Origin: a virus
DNA length: 48,922 nt
IMG/VR virus record: IMGVR_UViG_3300017917_001155
Span: 1-48,922 of that record
Reading direction: 5' to 3' (one strand)
The notes below the pieces were generated by a model, which worked only from the letters and a program-made list of their open reading frames with translations, had not been told where the DNA came from and made no database searches. Every line of letters begins with the position of its first letter. The stretch's first letter is position 1. Shown here one piece after another: positions 1 to 48,922 of the stretch. The position numbers and the translations under genes are program-made.

Positions 1-3000
1 AAGGACATGTTCCGTATTCGTAACGGTGCATACATGACAGGTTTCACATTCCGTGACGGTTTAGATGCTAATCTAGTTCCAAGTTACACATTTGACTGGT
101 GTGTGGCATTTGATGACCCGTCAGATGAAAGTGTGGATCGCACAGGATACTTTGGCCTACGTAATGAAAAACCAAGAATCACATTGTCACCATACGTCCA
201 GAACTGTTCTATTATTTCGTTCTTAGGCGGCAACGGTGTTTGGGTTGACGGTAGTAAGGTTATCGATCCTAACATTCCTCTCAACCCAATTGAAGCAGAA
301 AATCCAGTCGAAGGCGATGTACCTCCACAAGGTAAGTCCATGGTTGCTAACGCATTTACTATGGTTTCCTTCGGTGGTACAGGTTGGTTATGTAGTAGCG
401 ATGGTTATGCGCAGGTGGTATCCTGCTTCCAGATCTTCTGTTTGAACGGTTCTTACTGTCAGTCAGGCGGTTACCTATCTATTACTAACTCTGCTACGAA
501 CTTTGGTTTGTATGCGCTACGTTCGAGCGGTTTTAGTCCAAAAGCATTTACATTTGACCGTGCTTTTGTAGCCAACACTGGAACAGAGGGTGGACGTATT
601 ACATTGACCACTATTGGTCAAGCACGTATACCAACAGCGCAGTATGTGTTGAAATTCCGTAATCCATCAACAGATGCGGACGTTACAAATAACTTCAAAG
701 CGGCTGCTACAGAATTATCATTTAATGCGGCTACAGATGTTATTCCTGAAAGTAATATTATTACTATTCCGGACCACGGTTTGTTAAACGGAGACAGCGT
801 AGTTTATGAATCAGACTATTTAAACACTCCAGGTAACGCAGTTATTCCTGGAATGATTGATGCATCTATCTACTATGTGTCCGTGGTCAGTTTAAACACA
901 ATTAGATTGTTTAACGATAACGGTTTAGCGTTCCCTGTAGACATTGAAGGTTTTGGCGTTGGTACACAGCGACTAGTTAAAAACGTTGAAGAATTCTTTG
1001 TAGAAACAGTAAGCTCAAGTCACAACGTTTATCAAGAACTTGAATTACCACCAGGACCAAACTATGTATTTGGTATTGGTACACCTATTACTGGTACTAC
1101 AGGCGCATTTACTAACAATGCCTATGTTCTAAGTTGGAATAATACTACACGTAAGTTGATTATTTCTAACGAGTTCACCACAGTGGGCGAAGAACAACAG
1201 CGTGTTAAGTTTACAATAACCAGTACAATTTCTGCAGATCAGACTGCACCATCACCATTTACAGGAATTCCTATTGTTTCTGTAACTGATCGTACAGACT
1301 TGTACACAGCAACATTTAAAACTAACTCAACTAAAACAGCAAGTCAAATTCAAAACCCTGCTGGTACTATTGGTTTGAAGTGTAACTTCCACCGTCCAAG
1401 TATCTTGAACAGTTCTTCACATACTTGGGAATATGCAGGTTCAGGTACAGACTATAACGCCCTACCGCAAAACGGTGGACAAGGTATACCAGCATACGAG
1501 CAGTTTACTGAATTACCAGGACGAGTTTATACTTCAGGTACTGACGAATTTGGTAACTTTAAAGTTGGTGACTTCATTAAAGCGGAAAACAACACTGGTA
1601 AGATTACATTCCGTACAGAAGTTACAGTGGGTCAGTTGAACGTATTGAGATTGTCACTGTCTAGTATTGAAATTAGTGCTATCAGTAATGATATTGGTTT
1701 AGGTGACAACGAAATTGGTGGCGCCAGCGATACACGACTACCAACACAGCGTTCTGTGCGTCTATTTATTAATAACAGACTTGGTAACGTTCTTGACAAA
1801 GCAGTGTCTACAAACTCTGTAGCAGGTGCTCTTGTACAGTTAAACAGTCAAGGTCAAATTAATGCTGACTTGATTCCTCCACTGCGTGGTGTAACAACTT
1901 ATGCTACAACACAGTTTGGCGGACGTTTATTACTCAGCGAGCAAATTCCTCCAGTAGAAGTATTCAACGGCGACAATGCCAGCGAAACATATCTACAGCA
2001 GACTTTAACTCTAACAGGTGGCACATTAACAGCAGCCAAAGGCGATTTGATTACACAGACTGGTACAACAGGTAGCGGTCGTGTTAAAGAAGCAGTGTCT
2101 GGTGCTACAAGTGTAACATTGTATGGCATAACTGGTGTATTCACAGAAGACAATGCCGCACAGACTATTCGTAAGAACGGTGTTGAAGTCACAGGAGTTT
2201 ATCCAAGTGGTTTAACAACAGTTACTGAAATTGTTGATAATTATTTCTTAAGCAACGACAACACCAGCCAGTTCTTAATATTAGATGGCACAGGTTACAG
2301 TTTTACTGTTGGCAATGATGTACGCAGTGCTATTGGTCTAGCCGAAGGCGATATTAAAGAATACCGAGCAGGTGTGTTAACTGGTGTAAATCTAAGCAGC
2401 CTAAACGGCGGTTCATTATATACACCAGGCAGCGGTAGTCAAATTTATACCAATGTAGCATTAACCAACGTTAGTGGTACAGGTACTGGTGCTACTGCCG
2501 ACATCACAGTTACTAACGGTGCTGTAACTGACGTTCGTATTGTTTCAGGTGGTAGCGGTTATGCGGCAGGTAATGTAGTCAGTGCAAACTCTGCGAGCAT
2601 TGGTGGGTCAGGCAGCGGTTTCCAAATTACAATTAATCGTGCAGAAACACGTTTGTATGTTGATTTAATTGGTAATAAAACCAAGTTCAATGCAACTACA
2701 GCAGTTCCTGACTTTATTGCTGATAACAATGCTCCGGTTAAGACTATTTCTAACCTTGCAACGTTTGGTACATTCACATTTAATGCACAGTCTACCGGTG
2801 CAGGCGGCGATGTAAACACATCATTAAGTCGTATTACATTAACTGGCCACGGTTTAACCAACGGCGATGCGTTAATTTACAACAATCAAACGTTTGTCAG
2901 TGTTGGCGGACTAATAAACAACAGAGGTTACTTTGTTAAAGTTATCGATGCAAACACAGTTGAATTGTATAATAACTATGCTTTGGGTGTAAGTGATCAA

Positions 3001-6000
3001 GTATTGATTACAGGATCAAGTACTGGCAATCACACACTAACTCGTAATACTGTAACACTTGGTACTACAAACTTGTGCTTCTTCTATTTGGCAGCACACG
3101 GCTTTACAGCAGGTACACCAGTGTTATTAGCAGGCGCAGATTTGCCAGCAGGTTTAATTTCAGACAACTATTACTTTGTTGGTAGCGTAAGTACTAACAC
3201 ATTCACACTACACACACTACGCTCTAACGCATTAGCCAGCGTAGGTGGTACTACAACAGGTAAAGTAACTGTTACAGACGTTGGTTCAGGCAGTGCTACA
3301 TTCACAGTACAGAACGTAGCGTTTATCGACACAGTTAACGACAGCAGTAAGACAGCAGCCAACTGGGGTAACGTCAGTGTTACAACTATTGACGCCAGCA
3401 ACATTGTTTCTGGTGTAATTGCTTCAAGTCGTCTTGCTGGATCAGGTACTGCTAACGATCAAACATTTCTACGTGGTGACAGCCAGTGGGCACTGGCGGT
3501 ACAAGGTATTCGTAAGGTAACAGGATCAGCAATTTCTCTAACAGGAGATAGTTATGTTGATGGTGTTAATACAGTCTACTATAACGTTCCTGTTCTAGAT
3601 GTCGAGAAAGTTGATGGTGACGGTGGAGATCCTAACTATACAAACTTTGGTGTTGCACGTTACGACAAGACACAGTTTACAGTTGGTAAGGCTCTAAACA
3701 TCCCAGCAGATCCAGGTACAGTAAGTATTAAGTCTGGTGTTATTGATGCAGGTTTCCTAAGCGGCCAGCCTGGTACATATTATACTAACCCAGATAATCT
3801 AAGCAAGCCAGTGCCAATTCTTAAAGGTGGTACTGGATTAACAACTTATAATCAAGGTGACTTTATTGTTGCCACAGCAGGCGGTGCTCTAACACAGTTA
3901 CCAATTGGTCCTATTAACAGTGTATTAACTTCAAACGGTACTAACCCAAGTTGGAGTACAACACTTGCTCTAGGCGGTGACTTAACTGCACCAGGTGCTG
4001 TGTTTAACGGAAATACACAGAGTACAAGTACAACTACTGGTTCTGTACGTATTACTGGCGGTATGGGTATGACTGGTAACGCATTTATCGGTGGTAACCT
4101 AACAGTTAGTGGTGCTATTAACTTTAACAGTTCTCTAAGTATTACTGGCGATGACGCTGTTATTACACTAAGTCCAGGCGGTACAGGCACTGTTAGCATA
4201 CAGCCAGCAGGCGTAACAACTATTGGTACATTAGGTATACAAACATCATTAGTTGGTAATCTAAATGCTGTTGCTAACCAACAGACAATTAACTTTGCTC
4301 CAACTGGTACAAATAGTGCTATTACTATCAATCCAGCAGGTACATTAACATTGGGTGCAGGCGCGGTAGGTGGAATTACTGTCAGCAGTGATATTACATC
4401 AAGCGGTGATATTGCAGTTAACGGCGGCGACATTACTACAACTGCTACAACATTCAACTTAATCGATGCAAACGCAACCACAGTTAACTTTGCTCGTGCA
4501 GGTACTGCAATTACAATTGGTGCAAGTGCAGTTGGTACAACTACTGTCCGTAATAACTTAACAGTTAGTGGTGACTTGACAGTTAACGGTACTAACAGCA
4601 CAATTAGTGCAACATCAGTAACTATTGCTGATAATGCAATTCAGTTAGCACAACGTACCACACCTACAGATGCTGTAGCCAACGGCGGCGGTATAATCTT
4701 AAAAGGTACAACTGACCATACAATTTTATGGGACAGCACAACTACTAACTGGACACTAAGTGAACACGTTAATATTCCAACAGGTAAAGCCTTTAAAGTT
4801 AACAACGTTAACGTATTAACAGCAACTGGTTTAGGTTCAACTGTTGTTAGTTCAAGTCTAACCAGTGTTGGTACACTAACTAGCGGTACTTGGAATGCAA
4901 ACGTAATTCCAGGACAGTACGGTGGTACAGGTGTTGCTAATACAGGTAGAACAATTACACTTGGTGGTAACTTAACTACAAGTGGTGCGTTCAACACAAC
5001 AATTACTGTTACTAACACAACCAGCGTGACATTACCAACCAGCGGTACATTAGTTGGTTCTAACGATACTGGCACTGTTACCAACACAATGTTGGCAGGT
5101 AGTATTGCTAATGCTAAGTTGACTAACAGCAGTATTACATTGAACGGTACATTAATTAACTTAGGTGATACCGCAACTATTACAAGTAACTTACCTAACT
5201 CACTAACAGTTGGTACAGGCTTGGTATTAGACAGCGGTACAACATTTAATGGTTCAGCCGCACGTACAATTAGTATCGCTAATACTGTTGTAACAACAAC
5301 TGGCACACAAACACTAACTAACAAGACATTTACTGATAGTTCAACATTGTTCCAAGACGATGCCGATAACACTAAGAAAATGGCTTTTGATATAAGCAGT
5401 GTTAGTGCAAATACAACACGCACACTAACAGTACCAAACGTTAACGGTACAATTATTACTTCAGGCGACACTAGTACAGTTACTAACACAATGTTAGCAG
5501 GTAGTATTGCTAATAACAAGTTGGCTAACAGCACAATTAGCGGTATTGCTCTTGGTAGTAACTTGAACAGTTTAACTGCTGGTTCATTCTTAACATGGAG
5601 TGTTGGTACAACTTATAACGGTAGTGCCGCAAGTACCTTAGCAGTTAACGCAACTAACGCTAACACAGGTAACACGGTTGTAAGTCGTGATGCTTCTGGT
5701 AACTTTAGCGCAGGAACAATCACTGCAACATTAAGTGGTTTAGCCAGCGCCGCAACAAATATCCGTGTAAGTGCAACAGACTATGCTGGTAGTACAGCAA
5801 GTGCTGCCAATACAGTGGCACTGCGTGATGCTAACCAAGATATTTTTGCTAACTTGTTCCGTGGTACTGCAACAACAGCACGTTACGCTGACTTAGCAGA
5901 AAACTATCGTGCAGATGCTAATATCGAAGCAGGCACAGTTGTATGCTTTGGTGGTGAAGCAGAAGTTACTACTTGCAACGTAGATGGTTGCCGTAAGGTA

Positions 6001-6258
6001 GCAGGTATTGTTTCTACAAATCCTGCTTACTTGATGAACAGCGAACTACAAGGCGAAAAAGTAGTTGCTCTAGCACTACAAGGTCGTGTACCATGTAAAG
6101 TAACTGGCAAGATCCGCAAAGGTGATATGTTAGTTGCCGCAGGTAACGGACATGCTCGCGCAGAAGAAGATCCAAAGTTAGGCCAAGTAATTGGTAAAGC
6201 ATTGGAAGACTTCGATGGCGAGAGCGGAGTTATTGAAGTAGTGGTAGGACGTATGTAA
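1..6258 (+). CDS. Very large fibre/structural protein, 5'-truncated by window edge
   Basis: The frame is open to the first base of the window, so the gene probably begins upstream; the first ATG inside is at 7 (2083 residues from there). The protein is Gly/Thr/Ser/Asn-rich with many short beta-type repeats (TVSGDLTVNG-like, TNTMLAGSIAN twice near 5085 and 5480). Three copies of an HGxxxGxxxxY-like module lie at about nt 768-935, 2835-2990 and 3088-3250. The last ~130 residues (YADLAENYRAD onward) form a compact non-repetitive domain of the kind that ends many marine T4-like fibre proteins and resembles self-cleaving or chaperone ends of phage fibres. The role is inferred as a long tail fibre or other host-contact structure. 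A strong terminator follows directly. The exact homologue is unknown. Confidence 0.8.
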   Translation, partial: KDMFRIRNGAYMTGFTFRDGLDANLVPSYTFDWCVAFDDPSDESVDRTGYFGLRNEKPRITLSPYVQNCSIISFLGGNGVWVDGSKVIDPNIPLNPIEAENPVEGDVPPQGKSMVANAFTMVSFGGTGWLCSSDGYAQVVSCFQIFCLNGSYCQSGGYLSITNSATNFGLYALRSSGFSPKAFTFDRAFVANTGTEGGRITLTTIGQARIPTAQYVLKFRNPSTDADVTNNFKAAATELSFNAATDVIPESNIITIPDHGLLNGDSVVYESDYLNTPGNAVIPGMIDASIYYVSVVSLNTIRLFNDNGLAFPVDIEGFGVGTQRLVKNVEEFFVETVSSSHNVYQELELPPGPNYVFGIGTPITGTTGAFTNNAYVLSWNNTTRKLIISNEFTTVGEEQQRVKFTITSTISADQTAPSPFTGIPIVSVTDRTDLYTATFKTNSTKTASQIQNPAGTIGLKCNFHRPSILNSSSHTWEYAGSGTDYNALPQNGGQGIPAYEQFTELPGRVYTSGTDEFGNFKVGDFIKAENNTGKITFRTEVTVGQLNVLRLSLSSIEISAISNDIGLGDNEIGGASDTRLPTQRSVRLFINNRLGNVLDKAVSTNSVAGALVQLNSQGQINADLIPPLRGVTTYATTQFGGRLLLSEQIPPVEVFNGDNASETYLQQTLTLTGGTLTAAKGDLITQTGTTGSGRVKEAVSGATSVTLYGITGVFTEDNAAQTIRKNGVEVTGVYPSGLTTVTEIVDNYFLSNDNTSQFLILDGTGYSFTVGNDVRSAIGLAEGDIKEYRAGVLTGVNLSSLNGGSLYTPGSGSQIYTNVALTNVSGTGTGATADITVTNGAVTDVRIVSGGSGYAAGNVVSANSASIGGSGSGFQITINRAETRLYVDLIGNKTKFNATTAVPDFIADNNAPVKTISNLATFGTFTFNAQSTGAGGDVNTSLSRITLTGHGLTNGDALIYNNQTFVSVGGLINNRGYFVKVIDANTVELYNNYALGVSDQVLITGSSTGNHTLTRNTVTLGTTNLCFFYLAAHGFTAGTPVLLAGADLPAGLISDNYYFVGSVSTNTFTLHTLRSNALASVGGTTTGKVTVTDVGSGSATFTVQNVAFIDTVNDSSKTAANWGNVSVTTIDASNIVSGVIASSRLAGSGTANDQTFLRGDSQWALAVQGIRKVTGSAISLTGDSYVDGVNTVYYNVPVLDVEKVDGDGGDPNYTNFGVARYDKTQFTVGKALNIPADPGTVSIKSGVIDAGFLSGQPGTYYTNPDNLSKPVPILKGGTGLTTYNQGDFIVATAGGALTQLPIGPINSVLTSNGTNPSWSTTLALGGDLTAPGAVFNGNTQSTSTTTGSVRITGGMGMTGNAFIGGNLTVSGAINFNSSLSITGDDAVITLSPGGTGTVSIQPAGVTTIGTLGIQTSLVGNLNAVANQQTINFAPTGTNSAITINPAGTLTLGAGAVGGITVSSDITSSGDIAVNGGDITTTATTFNLIDANATTVNFARAGTAITIGASAVGTTTVRNNLTVSGDLTVNGTNSTISATSVTIADNAIQLAQRTTPTDAVANGGGIILKGTTDHTILWDSTTTNWTLSEHVNIPTGKAFKVNNVNVLTATGLGSTVVSSSLTSVGTLTSGTWNANVIPGQYGGTGVANTGRTITLGGNLTTSGAFNTTITVTNTTSVTLPTSGTLVGSNDTGTVTNTMLAGSIANAKLTNSSITLNGTLINLGDTATITSNLPNSLTVGTGLVLDSGTTFNGSAARTISIANTVVTTTGTQTLTNKTFTDSSTLFQDDADNTKKMAFDISSVSANTTRTLTVPNVNGTIITSGDTSTVTNTMLAGSIANNKLANSTISGIALGSNLNSLTAGSFLTWSVGTTYNGSAASTLAVNATNANTGNTVVSRDASGNFSAGTITATLSGLASAATNIRVSATDYAGSTASAANTVALRDANQDIFANLFRGTATTARYADLAENYRADANIEAGTVVCFGGEAEVTTCNVDGCRKVAGIVSTNPAYLMNSELQGEKVVALALQGRVPCKVTGKIRKGDMLVAAGNGHARAEEDPKLGQVIGKALEDFDGESGVIEVVVGRM

Positions 6259-6261
6259 AAC

Positions 6262-6287
6262 AAAAATGCCCCGAAAGGGGCATTTTT
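6262..6287. terminator. Bidirectional rho-independent terminator
   Basis: An 11-bp perfect stem (AAAAATGCCCC / GGGGCATTTTT) closes a GAAA tetraloop, with T-runs on both strands. It ends the plus-strand fibre gene at 6258 and lies at the 3' end of the minus-strand Nudix gene, so it serves both converging transcripts. Confidence 0.9.
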
Positions 6288-6720
6288 ATATCAAGTCGAC
6301 AATATCAAAAACTGTTTGTAGTTTAGTCCGTACAATACGATTGTTAAAACTTGACCTTAATCCTTGATGTAACGGCTTTGGCGCATGATCTATAATACAC
6401 CATGCCCACCCTTGATGTTCTGTGCTGAGACGAGGTATAAATTCGTCTTCTACAACACAGAGATATGTGTGAAAGTTAAACACACTGTCGTTGCTGACAA
6501 AAGTTTCTAATGGTAATGTTTTTTTAATTTCTGGCAAAAACCCAATTTCTTCAGAAATTTCTCTTTGTAGGCCTTGCCAAGCAGTTTCACCTTCGATATT
6601 GGTCCCGCCTACTAGTCCCCAAGTACTAGAGTGCTTGCCTTCTGTTTTTTGTAACAGTAAGATTCTTTTAGTAGATTTAGCGTAAAATAATGCTCCGCTA
6701 CAAACGATTTGTTCTGACAT
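6286..6720 (-). CDS. Nudix hydrolase
   Basis: 144 residues. It carries a complete Nudix box: G39-x5-E45-x7-R53-E54-I-S-E57-E58-I-G60-F, matching GX5EX7REUXEEXGU with all metal-binding glutamates present. The family hydrolyses nucleoside diphosphates linked to another moiety (oxidised dNTPs, NDP-sugars, NAD, capped RNA); the substrate cannot be read from the sequence. It is the last gene of the minus-strand run gp14-gp15-Nudix and stops inside the shared terminator. T4 itself encodes a Nudix enzyme (NudE) at another locus, so this need not be its orthologue. Only 13 bases separate it from gp15, so it is probably co-transcribed with the neck genes. Confidence 0.9.
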   Translation of the reverse strand: MSEQIVCSGALFYAKSTKRILLLQKTEGKHSSTWGLVGGTNIEGETAWQGLQREISEEIGFLPEIKKTLPLETFVSNDSVFNFHTYLCVVEDEFIPRLSTEHQGWAWCIIDHAPKPLHQGLRSSFNNRIVRTKLQTVFDIVDLI

Positions 6721-6733
6721 ACAGATACTTATA

Positions 6734-8086
6734 TTACAGTATCAAACGCCAGTAACCTTCTTGATATTCACCTTCAAACGCACGAGTCCACTCACCGTTT
6801 TCAAACTTGTATTGAACACCTGTACGTAAATTAGTTGTATAAACTACTTGATCTGTAGCGGCTGCCTCTAATACCACAGTCCATGTAGTACCGTTCCACT
6901 CGATAATGTCATTGGTTTTTGCTGTGAATCCGTTCCACGCGACTGTGTCTTCGGCAATGTCATTTAATAACAAGTATCTTGGATTGCCAGATGGTGTGCC
7001 AGGATTAAAAGTTTCGGGATTTATAATGGCATCAATGTTAGTACGATTTACAACACCGGTGATTAGTGTATTGGTATTATAAGTATCTTGATCAAAGTTA
7101 ATGACTAACTTAGTTTCGTCTGCAGGAAACAGTGTTACTGTGCCTACAATTTCGTTACCGTCTGCCTGTTGTAAAAATATTTGGCTGTAACCACTACGGA
7201 ATTTACCAGGGTATTGATCCAACAACACACGCCAGTTAAAATCCTGTCCGGTTTTAGACCAAGCCGCAGCCGCTTCGTCGCCTAGAGCTTTAATTATAGA
7301 TTTTTCATCTAACAACTCAGCCATGTATTGTCCTACATTCTTATCATAATAAACAAAGACATCAGACCCGCCAATACTGACACGTTCTTCCGCTTCAAAA
7401 CTATATGTTTCGTCGTGTACATTCATGATAATACTTTGAATAACACCTAGTCGTTTAACTTTAGTAGGAGGACTGATGTATATTGGTGTTTCAAATGTCA
7501 AGGACGCAATGTCTATTTCACTGTCTATACCCTGCGGAATCTGTCTGCTGGTAAAATTAATATTGGTTAATTCAATCACTGTAAGACTGGTCCAGTCTAC
7601 ATAGTTGTCTGTGGTTTGTAATTCTAAACTAGGATTAAACAGCATTAATATCTGTTCCATAATCTGTAGTTTTTGATCAGTGTTGGTCGCCCATATATCA
7701 ACTTTGACAGTTAATTTGTAGGGACTAGGCATCAAACGTTCTACAGTGTATCCACTGCCCTGTGTATAACCATAGCCTACAAATTCACCTGCAGAATCGT
7801 ATTCCTTTTCTCTTTCACGAATATGTACTTTGCTGATAAAACTTTGATCACTTTGTCGACTGCGATCTAATTGTAGATCCGAAATGTATACAGCAATACG
7901 TGGAGCACTGGGCAGTTTATTTTCGCTGTTGTCTCGAATAATACTGGCCACTTGACGAGTCATATCACCGTAGGTAACAGGCACTGTTACTTGTTTACCG
8001 TCTGCGGCTTGATATTTAAATCCGCTAAACATACGGATTACCTGTCCTACATATCTTCGTATCTGACCATCATAAAACCATTGCAT
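6734..8086 (-). CDS. gp15: Tail sheath stabiliser/tail terminator gp15
   Basis: 450 residues against 272 in T4. The N-terminus (FYDGQIRRYVGQVIRMFSGF, then VPVTYGDM) and the PSPYKLTVKVDIWATNTDQK...MEQILMLFNPSLE block match the T4 gp15 pattern (RRY, VPxTY, PSPxKxxxxLxI, EQILxxFxP). gp15 forms the hexameric ring that caps the contracted-tail end and joins it to the neck. The extra C-terminal ~170 residues include WNG/ENG modules (WNGTTW at ~397-402, NGEW at ~430-433) also found in gp14 and gp18 here. The start lies 3 bases after the gp14 stop, indicating coupled translation from the gp14 transcript. Confidence 0.85.
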   Translation of the reverse strand: MQWFYDGQIRRYVGQVIRMFSGFKYQAADGKQVTVPVTYGDMTRQVASIIRDNSENKLPSAPRIAVYISDLQLDRSRQSDQSFISKVHIREREKEYDSAGEFVGYGYTQGSGYTVERLMPSPYKLTVKVDIWATNTDQKLQIMEQILMLFNPSLELQTTDNYVDWTSLTVIELTNINFTSRQIPQGIDSEIDIASLTFETPIYISPPTKVKRLGVIQSIIMNVHDETYSFEAEERVSIGGSDVFVYYDKNVGQYMAELLDEKSIIKALGDEAAAAWSKTGQDFNWRVLLDQYPGKFRSGYSQIFLQQADGNEIVGTVTLFPADETKLVINFDQDTYNTNTLITGVVNRTNIDAIINPETFNPGTPSGNPRYLLLNDIAEDTVAWNGFTAKTNDIIEWNGTTWTVVLEAAATDQVVYTTNLRTGVQYKFENGEWTRAFEGEYQEGYWRLIL

Positions 8087-8088
8087 AA

Positions 8089-9711
8089 TTATTCGTCCGC
8101 TGTGGGTTTGATTCTACGCAGAGCCTTGCTAAGACTCTGACGTTGTTCTACTACTTGATCGTACACTGTATATCTTATACGTGTATCAGATTGTATTGCG
8201 TGTTCTATCACTATTCTTAACAGACCATTTGATGATTCTGTTTTTATATTAATTGCTTTTGAACTTTCATTTAACCATACTTCTGCTTTAAATTTAGCAT
8301 CGTATGGTAAGTTTGTACTAATGATTAATTGAGCAGCCGATACCACAACATTTGTAGTTGTATATTTTGGATATTCAACAGAGCCATAGTCAACTTCAAA
8401 TTGAGCAGTTCCGTTGGGTAATATTAAAATTATATCGTCCATTACTCTTGTAATACCACTGACTTCATTATTATTAATAAATCCAGTTAACTGTGTTCGA
8501 CGGTTGTCGTCGCTGTTACTCATAGTCATACGCACATTATCTTCCTGTTTAATCCAACGACTTCCGTCCCAACGAAATAGCCTGTTAGGTAAAAAATCTG
8601 TGCGTAAAAATGTATCTCCAACGACAGGTGACTTAGGAAACTGAATACCGAATCCAAATTGCGAACTAGTGCCGGACAACGGACCATTTGGAGGAATACC
8701 ATCTTGTAATAGATATCCAGTATACCCGTCTCGCACAGGAGGTGTGCTGACGTCTCCTACTAGTGCCGCAGTGCCCGATATGTCATCTATTGCATTGTCT
8801 ACAGTATTAACAGCGGCTTTACCAGTTAACGGATCAACGGCCAGCGTGTAGAAGTGCGCTGTTTCATAACCGCTGAGTGGAGCATCACTTTCTGCTTCTG
8901 CAATCACAGCGGCGTTGATAGCCATTTCTTTGTTGTAGGTAGACAATAAATCTTTTAGTGTAGTTTCTTGATATAGTATCCATGCATCCGGATTAGGAGG
9001 TTCTAAGTTAGTGCCAGTGTCAGGAACAGAACCATCTGTTTTAACCTGATAGAGTGTGCCGTTATATCTAACTACTTCGCCAGGATAATAGATACGATCT
9101 TTATCATAGTCTCCAGCAAAGTTATCTTCGTCCTCGGGCTTGTTTAGTATGTCTTTGAATTCTTGTGTGTCAGTTATAGGTTTTAATTTTAGTCGATATA
9201 AATGTGGATACCAAGTTGATGAAAATCCTTCTGCGGCACGATTAACATCTTCTACTACATAAAATTTCTTAATAGCCTTGGCAAAATTAAAAGCATCACT
9301 GGGGTCAAACGTGTATTCTTCTCTAAGATTAGGTAACTCCAACACATCACCTGGCATAATTTTACGCCCTACAGCATCTACGGTGGCGTTGATATGCACA
9401 GTCATAAACACTGTGTCGCTTTGTAAAAACAAGCCAAATTGACTTAAATTAAAATCTATATCTGCTACCTGATAGTGCCCGCGAATTGTTAGTACATCTG
9501 CGGCATATTTTCTATCTCGATTTTCAAGAAAAAGCACATCTTGAATGGTAGTGGCGCCAAGTGCTTTGTTAGGATCTGACGGGTCTGTAGGCCCTATATA
9601 TTTGTGTAGATACACATCTACACCACCTACTTGAAACATTTCGTAGATGGTGCGATCCATGAATTTATAATCTGAAGATTTTTCAGGGCGATAAAGGCTT
9701 AATCTTGGCAT
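8089..9711 (-). CDS. gp14: Neck protein gp14 (enlarged)
   Basis: 540 residues against 256 in T4. The N-terminal ~190 residues carry the gp14-like core: FLxSDTVFMTVHIN, then MPGDVLELPNLREEYTF, then FYVVEDVNRAAEGFSSTWYPHLYRLKLKPI. gp14 and gp13 build the neck that joins head to tail and anchors collar/whiskers. Residues ~207-248 (YPGEVVRYNGTLYQV ... DAWILYQE) resemble a CBM5/12-like carbohydrate-binding module, and WDGSRW at ~381-386 is a second decoration-type module. The C-terminal ~150 residues are of unknown fold. The ATG is preceded on the minus strand by TAAATA (9719-9724) with a 7-base gap, a candidate late promoter giving little or no leader. Confidence 0.85.
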   Translation of the reverse strand: MPRLSLYRPEKSSDYKFMDRTIYEMFQVGGVDVYLHKYIGPTDPSDPNKALGATTIQDVLFLENRDRKYAADVLTIRGHYQVADIDFNLSQFGLFLQSDTVFMTVHINATVDAVGRKIMPGDVLELPNLREEYTFDPSDAFNFAKAIKKFYVVEDVNRAAEGFSSTWYPHLYRLKLKPITDTQEFKDILNKPEDEDNFAGDYDKDRIYYPGEVVRYNGTLYQVKTDGSVPDTGTNLEPPNPDAWILYQETTLKDLLSTYNKEMAINAAVIAEAESDAPLSGYETAHFYTLAVDPLTGKAAVNTVDNAIDDISGTAALVGDVSTPPVRDGYTGYLLQDGIPPNGPLSGTSSQFGFGIQFPKSPVVGDTFLRTDFLPNRLFRWDGSRWIKQEDNVRMTMSNSDDNRRTQLTGFINNNEVSGITRVMDDIILILPNGTAQFEVDYGSVEYPKYTTTNVVVSAAQLIISTNLPYDAKFKAEVWLNESSKAINIKTESSNGLLRIVIEHAIQSDTRIRYTVYDQVVEQRQSLSKALRRIKPTADE

Positions 9712-9713
9712 AG

Positions 9714-10142
9714 TTATATATTTATTGCTATTCGTCTAGCAAACGAAAGCACTTCGTCAATCTGTTTTAACTCCATTCTTTCAAAAAGTTCAAGTATATC
9801 TGTTATTTCTTTTGCTTTTACTTTTACTCTTGCTTTACCGTGATAAGCATTTTCGGCATAAGTTGCCCACTCTAAGTTTTCAATAGTATTGTTACTTTTG
9901 TTGCCGTCTATATGATTAACTACACTAGTTCTCATATCTAAGTTGGTAGCAACAAACGCTTCTGCTACTAGCCTATGAATGTAAGCAGTTTGTTTTTTAT
10001 TTTTATAGGATAAGCAAACTAACTGATAGCCGTTATTGTTAGTCGTAATCTTTAGCACCTTTCCTGTCTTGTTGTTTCTAACAGATCCTTTATTGCTTAT
10101 TTCGTAATTAGGTGCAGATTTTATAAGTTTCCATACTTCCAT
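9714..10142 (-). CDS. HNH homing-endonuclease-like protein (NUMOD4 + HNH)
   Basis: 142 residues. The N-terminus (EVWKLIKSAPNYEISNKGSVRN) is a NUMOD4-type DNA-binding motif. The centre (YIHRLVAEAFV ... VNHIDGNKSNNTIENLEWAT) is an HNH_3-type nuclease core with the H-N-N pattern. Such free-standing endonucleases are common selfish genes in T4-like phages and act by cutting cognate DNA lacking the insertion. It sits between gp14 and a fibre gene and is not inside an intron that I can see. A GGAGG-type ribosome site precedes the ATG, with a minus-strand TAAATA box 16 bases upstream. Activity is unproven. Confidence 0.85.
   Translation of the reverse strand: MEVWKLIKSAPNYEISNKGSVRNNKTGKVLKITTNNNGYQLVCLSYKNKKQTAYIHRLVAEAFVATNLDMRTSVVNHIDGNKSNNTIENLEWATYAENAYHGKARVKVKAKEITDILELFERMELKQIDEVLSFARRIAINI
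9719..9724 (-). promoter_or_regulatory. Late promoter core, gp14
   Basis: Minus-strand TAAATA, 7 bases before the gp14 ATG. Resembles the T4 late TATAAATA element recognised by gp55. Confidence 0.55.
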
Positions 10143-10158
10143 AGCGGTCCTCCAAAAG

Positions 10159-10172
10159 TATTTATATAAATA
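10159..10172. promoter_or_regulatory. Back-to-back late promoter cores (HNH / short fibre)
   Basis: Minus-strand TAAATA at 10159-10164 faces the HNH gene (with a ribosome site after it); plus-strand TAAATA at 10167-10172 faces the short fibre gene. Confidence 0.5.
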
Positions 10173-10202
10173 TCTAGAAACTTAATATACTAACTGTTGC
10201 GA

Positions 10203-10208
10203 TAAATA
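10203..10208 (+). promoter_or_regulatory. Late promoter core, short fibre gene
   Basis: ATAAATAC, 28 bases before the ATG at 10237. Confidence 0.55.
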
Positions 10209-10236
10209 CTGATAGCAAGGAACCCGGGACGTAAAA

Positions 10237-10644
10237 ATGGCTAAAAAGACGATAATTTTAGGTACTCCAAACGGCAAAGACGGCGATATAATCCGTGATG
10301 CCTTTAAAAAAGTCAATGATAATTTTGACGAATTATATGCAGGTGGAGTAGGCGGCACTATTGATTTAAGTGCAGTAGATCAACATATAATTCCTAAAAC
10401 AGATAGTACCTACGATTTAGGAACGTTTGACAAACAATGGCGCAGTTTGTATGTCAGCGGCAATACAATTTATATCGATAACACTCCTGTTACTGTTAGT
10501 AATAACACCCTAGTATTAGGCGACATTAATAATCGAGTTACTCTAGCAACACTAACAGATGTACAAAATATTCCCAAAGGCGACACAGGACCACAAGGAC
10601 CTGCCGGGCCTACAGGACCACAGTGGGCCTTGGATGTAGTATAA
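10237..10644 (+). CDS. Short fibre protein with collagen-like tip
   Basis: 135 residues. The N-terminus (GTPNGKDGDIIRDAFKKVNDNFDELY) is the attachment-type start seen in many marine T4-like fibre/structural proteins. A short beta-rich part follows (STYDLGTFDKQWRSLYV), and the end is a collagen-like GxY run (GDTGPQGPAGPTGPQ) directly before the stop. Full-length relatives normally continue well past the collagen stretch, so this may be a minimal spike/whisker or a shortened derivative. It lies between gp14 and gp13, which suggests a neck or collar location. TAAATA boxes precede it at 10167-10172 and 10203-10208. Confidence 0.75.
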   Translation: MAKKTIILGTPNGKDGDIIRDAFKKVNDNFDELYAGGVGGTIDLSAVDQHIIPKTDSTYDLGTFDKQWRSLYVSGNTIYIDNTPVTVSNNTLVLGDINNRVTLATLTDVQNIPKGDTGPQGPAGPTGPQWALDVV

Positions 10645-10646
10645 GG

Positions 10647-10652
10647 TAAATA
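10647..10652 (+). promoter_or_regulatory. Late promoter core, gp13
   Basis: TAAATATAC, 17 bases before the gp13 ATG, directly after the short fibre gene stop. Confidence 0.55.
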
Positions 10653-10669
10653 TACAAAAGAGATAAAGT

Positions 10670-11446
10670 ATGCCAACTACAGAAATTAACGAACTACAAC
10701 AGGCAAAAACAGCAGTCTACGACTACTGTAAAAATATGCTGGGCGACGGCATGATTGATGTTGAGTTAGATCAAAAGCACTATGAAACAGCATTAGATCG
10801 TGCTCTAGGAAAATATCGTCAACGCGGTGACAGTTCAGTAGAAGAAAGTTACATGTTCTTAACTACTGTAAAAGATGAAAATACTTATATACTGCCTAAA
10901 GAAGTTATAGAAGTTCGTCAAATTTTCCGCCGTAGCATTGGTTCTAGAACTGGTAATGGCGGTGGCGGTACAATATTTGAACCATTTAATCTAGCCTATA
11001 CAAACACATATTTGTTATCCAGCAGTAATATGGGCGGTATTGCAACCTACGAACTATTTGCTCAGTATCAAGAAATGGTAGGTCGTATGTTTGGTAGTTT
11101 TATCGAATTTAAGTGGCATGCTCAAAGTCACAAGTTAACAATTCTACAACGTCCTCGCAACAGTGACGAAGAACTATTGCTCTATACCTATAACTATCGT
11201 CCAGATATTGGCATTCTAAATGACTATCAGGCACAGCAATGGATCAAAGACTATACTTTAGCAAACTGTAAATTTATGCTAGGTCAAGCACGTGAAAAGT
11301 TTGCCAGTATTGCGGGCCCACAGGGCGGCACAGCGTTAAATGGTGCCAGCATGAAATCCGAAGCACAACAAGAAATGGAACGCTTAGAAGTAGAATTATC
11401 CACACAGGTTGCAGGTGGTCGTGGTTATACATTTATTATAGGTTAA
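10670..11446 (+). CDS. gp13: Neck protein gp13
   Basis: 258 residues (T4: 309). The conserved pattern LDRALGKYRQRGDSSVEESY, VIEVRQIFRR, an F-E-F-K-W-H core and QWIKDYTLANCKFMLGQAREKF identifies the gp13 family. It binds the portal vertex after packaging and with gp14 receives the tail. A Gly-rich loop (~residues 95-105) precedes EPFNLAYTN. A late-promoter core TAAATA (10647-10652) lies 17 bases before the ATG. gp13 is on the opposite strand from its partner gp14, separated by the HNH and short fibre genes. Confidence 0.88.
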   Translation: MPTTEINELQQAKTAVYDYCKNMLGDGMIDVELDQKHYETALDRALGKYRQRGDSSVEESYMFLTTVKDENTYILPKEVIEVRQIFRRSIGSRTGNGGGGTIFEPFNLAYTNTYLLSSSNMGGIATYELFAQYQEMVGRMFGSFIEFKWHAQSHKLTILQRPRNSDEELLLYTYNYRPDIGILNDYQAQQWIKDYTLANCKFMLGQAREKFASIAGPQGGTALNGASMKSEAQQEMERLEVELSTQVAGGRGYTFIIG

Positions 11447-11448
11447 CT

Positions 11449-11778
11449 ATGAGAGCTCGAGAGTTTATCACCGAAGAACTAGCACTTAAAGAAGTAGAAG
11501 TAGTTTGGGGTCGTTCTAAACCCACAACTCGCGGTGGTAAGGTTAAACTTAAATTCCGTTGTACTACAGGTGTTCGCAAAGGTCGTCAAGTGAGTCAACC
11601 TAGTAAATGTTTTGATCACCCAGATGCGGCAGCCGCACAGCGTATGAAAACTACAAGAGCTCGTACTAAGACACAGGCTGCACGTAGAACACAACGAACC
11701 AAAACTCTCAATACAGCCAGCGTACTAGCCAATAGACTTAACACTGGCAAAGCAAAAACACCAAAACCCTACTATTAA
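11449..11778 (+). CDS. Small very basic protein with capsid-targeting-like N-terminus (putative internal head protein)
   Basis: 109 residues, strongly Arg/Lys-rich throughout, with no hydrophobic core pattern and no acidic C-terminus. It begins MRAREFITEE, which resembles the T4 internal-protein capsid targeting sequence MKTYQEFIAE; the I-T-E tripeptide fits the (L/I)-x-E cleavage rule of the T4 prohead protease. The inferred role is a DNA-binding internal protein packed into the prohead, trimmed by gp21 and possibly injected with the DNA. It starts 2 bases after gp13, so it belongs to the late operon. Family identity is not recognised; the function is inference. Confidence 0.65.
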   Translation: MRAREFITEELALKEVEVVWGRSKPTTRGGKVKLKFRCTTGVRKGRQVSQPSKCFDHPDAAAAQRMKTTRARTKTQAARRTQRTKTLNTASVLANRLNTGKAKTPKPYY

Positions 11779-11780
11779 TA

Positions 11781-11809
11781 TTGACAGGATTGTAACAATC
11801 AAGTAATAT
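11781..11809 (+). promoter_or_regulatory. Sigma70-like promoter for gp1
   Basis: TTGACA (11781-11786), 17-base spacer, TAATAT (11804-11809; 4 of 6 to consensus). Expected start about 11816, then a GGAGG ribosome site and the gp1 ATG at 11832. It is an early-type promoter inside an otherwise late region. Confidence 0.6.
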
Positions 11810-11831
11810 GTAGCATCGTCACGGAGGCTAC

Positions 11832-12506
11832 ATGATTATTGGTATTTGCGGTTTTATTGGTTCTGGCAAAGATACAGTTGCAGATTATTTGACAAATTTT
11901 CACGAATTTCGTAGGGAAAGTTTTGCTAATACACTGAAAGATGCCTGTTCTGCTGTATTTGGTTGGGACAGAACAATGCTGGAAGGGCGCACAAAAGAAG
12001 CCCGCGAATGGCGCGAACAAGTAGATCCGTGGTGGGCAGAACGCTTAGGAATGCCTAATTTAACTCCTCGCTGGGTCTTACAATATTGGGGCACAGAAGT
12101 ATGCCGCAAAGGTTTTCATGACGATATATGGATTGCCAGTCTAGAAAATAGACTGCGTAACAGCCGGGACGATATTGTTATTTCAGACTGCCGTTTTCCT
12201 AATGAAATAGAAAGCATACGTAGGGCAGGTGGCAAAATTATATGGATACAACGTGGTATAATGCCGCATTGGTACGATGTTGCTATACAGGCTAATCGAG
12301 GTGTGGAATCTGCTAAAAAGTTCCTAGAACGAGAAGGTATTCATGCCAGCGAAACTGCTTGGGCAGGTACACATTTTGATCATATTCTAGATAACAATTC
12401 TACTATAGACGCATTATACACACAGGTTAAAAATCTGGTGTTAAATCCCCTTGACGCCAACGCACACCTTCCTGATGTAGAACTCTCTGACAGTTTGCAC
12501 AGATAG
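11832..12506 (+). CDS. gp1: Deoxynucleoside monophosphate kinase gp1
   Basis: 224 residues (T4: 241). P-loop GFIGSGKDT at residues 7-15; then FANTLKDACSAVFGWDRTMLEGRTKEAREWREQVD and WVLQYWGTEVCRKGFHDDIW, then ISDCRFPNEIESIRRAGG, the typical gp1 layout with the DxRFPNE motif. It phosphorylates dGMP, dTMP and hydroxymethyl-dCMP in T4; the base range here is unknown. It has its own sigma70-like promoter (TTGACA at 11781) and a GGAGG ribosome site, so it is expressed earlier than the late genes around it. Its last 80 bases overlap the 3' end of the convergent HNH gene. Confidence 0.92.
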   Translation: MIIGICGFIGSGKDTVADYLTNFHEFRRESFANTLKDACSAVFGWDRTMLEGRTKEAREWREQVDPWWAERLGMPNLTPRWVLQYWGTEVCRKGFHDDIWIASLENRLRNSRDDIVISDCRFPNEIESIRRAGGKIIWIQRGIMPHWYDVAIQANRGVESAKKFLEREGIHASETAWAGTHFDHILDNNSTIDALYTQVKNLVLNPLDANAHLPDVELSDSLHR

Positions 12507-12762
12507 TTTTAAGATTTGCAGGGCGGCAGTTATCTAAATTGCCGTCTATGTGAAACACATTAAACTGCTCTGGGTGTTTGCTAGTGTAACCACACTTTTC
12601 GCAGTGATCCTTTTGTCTATATCCTAACTGATACCATCTAGGCTGTCGAGGTTTTGCACCTCGTGCGCAGGTATCGCACTGACTGCGATAGAATGTTTTT
12701 TTACCTTTGTGATAGTTTATAGCACAGGGCTTGTCACCGCAGGTTTTACATAAAGGGCGCAT
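12427..12762 (-). CDS. Zinc-ribbon HNH endonuclease-like protein
   Basis: 111 residues. It has paired Cys motifs (CKTC at ~5-8, CDTC at ~29-32, CEKC at ~54-57, CANC near 88-91) around a VFHIDGNLDNCRPANLKTICANC core, the compact Zn-HNH type frequent in marine T4-like phages. It is a likely nuclease/nicking protein or remnant mobile gene. It overlaps the last 80 bases of gp1 on the opposite strand. On the minus strand TAAATA (12768-12773) is separated from the ATG by exactly 5 bases and no ribosome site is present, predicting a leaderless late mRNA. Confidence 0.8.
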   Translation of the reverse strand: MRPLCKTCGDKPCAINYHKGKKTFYRSQCDTCARGAKPRQPRWYQLGYRQKDHCEKCGYTSKHPEQFNVFHIDGNLDNCRPANLKTICANCQRVLHQEGVRWRQGDLTPDF

Positions 12763-12767
12763 ACAGG

Positions 12768-12773
12768 TATTTA
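12768..12773 (-). promoter_or_regulatory. Late promoter core, Zn-HNH gene (5-base gap)
   Basis: Minus-strand ATAAATA, exactly 5 bases to ATG 12762; no ribosome site. Confidence 0.65.
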
Positions 12774-12834
12774 TAACCGCCCTTTTCTTGCCCTTTTCTT
12801 GACGTTATAACGGGCTATTTTAACGAACCTACGC

Positions 12835-12840
12835 TAAATA
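12835..12840 (+). promoter_or_regulatory. Late promoter core, gp18
   Basis: CTAAATAT, 27 bases before the gp18 ATG, followed by an AAAGGAG ribosome site. Confidence 0.65.
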
Positions 12841-12867
12841 TTATGAGCAATAAAGGAGACCAATAAA

Positions 12868-15800
12868 ATGGCTTTAACTTCCCCAGGCGTACAGGTTTCT
12901 GTAATCGACGAAAGTTTTTACACACCTGCTGAACCCGGCACACGACCACTATTCATCGTTGCGTCAGCAGCCAACAAGACCAATGCTTCAGGCACTGGCA
13001 CAGCACAAGGCACATTAGCCACAAATGCTGGTATTGTATATACAGTAACAAGTCAACGCGAACTAGCAGACTTGTTCGGAGATCCATCTTTCAAAGTGGA
13101 CAGTAATAATAATCCTATTCATGCGGGTGAACTTAATGAATACGGTTTACAAGCAGCCTACAGTTTCTTAGGTGTTGCTAATTCTGCATTAGTTGTACGT
13201 GCAGATATTGATTTAAATGCATTGACTCCGCAGGCAGAAGCACCAGGCGGTGATCCACAAGACGGCACATTCTGGTTGGACACAACAACTTCAATTTGGG
13301 GTATTCAACAATGGAACGGCGCATCAACAGATAGTATTGGTGGTCAAAGTTTTAGTGCAAAAACTCCTTTAGTTGTGTTAGATACTGCTAGATTAAGCGG
13401 TGGAGCGCCATTGCCTACAGTTGGTACAGTTGGGGACTACGCTGTTACTGCTGGCGACGATCCTGATGGAACACATATTGTTGGAATTTATTATAAAAAT
13501 CGTGATAATCAGTGGGTAAAAGTTGGTAGTGATCAGTGGATTGCTAGCCATCCTGTTGTAATTTCGGGTGCTATTAGTGCTACCGTTACAGGAACTTTTG
13601 AAATTAACGGCCTTGACGTTGCACCTCTGTCTATATCGGCAGCAGATATTGCAACTGCCATTGACGGAGTAACTGGTGTCATTGCAAAACTAGTAAATGG
13701 CAAAATTGAAGTTTACTCAGACGGTTCAGTTGACTCTCTAGTATTTTCTGGTGCTGCCACATTTGGCTTTCCAGACGGAGAATATTTTGCACCTAAATTA
13801 ACAATAGCACCTCACACACAAGTTCCTGCTTATAAGAGCAAGGACAGTGAGCCACGTCCAACTGGTTCTGTATGGATTAAAACAACAGAGCCTAATCAAG
13901 GTGCTCGTTGGAGAGTTAAAAAGTACAACGGCAACACACAGTTGTGGGAAACTATTCCTGCACCAATTTACGCTTCTAATGAAGCCGCAATTGCCGCATT
14001 AGATAAAACAGGTGGAGGTTTAAATATTCCACTTGACACAGTTTACGTTCAAACTAATTTCAACGGAGACATCGATGGCGATGCATTACCAGTAGCAGAA
14101 TTCCGTGTAATGCGTAGACGTGTAAGAGGTAAAACAGTAGTTACTTCTAGTAAAATTACTGGTATTACTGCAAACGCCAACGGCTGGGAGTTTAACATGC
14201 GAGTTAGCGGTATAAACGGCGCATTTACTCCAGTTCCTGTACAACTAGCAGCCACAACAAATGCTGCCTCAGATGCTACAGTTTTAGCCAATGCTATCAG
14301 TGCTGGTTTAGCCTCTGCAGGTGTTTCAACGGTTACTGCTGAAGTTGACAGTCAAAATAGACTGGTAATTACACATGCACAAGGCGGAGAAATATTCTTT
14401 TCAACAGCAACAGAAGGTTTGCTATCCGCTGATATTGTTGCACAAATTGGTTTAACCAGTGACCGCGGTGTTTATGACGCACCCGGTGAAGATAATATGT
14501 ATGATTATGTTGCCAGCAACTGGATAGCAATGACAATTACTCCAGATACTGCAACTCAGATTCTACAAAGTTATTATATTTCTGCTGATGATCCTAAGAC
14601 ATTAGTAGCAGATGGTACTTTATGGTACAGCAGTATTGTAGACCAACCAGATATCTTAATTCATAATGGAAATACATGGGTTGGTTATCAAAACTACGAC
14701 CACGATGGTGCAGGTTCAGCAGGCGAAACAGATCCTAACGGTCCGCTAGTCAGTGCTTCACAGCCTACAAAGCAAAGTGATAACACAGATTTAGTTGAGG
14801 GCGATCTATGGATTGACACCAGCGACATTGACAATTATCCTGTGATTAACAGATATACTAACGGTAAGTGGGTAACTGTTGATAATTCAGATCAAACAAC
14901 CGAAAACGGTATTTTATTTGCTGATGCACGTTGGGCAGTTAACGGTGGAACATCAACAGCACAAACAAATAGTACAATTCAAGAACTTTTAGTAAGCAAT
15001 TTCTTAGATACAGATGCTCCAGATCCGGCACTATATCCAAAAGGTATGTTGTTGTTTAATTTACGTCGTAGTGGTTTTAACGTTAAGAAATTCGTAAGAA
15101 ATTACGTTAACCTCGAAACAGAAAATCAGCGTTATGATGCTGGCAATACACCTAACGGTGACGATTGGGTATCTGGTCAAGGACAAAGTGGATACTATCC
15201 ACATCGTTGGGTAACAGAGTCTGGTAACCAAGCAGATGGCAGCGGTTCATTTGGCCGTAAAGCACAACGTAAAGTTATCATCCAGAGTCTACAGGCTGTA
15301 ACTAACAGCAATCAAGCAATTCGTGACACAGAGCGTAACACATTTAACCTATTGGCCTGCCCAGGCTATCCTGAGTTAATTGGCGAGATGATCACATTGA
15401 ACTACGATCGCGGCTTAACAGCATTTGTAGTTGGCGATACTCCAGCACGTTTACGTCCAGATGCTACAACAATTAATAACTGGGGTACAAACCTAGCAGG
15501 AGCTCTACAAGACGATGACACTGGTTTAGTCAGCAGTGATGAATACTTAGGTGTTTTCTATCCATGGGGCTTTACAAGTGACAACGCAGGACGCGATATC
15601 GCTGTTCCACCAAGTCACATGATCCTACGCATGATTGCTCTAAGCGATCAAGTTTCTTATCCATGGTTTGCACCAGCAGGTACACGTCGTGGCGGTATTA
15701 CTAATGCAACAGCAGTTGGTTATATCAGCGATGAAGGCGAGTTTGTATCAGTTGCTCTAAACGAAGGTCAACGCGATACACTATACAATGTTAAAGTTAA

Positions 15801-16194
15801 TCCAATTACATTCTTTGTTGGAAGTGGTTTGGTAAACTTTGGTCAAAAGACTCGCGCAAGAAACGCAAGTGCGCTAGATCGTATCAACGTAGCACGTTTG
15901 GTAATTTACCTACGCAGTCAGTTGAACAGATTGGCGAAGCCATACATCTTTGAACCTAACGATAAGATCACACGCGATGAGATCAAACAACAGGTCGAAA
16001 GCCTATTGTTAGAGTTAGTGGGTCAACGTGCTCTGTATGACTTCTTGGTGGTTTGTGATGAAAGCAATAATACACCTAACAGAATTGATAGAAATGAACT
16101 ATATGTTGATATTGCTATCGAACCTGTTAAGGCCGTTGAGTTCATCTACATTCCAGTACGCTTGAAGAATACTGGCGAAATCGCTGGACTATAA
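12868..16194 (+). CDS. gp18: Tail sheath protein gp18 (enlarged)
   Basis: 1108 residues against 659 in T4. The N-terminal sheath start (SPGVQVSVIDESFYTPAEPGTRPLFIVASAANK) and the C-terminal core (RKAQRKVIIQSLQAV ... ACPGYPELIGEM ... FYPWGFTSDNAGRDIAVPPSHMILRMIALSD ... LNRLAKPYIFEPND) are clear gp18. The extra ~450 residues lie at roughly 120-700 and hold repeated modules of the type GxxWxxT-x(8-15)-YNGxxW (near 132-151, 336-363, 582-608, 645-674), expected on the outer sheath surface. The sheath contracts to drive the tube into the cell. A GGAG ribosome site is present and the late core CTAAATA ends 27 bases upstream of the ATG. Confidence 0.95.
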   Translation: MALTSPGVQVSVIDESFYTPAEPGTRPLFIVASAANKTNASGTGTAQGTLATNAGIVYTVTSQRELADLFGDPSFKVDSNNNPIHAGELNEYGLQAAYSFLGVANSALVVRADIDLNALTPQAEAPGGDPQDGTFWLDTTTSIWGIQQWNGASTDSIGGQSFSAKTPLVVLDTARLSGGAPLPTVGTVGDYAVTAGDDPDGTHIVGIYYKNRDNQWVKVGSDQWIASHPVVISGAISATVTGTFEINGLDVAPLSISAADIATAIDGVTGVIAKLVNGKIEVYSDGSVDSLVFSGAATFGFPDGEYFAPKLTIAPHTQVPAYKSKDSEPRPTGSVWIKTTEPNQGARWRVKKYNGNTQLWETIPAPIYASNEAAIAALDKTGGGLNIPLDTVYVQTNFNGDIDGDALPVAEFRVMRRRVRGKTVVTSSKITGITANANGWEFNMRVSGINGAFTPVPVQLAATTNAASDATVLANAISAGLASAGVSTVTAEVDSQNRLVITHAQGGEIFFSTATEGLLSADIVAQIGLTSDRGVYDAPGEDNMYDYVASNWIAMTITPDTATQILQSYYISADDPKTLVADGTLWYSSIVDQPDILIHNGNTWVGYQNYDHDGAGSAGETDPNGPLVSASQPTKQSDNTDLVEGDLWIDTSDIDNYPVINRYTNGKWVTVDNSDQTTENGILFADARWAVNGGTSTAQTNSTIQELLVSNFLDTDAPDPALYPKGMLLFNLRRSGFNVKKFVRNYVNLETENQRYDAGNTPNGDDWVSGQGQSGYYPHRWVTESGNQADGSGSFGRKAQRKVIIQSLQAVTNSNQAIRDTERNTFNLLACPGYPELIGEMITLNYDRGLTAFVVGDTPARLRPDATTINNWGTNLAGALQDDDTGLVSSDEYLGVFYPWGFTSDNAGRDIAVPPSHMILRMIALSDQVSYPWFAPAGTRRGGITNATAVGYISDEGEFVSVALNEGQRDTLYNVKVNPITFFVGSGLVNFGQKTRARNASALDRINVARLVIYLRSQLNRLAKPYIFEPNDKITRDEIKQQVESLLLELVGQRALYDFLVVCDESNNTPNRIDRNELYVDIAIEPVKAVEFIYIPVRLKNTGEIAGL

Positions 16195-16199
16195 GCGAA

Positions 16200-16205
16200 T
16201 AAATA
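16200..16205 (+). promoter_or_regulatory. Late promoter core, gp19
   Basis: ATAAATAA, 20 bases before the gp19 ATG, followed by CGGAG. Confidence 0.6.
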
Positions 16206-16225
16206 AGAATAACGGAGAATAAACA

Positions 16226-16852
16226 ATGGCTATTTCAACACTAAGCAAACTATCAGTACCGTTGGCCAGTGACCAATCAGCAAGCGCACAAGGCATGCTG
16301 ATGCCTAAACTGCAATACAGATTCCGTGTTGCGTTTGAAAACTTTGGCGTCAGCACTCCGACAACTGAGTTAACAAAACAAGTTATCGATTGCACAAGAC
16401 CTAATTTAAGTTTTGAGGACATCGAACTTGCAGTATATAACAGTAAAGTACGTTTAGCAGGTCGTCATACATGGGAAAACATCACTGTTAACCTACGTGA
16501 CGATGCTTCAGGTCAAGTACAAAAACTAGTTGGCGAGCAATTACAGAAGCAGTTCGACTTCTTTGAGCAGGCTAGTGCAGCCTCAGGTATCGATTACAAG
16601 TTTACAACACGTATCGAAATTCTAGACGGTGGTAACGGTGCTAACGTGCCAAACGTACTAGAAACTTGGGAAGTATATGGTTGCTACTTACAGTCAGCAA
16701 ACTACAACACACTAAACTATGCAACAAGTGATCCTGTAACAGTATCATTAACAATACGTTATGACAACGCAGTACAAAGCCCACGTGGCACTGGTGTTGG
16801 TACAGCAGTAGGACGCGGTCTTGGTGCTCTAGCAACAGGCGGCGGCGCATAA
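16226..16852 (+). CDS. gp19: Tail tube protein gp19
   Basis: 208 residues (T4: 163). The start SxLSKLSVPL, the core YRFRVAFENFGV, LTKQVIDCTRPNLSFEDIELAVYNSKVRLAGRHTWE, then VTVSLTIRYDNAVQ match the gp19 tube family. It polymerises as stacked hexameric rings inside the sheath. The ~20-residue Gly-rich end is longer than in T4. It follows gp18 by 31 bases with its own ATAAATA core (16199-16205) and a CGGAG ribosome site, allowing high late expression. A strong terminator follows. Confidence 0.94.
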   Translation: MAISTLSKLSVPLASDQSASAQGMLMPKLQYRFRVAFENFGVSTPTTELTKQVIDCTRPNLSFEDIELAVYNSKVRLAGRHTWENITVNLRDDASGQVQKLVGEQLQKQFDFFEQASAASGIDYKFTTRIEILDGGNGANVPNVLETWEVYGCYLQSANYNTLNYATSDPVTVSLTIRYDNAVQSPRGTGVGTAVGRGLGALATGGGA

Positions 16853-16868
16853 TCCAACCCGGGAGTGT

Positions 16869-16895
16869 AAAAAGGCTGCTTCGGCAGCCTTTTTT
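16869..16895 (+). terminator. Rho-independent terminator after gp19
   Basis: GGCTGC / GCAGCC stem with a UUCG tetraloop closed by C-G, flanked by an A-run and followed by six T. It ends the gp18-gp19 transcript and insulates the next gene. Confidence 0.92.
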
Positions 16896-16922
16896 ATTAT
16901 CTGATAGGTTTAAAGGGGTGGA

Positions 16923-16928
16923 TAAATA
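16923..16928 (+). promoter_or_regulatory. Late promoter core, tube-like paralogue (5-base gap)
   Basis: ATAAATAT, exactly 5 bases before ATG 16934, after the gp19 terminator; no ribosome site. Confidence 0.7.
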
Positions 16929-16933
16929 TTATT

Positions 16934-18376
16934 ATGGCCAAATTTTTCAAAAACTTTTTATCTAATGTAGGGCAAGGTGTAACTAATCCTAAAGGAAATT
17001 TAGGAGATTTTGCACATGCTAACAGACTATTTGTACAGAGCAATTATAGACTTGCTCCTAAACAAAAGTTTTTATACCACTGTGTTTTTAATATAAATCC
17101 TGCGGTAAAAGGCAAGTTTCAAAGTCTCAGCAATGGCGCCAGTGCTATAAACATGTTAGTAAAAAGTGTAGACTTACCTAAATTTAAAGTTTCAACAGAT
17201 TTAGCATATCAGTATAATCGTAAAAAACAAGTACATACAAAGATTGAATATGATCCAGTAACTGTGACTTTTCATGATGATAATTTAGGTCTTACTACCG
17301 GATTATGGAGTAGTTACTATGGTTACTACTTTGCAGATTCAAGTCACGGTGCTAGTCAAGGTTCCTTGCCAGCACTGGGTAGTGCAGGATTTGGCGGCAC
17401 AAAGTTAGGCGGCATTATCAGCACAGCATCCAGTGTTTTAAACTTTGTAAGAAATTTAGGTAAAGGCACAAACAGAGCCAGTGTGTTAGGTTCTGCAAAT
17501 CCTGGAACTCCTGCGGCGTATGCCAACAACACATACAAAGGCGAGAATTTAAATAAATTTCGTTACGGTTTAGACAACGGCAGCAGTGTGCCTTTCTTCA
17601 CCAGCATACAAATATTTCAGATGGGTCGAAGAAGTTATCAAAGTTTTACATTGATTAATCCTAAAATTGTATCAATGAGTCACGATAATCTTTCATACGC
17701 AGAAGGAGCCGCCGTTACACAGAATACTATGAGTATAGTGTATGAAGCAGTAATCTATGGTCAAGGTGCAGTTAAACGTGGCAATCCTACAGGGTTTGGT
17801 ACAGAGTATTACGACCAAACTCCTAGCCCGTTAAGCATTCTAGGCGGCGGAACAAGAAGCCTATTCGGCCAAGGCGGTGTATTAGGTGGTATTTCAGATA
17901 TTCTTGGAGATCTCAGTGATCCAGCAGTACGCAACAATCCATTTGCTTTATTTGGTACACTGGTTAAAGGCGCAAATGTTATTAATAATGCTAAGAAGTT
18001 AAACAAAGAAGGTATACGTCAAGAAGGTTATGGTTTGATTACAGGTGCTATTACCGCAGCCACCGGCGTAAATGTCAGCGGTGTAGCCAACGTTGCTTTC
18101 CCTAAGAGCGGCGGTAACGGTCAAACACAAACAACTAGTGCATTGGCTCCTAGAGAAAGCGCAGTAAAAAACGAACCTAGTAATGGAGATAAAAATTTAA
18201 TTAAAAACACTGCTGGTGCACTGGATAGTCTGACTAATCTTGTTGTATCAAAAGGCGCAGTGCCGCCAGGTCCGAATGCTCGCGCACAAACGCAGGCATT
18301 GTTAGATTCTGGAAGAAACACTATAGTAAACGGACTAGCACAGAAAGTAGCAGATCAAGTTAAAGGTACAGCATAA
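16934..18376 (+). CDS. Tail-tube-like paralogue (gp19/gp54-type virion protein)
   Basis: 480 residues. The N-terminal ~260 residues show a tube-like pattern: F-x-Y-H-C-V-F-N-I-N, then VKSVDLPKFKVS, YDPVTVTFHDD, LINPKIVSMSHDNLSYAEG and TMSIVYEAVIYGQG, comparable with gp19/gp54-type proteins that set inner-tail geometry. The C-terminal ~200 residues are Gly/Ala/Asn-rich and low in complexity. It may be a tube initiator (gp54-like) or a second tube component; the exact role is inference. TAAATA (16923-16928) lies 5 bases before the ATG with no ribosome site, predicting a leaderless late mRNA. The start of the next gene overlaps its stop. Confidence 0.75.
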   Translation: MAKFFKNFLSNVGQGVTNPKGNLGDFAHANRLFVQSNYRLAPKQKFLYHCVFNINPAVKGKFQSLSNGASAINMLVKSVDLPKFKVSTDLAYQYNRKKQVHTKIEYDPVTVTFHDDNLGLTTGLWSSYYGYYFADSSHGASQGSLPALGSAGFGGTKLGGIISTASSVLNFVRNLGKGTNRASVLGSANPGTPAAYANNTYKGENLNKFRYGLDNGSSVPFFTSIQIFQMGRRSYQSFTLINPKIVSMSHDNLSYAEGAAVTQNTMSIVYEAVIYGQGAVKRGNPTGFGTEYYDQTPSPLSILGGGTRSLFGQGGVLGGISDILGDLSDPAVRNNPFALFGTLVKGANVINNAKKLNKEGIRQEGYGLITGAITAATGVNVSGVANVAFPKSGGNGQTQTTSALAPRESAVKNEPSNGDKNLIKNTAGALDSLTNLVVSKGAVPPGPNARAQTQALLDSGRNTIVNGLAQKVADQVKGTA

Positions 18377-18747
18377 TGGCAAACAGTAATTTACCAGTAG
18401 CAGAAAATACAGACAGCGGCAAAGAAGTAAAACGTTTTTTTAACAATTACTTTAACGAGCCTATTACATTTCCTGCAGAAGAAATTGATGCTGTAGTTGG
18501 TTATTTTCGAGGCAGAGGGTTTGATACATTAGCCTCAAACAGCACAGCCATAGTTCTACTACAACAGGCTAAACTAGATAATGTCAATGTATTCAAACTG
18601 TTAGACACACTAAAAGGTCTTACAGAACTGCAACTGTCAGCAGTGGTAGCAGAAGTATTGAACTATAACAGACAAAAAACATCTACACTGGGATTCAAAC
18701 AACAGGATAACAGTGAACTTTTAGAAAAACGCAACGTGATTGTATGA
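18376..18747 (+). CDS. Conserved-type hypothetical, late operon
   Basis: 123 residues, mostly predicted alpha-helical (EIDAVVGYFRGRGFD, then VFKLLDTLKGLTELQLSAVVAEVLNY). No catalytic or metal motif is seen. It starts at the last base of the preceding stop (TAATG) and ends in an ATGA overlap with the gp4-like gene, so it is translationally coupled between tail and head-completion genes. A structural or assembly role is suggested by context only. Confidence 0.7.
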   Translation: MANSNLPVAENTDSGKEVKRFFNNYFNEPITFPAEEIDAVVGYFRGRGFDTLASNSTAIVLLQQAKLDNVNVFKLLDTLKGLTELQLSAVVAEVLNYNRQKTSTLGFKQQDNSELLEKRNVIV

Positions 18748-19178
18748 GAAAATTTGCACAAGGCAGATTCGAATTAAAACATCCGGAAAAGTATATTGGT
18801 AAAAAAACTCCTCTCTATAGAAGCAGTTGGGAGTGGGCATTTATGCAATTCTGCGACAATAATCCTGCCATAGAGCATTGGGCCAGTGAAGCAGTACGGA
18901 TACCTTACAGAGATCCGTTAACAGGTAAACAGACAACTTACGTGCCTGATTTTTTTATACAATACGTAGATAAAAACGGACGCAAACACGCAGAAGTTGT
19001 GGAAGTAAAACCTGCTAACCAAACTATTAAAGAACGTGTAGGACGTAATAAAATTAATCAAGCACATTTTGTAAAAAATATGGCAAAATGGGAAGCCGCT
19101 CGTGCATGGTGTAAACAACAGGGTTTATATTTTCGTATAGTGTCTGAAAATGATATCTTCCATAACGGAAAGCGATAA
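18744..19178 (+). CDS. gp4: Head completion protein gp4 (nuclease-like)
   Basis: 144 residues (T4: 150). It carries YRSSWEWAFMQFCDNNPAIEHWASEAVRIPY, then YVPDFFIQY and AEVVEVKPANQT, the T4 gp4 layout. S-W-E, P-D-F and E-V-K form a PD-(D/E)xK nuclease arrangement. gp4 is needed late in head completion before tail joining. It overlaps the previous gene by ATGA and lies directly upstream of the small terminase gene, consistent with a packaging/head-finishing cluster. Confidence 0.85.
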   Translation: MRKFAQGRFELKHPEKYIGKKTPLYRSSWEWAFMQFCDNNPAIEHWASEAVRIPYRDPLTGKQTTYVPDFFIQYVDKNGRKHAEVVEVKPANQTIKERVGRNKINQAHFVKNMAKWEAARAWCKQQGLYFRIVSENDIFHNGKR

Positions 19179-19185
19179 GTACAGT

Positions 19186-19680
19186 ATGACTAAAAAACTT
19201 GAAGAATTATTAAATTTACCCGAAAGCAAAGAAATAATTAAAGCCGAAGAAAGTCCTAAAAAGAAAAAGGATCCTAAAGCAGTAGCACCGGCAGAAAACT
19301 TATTTCGAGACATTGGTGAAATGGATAAAATTGCCCAGGCTTTGCCTCAGGTTAAAGGGTTGGGCGATATTTCAGACAGCGAACTAGATGCACTAGCTCA
19401 ACGTGCTACAGATGCCTACGACGATTTAATGGATTTGGGCATGAACGTGGAGCCAAGATACAGCAGTAGAGTTTTTGAAGTAGCATCGACTATGCTTAAA
19501 AATGCTATAGATGCTAAATCAGCAAAAATTGACAAAAAACTTAAAATGATCGAATTACAGTTGAAGAAGGCTAAATTAGATCAAGATTCCAAGGGCAATT
19601 CGGACGATCCTATAGAGGGCGAAGGCTACTTAATTACAGATCGTAACAGCCTATTGGAAAAACTGAAGAATATAAAATAA
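19186..19680 (+). CDS. gp16: Terminase small subunit gp16
   Basis: 164 residues with the start placed at 19186 (MTKKLEELLNLPES), after the gp4 stop; an in-frame ATG at 19150 would add 12 residues inside gp4 and is less likely. It has a Lys-rich segment (~30-50), then a predicted long helical hairpin (YDDLMDLGMNVEPRYSSRVFEVA through KLKMIELQLKKAKLD), like the central coiled-coil of T4 gp16 (also 164 residues). It forms rings that stimulate the gp17 motor and recognise concatemer DNA. It is separated from gp17 by two head-associated genes. Confidence 0.82.
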   Translation: MTKKLEELLNLPESKEIIKAEESPKKKKDPKAVAPAENLFRDIGEMDKIAQALPQVKGLGDISDSELDALAQRATDAYDDLMDLGMNVEPRYSSRVFEVASTMLKNAIDAKSAKIDKKLKMIELQLKKAKLDQDSKGNSDDPIEGEGYLITDRNSLLEKLKNIK

Positions 19681-19683
19681 ATA
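19678..19683 (+). promoter_or_regulatory. Late promoter core, head-associated gene
   Basis: ATAAATAC, 18 bases before ATG 19702. Confidence 0.55.
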
Positions 19684-19701
19684 CTATACTAGGATATAGA
19701 C

Positions 19702-20295
19702 ATGAAATCATTCGTAGAATACTTAACAGAAAGCAAAAAAACCTATGCTTTCCTTGTAAAAGTAGCAGGGGACTTAGATAACGAGTTTGAAACTCATCTA
19801 AAAACTGCTATGGAACGTTTTGCTGTGGCAAAGTTCAGCAAAGGTAAATCAACACCTATACAGGAAACTCTTGTAGATTTTCCTACATTAAAAAATCAAA
19901 AAGTAACAACATTTGAAGTAGAAGTACACTACCCTACTACTCCACAAGTGTTACAAAATTATATTTCAGACTGTTGCAAGTGTAATCGCGAAACAATCAT
20001 TGTTCGTGGAGTGAACGAAGCCGCAGTTAGTTATCAAGAAGCAGAAAATTGCAAAGAAAGCGAAGACAAAGCACTGATCGGCCAGTGCGATATGCCTCCA
20101 TCGGATAACCAAGACATTGTCGGTGAAAAACAAAAAATGTCTATGCTGAAAGATTTAATGAAAGACAAACATGCAGGTGAGCAGTACAAAGGTGTTAACG
20201 ATGCATTGTTAGCAGATAAACAGCCTGCAGAAAAAGTTACAGAGATGGGAGAAGGCAACACTATTAGCCCAATCGGATCTAAAGGAAAAAAATAA
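19702..20295 (+). CDS. Putative head-associated protein with capsid-targeting-like N-terminus
   Basis: 197 residues. The first ten residues (MKSFVEYLTE) align position by position with the T4 internal-protein targeting peptide MKTYQEFIAE and end in the (L/I)-x-E protease site; another I-Q-E site lies near residue 55. The middle is an alpha/beta segment (TTFEVEVHYPTT, then DCCKCNRETIIVRGVNEAA) with a CCxC cluster. The C-terminal part is charged and likely disordered (KQKMSMLKDLMKDKHAGEQ). It sits between the terminase subunits with a TAAATA box (19678-19683) upstream. The inferred role is a prohead core or internal protein trimmed by gp21. Confidence 0.65.
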   Translation: MKSFVEYLTESKKTYAFLVKVAGDLDNEFETHLKTAMERFAVAKFSKGKSTPIQETLVDFPTLKNQKVTTFEVEVHYPTTPQVLQNYISDCCKCNRETIIVRGVNEAAVSYQEAENCKESEDKALIGQCDMPPSDNQDIVGEKQKMSMLKDLMKDKHAGEQYKGVNDALLADKQPAEKVTEMGEGNTISPIGSKGKK

Positions 20296-20296
20296 A

Positions 20297-20719
20297 ATGG
20301 ATATGAAACAGTTACTGGCTTTGGTGTCAGAAAAAGTAGAAACAGAACAGCAAGATGAAAATTGTGGCGCACCGATGCCAACTATGGCACAGGAACCACC
20401 TAAACAGCCAGTAACTATGAATGTTACTATGAATGCCAGCGGTAGTGATCAAATTAAAGAATTACTAAAATTGATCAGTGGCGCCGAAGAAAAACCCACT
20501 GAGATTCCTTTGCAAGTCGCTATGGCTCCTTCAGAAGAATTGGCTAATAGCCCTGACGAAGAGTATGCAGATATTGATGCTGTTATTGCTAGCGGCGATG
20601 ATCTACACAAAGCCAAGAAGAGTTATTCAGATAAGCCATTCCGCGGAGATAATCCAATGGCTGTTGAATCTATCAAACAAGAACTGGCAGCACGTTACAA
20701 GCAAATTAAAGAGGCTTGA
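20297..20719 (+). CDS. Acidic, low-complexity hypothetical between terminase genes
   Basis: 140 residues, acidic, with a Pro/Met-rich stretch (~28-45), a helical segment (DQIKELLKLISGAEE) and a conserved-looking C-terminus (KPFRGDNPMAVESIKQELAARYKQIKEA). No known domain. It starts one base after the preceding stop, so it is co-expressed with the putative internal head protein. Composition is like a scaffold/core component, but the function is unknown. Confidence 0.65.
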   Translation: MDMKQLLALVSEKVETEQQDENCGAPMPTMAQEPPKQPVTMNVTMNASGSDQIKELLKLISGAEEKPTEIPLQVAMAPSEELANSPDEEYADIDAVIASGDDLHKAKKSYSDKPFRGDNPMAVESIKQELAARYKQIKEA

Positions 20720-20733
20720 ACAAAATCAAAAAT

Positions 20734-20780
20734 ACGCCGTAGGCGTTCTTTCAAATAGGCTCGTCGGAGCCTATTTTTTT
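20734..20780 (+). terminator. Tandem hairpin terminator before gp17
   Basis: A small hairpin (ACGCC-GTA-GGCGT, 20734-20746) is followed by a perfect 10-bp stem AAATAGGCTC / GAGCCTATTT (20753-20776) with a GTCG loop and a T-tract. It ends the gp16 transcript immediately before the gp17 late promoter. Confidence 0.9.
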
Positions 20781-20783
20781 CAG

Positions 20784-20789
20784 TAAATA
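20784..20789 (+). promoter_or_regulatory. Late promoter core, gp17 (6-base gap)
   Basis: GTAAATAC, 6 bases before the gp17 ATG, after a strong terminator. Confidence 0.65.
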
Positions 20790-20795
20790 CATTGT

Positions 20796-22388
20796 ATGGC
20801 AAAAGTCTTAGACGGTGTCTTAACCAAGAAGGCACATAAACAGGAAAGGTTTACTGAACAGCAGATTCAGGATCTGGCTGCCTGTGCGGACCCAGTAGAA
20901 GGGTACTTGTACTTTGCCAAAAACTTTTTTTACATACAGCACCCAACTCGTGGTAAAGTAAAATTTGAACCGTTCGAGTACCAATTAAGGTTGATGCATA
21001 GTTATCACCACTATCGATTTAACATCAACATGATGCCACGTCAAAGTGGTAAAACTACTTGTGCCGCAGGTTACTTGCTATGGTATGCTATGTTTCATCC
21101 GGATCAAACTATCCTGGTTGCCGCACACAAATACACAGGTGCACAGGAAATCATGCAACGTATCCGTTATGGATATGAATTGTGCCCTGATTATATTCGC
21201 TGTGGTGTTACTAACTATAACAAGGGTAGTATTGAATTTGATAATGGCAGTCGTATAGTTAGTGCTACTACAACAGAAAATACAGGTCGTGGTATGAGTA
21301 TTTCATTACTATACTGTGACGAGTTTGCTTTCGTACAACCTAACATTGCTGAAGAATTCTGGACATCAATATCCCCAACACTAGCAACTGGTGGTAAGGC
21401 GATTATTACATCAACACCCAACAGTGATGAAGATACATTTGCTATTATTTGGAAAGAAAGCCAGAAAAAGTTTGACGAGTTTGGCAACGAACAAGAAATG
21501 GGTGTTAACGGATTTCACGGCTTCCGTGCAGAATGGTGGGAACATCCGGATCGTAACGATGACTGGAAAGAACAGGAATTAGGTCGTATCGGAGAAGAAC
21601 GATTCCGCCGCGAATATGGGTGTGAGTTTTTAATTTTTGATGAAACACTGGTCAATAGTATTGTGTTGTCAAATTTAGAAGGTGTAGAACCTATAATGAA
21701 AATGGGTCAGTGTCGTTGGTATAAACAGCCTAAAGACGATATGATCTACGTTATTGCCTTAGACCCTGCATTGGGCACAGGTGGCGACAACGCCGCTATA
21801 CAAGTATTTGAATTACCTACCATGGACCAGGTAGCAGAATGGCAACATAACGAAACTCCCATAGAAGGGCAGATAAAAATACTCAAAGATATATGTCGTT
21901 ATATTGCAGAACAAACTCCTAAAGCCAGCGGATCAAATATATACTGGAGTGTTGAAAATAACACCTTAGGCGAAAGTGCTCTTATAGTCATCAAAAACGT
22001 AGGGGAAGAAAACATACCTGGAATGTTTATAGCAGAACCGATACGTAAAGGACATGTACGTAAATTCCGTAAAGGATTTAATACTACACATAGAACTAAA
22101 ATTTCTGCTTGTAGTAGGTTAAAACACTTGATTGAATCAGGCAAGATGAAAATCAAGTCAAAAGTGCTTATCTCTGAGCTAAAAGCGTTTATTGCACATG
22201 GAATTACGTTTAAAGCAAAAAGCGGAGAAACTGACGATTTAGTCAGTGCTTTATTACTAACAGTACGCATGACTGCTGTTATGGCAGATTGGGACCAGCG
22301 TGTTTTCGAACTTATGAGCGGGAAAGTCGACGATGAAGACGGAGATTTTGAGCCGCCCATGCCTATTTTCATTTCCAGCGGATTCTAA
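20796..22388 (+). CDS. gp17: Terminase large subunit gp17
   Basis: 530 residues (T4: 610). ATPase domain: Walker A MPRQSGKTT (~80-88), Walker B LLYCDEFAF (~170-178), coupling motif TSTPN. Nuclease domain (RNase H fold): ALDPALGTGGD (~323-333), VENNTLGESA, and ETDDLVSALLL near the end give the metal-binding acidic residues. It packages DNA through the portal and cuts concatemers. A late-promoter core (20784-20789) lies 6 bases before the ATG after a strong terminator, so the message is probably leaderless. Confidence 0.96.
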   Translation: MAKVLDGVLTKKAHKQERFTEQQIQDLAACADPVEGYLYFAKNFFYIQHPTRGKVKFEPFEYQLRLMHSYHHYRFNINMMPRQSGKTTCAAGYLLWYAMFHPDQTILVAAHKYTGAQEIMQRIRYGYELCPDYIRCGVTNYNKGSIEFDNGSRIVSATTTENTGRGMSISLLYCDEFAFVQPNIAEEFWTSISPTLATGGKAIITSTPNSDEDTFAIIWKESQKKFDEFGNEQEMGVNGFHGFRAEWWEHPDRNDDWKEQELGRIGEERFRREYGCEFLIFDETLVNSIVLSNLEGVEPIMKMGQCRWYKQPKDDMIYVIALDPALGTGGDNAAIQVFELPTMDQVAEWQHNETPIEGQIKILKDICRYIAEQTPKASGSNIYWSVENNTLGESALIVIKNVGEENIPGMFIAEPIRKGHVRKFRKGFNTTHRTKISACSRLKHLIESGKMKIKSKVLISELKAFIAHGITFKAKSGETDDLVSALLLTVRMTAVMADWDQRVFELMSGKVDDEDGDFEPPMPIFISSGF

Positions 22389-22394
22389 TAAATA
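22389..22394 (+). promoter_or_regulatory. Late promoter core, gene after gp17 (5-base gap)
   Basis: ATAAATAC overlapping the gp17 stop region, exactly 5 bases before ATG 22400. Confidence 0.68.
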
Positions 22395-22399
22395 CTACT

Positions 22400-23971
22400 A
22401 TGAAAGATTTAAGCACGATTTCCAGCGATTTATTCAATAAAATCCGCAGTCGTTTTTCTGATATAAAAATCGGAGATGACAAAGGAGCCTTAACCAACGA
22501 CGAAACTAAGGCAAGATTTTTTGATGTAAATTTCACTGCTGGCGGTCAAGATTTAGGCAGAGTTAACATCAAGATCGATGAAAAGTCGTTGACAGTGATC
22601 TATAACGAATCCATGTTAGACAATGTGTCGTCAGACACTAAAAATAATTGGTATGGATTCCTTAAAGAATTACGTCAATTTTCACGTAGCAATTTGTTGA
22701 ACTTTGACACCAGAGATATAACAAAATCTAATTTAGATAAAAGAGATTACCAATACCTAGCCAAGGATACCGGAGAATTAAAAATGAGTGAATCAAGATT
22801 GTTTGGAACTAGCAAAACCAGTTTCCAAGATATAGGCGAAGCCAAAATTATTGTCAAGCACAGCGCACCTGTAAATGTAGAAAATCCTGCAGGGCGTACA
22901 CAGCGTATTGAAAGCATTTATATTGAAAGTGCTAATGGCGAACGTTTCCGATATCCACATCGTCATTTAAACGGTGCTAGAGCAATGGCACGTCATGTGG
23001 CTAATGGCGGCACAGCATACGATACTATTGGTCAATATATTTCCGGATTAAGCGAAGAGATTGGTAAATTACGTCAGTTCAAGCAATACACTCAGCGTAC
23101 AGGTGTAATGGCTGAAGCGTTAGGCGACATTACAGAACAAGTGGCCGGCAGAATTGATTCTATTAAATTAGAAATTGCCGCCTTACAGCGTCAACAATAT
23201 TACGAAGCATTTGCAGAAAGTTTTCAACCACGTGAAACTGTAGAAGTACCAGAAGATGTAATGAGTGGTTGGGTAGACGCTTTAACTATTAAAACATTTA
23301 ACGAAGAATTAAAATCTGTATTCCCTTACATTTATAGTTTAGTTAAAGAAAAGCAGGAACAAGGTTTGGGTTACGAGGATTTAGTTCAAGAAGCAACTTG
23401 CCCAGAATGTCACTGCGATCCTTGCGAATGTGATGATGAAAAAACAGAAAGCAGTGATATGTTCTCTGAATTTGAAAGCACTGTGGACGAATTGGCTTCT
23501 CCTGAATTTGAAAAAACAGTTCAAGAAGAACCCAATGAAGGCAACGAATTTGCACAGAAAGTACAGCAACTCAAAGCACAAGGTGCTAAACCAGGCACCA
23601 AATTTAAAACCAGCGATGGCGAAGAACACACATTAAAAGATGCCATTGAAGCCGCTGGTATGCAATTAACTGACTTTTGGAATGAACAGGAATTGGCAGA
23701 AATGCAACCTCAACGTCAGGCAGTACCGCAAGAAGTAGTTGAATTCATTGCCAGCATGTATGATCGTGGCACAGGTACTTTTCCTAAAGGCGAAGAAGGT
23801 GTTAAAATTGCTGTAGAAAAGAAGTTTGGTGAGCAAGCCGCACAATTTGCCAACTATGTAGTAGAAAAACTTTCAGCCAAAGCAGAACCACAAGTACAAG
23901 AACAACCAGTACAACAGGAAGATCCTGCTATGAGCGAACTAGTTCGTATTCGTAGTCTGGCTGGAATGTAA
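22400..23971 (+). CDS. Large hypothetical virion-associated protein downstream of gp17
   Basis: 523 residues, not assigned to a family. Residues ~150-280 (IIVKHSAPVNVENPAGRTQRI, PHRHLNGARAMARHVANGG, YISGLSEEIGKLRQF) look like a folded domain. A CPECHCDPCEC cluster at ~334-344 is a possible zinc site. The region after it is Glu/Gln-rich, likely disordered, and includes a KTSDGEEHTLKDAIEAAG segment. TAAATA (22389-22394) stands 5 bases before the ATG without a ribosome site, so it is predicted to be a leaderless late gene. A structural or assembly role is inferred from late expression and position. Confidence 0.7.
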   Translation: MKDLSTISSDLFNKIRSRFSDIKIGDDKGALTNDETKARFFDVNFTAGGQDLGRVNIKIDEKSLTVIYNESMLDNVSSDTKNNWYGFLKELRQFSRSNLLNFDTRDITKSNLDKRDYQYLAKDTGELKMSESRLFGTSKTSFQDIGEAKIIVKHSAPVNVENPAGRTQRIESIYIESANGERFRYPHRHLNGARAMARHVANGGTAYDTIGQYISGLSEEIGKLRQFKQYTQRTGVMAEALGDITEQVAGRIDSIKLEIAALQRQQYYEAFAESFQPRETVEVPEDVMSGWVDALTIKTFNEELKSVFPYIYSLVKEKQEQGLGYEDLVQEATCPECHCDPCECDDEKTESSDMFSEFESTVDELASPEFEKTVQEEPNEGNEFAQKVQQLKAQGAKPGTKFKTSDGEEHTLKDAIEAAGMQLTDFWNEQELAEMQPQRQAVPQEVVEFIASMYDRGTGTFPKGEEGVKIAVEKKFGEQAAQFANYVVEKLSAKAEPQVQEQPVQQEDPAMSELVRIRSLAGM

Positions 23972-24022
23972 ACGGTAAAATAAGCTCACATTTTAGGCAA
24001 GATTAGTCTTGCAAACATAAAT

Positions 24023-24054
24023 AAAAACGCATACAATAACATGTATGCGTTTTT
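24023..24054 (+). terminator. Terminator upstream of gp32
   Basis: A 12-bp stem AAAAACGCATAC / GTATGCGTTTTT with an 8-base loop and T-tract separates late transcription of the preceding gene from the gp32 operon. A smaller hairpin (GCAAGA/TCTTGC, 23997-24012) lies just before it. Confidence 0.85.
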
Positions 24055-24076
24055 TGTTTAGGATGGTCCTAAACAA
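24054..24076 (+). promoter_or_regulatory. Hairpin in gp32 upstream region
   Basis: A perfect 10-bp stem TTGTTTAGGA / TCCTAAACAA with a 3-base loop lies 40 bases before the gp32 ATG, right after the terminator. T4 gp32 represses its own translation by binding a folded leader, so this is a candidate analogous element. Position and folding are seen; the function is inference. Confidence 0.45.
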
Positions 24077-24116
24077 CTAAGGCAAAAACATATAGGCTTA
24101 CAATAGGAGAAAAATT

Positions 24117-25088
24117 ATGGCCACATTAGCAGAAATTCGTGCAAAACTACAGGCACAAGAGACACGTTCAAACAGCGGCGACCGCCCAGTTGGCGACAAC
24201 GCAATCTATCCGTTCTGGAACTTAGAGCAAGGTAAAGAATCCACAGTACGTTTCCTACCAGATGGTAACAGTGATAACACTTTCTTCTGGGCAGAGCGTT
24301 TGATGATTAAACTGCCATTCGCAGGCATTAAAGGCGAAACAGATAACAAGCAAGTTCAAGTACAAGTTCCTTGTATGGAAATGTATGGCGAAACTTGTCC
24401 AATTCTTTCAGAAGTTCGCGGTTGGTTCAAAGACAAGAGTCTTGAAGAACAGGGTCGTAAGTACTGGAAGAAACGTAGTTACATTTTCCAAGGTTTTGTT
24501 GTTGAAGATGGTCTAAAAGAAGACACTAAACCAGAAAATCCAATCCGTAGATTTATCATCGGCCCACAAATTTTCCAATTAATCAAGTCAGCATTGGTTG
24601 ACCCAGAGTTGGAAGAATTGCCAACAGACTTTGCACGTGGCGTCGACTTTAAGTTGGTTAAGACAAGCAAAGGTGGATACGCAGACTATTCTACTTCAAA
24701 GTGGAGTCGTCGTGAGCGTCCTCTGTCTGACGCAGAATTAGACGCAATTAAAACACACGCTTTGTTTAATCTTACAGACTTCCTTCCTAAGAAACCAGGT
24801 GAAGTTGAGCTCAAGGTTATCAAGGAAATGTTTGAAGCAAGTGTAAATGGTGAACCATTTGACAAAGAAGCATGGGGTCAGTATTTCCGTCCAGCAGGTA
24901 TGAGCAGTGTTACAGGCGACCCTGTAGGCGCTGTTGACAGTGCTGTTGATCCGGAAGATGTTCCTGCTAAGACTGCTCCTGCGGTTAGCAAGACAGAAAC
25001 TCCTGCGGCTACAGCAAGTGCTCCAGCAGCCGGCAGCGGACGTGCTGAAGACATCCTTGCGATGATCCGTAATCGTCAAAAGCAGTAA
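24117..25088 (+). CDS. gp32: Single-stranded DNA-binding protein gp32
   Basis: 323 residues (T4: 301). The basic N-terminal arm is ATLAEIRAKLQAQETRSNSGDR. The core is AIYPFWNLEQGKESTVRFLPDG, KLPFAGIKG, VPCMEMYGETCPILSEVRGWFKD, KYWKKRSYIFQGFVV, NPIRRFIIGPQIFQLI. The C-terminus is Ala/Pro/acidic with a basic end. Only two Cys (CMEMYGETC) of the T4 zinc site are obvious. It coats replication and recombination intermediates and loads UvsX through UvsY. A strong AGGAG ribosome site is present. Confidence 0.95.
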   Translation: MATLAEIRAKLQAQETRSNSGDRPVGDNAIYPFWNLEQGKESTVRFLPDGNSDNTFFWAERLMIKLPFAGIKGETDNKQVQVQVPCMEMYGETCPILSEVRGWFKDKSLEEQGRKYWKKRSYIFQGFVVEDGLKEDTKPENPIRRFIIGPQIFQLIKSALVDPELEELPTDFARGVDFKLVKTSKGGYADYSTSKWSRRERPLSDAELDAIKTHALFNLTDFLPKKPGEVELKVIKEMFEASVNGEPFDKEAWGQYFRPAGMSSVTGDPVGAVDSAVDPEDVPAKTAPAVSKTETPAATASAPAAGSGRAEDILAMIRNRQKQ

Positions 25089-25097
25089 TTAACACGG

Positions 25098-25131
25098 CTC
25101 GGGCCAATGAGACATAGTTCTTACGCCCGAG
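25098..25131 (+). other. Stem-loop between gp32 and the next gene
   Basis: CTCGGGC (25098-25104) pairs with GCCCGAG (25125-25131) across a 20-base loop. There is no T-tract, so it is not a standard terminator. It could be an mRNA 3'-end stabiliser or processing site that lets gp32 be expressed above uvsX. Confidence 0.45.
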
Positions 25132-25156
25132 TTCTTCACCATTATAGGAGATTAAA

Positions 25157-25345
25157 ATGGCAAAATTAAATTTATCTAAAGTCAGCGAGAGCATTACATA
25201 CTACCGTTATGATAATGGTTTTATGATTGAAGTAGGCGGACGTAATAAAAAAGACGAGTGGAAAACTCAAAAAATTCTTTGTAATACCGAAGAAGAATTA
25301 TTGGCTATTATTAAAGAAGCAAATACTTTGGAGTTAGATCAATAA
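25157..25345 (+). CDS. Small hypothetical between gp32 and uvsX
   Basis: 62 residues: MAKLNLSKVSESITYYRYDNG start, a WKTQKILCNTEEELLAII segment, acidic end. It has an AGGAG ribosome site, and its stop overlaps the uvsX start (TAATG), so expression of uvsX is probably coupled to it. No motif is recognised. Confidence 0.75.
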   Translation: MAKLNLSKVSESITYYRYDNGFMIEVGGRNKKDEWKTQKILCNTEEELLAIIKEANTLELDQ

Positions 25346-26421
25346 TGGCCTCTAAAGCATTCGACTTATCAAAATTTCGTAAAACTCTTACTAAGAGTAT
25401 CGACGGACTAGGTGTAGGGTTTAATGATCCTACTGATTGGGTCAGTACTGGCAATTATGCCTTGAACTATCTTATTAGCAGTGACTTCCATAAGGGTATT
25501 CCTTTGGGCAAGGTTACTGTGTTTGCCGGCGAATCGGGTGCTGGTAAGAGTTATATCTGCTCAGGTAACATTATCAAGGCCGCACAACAACAAGGCATCT
25601 ACGTTGTGCTAGTTGACAGTGAAAACGCACTGGACCAAGCGTGGTTAGAAGCATTAGGTGTTGACACCAGCGAAGATAAACTTCTTAAACTTAATATGGC
25701 GATGATTGACGATGTTGCCAAAACTATTAATGAGTTTATGAAGGAATACAAGGCTATGGAGGAACGTCCTAAAGTCTTATTTGTGATTGACTCGTTGGGT
25801 ATGTTGCTAACGCCTACAGATGTTAACCAGTTTGAAGCCGGTGATTTAAAAGGCGACATGGGTCGTAAACCTAAAGCATTGACAGCTCTTGTTCGTAATT
25901 GTGTAAACATGTTTGGTAATTACAATGTTGGTTTAGTTGCCACTAACCATACATACGCTAGTCAAGACATGTTTGATCCAGATGACAAAATTTCAGGCGG
26001 ACAAGGCTTCATTTACGCAAGTTCTATCGTAGTTGCTATGAAGAAATTGAAGTTAAAAGAAGACGAGGACGGTAATAAAATTACAGAAGTTAAAGGTATC
26101 CGTGCCGCCTGTAAGATTATGAAAACTCGTTATGCTAAACCGTTTGAATCGGTGCAGGTTAAGATTCCTTACGAAACGGGCATGAATCCATACAGCGGCC
26201 TTGTTGATTTGTTTGAAGCCAAGGGTTTCTTACAAAAAGACGGCAATCGACTTAAATACGCTACGTCAACAGGCGAAGAAATTAAATTCTATCGCAAAGA
26301 GTGGGAGCGTAATGAATCGGGCTGTCTCGATACTGTAATGGTTGACTTTAGTAAACACCCTAAGGTAACCGCTTCTAACATTGACATGGAAACTGGAGAA
26401 ATCTTAAATCATGCTGAATGA
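25345..26421 (+). CDS. uvsX: UvsX RecA-like recombinase
   Basis: 358 residues (T4: 391). Walker A GESGAGKS (~62-69), Walker B region VLFVIDSLGMLLTPTDVNQF, then VGLVATNHTYAS and ISGGQGFIYASSIVVAM, matching the RecA-core order of UvsX. It forms filaments on gp32-coated ssDNA for strand exchange and recombination-dependent replication. It overlaps the start of the next gene by 11 bases and lies in the gp32-uvsX-uvsY set. Confidence 0.96.
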   Translation: MASKAFDLSKFRKTLTKSIDGLGVGFNDPTDWVSTGNYALNYLISSDFHKGIPLGKVTVFAGESGAGKSYICSGNIIKAAQQQGIYVVLVDSENALDQAWLEALGVDTSEDKLLKLNMAMIDDVAKTINEFMKEYKAMEERPKVLFVIDSLGMLLTPTDVNQFEAGDLKGDMGRKPKALTALVRNCVNMFGNYNVGLVATNHTYASQDMFDPDDKISGGQGFIYASSIVVAMKKLKLKEDEDGNKITEVKGIRAACKIMKTRYAKPFESVQVKIPYETGMNPYSGLVDLFEAKGFLQKDGNRLKYATSTGEEIKFYRKEWERNESGCLDTVMVDFSKHPKVTASNIDMETGEILNHAE

Positions 26422-26668
26422 AGATCATATCGTTGATATCTGGACTGGCTTAAAAGAGTTTTTTGATAAAAAGCAAATCGAAACTGTTGCCAGCAAATAT
26501 GTAGATATTCTAGCCGATAACGGTGTAGAAGATCATGTGTTCAAAGCAGCCTTAGGCGGCGATGAAGATCTAGATACAGCCATTGAATACTATCTCGATG
26601 ACTGGGACGGAGAAGAAGACGAAGAAAAAGACTACGACTCCGATGACTATGATTACGACGAGGAATAA
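26411..26668 (+). CDS. Small acidic hypothetical between uvsX and uvsY
   Basis: 85 residues. A helical N-terminal half (IVDIWTGLKEFFDKKQIETVASKYVDILAD) is followed by an extremely acidic tail (DDWDGEEDEEKDYDSDDYDYDEE region). The acidic tail recalls DNA-mimic or protein-docking tails. Its tight position between uvsX and uvsY suggests a recombination accessory, but this is unproven. Confidence 0.75.
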   Translation: MLNEDHIVDIWTGLKEFFDKKQIETVASKYVDILADNGVEDHVFKAALGGDEDLDTAIEYYLDDWDGEEDEEKDYDSDDYDYDEE

Positions 26669-27124
26669 GTGGGCTGGTATACAGAAGTAAGCCGCGATAT
26701 AAGTAAAATTCCTGACGCTGTTCTCTACTTTGAACAAGAATTAGAAGAGGCACGTCAGGAAGTACGCTTGTACGGAAACTTAGAAAAGGCAGCCGCTAGT
26801 ATGCCTGGTATTGTCGAACATCGATTTAGTCAACTACAAGAAATTGAAGCCATACTAGAATATCTTAATATTGAACTACGCAGACTTAAGAGTAGTTTCT
26901 TCCGTAAGTATCTAGAAAACTATGCTCGTGCTCTAAGTAGCAGAGATGTTGAAAAATATGTAGACGGAGAAGCAGATGTAGTTGATATGGAAAAAATTAT
27001 CAACGAGTTTGCACTATTAAGAAACAAATGGCTGGGTATTACTAAAGGCCTAGATCAAAAGCAGTGGCAAATCACCAATATCACAAAACTACGTGTTGCT
27101 GGTATGGAAGATGCTAAACTTTAA
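26669..27124 (+). CDS. uvsY: UvsY recombination mediator
   Basis: 151 residues (T4: 137). The start is GTG, immediately after the preceding TAA; no in-frame ATG gives a full-length product. Helical throughout, with FFRKYLENYARALSSRDVEKYVDGEADVVD and RNKWLGITKGLDQKQWQITNITKLRVAGMEDA, the conserved UvsY pattern. It loads UvsX onto gp32-covered ssDNA. It is the last gene of the recombination block and meets the minus-strand dehydrogenase tail-to-tail with a 4-base overlap. Confidence 0.85.
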   Translation: MGWYTEVSRDISKIPDAVLYFEQELEEARQEVRLYGNLEKAAASMPGIVEHRFSQLQEIEAILEYLNIELRRLKSSFFRKYLENYARALSSRDVEKYVDGEADVVDMEKIINEFALLRNKWLGITKGLDQKQWQITNITKLRVAGMEDAKL

Positions 27125-27912
27125 GGTCGCATTCCAGGTATCACAGTCCGTTTAAACTGCTGATTATCCCTATCAATAGTTTCAAATAATTTTAAATCGA
27201 GCCCTAGTTGTTTTACAAGAGCATCTAGGGCTTTTGTATCTTTAGGCAGACATGCTCCGCCATACCCTCGAAGTTGTTCATTAACTGCAAGGTAGTGCGG
27301 ACTACTTTGACCTCTTAGCAAATATGCATCTTTGATTTTTTCATAGTCTGCGCCTAATCGATCACAGACTTCGTACATAGCGTTGGCAAATACAACTCGT
27401 AGTGCATTATAAACGTTTGAATAGTATTTCAAAACTTCTGCTTCTGTAGGAGTCATCATTACTTTATTTTTTGGAAAATATCCATGAGACTCGACCACTA
27501 AATCGTACATCCAGGCTTCGTGGCAACCTACTACTAATACTTCGTGATTAGTAACAAAATCTTCTGTGGCACACCATTCTCTTAAAAATTCAGGAACAAA
27601 ACACATGTTTAATGTTGTTTCGGATATTAATTGTTCTGTAGTACCAGGAACGCTGGTAGATTTTAATGCTACTAGACCTTTATAATTTAAATTTTCTAAT
27701 TTCTGTATTGTATCTCGAACAATGCTTAAATCACAACTACCATCTTCAGCAGACGGTGTTGGCACACAAACATAAACGATATCTGTATCTTTGACAACAG
27801 ATAATAGTGTGTTTAATTTTGGATCATGGGCAAATACGTTATGCCCTAATAATTCAAATCCTTTAAGGCAAGCACCGCCTACTACGCCAACACCTATAAT
27901 ACCTATGTTCAT
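27121..27912 (-). CDS. UDP-glucose/GDP-mannose 6-dehydrogenase-like enzyme, short form
   Basis: 263 residues; the family is usually ~390-450. The N-terminal Rossmann motif GIIGVGVVGGA, VPTPS and SVPGTT, the central domain with FVPEFLRE, and the catalytic Cys motif GYGGACLPKDT (~218-228) are all present. The C-terminal nucleotide-sugar-binding domain is essentially missing. Full-length members oxidise a sugar nucleotide to the uronic acid using two NAD. The active Cys and PKD are kept, so it may work as a compact enzyme on a different substrate. It overlaps the epimerase gene by 4 bases. Confidence 0.85.
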   Translation of the reverse strand: MNIGIIGVGVVGGACLKGFELLGHNVFAHDPKLNTLLSVVKDTDIVYVCVPTPSAEDGSCDLSIVRDTIQKLENLNYKGLVALKSTSVPGTTEQLISETTLNMCFVPEFLREWCATEDFVTNHEVLVVGCHEAWMYDLVVESHGYFPKNKVMMTPTEAEVLKYYSNVYNALRVVFANAMYEVCDRLGADYEKIKDAYLLRGQSSPHYLAVNEQLRGYGGACLPKDTKALDALVKQLGLDLKLFETIDRDNQQFKRTVIPGMRP

Positions 27913-28787
27913 AAAGTCTCCAAAGTACGTCGTAGACCTTCTCTAATAGATATTCTAGGACTGTATTCAACTAATCTTTTTAATTTTGTTATATCTGGGC
28001 ATCGTCGACTAACACTGCCCTTAGGTGCATCTTCCAATATTAATGAACCCCTTATATTAGATATTTCTAACATAATTTCTGCTACTTCTTTAATTGAAAG
28101 TTCTTCTTCGTTTCCAACATTTAAAATTTCATTACGGCAACTAGAACTAAAAATTATATTACTAGTAATTTCTACAGCGTCACTGATATACATAAAACTT
28201 CTAGTATTACGCCATCCGTTAAGTGTTAAATCACCACTTTTAATTCTTGAATAAAATTCTTGTATAAAATGATCGCGTTGTCCTGGGCCGTAGACATTAT
28301 GATATCTAATAATAGTATATTCTTGATTTAATTGCTGGTTGGCTGCTATGATTTGTAGTTCGTTAACTATTTTACTACCACCGTAACTCCATCGTGGATT
28401 GGTAACGTCTTCTACTACTAATGGTACTGTTTCGTCTGTGGGAACAGGCCACTGAAACTTATCTACTGCACCAGCATAACTTTCGCAAGTACCACTGAAT
28501 ATAAATCTTTCAACTTTTCCGGCATAACGGTCTAATAAATGTTGTGTGGCTAATATGTTATCTCTGATAACATCTAAAGGACGTTCGTAAAAATATTTTG
28601 TTCCATTGAATGCAGCCAAATGAACAACAATATCAACATCTGGTAATAACTCTGCATCTTCTTTATTAGATAAATCAAACCCTAATTTTTTGTCCGCACG
28701 TATAACATGATGCCCTAAGTTATCAAGATATCGGCATAAATGGCTGCCGATAAAACCAGAACTGCCGGTGACTAAAATTGTTTTCAT
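27909..28787 (-). CDS. NAD-dependent sugar-nucleotide epimerase/dehydratase (extended SDR)
   Basis: 292 residues. GSSGFIGSHLCRYL at the N-terminus (NAD-binding GxxGxxG), then VVHLAAFNGT, a Ser-Gly-Thr site, WSYGGSKIVNE with the YxxxK catalytic pair (~134-138), YHNVYGPGQRD and SFMYISDAVE, all typical of the GalE/RmlB family. It is first in the minus-strand pair with the dehydrogenase. On the minus strand TAAATA (28793-28798) is exactly 5 bases from the ATG, predicting a leaderless late mRNA. It is divergent from the nucleotidyltransferase-cupin gene. Confidence 0.9.
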   Translation of the reverse strand: MKTILVTGSSGFIGSHLCRYLDNLGHHVIRADKKLGFDLSNKEDAELLPDVDIVVHLAAFNGTKYFYERPLDVIRDNILATQHLLDRYAGKVERFIFSGTCESYAGAVDKFQWPVPTDETVPLVVEDVTNPRWSYGGSKIVNELQIIAANQQLNQEYTIIRYHNVYGPGQRDHFIQEFYSRIKSGDLTLNGWRNTRSFMYISDAVEITSNIIFSSSCRNEILNVGNEEELSIKEVAEIMLEISNIRGSLILEDAPKGSVSRRCPDITKLKRLVEYSPRISIREGLRRTLETL

Positions 28788-28792
28788 AGTGA

Positions 28793-28798
28793 TATTTA
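28793..28798 (-). promoter_or_regulatory. Late promoter core, epimerase (5-base gap)
   Basis: Minus-strand GTAAATAT, exactly 5 bases before ATG 28787. Confidence 0.68.
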
Positions 28799-28816
28799 CC
28801 CAGTTAACTGCTCACA

Positions 28817-28822
28817 TAAATA
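28817..28822 (+). promoter_or_regulatory. Late promoter core, nucleotidyltransferase-cupin gene (5-base gap)
   Basis: ATAAATAG, exactly 5 bases before ATG 28828; divergent from the epimerase promoter 18 bases away. Confidence 0.68.
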
Positions 28823-28827
28823 GACAT

Positions 28828-29574
28828 ATGAATAAAATTGTACTGATAACCGGCGGTTTTGATCCCGTACACAGCGGACATATTGCCTATATAAATGCCG
28901 CTAGAAAATTAGGAGATATCCTTGTAATAGGGTTAAATTCTGACGATTGGTTAACTCGTAAAAAAGGAGCACCGTTTATGCCGTATACAGAACGCTCTAC
29001 TGTACTTAAAAACATAAAAGGTGTTGATTATGTAATTGACTTTGATGACACAGATGGCAGTGCTAAACATGCTATTTGGATGGTTCGTCAAAGTTATCCG
29101 CAGGATCGAATTATTTTTGCCAACGGTGGGGATAGAACAACCAATAACATTCCAGAAATGGATTTCGAAGACAATAATTTAGAATTTGTATTTGGTGTAG
29201 GTGGTGAGGACAAAAAGAATTCAAGCAGTTGGATTTTACAAGAATGGAAGGCTCCTAAAACAATTCGTCCTTGGGGATATTATCGTGTGCTACACATAGT
29301 AGGTGACAGTGTTAAAGTTAAAGAACTTACAGTGGACCCAGGCAAATCGCTTAGTATGCAACGACACAAATATCGCTCAGAGTTTTGGTTTGTAGCAGAA
29401 GGCATTGCTGGAAATAATTGGGACTACGGCGGTAAAAAGATAAAACCTTATAAAACAGAAGTAATAATGCCTGGAGAATGGCATCAACTACATAATCCTA
29501 CAGATCAACCTTTGAAAGTTATAGAAATACAATACGGCGAACGCTGTGAAGAAGAGGACATAGAAAGACGATGA
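28828..29574 (+). CDS. Nucleotidyltransferase-cupin fusion (sugar-phosphate activation)
   Basis: 248 residues with the start at 28828; an upstream in-frame ATG at 28768 would run through the promoter. Residues 1-~135: cytidylyltransferase-like fold with ITGGFDPVHSGHIAYI (HxGH at 15-18) and the N-G-G-D-R block in place of the usual ISSTxxR. Residues ~150-245: cupin of the phosphomannose-isomerase/RmlC type (LTVDPGKSLSMQRHKYRSEFWFV, MPGEWHQLHNP). The likely role is sugar-phosphate nucleotidylation plus isomerisation/epimerisation. TAAATA lies 5 bases before the ATG. Confidence 0.85.
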   Translation: MNKIVLITGGFDPVHSGHIAYINAARKLGDILVIGLNSDDWLTRKKGAPFMPYTERSTVLKNIKGVDYVIDFDDTDGSAKHAIWMVRQSYPQDRIIFANGGDRTTNNIPEMDFEDNNLEFVFGVGGEDKKNSSSWILQEWKAPKTIRPWGYYRVLHIVGDSVKVKELTVDPGKSLSMQRHKYRSEFWFVAEGIAGNNWDYGGKKIKPYKTEVIMPGEWHQLHNPTDQPLKVIEIQYGERCEEEDIERR

Positions 29575-30257
29575 CACCCATACCAATTTTTATAGGCTAT
29601 GATCCCAGGGAAGCCATTGCTTATCATGTCTGCGCTAATAGTATTATTAGACATTCCAGTGTACCTGTTAGTCTAATTCCACTGGCATTGAACAATTTTA
29701 AAGATTATACTGAAACACATACAGACGGTAGTAATCAGTTTATCTACAGTAGATTTTTAGTTCCTTACCTTATGGAGTATAAAGGACATGCTATCTTCAT
29801 GGATGGCGACATGATTGTACGAGGTGATATTGCAGAATTATGGGGGTTAAAAGAAGCAGGCAAGGATGTTATGGTTGTTAAACACGATTATAAAACCAAA
29901 ATGAAAGAAAAATACCTTGGTGCAAAAAACGAAGATTATCCTAGAAAAAATTGGTCAAGTGTTATGATTTTTAATTGTAATAACTTCCCAACAAAAAAAC
30001 TAACACCGGAATATATTCAAAAATCCACCGGTGCACACCTACATAGATTTGAGTGGACCACAGACGACCGCATTGGAGAACTGCCAAAAGAATGGAATTG
30101 GCTTCCAGATGAATATGGTCCTAATCCAGATGCTAAACTATTACACTACACTCTAGGCACTCCTAGTTTTCACGAATTTGCCACAACTCCCATGGGCGAT
30201 GAATGGCATAGAGAAAGAATTTATACAGAGTATTGTCAACAAAGGTCAATAGAATGA
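29571..30257 (+). CDS. Glycosyltransferase, GT-A fold (GT8-like)
   Basis: 228 residues. IPIFIGYDPREAIAYHVCANSI start, FIYSRFLVPYLMEYKGHAIFMDGDMIV with a DGD (DxD) metal site at ~83-85, WSSVMIFNCNN, and LLHYTLGTPSFHE near the end, the order seen in GT8-type transferases. It transfers a sugar from a nucleotide donor; donor and acceptor are unknown. It overlaps the fusion gene by 4 bases (ATGA) and is coupled to the next gene, so it works with the sugar activation enzyme. Confidence 0.85.
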   Translation: MTPIPIFIGYDPREAIAYHVCANSIIRHSSVPVSLIPLALNNFKDYTETHTDGSNQFIYSRFLVPYLMEYKGHAIFMDGDMIVRGDIAELWGLKEAGKDVMVVKHDYKTKMKEKYLGAKNEDYPRKNWSSVMIFNCNNFPTKKLTPEYIQKSTGAHLHRFEWTTDDRIGELPKEWNWLPDEYGPNPDAKLLHYTLGTPSFHEFATTPMGDEWHRERIYTEYCQQRSIE

Positions 30258-31363
30258 TTTTACCTACTGCATTAGTCGAAAGATGGCCTCTTGATACTTA
30301 TAAACAGCAAAATGATAGTATTGAGTCTGCGCTTAAACATATAAATCAAGATACAGTTAACCTTTATAAAGAAATTGAAAAACTAAAAGAAGAAAGTTTA
30401 AAAGTAGAGCCAGTTGAATTTCCTGCTAATTATGAAGATCTTTCTAAAGAAGAAAGATGGGCTATTAAACGAATTGCAGGGCCAAATTCTTTACGAGGAA
30501 AATTAGACAACGAGATAGCAGCCAAAGAAGAACATCTGCTAAGATTAATAAAATATAACGACTATCCAGCAATGATAATGGCGGCATATCCAGAAAGTCG
30601 GTTAATGAATAAATCGAACTATTGGAATGAGTATCAAAAAATAGAAGGCCCAATACTTATAAGAGGTATAGCCAATTATAAATTAGGTCTACATCATAAG
30701 CAGATAGGTAAAGATTATTATTTTATTGAAACCGGATACTTAGGAAATTATCCTAGTCCTAATAATCGAACAGGTAGAAAAATTTATCATAGAATTGTAA
30801 AAAATGCAATGCAACATACTAGTATCATGAATGTTCCGGACGATCGATGGAAAAAATTAGTTAGTTTTAATCCTTCCTTAGAATATAAGGGTTGGAAAAA
30901 GTCTGGATCAAAAATATTAATAGTTCTTTCAACACAAAAACCGTTTCAAGCATACGGTGATGATCAGGAAAAATGGTTAGATAATGTTATTAAAACCATA
31001 AAAGAAAATACAGATAGAGAAATAGTGTTTCGAGAAAAAAATGCAAGAAATGAAAGAACTACAGATACGATTTATAATGCATTAGACAACGATATTTACG
31101 CTGTAGTAACTTATAATAGTATCGCAGCCGTAGAAGCAATACAATATGGTATACCTGCATTTGCTCTTGCTCCTACTGCGGCCGATCCAGTTGGAAATAA
31201 AGATTTACGTATGATTGAACGTCCTATAATGCCAGACGAAGAAATAGTCAAAAAATGGTTACATTCGTTAGCATACAGTCAGTTTAGTCTTAACGAGATC
31301 ATAACAGGTGATGCATGGAAATTAGTTTTAGAAAATGAAGAACGAGAAACAATTAATTATTAG
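30254..31363 (+). CDS. Putative GT-B-like capsule-type glycan transferase, paralogue 1
   Basis: 369 residues with the start at 30254 (ATGA overlap with the preceding stop); an in-frame ATG at 30233 would overlap more. The N-terminal third is charged and helical (EIEKLKEESLKVEPVEF, ERWAIKRIAG). The C-terminal half has ILIVLSTQKPFQAYG, W-L-D-N-V-I-K-T-I-K, REIVFREK, AVVTYNSIAAVEAIQYGIPAF and a terminal W...A-x-x-Q-F-S-L-N-E-I motif, as in capsule-polysaccharide/glycerophosphotransferase GT-B proteins. It shares this half with the genes at 31335 and 34269. The activity is inferred from fold pattern. Confidence 0.65.
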   Translation: MILPTALVERWPLDTYKQQNDSIESALKHINQDTVNLYKEIEKLKEESLKVEPVEFPANYEDLSKEERWAIKRIAGPNSLRGKLDNEIAAKEEHLLRLIKYNDYPAMIMAAYPESRLMNKSNYWNEYQKIEGPILIRGIANYKLGLHHKQIGKDYYFIETGYLGNYPSPNNRTGRKIYHRIVKNAMQHTSIMNVPDDRWKKLVSFNPSLEYKGWKKSGSKILIVLSTQKPFQAYGDDQEKWLDNVIKTIKENTDREIVFREKNARNERTTDTIYNALDNDIYAVVTYNSIAAVEAIQYGIPAFALAPTAADPVGNKDLRMIERPIMPDEEIVKKWLHSLAYSQFSLNEIITGDAWKLVLENEERETINY

Positions 31364-32297
31364 AAGTTATCTAAGTAGTCTTCCCAAGCATATAAACGGC
31401 GAAGAAAAAATTAATGCATTAACGTACTTTGCAGAAGGTGCAAAACTTTGTGGCGATGATGCAAGTGTAACAACATCGCAAACATACGAAGAATGCGATG
31501 TTGGTGCTATTATAGGAAACGCATTTGATGCAAATCCAAGTAAAATAAATCTTCCGCACTACAAAGTTCGTAAAATGGTTATAGAGACACAACAGCAGAG
31601 ATCTCGACATTGGTTAAGCATTGACAGTAATGTCTTTATATATAAGAATAAATTAAATCCTCACAAATATTTGCGTTATAGTTTTAATGGCGTTTTTCCT
31701 GCAACTGGAATTTATTGTAACGAAACTCCTGGGGAAGAAAATTGGAAAAACATAAAACGAGATTATAATATGGATTTAGCCCCGTGGCGAAAAAACGGAA
31801 ACCATATATTAATTACTCTTCAGCGTCCTATGGGGTGGAGTATGCGCGGTTACAATCTAATGAGTTGGTTAGATGAAACTTTTGCAAAAATAAGACAATA
31901 TTCTGATAGATCTATTATTATAAGGTGGCATCCTGGAGATTGGAAAAATATTAATCTGTATATGCCAACTCTTAGAAAATACAATGCAATTATAAGTCCT
32001 CAAGAGCGCCACATTACAGAAGATTTAAAAAACTGTTGGGCACTTGTTTGTCATAATAGTACCCCTAGTGCAGTTGCGCCTATAGAAGGAATACCTGCAT
32101 TTATTACAGACAGTCCTAGTTATAGTCAAGGCGGGGATGTTGCTAATACAGATTTTAGTTTGCTAGAGAATCCAACTCTTGTAGATAGAGAATTATGGAT
32201 TCGTAAACTAGCACAATGTCACTGGAGTTTTGCAGACTTACGTAGTGGTCGTTGTTGGAATCATATGCGTCAGTGGGCATTGCCTTTTAACCAATAA
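31335..32297 (+). CDS. Putative GT-B-like capsule-type glycan transferase, paralogue 2
   Basis: 320 residues. The C-terminal half repeats the paralogue pattern: HILITLQRPMGWSMRG, W-L-D-E-T-F-A-K-I-R, RSIIIRWHPGD, ALVCHNSTPSAVAPIEGIPAF and W-I-R-K-L-A-Q-C-H-W-S. RWHP matches the HPG-like donor-site motif of GT-B capsule enzymes. It overlaps the preceding gene by 29 bases and the 3' end of the minus-strand methyltransferase by 28 bases. Its exact start is less certain because of the long overlap. Confidence 0.65.
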   Translation: MKNEKQLIIRSYLSSLPKHINGEEKINALTYFAEGAKLCGDDASVTTSQTYEECDVGAIIGNAFDANPSKINLPHYKVRKMVIETQQQRSRHWLSIDSNVFIYKNKLNPHKYLRYSFNGVFPATGIYCNETPGEENWKNIKRDYNMDLAPWRKNGNHILITLQRPMGWSMRGYNLMSWLDETFAKIRQYSDRSIIIRWHPGDWKNINLYMPTLRKYNAIISPQERHITEDLKNCWALVCHNSTPSAVAPIEGIPAFITDSPSYSQGGDVANTDFSLLENPTLVDRELWIRKLAQCHWSFADLRSGRCWNHMRQWALPFNQ

Positions 32298-32803
32298 ACA
32301 CCAATTTTTTTAATTCCTTGAGAATCTACAATATTTGGAAAAGACTCTAAGACTTCTTGATGTGTCCAATTGTCTTTTACATGTACTTCAAACGGATTAC
32401 CTCCGTGAGCACCTTGAGGTGAATGTACTATTGGAATAGAAATTACAACAAATTTAGAACGCTTTAGTGCTTGGTTAACTAGTGTCTGACTTTCTTCCTT
32501 TGTCATATGTTCTAATACATCACCAAAGATAACCAAATCAAATATTGGTAAATTGTCCCAGTTAATTTTTCTAGCATCGTTGTTAATTATAGTGTCGTAT
32601 AACTGATTTAAATTAAACTCAGATATGTAACTATTCCATGCTTCAATTCCCCACCATTCGGCATTTTTTAATAAAGTATATGTTTCTTTAAATAATCGAG
32701 GATACGTTCCTTCACCGCAACCAACATCTAATACTTTATTAATGTTATGCTTAGATATCCACTGTCTTATTTGTTTTTTACCTGTTGGGGATGATGTTGG
32801 CAT
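32270..32803 (-). CDS. SAM-dependent methyltransferase (class I)
   Basis: 177 residues. NKVLDVGCGEGTYPRLF is motif I (SAM-binding DVGCGEG); FDLVIFGDVLEHMTKEE is the motif II/III region found in UbiG/Methyltransf_11-type proteins. It likely methylates a sugar or other small glycan precursor given the neighbours. The start codon ATG shares its last bases with the stop of the upstream minus-strand gene, so it is coupled. The substrate is unknown. Confidence 0.85.
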   Translation of the reverse strand: MPTSSPTGKKQIRQWISKHNINKVLDVGCGEGTYPRLFKETYTLLKNAEWWGIEAWNSYISEFNLNQLYDTIINNDARKINWDNLPIFDLVIFGDVLEHMTKEESQTLVNQALKRSKFVVISIPIVHSPQGAHGGNPFEVHVKDNWTHQEVLESFPNIVDSQGIKKIGVYWLKGNAH

Positions 32804-33468
32804 TATTCTTTTCCTTTCTCTAAATCGCGTTTTACAAAATATCTATATCTTTCTAAATATCGTTCTTTAAACTTTTGTGACCCTTTTGACATAAAAAATA
32901 AACTTTTACCGTTATGCTTTCCTATAGAAACCCACACAGCACGATCAACTTCAACAAATTGAAATTCTTCAGCCATTTGCTTTAAAACTTCTTGGTCCCA
33001 CCCATCAGACCATTTGTTTATATCTTTTTCAAGAAGTCTTTTAGCAAACTCCTGCCTAAATCTGTTATCTTTAAATGCAATAAATCCAGCCATCCATCTA
33101 CGATCAACTTTAACGTGTCTTAAAACAGAATAGGTTTCAAACAATATTGATAATTCAAATTTGCTAAAAGGGGCAACACATAATGCATCGCAATCTGTAA
33201 CTAATACACGTTCATTGTTTTTAAATTTAGATGCTACTGCTAAAAATCTTACTGCCTGCAAATATCCTAATTTTTGATCATCGTTTACAAATTCTGTTTC
33301 TTCTGTAGTATAGTCTACACTATCTAATTTTATAACGTCAGGAGAATTAACTAAATGGCAGTGTAATTTGATCCAAGGAACATGATATTGTAATGTTCGA
33401 AGATAAGTAATCCCCCAATTGTTATAATAATTTTTATCACAGGCAATTAATAAGTGAAAATCATTCAT
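32803..33468 (-). CDS. Putative GT-A-type glycosyltransferase 2
   Basis: 221 residues. FHLLIACDKNYYNNWGITYLRTLQYH start, NNERVLVTDCDALCVAPFS with a DCD (DxD) site at ~93-95, RWMAGFIAFKDN, SDGWDQEVLKQM, and a closing KSLFFMSKGSQKF, comparable with GT8-like proteins. It overlaps its neighbours by 1-4 bases in the minus-strand run. It belongs to the glycan cassette; specificity is unknown. Confidence 0.7.
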   Translation of the reverse strand: MNDFHLLIACDKNYYNNWGITYLRTLQYHVPWIKLHCHLVNSPDVIKLDSVDYTTEETEFVNDDQKLGYLQAVRFLAVASKFKNNERVLVTDCDALCVAPFSKFELSILFETYSVLRHVKVDRRWMAGFIAFKDNRFRQEFAKRLLEKDINKWSDGWDQEVLKQMAEEFQFVEVDRAVWVSIGKHNGKSLFFMSKGSQKFKERYLERYRYFVKRDLEKGKE

Positions 33469-34250
33469 TTATATAAACTTTGCTCTCTTTTAAAAATTTC
33501 TAGATCTTTACGTTTGCCTTTGGCACTCCAAATAGCACTTTCAGGCCGCATAGCCCAATCAATGTATGCCATTGGCAGCAATCCTTTATTAAATTTTTTA
33601 ACTAATATGTCTAATACAAACTGATCTAAGAACCAATACAAGTCATCGTTCTCTATGCTTGTTTTAATCTCACTAGCATATAATTTTAAAAATTCATCCG
33701 ACTTTAGAGAATCATTAAGCAATATGGCTCCTGCTAAATGGGTGCCGTCTTTAGGTTTTTCGTATAAATGAAAATCGGCACTCGGTAGGTTATACGAAAA
33801 AGATTTTCGAACCAACCCATCTACATCTATGGCTAGACAATGTTGCGATTGTTGTTTGATTTCAGCAAGTCGTATAAATCTAGCACAGGCAAAGTATGTT
33901 TGTTTAACTAATTTTAATAATTCTACCGGACCTAGGGTATCGCCCTTCTTTCTCATTTGTCGTTGTCTGTCGTTTGTAAATTCTGTTCTTTTATACCACA
34001 AATCTCTGATAGATTCAAAAACTTTATCATCAATATACTCGTAGGTACACGATACATTTGGTTTACTACAAAACTCTATTTGATCTTGTCGTGGATTATA
34101 GATATGTATATGTACTCCGTAACTAGGAGTGTTCTTTAATACGCTATTAATCAGTGATTTTGCATATAAATCAAAGTATTTCTCGTCTGCGGCTGCATAA
34201 ATGAAAAAATTTGTTTGATCTAATTTTCCTTGCAACGGTGGTATAATCAT
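33465..34250 (-). CDS. Putative GT-A-type glycosyltransferase 3
   Basis: 261 residues with the start at 34250. An in-frame ATG at 34268 would place the start beyond the promoter and directly abut the opposite ATG at 34269, so 34250 is preferred. NFFIYAAADEKYFDLYAKSLINSVLKN start, CLAIDVDGLVRKSF (DxD), THLAGAILLND, W-F-L-D-Q-F-V-L-D, and AIWSAKGKRKDLEIF near the end follow the same plan as the gene at 32803. A minus-strand TAAATA lies 7 bases upstream. Confidence 0.7.
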   Translation of the reverse strand: MIIPPLQGKLDQTNFFIYAAADEKYFDLYAKSLINSVLKNTPSYGVHIHIYNPRQDQIEFCSKPNVSCTYEYIDDKVFESIRDLWYKRTEFTNDRQRQMRKKGDTLGPVELLKLVKQTYFACARFIRLAEIKQQSQHCLAIDVDGLVRKSFSYNLPSADFHLYEKPKDGTHLAGAILLNDSLKSDEFLKLYASEIKTSIENDDLYWFLDQFVLDILVKKFNKGLLPMAYIDWAMRPESAIWSAKGKRKDLEIFKREQSLYK

Positions 34251-34251
34251 A

Positions 34252-34265
34252 GTTAAATATTTAAC
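34252..34265. promoter_or_regulatory. Palindromic bidirectional late promoter
   Basis: GTTAAATATTTAAC is a perfect 14-base palindrome holding overlapping TAAATA cores on both strands, between ATG 34250 (minus) and ATG 34269 (plus). Confidence 0.6.
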
Positions 34266-34268
34266 CAT

Positions 34269-35114
34269 ATGAAACTGTCATATTTTCCTAATCAGACTGC
34301 ACTACAATCCGAACCCGTGTGGAGATCTTTTCTTGACGGGTGGCGTAGCCTTGGTCTAAGTATAGAAGAAAACTCTATGACTGCTGATGCTGCCTTAATT
34401 TGGAGTGTGTTGTGGCAAGGCAGAATGCACAGTAATAAACAGGTGTTCGAACACTATAGAAAACAAGGAAAACCGGTTTTTATTATCGAAGTTGGTGCAT
34501 TGATGCGGGGTCATACTTGGAAAGTTTCAGCGAACAACATCACTGCACAAGGTTCTTATGCAAATCAAGAAAATTTTATTTCTGGTCGAGCAGAAAAATT
34601 AGGCATTACATTAGCACCTGAAAAAAATTTAAGAAAACCTGAAATTTTAATCACACTTCAGCATGATCGCAGTCTACAATGGCAGGATATGCCTCCGACT
34701 GCGGTTTGGTTAGATCAGACAATCAAAGAAATAAGAAAATATTCGTCAAAATCCATTGTTATACGACCACACCCTCGGGGATCTCTAAGAAATCCGGTGA
34801 TACCGGGTGTGAGAGTTGAACATCCACGCAAGTTAGCCAACACATACGATAAATTTGACATAAATTTCGACTATCATTGCGTGATAAACTGGAATTCTGG
34901 AGTGGCAGTACAGGCCGCCATCAGTGGTACACCGGTGATCACTGGTCCAACTAATCTTGCTTCTGAAATTTCTGGAAATTTTGCCAATATTGACAACATT
35001 TCATTACCCGACAGGCAACATTGGTTTGAAAAGATACTACACACCGAGTGGACTGTGGAAGAACTTCAACAAGGAATACCTCAAAAACGGTTACTTGATA
35101 ATATAAAGATTTGA
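34269..35114 (+). CDS. Putative GT-B-like capsule-type glycan transferase, paralogue 3
   Basis: 281 residues. ILITLQHDRSLQWQ, W-L-D-Q-T-I-K-E-I-R, KSIVIRPHPRGS, HCVINWNSGVAVQAAISGTPVITGP and W-F-E-K-I-L-H-T-E-W-T-V-E-E-L place it with the genes at 30254 and 31335, but its N-terminus differs (SYFPNQTALQSEPVWRSFLDGW). The RPHPRG motif is the clearest GT-B capsule-type signature in the group. It is driven from a palindromic TAAATATTTA box shared with the divergent gene. Confidence 0.68.
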   Translation: MKLSYFPNQTALQSEPVWRSFLDGWRSLGLSIEENSMTADAALIWSVLWQGRMHSNKQVFEHYRKQGKPVFIIEVGALMRGHTWKVSANNITAQGSYANQENFISGRAEKLGITLAPEKNLRKPEILITLQHDRSLQWQDMPPTAVWLDQTIKEIRKYSSKSIVIRPHPRGSLRNPVIPGVRVEHPRKLANTYDKFDINFDYHCVINWNSGVAVQAAISGTPVITGPTNLASEISGNFANIDNISLPDRQHWFEKILHTEWTVEELQQGIPQKRLLDNIKI

Positions 35115-35138
35115 CATTGTCAATTTTTATGTTATACT
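35111..35138 (+). promoter_or_regulatory. Sigma70-like promoter of the uvsW operon
   Basis: TTGACA (35111-35116), 16-base spacer, TATACT (35133-35138). Six bases separate the -10 from ATG 35145, so the transcript should start at or next to the start codon. No ribosome site. Confidence 0.7.
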
Positions 35139-35144
35139 ATGAAT

Positions 35145-36395
35145 ATGAGTCATACTATTGAAGATGCTTTAGAGATTTTATCAGGATTAGCGCCAAGAAC
35201 GGTGAATGTCCGCATTGATCCTAACGAAAGAAATTTAATTTCTAGTCTTGCCAAACAAGTACACAAGGCTGTGCCTCTCACTGACCGTCAACTTAACCTT
35301 GCTTTGAAAAAAATAGACAAGTACAAAGAAGGTTTAACTAAAAATTTAGTAAATGTTGAAGATCTAATACTAAACAAACCGCTGAGAATGCCATTGAGAG
35401 AAATAGATCGTTCACAGTCTGTTACACTGGACTATACAAACGGTGCAACTAAACCTAGAATTGTGGTAAAATATGTATTTTCTAAGAAATTTGCCGCAGA
35501 ATGGGGAGAACTTGAAGAAGACTTGATAGGAGTTACTTCAGAAGTCAAAGGCTTCAAGCATATTTCTTATAATGAAAAAAATCTTTATCTAATTGTTTCA
35601 AAGTTATCTTCCTTGGACTTTGTAATAGACCAAGAAATTCAGGAAATTTACGAAAAAATCGTAAAAATTATGGAAAATCCTGAAAATACTGTGCCTTATG
35701 TTGGTGTAGAAAACGACATAGTTAAGGTTATCAATGGCAGTAAAACCTGTAATGACTTTTTATCTGAAAAATTTCCTATTGTTGATGAAAATAATTTTGT
35801 AAAGTTTTTATCCTCGGCAAAAAATTGTGGAATTTTACTAAAATCAACAGAAATTATAAAAAAAGTAAATGACACACCGTTAAATTCTTTGACTAAAAAT
35901 ATACTATTAGAGAGCTCTACAAAATTTAGAATTAGTCCCGAGGTACATTCATTAAATTCATTATTGAGTATAATCAACGAGCTACATCAGTGGCCTGCGT
36001 TGTTTGTTTTAGACGAAAATTCTCAAGTTTTTTCACAGGTTAAACATTTAATTTCTGAATTAGCCAATCATACTGACTTAGACAAGGTAAATGTATTCTT
36101 TAGATTAAAAAATGAGCAACCTGAGGACCAGCAATTTAACCAATTTGTCAGGGATAACGGTTTAAATAATTATATAGACAGTAAAACACAAGCAGTACTA
36201 ATCACTAAAAATAGAATACCTAAGCCGTTGTTTAAATCAGATTGGCAGCCTAAAGTTGCTGTTGTGTTTAGTTCAAATGATTACGGTAAGTTGGCTGCCT
36301 ATCTCAACGACATACCCAATGTATATTATTATAACAACAGTGTTACTATCCGACATAGTCGAGTAAAAGGAAGCAAAGAAATTGTCCAGTTGTAA
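35145..36395 (+). CDS. Hypothetical first gene of the uvsW operon
   Basis: 416 residues with the start at 35145 (second of two close in-frame ATGs, the other at 35139), chosen because the predicted transcription start falls there. Lys/Asn/Ser-rich, alpha/beta; no recognised motif. The last ~60 residues (KVAVVFSSNDYGKLAAYLNDIPNVYYYNN) look like a small Rossmann-like or toprim-like strand-helix unit. The uvsW start lies inside its 3' end, so the two are coupled and it may assist helicase function. The AT content is higher than in its downstream neighbours. Confidence 0.7.
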   Translation: MSHTIEDALEILSGLAPRTVNVRIDPNERNLISSLAKQVHKAVPLTDRQLNLALKKIDKYKEGLTKNLVNVEDLILNKPLRMPLREIDRSQSVTLDYTNGATKPRIVVKYVFSKKFAAEWGELEEDLIGVTSEVKGFKHISYNEKNLYLIVSKLSSLDFVIDQEIQEIYEKIVKIMENPENTVPYVGVENDIVKVINGSKTCNDFLSEKFPIVDENNFVKFLSSAKNCGILLKSTEIIKKVNDTPLNSLTKNILLESSTKFRISPEVHSLNSLLSIINELHQWPALFVLDENSQVFSQVKHLISELANHTDLDKVNVFFRLKNEQPEDQQFNQFVRDNGLNNYIDSKTQAVLITKNRIPKPLFKSDWQPKVAVVFSSNDYGKLAAYLNDIPNVYYYNNSVTIRHSRVKGSKEIVQL

Positions 36396-37842
36396 GATCG
36401 TTATTAGAGACGAAGTAAATCTTAAAGTAGAAGGACTTCCTGTTGAAATACGCAGGAAGATTTCTAACGCACTAAAATTTGAACTGCCTTATGCTCGTCA
36501 TATGCCACAGTATAAACTAGGCAGATGGGATGGCACTACTACGTTCTTTGGTCTCGGTGGCAATGGTTATATTAATCATTTAGACGTGATTGTTGGTATA
36601 TTAGAAGAATGCGGTGTTGATATCGAAGAAATTGAAGATTTACGTCAACCTCATAAATTCGACTTTGCAAAAATTACAGATAGATATTGGGCCGATCAAG
36701 GCAAGACATGGCCCAAAGGACATCCTATAGAAGGACAGCCGATTATATTACGAGACTATCAATTAGATGCTATTAATAACTTCATGGAAAATCCACAAGG
36801 ATTACAGGAGTTGGCCACAGGTGCAGGTAAAACTATTATCACAGCAACTCTCAGTGCATTATGCGAGCCCTACGGTCGTACACTGGTCATTGTACCAAAC
36901 AAAGGTCTAGTAGTACAAACAGAAGAAGATTATAAGAATGTTGGGTTGGATGTGGGTGTGTATTTTGGAGATAGAAAAGAACTAAATCGCACACATACTA
37001 TATGTACTTGGCAAAGTTTAAACATACTAGATAAGAAAAGTTATGACGGAGACACTCTAAGTCTTGCAGAGTTTTTAGAAGGAGTTGTCTGCGTAATTGT
37101 TGACGAAGTACACATGGCCAAGGCCGACGTGTTGAAAAAACTACTAAGTCAAAACATGGCTAATGCGCCTATAAGATGGGGATTAACTGGCACAGTACCT
37201 AAAGAAGATATTAATTTTCATAGTATTTTAGCAACAATCGGTCCTGTAATTAATCGTATCAGCGCACACGCATTGCAGGAAAAAGGTGTGTTGGCACAGT
37301 GTCACGTGAACATAGTACAACTGGTGGACTTGCCAGAATTCCGTACATATCAAGAAGAACTAAAATATCTAGTTACAAATAACGATAGAATAGATTATAT
37401 CAGTAAACTTTGCAATTCAATTAAGGAATCCGGTAATACATTAATTCTTGTAGATAGACTAGATGCAGGAAAACAACTGGCAGAAGCCATAGAAGGTTCA
37501 GTGTTCATCAGCGGAGAAGTTAAGTTAGGCGATAGAAAAGAACACTACGACGAAGTCAGAGAAGCAACAGATAAAGTTATCATTGCTACGTATGGTGTGG
37601 CAGCCGTGGGTCTTAATATTCCTCGTATTTTTAATTTAATTTTATTAGAACCTGGTAAAAGTTTTGTAAGAGTAATTCAATCAATCGGTAGAGGCATCAG
37701 AAAGGCAGAAGATAAAGATTTCGTACAAATATGGGACGTTACGTCAACATGCAAGTACGCTAAAAGGCACTTAACGGAGCGTAAAAAATTCTATAAAGAA
37801 GCCAAGTATCCTTTCACAGTAGAAAAGGTAACATGGCAATAA
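36382..37842 (+). CDS. uvsW: UvsW helicase (SF2)
   Basis: 486 residues (T4: 503) from a TTG start that overlaps the previous gene by 14 bases. N-terminal domain with YKLGRWDGTTTFFGLGGNGYIN; Q-like motif RDYQLDAINNF; Walker A LATGAGKTIITATL (~147-160); DEVH box VIVDEVHMAKADV; motif III GLTGTVP; motif VI VIQSIGRGIRKAE. It processes branched DNA, unwinds R-loops and shifts replication from origin- to recombination-dependent mode. It is followed at 16 bases by a chain of small genes. Confidence 0.94.
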   Translation: MSSCKIVIRDEVNLKVEGLPVEIRRKISNALKFELPYARHMPQYKLGRWDGTTTFFGLGGNGYINHLDVIVGILEECGVDIEEIEDLRQPHKFDFAKITDRYWADQGKTWPKGHPIEGQPIILRDYQLDAINNFMENPQGLQELATGAGKTIITATLSALCEPYGRTLVIVPNKGLVVQTEEDYKNVGLDVGVYFGDRKELNRTHTICTWQSLNILDKKSYDGDTLSLAEFLEGVVCVIVDEVHMAKADVLKKLLSQNMANAPIRWGLTGTVPKEDINFHSILATIGPVINRISAHALQEKGVLAQCHVNIVQLVDLPEFRTYQEELKYLVTNNDRIDYISKLCNSIKESGNTLILVDRLDAGKQLAEAIEGSVFISGEVKLGDRKEHYDEVREATDKVIIATYGVAAVGLNIPRIFNLILLEPGKSFVRVIQSIGRGIRKAEDKDFVQIWDVTSTCKYAKRHLTERKKFYKEAKYPFTVEKVTWQ

Positions 37843-37858
37843 CAATAACGGAGAATTT

Positions 37859-38365
37859 ATGTTGATATTAACCTTAGATAATCAAAGTTTCGACTTGTCT
37901 AAGATGCCCGAGGAAATTGAAGAGGATATTAGATTTGCAGTGTTGGATAACAACGATACTAATAATCCAGATTTCTTTTTTATGCCTCTGATTTTTTTAG
38001 AAAGTTTTAATAGTCCAGCAATGGTTATGAGAATTGGTGAAAACGAAGTAATTATGCCCATCGACTGGAGCATAGCAGTGGCCGATAGTGAATGTGGTAG
38101 TGATATAGAAGTTATGCCACTGACCAGTTTAAATGACAGAGGCTTCGAAGCATTCTTGTTTAACCCTATCAGCGGATTTAGACACGAATACGGAAAGATA
38201 GAAATAGTAAATGTCTACAATGATGTAAAATGGTATTTTCCTAAAATGAAAAACAATCAGTTACTCAGTGTGCCTTTAAAGGAAGGAGAAAAACCTTTAT
38301 GTGCCTTCTTTACTAAAGACATTAGTAGACAAAGTGAAATCATAGACTTTTTTAAATTACTATAA
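37859..38365 (+). CDS. Hypothetical downstream of uvsW
   Basis: 168 residues, acidic, beta-rich pattern (MLILTLDNQSFDLSKMPEEIEEDI, VMRIGENEVIMPIDWSIAVADSECG, ISGFRHEYGKIEIVNVYNDVKWYFP, PLCAFFTKDISRQSEI). A CGGAG ribosome site is present. TAATG overlap with the next gene. No family recognised; it is in the early replication operon. Confidence 0.75.
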   Translation: MLILTLDNQSFDLSKMPEEIEEDIRFAVLDNNDTNNPDFFFMPLIFLESFNSPAMVMRIGENEVIMPIDWSIAVADSECGSDIEVMPLTSLNDRGFEAFLFNPISGFRHEYGKIEIVNVYNDVKWYFPKMKNNQLLSVPLKEGEKPLCAFFTKDISRQSEIIDFFKLL

Positions 38366-38604
38366 TGCCGATGGATAAGTTGTACTACTATGACAATGAT
38401 ATGTCTTTTGCAGATCATTGCTTAGGATGGAAATTAACGCTATCTTTACTACCAAGAAGATGCTATTATTCAAATAAATTTATTTGGCTAACTTGGGCGT
38501 ATAGAGGAACAGCCATGTGGACAGGACCCGGGGAACCCGTGTTTGAACATCGCTGGGTTGATCGTAAAGAATATCTTTTATTACAGATCAAAGGAAAAGT
38601 ATAA
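38365..38604 (+). CDS. Small aromatic-rich hypothetical
   Basis: 79 residues, rich in Trp/Tyr (LYYYDNDMSFADHCLGWKLTL, IWLTWAYRGTAMWTGPGEPVFEHRWVD). Overlaps both neighbours by one base (TAATG), so it is fully coupled within the uvsW operon. No known domain; it is probably a small globular accessory protein. Confidence 0.7.
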   Translation: MPMDKLYYYDNDMSFADHCLGWKLTLSLLPRRCYYSNKFIWLTWAYRGTAMWTGPGEPVFEHRWVDRKEYLLLQIKGKV

Positions 38605-38861
38605 TGGGAAAATTAAAACCAGGTGCTACTTATATCTACGAAAGTCCCGACGGCGGTCATACAGTGTATGCTAGAGAACAAGGCACTGCCGAACGTATTT
38701 TGGTTGGTTATGATACTACTGCCGAAGAGTATGCTAATCATAAAATTTGGAATGATATTTGGTATAAATCTCGGACTAATCCAACCTTGCGTAAAGCAGT
38801 TGAACGTGCTATAATAATATATCACACTATAAAAGACGATGACAGACAAAATAACAATTAA
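38604..38861 (+). CDS. Small hypothetical in uvsW operon
   Basis: 85 residues: KLKPGATYIYESPDGGHTVYAREQG (beta hairpin), then WNDIWYKSRTNPTLRKAVERAIIIYHTIKDD. Starts in a one-base overlap with the previous stop; the next gene begins 23 bases before its end. Resembles small conserved proteins of marine T4-like phages; the function is unknown. Confidence 0.72.
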   Translation: MGKLKPGATYIYESPDGGHTVYAREQGTAERILVGYDTTAEEYANHKIWNDIWYKSRTNPTLRKAVERAIIIYHTIKDDDRQNNN

Positions 38862-39306
38862 AGATGAAACAGCAGCCATAGACATGGGTGCTAAAGATCT
38901 CTGGGATAATTTCACAGACGAACAAAGAAAGCAAATAAGTTTATATTTGTTGATTCGTTATGCTTCTAGTATCAAAACTGCTGACAGTGATGCACAGGCA
39001 TTAGCAGTGTTTAAAACTAACGAATATTATAATAAGAATTTCTTTGATCTTAGCAAACATCCTAAATTGTTATGGTATCTTGTTTGTATGTGTGGTAACG
39101 ATGAAAAGAAAATTTACTTTCACGAATGGATTGGATTTAAAAAGAAAGAAGGCGATAACAAGATTACAAAGTTTCTTGAATCAAAGTTTCCTAATATGAA
39201 ACGTGATGAAATCGAAATGATGGCCAAGTTATCCGACAAAAAGGACCTTAAAGAGTTTGCTCGTGAACTAGGTATGGATGATAATGAAATTAAAAAAGTT
39301 TTATGA
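38839..39306 (+). CDS. Small replication-operon protein, possibly clamp-loader gp62-like
   Basis: 155 residues. The pattern LSKHPKLLWYLVCMCG, YFHEWIGFKKKEGDNKITKFLESKFPNMKRDEIEMMAKLSD and KEFARELG is loosely similar in order to the T4 clamp-loader small subunit gp62 (FNYLM..., K-x-W, IKLLAKRY). The match is weak and clamp loader large subunit gp44 is not in the window, so the name is not assigned. It overlaps the next gene by 4 bases (ATGA). Confidence 0.65.
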   Translation: MTDKITIKDETAAIDMGAKDLWDNFTDEQRKQISLYLLIRYASSIKTADSDAQALAVFKTNEYYNKNFFDLSKHPKLLWYLVCMCGNDEKKIYFHEWIGFKKKEGDNKITKFLESKFPNMKRDEIEMMAKLSDKKDLKEFARELGMDDNEIKKVL

Positions 39307-40037
39307 ATTTAGATATTTTCGAAAAGCACAAAAGGATTAAAGTGACTGTGACTGCTGTAGAAAAACCTTACATTTGTCAACACTGCGGTTCAGGGTTTAT
39401 GAAAGAAAATACCTTAACTGTTCATATGTGTGAACAAAAACGTAGATTTCTAGCCAAGGATGAAAAACATGTGCTACTTGGTTATCAAACTTACATAAGA
39501 TTTTTTCAACTCAGTCAAAAAGCAAAAACTGTAAAGACCTACGAGGAGTTTGCTAAGAGTCAATACTACAATGCCTTTGTTAAGTTTGGTAGTTTTCTTA
39601 GCAACGTTAATCCACTTTATCCAGATAGATACATTGACTTTGTTGTTACCAGCGGAGTAAAATTAGATCACTGGTGCCGAGAAACTTTATACTATTCCTA
39701 TGTATTAGATTTAATTAAGAAAGAGCCAGCAGAGGTTGCTATCCAACGTAGCATACAAACTATGATGGATTGGGCAGAGGCCAATAACAGTCAATGGAAT
39801 CATTACTTCAAGTATGTAAGTCTTAATCGAGCAGTCTACGATATCAAAGATGGAAAAATCAGTCCTTGGTTAGTTTTAAACAGTGCCACAGGACGAGACA
39901 TGTTATCTCGTCTTAACGATGAGCAGTTAGGTATTATTTTTGAAGTTATGGATCCAGACTTTTGGCGCAGTCGATTTAAAAAATATCCTGTGGACTTAGA
40001 CTTAGTAGCCGAAGTTGTTAAGGAAGGAAACCTATAA
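39303..40037 (+). CDS. Zinc-finger protein paired with mini DnaE-like gene
   Basis: 244 residues. A C2HC-type finger near the N-terminus (ICQHCGSGFMKENTLTVHMCEQ, residues ~24-45), then a helical body with YQTYIRFFQLSQKAKTVKTYEEFAKSQYY, W-C-R-E-T-L-Y-Y-S-Y and DFWRSRFKKYPVDLDLVAEVV. DNA or RNA binding is likely. Its stop overlaps the start of the DnaE-like gene by one base (TAATG), so the two are coupled and may form a complex. Confidence 0.78.
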   Translation: MNLDIFEKHKRIKVTVTAVEKPYICQHCGSGFMKENTLTVHMCEQKRRFLAKDEKHVLLGYQTYIRFFQLSQKAKTVKTYEEFAKSQYYNAFVKFGSFLSNVNPLYPDRYIDFVVTSGVKLDHWCRETLYYSYVLDLIKKEPAEVAIQRSIQTMMDWAEANNSQWNHYFKYVSLNRAVYDIKDGKISPWLVLNSATGRDMLSRLNDEQLGIIFEVMDPDFWRSRFKKYPVDLDLVAEVVKEGNL

Positions 40038-40615
40038 TGCCTGATATAGATATCGACTTTGCTGATAGAGAACTAGCACTTAAAAAAATTAAATATACTC
40101 GAGCCATGCGCCAAGAAGGCAGCGAAATAAAACCGCACAACACCGGCATATATGTAACTGCAATACCTCGAGATGCTAGAGAAAATATTGCTACAATAGA
40201 TTATAAAACAGCAGAAGATCGCGGTTATTTTAAAATAGATTTTTTAAATGTAGGTATATACGAAGGAATTCGTAATGAAGAACATCTAGTTCAATTAATG
40301 AATACGGAGCCGTTATGGGATCTATTAGAGGACGACAGTTTCACGGATTTACTATTCCACGTAAATGGGTACGGGAATATATTGAGGCAGATGAAACCTA
40401 CTTCGGTAGAACAGTTGGCAATGTTACTCGCTTTGATCCGCCCAGCAAAGAGACATTTACTTGGGAAGACTTGGACAGAGATTGGCCAGGAGATTTGGAC
40501 GAAGCCGGAGAATGATGAATATTACTTTAAGAAAGCACATGCGGTTGCATATGCTCAGGCAGTGGTAGTACAAATGAATTTAATCTGCGAACAAGTTAGT
40601 TACGGTTACAGTTAA
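40037..40615 (+). CDS. Miniature DnaE (Pol III alpha)-like protein
   Basis: 192 residues. PDIDIDF at 2-8 matches the DnaE palm motif PDFDVDF; HNTGIYVTAIP (34-44) follows the order of the DnaE HAGGVVIAP segment; FKIDFL (65-70) matches KFDFLGL, which holds the third catalytic Asp; LWDLLEDDSFTDLLFHVNG and LLALIRPAK (130-138) match the FDML...VFQLES and LVALFRPG blocks; FKKAHAVAYA (164-173) matches FNKSHSAAYA. All three palm aspartates are kept, but the protein is about a sixth of DnaE length. It may be a small polymerase, primase-like helper or inactive regulator. Confidence 0.75.
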   Translation: MPDIDIDFADRELALKKIKYTRAMRQEGSEIKPHNTGIYVTAIPRDARENIATIDYKTAEDRGYFKIDFLNVGIYEGIRNEEHLVQLMNTEPLWDLLEDDSFTDLLFHVNGYGNILRQMKPTSVEQLAMLLALIRPAKRHLLGKTWTEIGQEIWTKPENDEYYFKKAHAVAYAQAVVVQMNLICEQVSYGYS

Positions 40616-40989
40616 TTTTTACCTTTTTTAACTAACTGTATCATTTTACGTTTTACACGTTTAATTGAAATATTGTGTAGATTTACAGTTGGGCCAAACA
40701 CTACATCAACATCCTTAGTATTCATAGTTTTTATAGCATAGCGATAAGGCTCCATTTCTGAGCGTAGATAGATAGTTATAGGAACCATGCGGTTACTTTC
40801 CCACCACCATGCTTCTCCTAGCTCTAAAAATAGCCGTCTTTCCTCGTCTGTACGCAACAATTCATAGTCAAACATGCTGGTAACGTGCTGGTCCTGATTA
40901 ATTACTATACCCACATATTCTATACCGCCATAGTGGACTACAGATATAAAAGGAAAGTTGCTTCTGATATCTTCCGTTAATTTTACCAT
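40612..40989 (-). CDS. Hypothetical, convergent to mini DnaE-like gene
   Basis: 125 residues. MVKLTEDIRSNFPFISVVHYGGIEYVGIVINQ start, FLELGEAWWWESNRMVPITIYL centre, basic end KRVKRKMIQLVKKGK. The layout (small beta domain, WWWESNR, basic tail) suggests an RNA/DNA-binding SH3- or Sm-like protein; an Hfq-like reading is speculative. It overlaps the DnaE-like gene tail-to-tail by 4 bases. Confidence 0.75.
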   Translation of the reverse strand: MVKLTEDIRSNFPFISVVHYGGIEYVGIVINQDQHVTSMFDYELLRTDEERRLFLELGEAWWWESNRMVPITIYLRSEMEPYRYAIKTMNTKDVDVVFGPTVNLHNISIKRVKRKMIQLVKKGKN

Positions 40990-40994
40990 AAATA
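40989..40994 (+). promoter_or_regulatory. Late promoter core, structural gene at 41018
   Basis: ATAAATAC, 23 bases before ATG 41018; it overlaps the start codon of the divergent minus-strand gene. Confidence 0.55.
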
Positions 40995-41017
40995 CTTAAT
41001 AAAGTTCATTGATTATA

Positions 41018-42085
41018 ATGCAAAAATTTCAAGTTTATTTAGTACCAAACAGAATCAAAGTTACAACGGATGTGACAGGATTTGCTACGGAGTTTAGACA
41101 AGTGTACCAGCGAAAATTAAAATTATATAAAGGCATAGATAATGCCATAGAGTTTGATGTGCGTGACAGCGATCAACGTAGACAAAATATTATGGGTTAT
41201 AATATTGTTGTTAAGTTCTTTGATGCGGCACATAAAAACTTGTTTTCTGTACAAGGAAACCCCGTAGTAGGAAAACCAGGAATAATGGCAGCAACCATTA
41301 CAGCCGATGACATCGCACTTGTTGATCCGCAGATTTTAAAAATGGCTGCATATCTACGCAGTGACACAGAAGAAAAAATAATTTACAGTGACAGTCAATT
41401 TGACATTTTTGCCGATGCAGAAGTATTGGACGGTTACAACGATAAATTTGCTCAAAACGGTATTATCGAAGAAGTCACAGTGTTTAACTACGAGCAAGAT
41501 TCAAAAGAATACATCAGCGAAATTGCAAACTTTGGCACAGTGATTAACAACGATTATAGCACTGTACCAATAAGAACAGCCACATTTGAATTCGAAGGTA
41601 TATATGATGGTATCATTGAAATAGAAGCCACTAAAGATAAAAGTACCGCATTTGGAACATCTTGGGAAACTATTGATAGTTGGGACACTGCTATTGACCA
41701 AACTAAAACAGTAACCGGTGACTGGAGATTTGTTCGTTTTCGTATCACAAGAGAAAGATCTAACGGCCCAGGCAACGGTGCTAGATTCACTGTTGAAAAA
41801 AGTGGAAATGCCTATACTGTCGTAACAGTAACTCTCAGAGGACAAGATTATTTGATTGGCGACGAACTCAAAATCAAAGGTTCTGAATTAGGCGGTGTTG
41901 ATAATGTAAATGATTTAAACATATTGGTTACTGGTGTTATCAACGGTAATAATACGCAAGGTAATGTCGGTACTTTCATTTGGCAAGGATTGGCCTCTAA
42001 TGGTAATGCAATTTATGAAAGTGTAGGCACAGATCCGATAGACAGAGCAGCCAATCCAATTGACAAAATTATCATAAGAAACTAA
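41018..42085 (+). CDS. Virion structural protein (beta-rich)
   Basis: 355 residues with ATG at 41018; a TTG at 41009 is in frame but weaker. Beta-rich with MQKFQVYLVPNRIKVTTDVTGFATEFRQVYQRKLKLYKGIDN, NFGTVINNDYSTVPIRTATFEFEGIYDGIIEIE, SWDTAIDQTKTVTGDWRFVRFRITRE. A late core ATAAATAC (40988-40995) is 23 bases upstream. An isolated late structural gene inside the replication region; a baseplate or fibre-associated role is plausible. Confidence 0.75.
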   Translation: MQKFQVYLVPNRIKVTTDVTGFATEFRQVYQRKLKLYKGIDNAIEFDVRDSDQRRQNIMGYNIVVKFFDAAHKNLFSVQGNPVVGKPGIMAATITADDIALVDPQILKMAAYLRSDTEEKIIYSDSQFDIFADAEVLDGYNDKFAQNGIIEEVTVFNYEQDSKEYISEIANFGTVINNDYSTVPIRTATFEFEGIYDGIIEIEATKDKSTAFGTSWETIDSWDTAIDQTKTVTGDWRFVRFRITRERSNGPGNGARFTVEKSGNAYTVVTVTLRGQDYLIGDELKIKGSELGGVDNVNDLNILVTGVINGNNTQGNVGTFIWQGLASNGNAIYESVGTDPIDRAANPIDKIIIRN

Positions 42086-42094
42086 AATGTCTGC

Positions 42095-43084
42095 ATGAGC
42101 ATCGCAGACGCAATCTATTCGTACCTTCCGGCTAAACGGAAAAACACACCCAGCGGTTGGACTAAGTTCAATGCTGTATGTTGTATTCACAATGGTACTT
42201 CAGCCGATACTCGTGCTCGAGGCGGTATAATTCGAAACTCCGATGGTGTCAGTTATCATTGCTTTAACTGCGGCTTCAAAGCCAGTTATGTCAGTGGTCG
42301 TCATCTCACAAGAAAGATGCGTCAACTATTGCAGTGGATGAATGCGCCCGATGACGAAATCAATAAATTAGCATTAGAAGCACTGCGCATGCAGGAAGAT
42401 GCCGAGTATCAAGCCAAGGTAAGTTTACCAACATTTGATGACAAACCTTTACCCAAAGACAGTGTTAAATTAGATATAAATGTCGAACTTAATGACGACA
42501 TTGCACAGGCTATCGAATATGTCTATAGCAGAGGATTAACCTTAGACAGTTATGATTTTTACTGGAGTCCTGAATTTAAAGATAGAATTATCATACCTTT
42601 TAAACTTGACGGACGTATTGTAGGTTACACCGCACGTAAACTCACAGACGGCAAACCTAAATACATTTCAGAACAAACTCCTGGCTATGTCTTTAATCTT
42701 GACGCACAGAATCCCTTGCCTTGGGAAAACAGCAAAAAACATGTAATTGTTGTAGAAGGTCCAATGGATGCATTAAGCATCGACGGTGTAGCACTGCTTG
42801 GAGCAGAAATTATGGACAAACAGGCTATGTTAATCAATAGATTAGGCATGGAGCCAATTGTTGTGCCTGACAAGGATAAAGATGGTTTAAGAACAGCAGA
42901 ACAGGCTGTGGCTAATCGCTGGGCTGTGGCATTTCCAGAATGGCATCAAGATATCAAGGATGCCAACGATGCTGTGCGTAAATATGGTAAGTTATATACA
43001 CTCTACAGTATATTCAATAGCGTTGAAACCAACGAACTCAAAATTAAACTAAGGATGAAACAATGGCTTTCTTTAGATGGTTAA
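42095..43084 (+). CDS. gp61: DNA primase gp61
   Basis: 329 residues (T4: 342). An N-terminal zinc finger is formed by C29-C30-x-H32 and C56-x2-C59 (YHCFNCGF). The Toprim domain has VVEGPMDALSIDG (~219-231, catalytic Glu) and VPDKDKDG (~257-264, DxD). It makes primers for the lagging strand together with gp41. Its last 22 bases overlap the 36-residue ORF that follows, and gp41 lies two genes downstream, so primase and helicase are in one gene set. Confidence 0.94.
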   Translation: MSIADAIYSYLPAKRKNTPSGWTKFNAVCCIHNGTSADTRARGGIIRNSDGVSYHCFNCGFKASYVSGRHLTRKMRQLLQWMNAPDDEINKLALEALRMQEDAEYQAKVSLPTFDDKPLPKDSVKLDINVELNDDIAQAIEYVYSRGLTLDSYDFYWSPEFKDRIIIPFKLDGRIVGYTARKLTDGKPKYISEQTPGYVFNLDAQNPLPWENSKKHVIVVEGPMDALSIDGVALLGAEIMDKQAMLINRLGMEPIVVPDKDKDGLRTAEQAVANRWAVAFPEWHQDIKDANDAVRKYGKLYTLYSIFNSVETNELKIKLRMKQWLSLDG

Positions 43085-43173
43085 AAGAACAAATTAATAA
43101 TTGGAAGCGAGAACGCAAACTAAAAAAACGCATGGAAGAACTGCGTAAAAGGGATCCGTTTATCTACAAATGA
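43063..43173 (+). CDS. Tiny basic ORF between primase and carbamoyltransferase
   Basis: 36 residues: MAFFRWLKEQINNWKRERK at the start, very basic helical middle, and a DPFIYK end. It is preceded by AAGGA 6 bases before the ATG, overlaps the primase 3' end, and ends in an ATGA overlap with the carbamoyltransferase. This spacing and a strongly biased amphipathic helix favour a real gene. The function is unknown; it could be a small nucleic-acid or helicase-binding peptide. Confidence 0.65.
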   Translation: MAFFRWLKEQINNWKRERKLKKRMEELRKRDPFIYK

Positions 43174-44651
43174 TTACATGGGGAATTAGTGGTAACAGCC
43201 ACGATGCGGCTATAGCCGTATTTCATGACAAGCAGTTAGTCTATGCAGGACATAGTGAACGCTACAGTCGAGTTAAAAATGATGGCGACTTAGATACTAC
43301 ACAGATCGAATATCTTAAAAAGAAATTCGGAGATCCTGATCGTGTAGTATGGTATGAAAAGCCATGGGCTAAAACATTTCGTCAACTTGAAGCAGGACAG
43401 GGATGGCGGTGGAGTGAAAACAATGTCAAAGAATACCTACGTAAGTTTGGCATTAGAGCTCCTATAACTTACAAATGGCATCACCACAGTCATGCGGCTG
43501 CCGGATATTATACCAGCGGTTTTGACAACGCCACAGTGGTAGTCATAGACGCTATAGGTGAATATCAAACACTGAGTTTTTGGAGAGGGCAAGGTAACGG
43601 TTTAACACAACTGTGGAGTCAAGGATATCCGGACAGCGTAGGACTTTGGTATAGTGCTATGACTGATCGCATCGATTTAAAAGCCAATGAAGAAGAATAT
43701 ATTCTCATGGGCATGGCTGCCATGGGCGACCCTAATCGATTTACTGCTGAAATATTAGACGAATTTATTGGACTACACAGTATAGAAGAAAGTTGCAGTG
43801 TTATTAGATTAAAACATAATCTACACAGGGGCTGTCGTTGGTGGAAACCTGAACTAGGTATTGGCGATTATTTTGATGTTGCCGCAGGTACACAGGCTGT
43901 GTACGAAATTTTATTCCACAAAATATTACAGACTGCAAGGCATCTTAATGGCAGTGATAATTTAGTATTAATGGGTGGCTGTGCTCTTAACTGTGTGGCC
44001 AATCCTATAGCATATCAATATTTTAAAAATGTTTGGATTATGCCTAATCCAGGCGATGCAGGCAGTGCTGTAGGTGCAGTATTGGCAGATTGGCAGGAAC
44101 ATATTAAATGGCCAGGTCCTTATCTCGGCACAGAAATCAAACACAGTGAAGACAATAACAGTGGCATTGTAGATTATCTTTTGGAACATAAAATATGTGG
44201 GTTGGCTAGAGGACGAGCAGAGTTTGGTCCAAGAGCATTGGGCAACAGAAGTTTAATTGCAGACCCTAGAGGCGATGATGTCAAAGATAGATTAAACAAG
44301 ATCAAACAACGTCAGGACTTCCGCCCATTTGCACCAGCAGTATTGGCCGAACATGCCTCTAGTATATTTGTCATGCCCACACAGCATACACCTTATATGC
44401 AGTATGCCGTTCGTTGTCTACGACCCGATCTATATCCTGCTATTGTACACACGGATGGTACTAGTCGTGTGCAGACTGTTACCCGAGAAGATAATCCAGA
44501 GTTTCATGCATTGTTGACAAAATGGTACGAACGCACAGGCTGTCCTATGTTGGTCAATACCAGTTTGAACATCAAAGGTGAGCCTATAGTCAACAACGAA
44601 TTGGACGCACAGCGTTGGCAAGAACGGTATGGAATTGCAATTTTTCATTGA
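43170..44651 (+). CDS. Carbamoyltransferase (NodU/CmcH/TobZ family)
   Basis: 493 residues. N-terminal ASKHA-like domain: ITWGISGNSHDAAIAVFHDKQLVYAGHSERYSRVK, then WHHHSHAAAGYY (metal/carbamoyl-adenylate site) and LVLMGGCALNCVAN. C-terminal domain: GLARGRAEFGPRALGNRSLIADPR and QDFRPFAPAVLAEHA, ending MLVNTSLNIKGEPIVN. The family transfers carbamoyl from carbamoyl phosphate to hydroxyl groups of sugars or antibiotics. In this phage it may decorate a glycan or a modified base. Starts in an ATGA overlap with the tiny ORF. Confidence 0.93.
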   Translation: MITWGISGNSHDAAIAVFHDKQLVYAGHSERYSRVKNDGDLDTTQIEYLKKKFGDPDRVVWYEKPWAKTFRQLEAGQGWRWSENNVKEYLRKFGIRAPITYKWHHHSHAAAGYYTSGFDNATVVVIDAIGEYQTLSFWRGQGNGLTQLWSQGYPDSVGLWYSAMTDRIDLKANEEEYILMGMAAMGDPNRFTAEILDEFIGLHSIEESCSVIRLKHNLHRGCRWWKPELGIGDYFDVAAGTQAVYEILFHKILQTARHLNGSDNLVLMGGCALNCVANPIAYQYFKNVWIMPNPGDAGSAVGAVLADWQEHIKWPGPYLGTEIKHSEDNNSGIVDYLLEHKICGLARGRAEFGPRALGNRSLIADPRGDDVKDRLNKIKQRQDFRPFAPAVLAEHASSIFVMPTQHTPYMQYAVRCLRPDLYPAIVHTDGTSRVQTVTREDNPEFHALLTKWYERTGCPMLVNTSLNIKGEPIVNNELDAQRWQERYGIAIFH

Positions 44652-44676
44652 CCTTAAACAAGTTATCAAGTATAAT
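44648..44676 (+). promoter_or_regulatory. Sigma70-like promoter of gp41
   Basis: TTGACC (44648-44653), 17-base spacer, perfect TATAAT (44671-44676). Seven bases to ATG 44684. The -35 overlaps the stop codon of the carbamoyltransferase gene. No ribosome site is seen, so the message is probably leaderless. Confidence 0.75.
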
Positions 44677-44683
44677 ATAAAGT

Positions 44684-46135
44684 ATGACTACTAGACAAAA
44701 CACAGACTACGGATATGATATCCAAAAACTATATCTTGAAATGATGCTCAGTGATGCAGGTACATTTGTACGCTGTCAGAGTATTTTAGATCATACCCTG
44801 TTTGATCGTAGACTGCAAGATGCTGTGGAATTTGTCAGCAACTATGTCAGCGAACACAATGCACTGCCCACATTTGACATGGTACGTGCGGCTACAAAAA
44901 CTGAGCTCAATGATCCAGGCACACTCAAAGATGAACACTATGATTGGTTGCTCACAGACTTTGAAACGTTTACACGTCATAAAGGTCTAGAACGTGCTAT
45001 CTTAAAGAGTGCAGACTTACTGGAAGAAGGCAACTATGGTCCTGTGGAAGACATGATCAAGCAGGCAGTACAGGTAGGTTTACAAAAAGACCTAGGCACA
45101 GACTATTGGGCCGACCCTAAGGGTAGATTGGTAGGATTAAAAGATAAAAACGGGCAGGTTAAAACAGGTTGGGACACATTGGACAAGCGATTGTTTGGTG
45201 GTATGAACCGCGGAGAGTTGAATATCTTTGCAGGCGGTTCCGGTGCAGGTAAAAGTTTGTTCTTGGCCAATTTAGGTGTAAACTGGGCACTACAGGGTAT
45301 GAACGTAGTATATCTAACTCTAGAACTCAGTGAAGCACTGGTGAGTATGCGTGTGGATAGTATGACCACAGGTATTCCCACAAAAGAGATTTTCAAGGAT
45401 CTTGACAACGTGGAAATGAAAGTCAAGATGATTGGTAAGAAGTCAGGTGCTTTCCAAGTCAAGTACATGCCCAGCGGTAAAACTGCCAACGACATTCGTG
45501 CTTACTTGAAAGAGTATGAAATCAAAATGGATCGTAAAGTGGATGTGTTATTGGTAGACTACATGGACTTGCTACTGCCCATAAGCAAACGTATTTCAGC
45601 GGAAAACCTGTTTGTCAAGGACAAATATGTCAGTGAAGAATTGCGTAACTTGGCCATGGAAAAACAGTGTGTGTTCGTTACTGCGGCACAGTTGAATCGT
45701 GGTGCGGTAGAAGAAGTAGAGTTTGATCACAGTCATATTTCGGGTGGTCTAAGTAAGATTCAGACTGCGGACAACGTCATAGGTATCTTTACAAGTCGTG
45801 CTATGCGTGAACGTGGCAAGTATCAGATACAGTTGATGAAAACACGTAGTAGCAGTGGCGTGGGTATGAAGATTGATTTGGACTTTGATATTGACACACT
45901 GCGTATCACAGATCCTGGCATAGAAGGATCAGACGACTATAGACCCAAGAGCAGTAGTATTCTTGAAGATATCAAACGCAAAAGCACAGCCAGTGACATC
46001 ACAGACGTTGCAGCCAGTTCAGAAGCACAGGTGCCAGATCCTACAATAGGTGTGCCTTTGCCCAAGATACAGGCCAAGTCTGACTCAACTAAACTGCGTC
46101 AGTTCTTGAATAACTTAGGCGGCACAGACACTTGA
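44684..46135 (+). CDS. gp41: Replicative DNA helicase gp41
   Basis: 483 residues (T4: 475). DnaB-like RecA core: Walker A FAGGSGAGKSLFLANLG (~182-198), VVYLTLELSEALVSMRVDS, Walker B VDVLLVDYMDLLLP, FVTAAQLNRGAVEEV, SGGLSKIQTADNVIGIF, KTRSSSGVG (Arg finger region). It unwinds the fork and pairs with gp61. A near-consensus sigma70 promoter lies over the preceding stop and its expected start falls at the ATG. The last 37 bases overlap the minus-strand gene. Confidence 0.95.
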   Translation: MTTRQNTDYGYDIQKLYLEMMLSDAGTFVRCQSILDHTLFDRRLQDAVEFVSNYVSEHNALPTFDMVRAATKTELNDPGTLKDEHYDWLLTDFETFTRHKGLERAILKSADLLEEGNYGPVEDMIKQAVQVGLQKDLGTDYWADPKGRLVGLKDKNGQVKTGWDTLDKRLFGGMNRGELNIFAGGSGAGKSLFLANLGVNWALQGMNVVYLTLELSEALVSMRVDSMTTGIPTKEIFKDLDNVEMKVKMIGKKSGAFQVKYMPSGKTANDIRAYLKEYEIKMDRKVDVLLVDYMDLLLPISKRISAENLFVKDKYVSEELRNLAMEKQCVFVTAAQLNRGAVEEVEFDHSHISGGLSKIQTADNVIGIFTSRAMRERGKYQIQLMKTRSSSGVGMKIDLDFDIDTLRITDPGIEGSDDYRPKSSSILEDIKRKSTASDITDVAASSEAQVPDPTIGVPLPKIQAKSDSTKLRQFLNNLGGTDT

Positions 46136-47130
46136 TCCGCTTCAATGGTGTACTGTACACGCTGTTCTAATCTGGCTTTTCTCAGCCTACGCTCTCGCTG
46201 AGCGGCACTGGAAGGCAAAGGCTGTACTAGACGAGCATTAGGGTTATCTAATCTAATGGCTGAGTCTGGCACAGGCGAACGACCCGTGCGCCAATATTCA
46301 ATGCCCAAGGCCGCATGTTTCAATGACAGTTCCGCTAGGGGTATCTGCGCCAGTTCAAAATTAATGCCAAAACTTTCCCCGCGATGTAGCCAGTGTATGT
46401 TTTGATATTCAAACATTAGATACCACAGGTAGTGTGTGCTGAACCACTGAAAATCTGTGGCAAAGTCCCAGTCAGGGCGATGCTGTTGAATTTCTTTACG
46501 CACCTGTCTACAGGCCACAATTAATTTGTCAATGATTGCTTCACTGCTGGGTATGATTTCCATCCATTTTTTAGTGGGCCCATAGACATTGTCTCCGCCC
46601 ACAATGGGTCTACCGTTGTAGATGTTAATGCTCTTGGTGTAGAAATGATCTGGATCCATGCCATTTAACACGTCTGGATCCAGGGTATGATCCCAACGAC
46701 TGCGCACTATGTAGTCATAGTCCTGCAACTGATCACGCCAATGATCCACAGCAAAACAAAAGCCCAACAACTGTCCAAAGTACTTGCCAAAATGATAGCG
46801 TATGAGGCTGTTGACCGCAGGATCAGATCTATAGTCGGGCAGTGCGCCCTCATCGATAAATCTTTCACAGAGTTGATCAAACAGGGGGTCTTGATCCCTG
46901 TAGACATGTCGATCGCCCAGACGTTCCAGTATGCTGTCACGCAGTGCAAACTGTTGCTGTTGATGCTGATTGGGCTGTCGAACTTCGCTGTGATCAGTCC
47001 AGCAATAACTGAATTCAGCCCACTGACTGACCCTGGGGCTCAGTGCAAAACTGTGTTGATGTAAGTGATGTCCCTGCGGCACCATACGTGCATGCCCACT
47101 GCAGACCACTGCCACTTTATATGCGTCCAT
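46099..47130 (-). CDS. Putative glycosyltransferase-like protein
   Basis: 343 residues with the start at 47130 (VAVVCSGHARMVP N-terminus); an in-frame ATG at 47154 would lie across both promoters. A GT-A-like strand (YKVAVVCSGHAR), then DYDYIVRSRWDHTLDPDVLNG (R-x-R-x-D pattern seen in host-type glycosyltransferases) and NVYGPTKKWMEI. Gln/His-rich and GC-richer than most of the window. It likely acts on a surface glycan with the divergent SGNH hydrolase. TAAATA is exactly 5 bases from the ATG on the minus strand. Confidence 0.65.
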   Translation of the reverse strand: MDAYKVAVVCSGHARMVPQGHHLHQHSFALSPRVSQWAEFSYCWTDHSEVRQPNQHQQQQFALRDSILERLGDRHVYRDQDPLFDQLCERFIDEGALPDYRSDPAVNSLIRYHFGKYFGQLLGFCFAVDHWRDQLQDYDYIVRSRWDHTLDPDVLNGMDPDHFYTKSINIYNGRPIVGGDNVYGPTKKWMEIIPSSEAIIDKLIVACRQVRKEIQQHRPDWDFATDFQWFSTHYLWYLMFEYQNIHWLHRGESFGINFELAQIPLAELSLKHAALGIEYWRTGRSPVPDSAIRLDNPNARLVQPLPSSAAQRERRLRKARLEQRVQYTIEADQVSVPPKLFKN

Positions 47131-47135
47131 GATGA

Positions 47136-47150
47136 TATTTACCGTAAATA
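47136..47150. promoter_or_regulatory. Mirror-image divergent late promoters (5-base gap on each side)
   Basis: TATTTA-CCG-TAAATA: one core per strand with 3 bases between, each exactly 5 bases from its own ATG (47130 minus, 47156 plus). The whole intergenic stretch is 25 bases. Confidence 0.75.
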
Positions 47151-47155
47151 ACACT

Positions 47156-47929
47156 ATGAGATTATTGGTTTTTGGCTGTAGTTTTACAGATTACGCTTGG
47201 CCCACCTGGGCAGACATCATAGCCCTGGATCTGGGCTGTGACTACGAAAACTGGGCACAGGGTGGCGGTGGTAATCAGCAGATGGCTCGTAGACTCATGT
47301 ACCGATTGGAGGAACAGCCTTTACAGCCTGAAGATTGGGTCATGGTGCAGTGGTCTAGTATCAGCAGAGAGGATCGTTTCATAGACACTTGGCGCTGTCA
47401 GGGTAGTGTGGCCATGAGCGCACACTATGGACGCCGTTGGTTGCGTGATCACTGGTCATGGAACAACGATGTCATAAACACAGCACAGGCACAGAGTCAT
47501 TTTAGACTGCTGGCTAGTCATCACCTAAAGTACGAAATGATGATGCCCTGGGGAGACAGTCTAGTAGAACAGTCAGAAACGCCCCTGGATTGGTTTTGGC
47601 GCAGTCGCACAGCACAGGGCATGGACGAACTGCCCATGAACGCAGAACCCCTAAATGGACTGATAGCAGACGGGCACCCAGATCCAGCATTTTGGCTGTT
47701 ATGGGTGGAACACAGAATCTACCCTAAACTGGGATTAACTGTAAAAGATCACACTAGACATCAAGTGGCAAAATTCCAACAGCAGTTACAGCAGTGGGCT
47801 GAACAGGGCCACGCACTGCCAAAGATACAGCAACTGAGCAGGAATTTAATGCAGGAATTGGCCTGGCCCACAAACAAGTGTAAACCCTTGAGTGATCAGC
47901 AGAAATCTTCGGGCTATTGGTTGATGTAG
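47156..47929 (+). CDS. SGNH/GDSL-type hydrolase
   Basis: 257 residues with the start at 47156. Block I LVFGCSFTDYAWPTWAD (Ser of GxSxT), block II-III WAQGGGGNQQ (Gly and Asn), block V DGHPDPAFW (DxxH). The SGNH fold covers esterases and O-acetyl-hydrolases on glycans. It may remove acyl groups from surface polysaccharide or modify the phage's own glycan. It shares the 25-bp divergent promoter with the gene on the other strand; TAAATA is 5 bases before the ATG. Confidence 0.75.
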   Translation: MRLLVFGCSFTDYAWPTWADIIALDLGCDYENWAQGGGGNQQMARRLMYRLEEQPLQPEDWVMVQWSSISREDRFIDTWRCQGSVAMSAHYGRRWLRDHWSWNNDVINTAQAQSHFRLLASHHLKYEMMMPWGDSLVEQSETPLDWFWRSRTAQGMDELPMNAEPLNGLIADGHPDPAFWLLWVEHRIYPKLGLTVKDHTRHQVAKFQQQLQQWAEQGHALPKIQQLSRNLMQELAWPTNKCKPLSDQQKSSGYWLM

Positions 47930-47941
47930 GCTAGAGTCCCT

Positions 47942-47974
47942 GCGGCGAAGCCGCGCAGCGGCGCAAAAATTTTT
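47942..47974. other. GC-rich alternating stem-loop with A5T5 end
   Basis: GCGGC (47942-47946), GCCGC (47950-47954) and GCGGC (47958-47962) can pair in two exclusive ways, followed by AAAAATTTTT. It lies between the ends of the convergent SGNH and small membrane genes. It is probably a terminator region or a recombination remnant; it is far GC-richer than its surroundings. Confidence 0.5.
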
Positions 47975-48161
47975 AGTCCCAGTATCCGGGCTTTCTCGCT
48001 ACTTTGATTTCAGGCTTGGTGGGCGGCCACACACGAGGTTTAGTGGGTCTACGCAACTGTGTTATTTGACTTTGAAGATCTTTGACTTCATACCAAAGAT
48101 ATATGGCAATCAGCAGACTGGCTGAACTGAATACATACATGATTAATATTATAAGTTCCAT
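47973..48161 (-). CDS. Small single-pass membrane protein
   Basis: 62 residues. N-terminal hydrophobic helix (ELIILIMYVFSSASLLIAIYLWY, ~2-24), then a short coiled-coil-like EVKDLQSQITQLRR and a Pro/Lys-rich tail. Predicted N-out/C-in type membrane peptide. An AGGAG ribosome site lies 8 bases before the ATG. A spanin, holin-like or superinfection role is possible but unsupported. Confidence 0.65.
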   Translation of the reverse strand: MELIILIMYVFSSASLLIAIYLWYEVKDLQSQITQLRRPTKPRVWPPTKPEIKVARKPGYWD

Positions 48162-48192
48162 GGTTCGCTCCTGAACATGCAGTTATTGTTGG

Positions 48193-48474
48193 CTAGTGTA
48201 CAGTGACATCTTCCCACTCTGCTGTGAGTGCATCTTCCAGCATTAGTTCGTAGGTACTGCGATCATTGGCATCTGCCATGCGATAGCAGAATGCTTCTAA
48301 CAGCACAGAATTGATGATTTCTGCGTCTATGCCCTTTTCAGCCAAACTGGCACAGAGTGCGTCTATGCTGACTGCTACTAGCTCAAACTGTTGGCTGTCG
48401 TCTAATTTGGCTATATCAACTTCCTGTTCCTGCTCTAACAACTCTACTTGTGCTTTGATTCTAGATTTTGACAT
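48193..48474 (-). CDS. Small acidic helical hypothetical
   Basis: 93 residues, all-helical and acidic (SKSRIKAQVELLEQEQEVDIAKLDDSQQFELVAVSIDALC, EIINSVLLEAFCYRMADANDRSTYELMLEDALTAEWEDV). AAGGA ribosome site. Second of three small minus-strand genes. No domain recognised. Confidence 0.65.
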   Translation of the reverse strand: MSKSRIKAQVELLEQEQEVDIAKLDDSQQFELVAVSIDALCASLAEKGIDAEIINSVLLEAFCYRMADANDRSTYELMLEDALTAEWEDVTVH

Positions 48475-48542
48475 AGCGTATCCTTAAAAAATTGTGCGTA
48501 AAAATTTTGCAGCCAGTACTTGACACAGTGCCCTGGTGGTTT

Positions 48543-48740
48543 TTAGCCCTGAACTTCTGTGATAGTCCATGTGTAGTGCGTGTGGGGATCTGAGCAAGTT
48601 CGCTGTATTTCCACTAACAGTGCAGATTCAGCACTGGCTTGATTAGCGGCAGAATGAATGATTTCTTTGACACAGCCTGGGCCCGGATCGCTGTGGCTGG
48701 CATCTGAATGGTTTCGTAGAATTATCTTATATGTAGGCAT
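48543..48740 (-). CDS. Small hypothetical
   Basis: 65 residues: MPTYKIILRNHSDASHSDPGP start, NQASAESALLVEIQRTC and HTHYTWTITEVQG end; a compact alpha/beta layout. AGGA ribosome site 6 bases before the ATG. A minus-strand TAAATA (48767-48772) stands 26 bases upstream. Function unknown. Confidence 0.6.
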   Translation of the reverse strand: MPTYKIILRNHSDASHSDPGPGCVKEIIHSAANQASAESALLVEIQRTCSDPHTHYTWTITEVQG

Positions 48741-48766
48741 GGTTGTTCCTGGATTGCTGACACTGT

Positions 48767-48772
48767 TATTTA
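48767..48772 (-). promoter_or_regulatory. Late promoter core for the small minus-strand genes
   Basis: Minus-strand TAAATA, 26 bases before ATG 48740, followed by an AGGA ribosome site. Confidence 0.45.
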
Positions 48773-48922
48773 ACTGTTTCTGGCGGAGATTTTGGAATTT
48801 TTTTGGTGTATTTTTTCTGCCACGGAAATTTTAATATTAGGGTATTTTTATCGGCCCCTGGTGATTTTGCATCGGTGTTAATGCTGTTGCGTAAAAACAA
48901 CAATTTTTATTTTATATGCCTC

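Follow-up and report, generated by a model that had tools for sequence, protein, structure and literature searches.

Late transcription in T4 is a textbook system whose mRNAs carry leaders with Shine-Dalgarno sequences. The stretch of viral DNA analyzed here (the window) is a 48,922-base IMG/VR fragment of 39% GC from the structural region of a T4-superfamily phage, and in it the hexamer TAAATA recurs directly upstream of genes, often exactly five bases from the ATG. This arrangement raises the question of whether late promoters are placed so that transcription begins on the start codon itself. Taking the window and its relatives together, we consider it very probable that T4-type late promoters 4 to 5 bases before the ATG direct transcription from its A and that these mRNAs undergo leaderless translation. 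The initial annotation had proposed such a reading, which gained support from the spacing of individual genes, the pyrimidine at −1, a pyrimidine-purine (Y-R) step past the hexamer, two terminators, and gp55 genes in relatives. These sequence patterns are the basis on which we infer leaderless translation, transcription late in infection, and the precise position of +1.

Counting both strands, the window holds 35 copies of TAAATA. Nineteen fall in the roughly 46 bases that precede the starts of its 52 called genes, 7 of them at exactly 5 bases (binomial P of about 2e-7). When upstream regions were shuffled, the mean at this distance was 0.07 and the maximum 3, with 7 never reached in 20,000 trials, and permuted hexamers averaged 0.36 at distance 5 in the window. 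All seven five-base genes listed in the initial annotation, along with one gene at six bases and two at seven, are present as placed, and the ribosome sites it assigned to gp18 and gp19 are there as well (Table 1). One additional TAAATA stands 9 bases before 34269(+). The same annotation reported that the five-base genes lack ribosome sites. We dropped this as separate support: TAAATA covers −11 to −6, the very place of a Shine-Dalgarno sequence, and at 16934 and 12762 purine-rich stretches do occur immediately 5' to it.

Table 1. Genes, TAAATA placements, and terminators in the window (distances are bases between hexamer and ATG)
Feature	Position	Strand	Gene and family context
Sheath gp18	start 12868	+	
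Tail tube gp19	start 16226	+	
Protein with tail-tube-like domain	16934-18376	+	
Head closure	start 18744		
Terminase gp17	20796-22388	+	
Portal-position structural gene	22400-23971	+	
SSB	start 24117		
TAAATA, 5 before ATG 12762(-)	12768..12773	-	Gene 12427-12762, 111 aa; 33/33 family members at 4-7 bases
TAAATA, 5 before ATG 16934(+)	16923..16928	+	Tail-tube-like domain gene 16934-18376; 56/57 family members
TAAATA, 6 before gp17 ATG, 20796(+)	20784..20789	+	gp17 20796-22388; 69/90 family members at 4-6
TAAATA, 5 before portal-position ATG, 22400(+), directly 3' of gp17 stop codon	22389..22394	+	89/90 family members
TAAATA, 5 before ATG 28787(-)	28793..28798	-	NAD-dependent epimerase, 27909-28787; 3/12 family members
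TAAATA, 5 before ATG 28828(+)	28817..28822	+	Cytidylyltransferase/cupin protein, 28828-29574; 9/20 family members
TAAATA, 5 before ATG 47130(-)	47136..47141	-	Gene 46099-47130
TAAATA, 5 before ATG 47156(+)	47145..47150	+	Gene 47156-47929; 3 contigs at 5-6 bases including window
TAAATA, 7 before ATG 9711(-)	9719..9724	-	Virion structural protein, 8089-9711; 15/18 family members at 5-7 bases, other 3 at 8
TAAATA, 7 before ATG 34250(-)	34258..34263	-	Gene 33465-34250
TAAATA, leadered, 27 before gp18 ATG (12868), AAAGGAG between	12835..12840	+	36/48 family members leadered, 0 leaderless
TAAATA, leadered, 20 before gp19 ATG (16226), CGGAG between	16200..16205	+	32/55 family members with promoter and Shine-Dalgarno, 0 leaderless
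Intrinsic terminator with T-rich tail; stem 11 bp, loop 4 bases	16869..16897	+	Between gp19 and 16934 promoter
Intrinsic terminator, 10-bp stem, T-run	20753..20780	+	Just 5' of gp17 promoter

We collected relatives through two query genes, gp17 yielding 80 loci and the portal-position gene 13. Twenty large contigs were examined over their full length, and families were set by protein similarity, independently of the motif. The distance survey took in ORFs of at least 80 codons in the window and its relatives (90 contigs, 2.15 Mb). For TAAATA-to-ATG distances of 0 through 13 bases, the counts were 2, 2, 1, 1, 85, 202, 31, 24, 12, 8, 5, 7, 3, and 3, or 287 cases at 4 to 5 bases versus 6 at 0 to 3 together; these counts are phylogenetically correlated and a few families give most of the cases, with distance 5 seen in 26 families. 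The spacing is bimodal, with the sharp peak at 4 to 5, a broad second hump at about 16 to 32, and avoidance of 9 to 13. Among ATGs in the 90 contigs that open no ORF, 7 to 25 TAAATA were found at distances 0 to 9 and the peak at 4 to 5 was absent. The initial annotation had called for such a count against shuffled sequence, in the whole genome and in relatives, and had staked its reading on a peak at five; the peak is there. An unbiased hexamer-by-position scan of 21 whole contigs (1323 ORF starts) ranked TAAATA at distance 5 first, with 76 occurrences versus 0.5 expected. After it came overlapping hexamers and then those of Shine-Dalgarno type, and the list also included a T-run at 14 and TAAATA at both 19 and 21. 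Eight GTG starts at distance 5 were considered as leaderless GTG genes and set aside, because six belong to the 19702 family, in which the real ATG lies 12 bases downstream and has a leader.

In T4, TATAAATA spans −13 to −6 (PMC1524935), so a gap of five bases puts +1 on the A of the ATG, and the geometry given in the initial annotation, with five bases between promoter and +1, agrees with that source. Genes for gp55-type late sigma factors were found in the large relatives G002, G003, and G004 (the window itself is a fragment); the clade protein has about 282 amino acids versus 185 for T4 gp55, so the T4 geometry is not guaranteed for the clade. A single phmmer search of the clade contigs with the T4 gp45 clamp gave no match, which divergence or incomplete contigs could explain. 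A pyrimidine precedes the putatively leaderless ATG in 153 of 159 cases at distance 5 and 70 of 74 at distance 4 (about 95%); for the corresponding positions of leadered promoters the figures are 51% and 55% (P = 3e-23 and 4e-11). Counted by family, the −1 pyrimidine occurs in 35/38 leaderless versus 122/292 other genes (P = 1e-9), and genes with Shine-Dalgarno sequences have A before the ATG in 44 to 49%. Leadered promoters, where no ATG constrains the sequence, have an excess of Y-R steps at 4/5 and 5/6 bases after the hexamer (70 and 85 of 191, versus 51 and 67 expected). The favored distances of 4 and 5 match these two favored start positions and point indirectly to a +1 located 4 to 5 bases past the hexamer.

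We propose that a gp55-like late sigma factor, acting with host RNA polymerase, would use promoters of the consensus GATAAATA. Where the hexamer lies 4 to 5 bases before the start codon, transcription would begin on the A of the ATG, and the ribosome would recognize the 5'-terminal AUG of the mRNA directly, without a Shine-Dalgarno sequence. Spacings of 6 to 7 bases would give a leader of 2 to 3 bases, although for these genes such a leader and no leader at all appear equally likely. The same promoter about 16 to 32 bases upstream, with a Shine-Dalgarno sequence in between, would produce the leadered mRNAs of other late genes. Consistent with a single promoter type, the flanking consensus GATAAATA, with GA before TAAATA, is identical in the leaderless and leadered classes, and the TAAATA core stands upstream of structural and packaging genes, as a T4-type late promoter would.

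Gene by gene, the placement is highly conserved. TAAATA lies 4 to 7 bases before the ATG in all portal-position family members except one at a contig edge (89/90), and it adjoins the ATG in 56/57 members of the 16934 family and 33/33 of the 12762(-) family. In the gp17 family it is present in 69/90, and most of the remainder show the one-base variant TAAGTA in that position or lie on truncated contigs. A subclade (L026, L032, L033, L034, L036, L037, L051, L056, L057, L063, and L066) carries TAAGTA 6 bases before gp17 and retains TAAATA at the portal-position gene. The leaderless placement was never seen in the sheath (0/48), tube (0/55), or SSB (0/67) families, and major capsid genes had a strong Shine-Dalgarno sequence in 5/5. 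The division into two classes of late mRNA drawn in the initial annotation therefore stands gene by gene. Its assignment of leaders to abundant proteins survives in part: capsid, sheath, tube, and SSB versus terminase and portal fit it, but the leaderless class also holds virion parts, namely the portal-position protein, the tail-tube-like protein, and a baseplate wedge subunit. Because baseplate and tail-tube-like genes are leaderless too, dosage is only one possible reason for the split. We tentatively suggest, with somewhat less than even confidence, that one late promoter in two fixed placements sets two modes of translation, with the leaderless set using a different ribosome pathway late in infection; under the same tentative scheme, capsid, sheath, and tube would form the leadered set, and portal, terminase, and others a leaderless set that is partly insulated by terminators.

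Such insulation is strong at two genes. The terminator before 16934 recurs in 46/48 distinct family members at dG <= -6 (45 at <= -9) and that before gp17 in 54/56 at dG <= -9, compared with 2 (gp17) and 0 (16934) in shuffled controls. A terminator lies within 75 bases upstream of 128/353 leaderless genes, versus 13/848 genes with Shine-Dalgarno sequences and 1/229 with leadered promoters. When sought upstream of all leaderless families, terminators were present in a majority of members in only 8/52; most of these families lack one. The argument from insulation is therefore strong chiefly at gp17 and 16934, whose mRNAs would hardly gain a leader from upstream transcription.

The hexamer might instead act in translation, as an A/U-rich stretch ahead of the start codon in leadered mRNAs, and be no promoter at all. 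It does occupy the position of a ribosome site, and A/U-rich starts are generally usable without a Shine-Dalgarno sequence. We nonetheless regard this reading as very improbable: the same hexamer and flanks recur 16 to 32 bases upstream of Shine-Dalgarno genes, the terminators just before the hexamer in two families end upstream transcription, a pyrimidine at −1 is a trait of start sites and not of ribosomes, and TAAATA is the T4 late promoter (PMC1524935). It is likewise highly unlikely that the promoter is real but the ATG beside it is bypassed in favor of an in-frame start further on that has a ribosome site. Possible downstream starts of this kind are found in 11/72 gp17 genes, a modest excess lying nearly all at codons 27 to 29, but gp17 is the only family with an excess. 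Elsewhere they are rare (portal 0/90, 9711 0/15, and 5/57 and 1/33 in the other two families), with a frequency much like that inside genes, near or under the 7.6% expected by chance. The residues directly after the gp17 ATG are conserved (K-S-L-D-G-V-L-T-K-K) and hence translated, the start is ATG in 262/262 leaderless cases from the five main families, and the annotation that others made of the SAR11 phage HTVC008M uses promoter-adjacent ATGs. The predicted transcribed regions contain no usable Shine-Dalgarno sequence, its place being taken by the promoter.

Two further explanations accept the promoter. Genome compaction might leave no room for it elsewhere, making the leaderless state a tolerated by-product with no regulatory role; the median distance from the gp17 stop to the portal-position start is 11 bases, and in the window very little intergenic DNA separates the genes of three divergent pairs. 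Lack of space does not explain the placement at gp17 and 16934, however, where roomy gaps (medians of 66 and 86 bases) hold a terminator and the promoter still abuts the ATG. This refutes compaction as the sole cause, the avoidance of distances 8 to 13 also speaks against it, and we think it unlikely as a full account. The portal-position gene, and others close behind a stop codon, might be translated mainly by reinitiation on read-through mRNA, with the adjacent promoter playing a minor part. Here the gp17 stop is followed by TAAATA and then the ATG with no terminator between, and with a gap of about 11 bases read-through may contribute to portal expression. As the main route, reinitiation seems quite unlikely to us, since it leaves the retention of TAAATA in 89/90 portal genes unexplained and is inapplicable to gp17, 16934, and the divergent genes.

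Transcription starting on the ATG would set these phages apart from T4 and several other phages. No clear TAAATA peak at 4 to 5 bases was found in T4, Syn9, S-SRM01, Cr30, or PA5oct, and any visible preferred distance was 20 to 28 bases. T4 late promoters (TATAAATA, gp55/gp33/gp45) resemble those of the window in hexamer, in the kinds of late genes served, and in the gp55-type sigma factor found in relatives, but T4 has 3 cases at distance 5 versus a control mean of 1.2, and its commonest distance is 28, which typically leaves enough space before a T4 late gene for a leader that carries a ribosome site. The cyanophage late promoters (NATAAATA; S-PM2, Syn9, and S-SRM01) belong to the same motif class (PMC2984593), but their distances are mostly 20 to 27 bases, with none at 4 to 5 in Syn9 and one at each in S-SRM01. 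PA5oct, a jumbo phage and the nearest isolate by gp17 (56%), has a similar gene order around gp17 and a terminator-like hairpin directly before it, but it has no TAAATA peak at 5, and its 9711 homologue is leadered with a ribosome site. At the PA5oct gp17 start (L178, 128846), the hairpin adjoins the ATG without a Shine-Dalgarno sequence or TAAATA, and another abutting promoter motif may be in use. A different abutting motif in this phage, TTGGAT at 6 bases (4 cases), offered too little support for a claim.

The closest parallel comes from the SAR11 pelagimyophage HTVC008M, which has 12 ORFs at exactly 5 bases, 1 at 4, and 0 at 6, many of them structural; wherever its annotation was read, the starts chosen by outside annotators were the ATGs beside promoters. 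Contigs related to HTVC008M peak at 5 with 49 cases, 29 of which come from one family, and the base before the ATG is a pyrimidine in 47/49. HTVC008M differs in being a distant lineage (gp17 about 31% identical) whose leaderless genes are mostly different, and the predicted leaderless placement is thus present in two distant lineages, the clade of the window and the SAR11 phages. Melnitz had 3 cases at distance 5 versus 0.6, with no clear peak. A small conserved protein of about 100 amino acids (MPNEHYEKYKDTIKKVARRNYRKR...) has TAAATA-N5-ATG in 29 pelagimyophage-type contigs, e.g., L249 9586(-), and a similar protein in Melnitz has it likewise.

Some giant phages are described as having leaderless transcripts. 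The paper on AR9 notes that phage transcripts in general often lack a leader (PMC5312081). Among bacteria, leaderless genes such as those of mycobacteria have the transcription start at the start codon and no Shine-Dalgarno sequence (PMC4633059); there the transcripts are the cell's own, whereas here a phage late-sigma promoter would be responsible. Leaderless late mRNAs of T4-like phages did not come up in our literature search, which covered subscription journals only in part and so leaves their absence from the literature unproven. In a large environmental clade and in SAR11 phages, the T4 late promoter seems to have been moved up to the start codon at a constant set of genes; if so, leaderless translation would be a routine part of their late gene expression. 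Knowledge of this placement would help in calling gene starts and promoters; prediction of middle and late promoters in pelagimyophages was unsuccessful (PMC7029224), and for late promoters the promoter-on-ATG geometry may account for the failure. Because HTVC008M is a cultured isolate, the leaderless reading is directly testable, and leaderless and leadered mRNAs from one promoter type offer a natural comparison.

Several arrangements around individual promoters deserve mention. On the minus strand at 12774-12800, repeated A-rich/GG units (AAAAAGGG...AAAAAGGG) lie upstream of the 12762(-) promoter, as they do in the relatives inspected. An HNH endonuclease gene (9714-10142, minus strand), equipped with a TATAAATA late promoter and a Shine-Dalgarno sequence of its own, sits between 9711(-) and its divergent neighbor. 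The relatives have a reverse TAAATA a short way upstream of their 9711 homologue, which suggests that a homing endonuclease gene was inserted here between divergent late promoters. At 47130-47156, opposite-strand hexamers stand 3 bp apart (TATTTA CCG TAAATA) between divergent genes whose ATGs are 25 bp apart, a space that would hardly hold two polymerases, so any one firing may serve either 47130(-) or 47156(+) but not both. A comparable divergent pair in HTVC008M consists of the DNA end protector at 18916(-) and the head closure gene at 18943(+).
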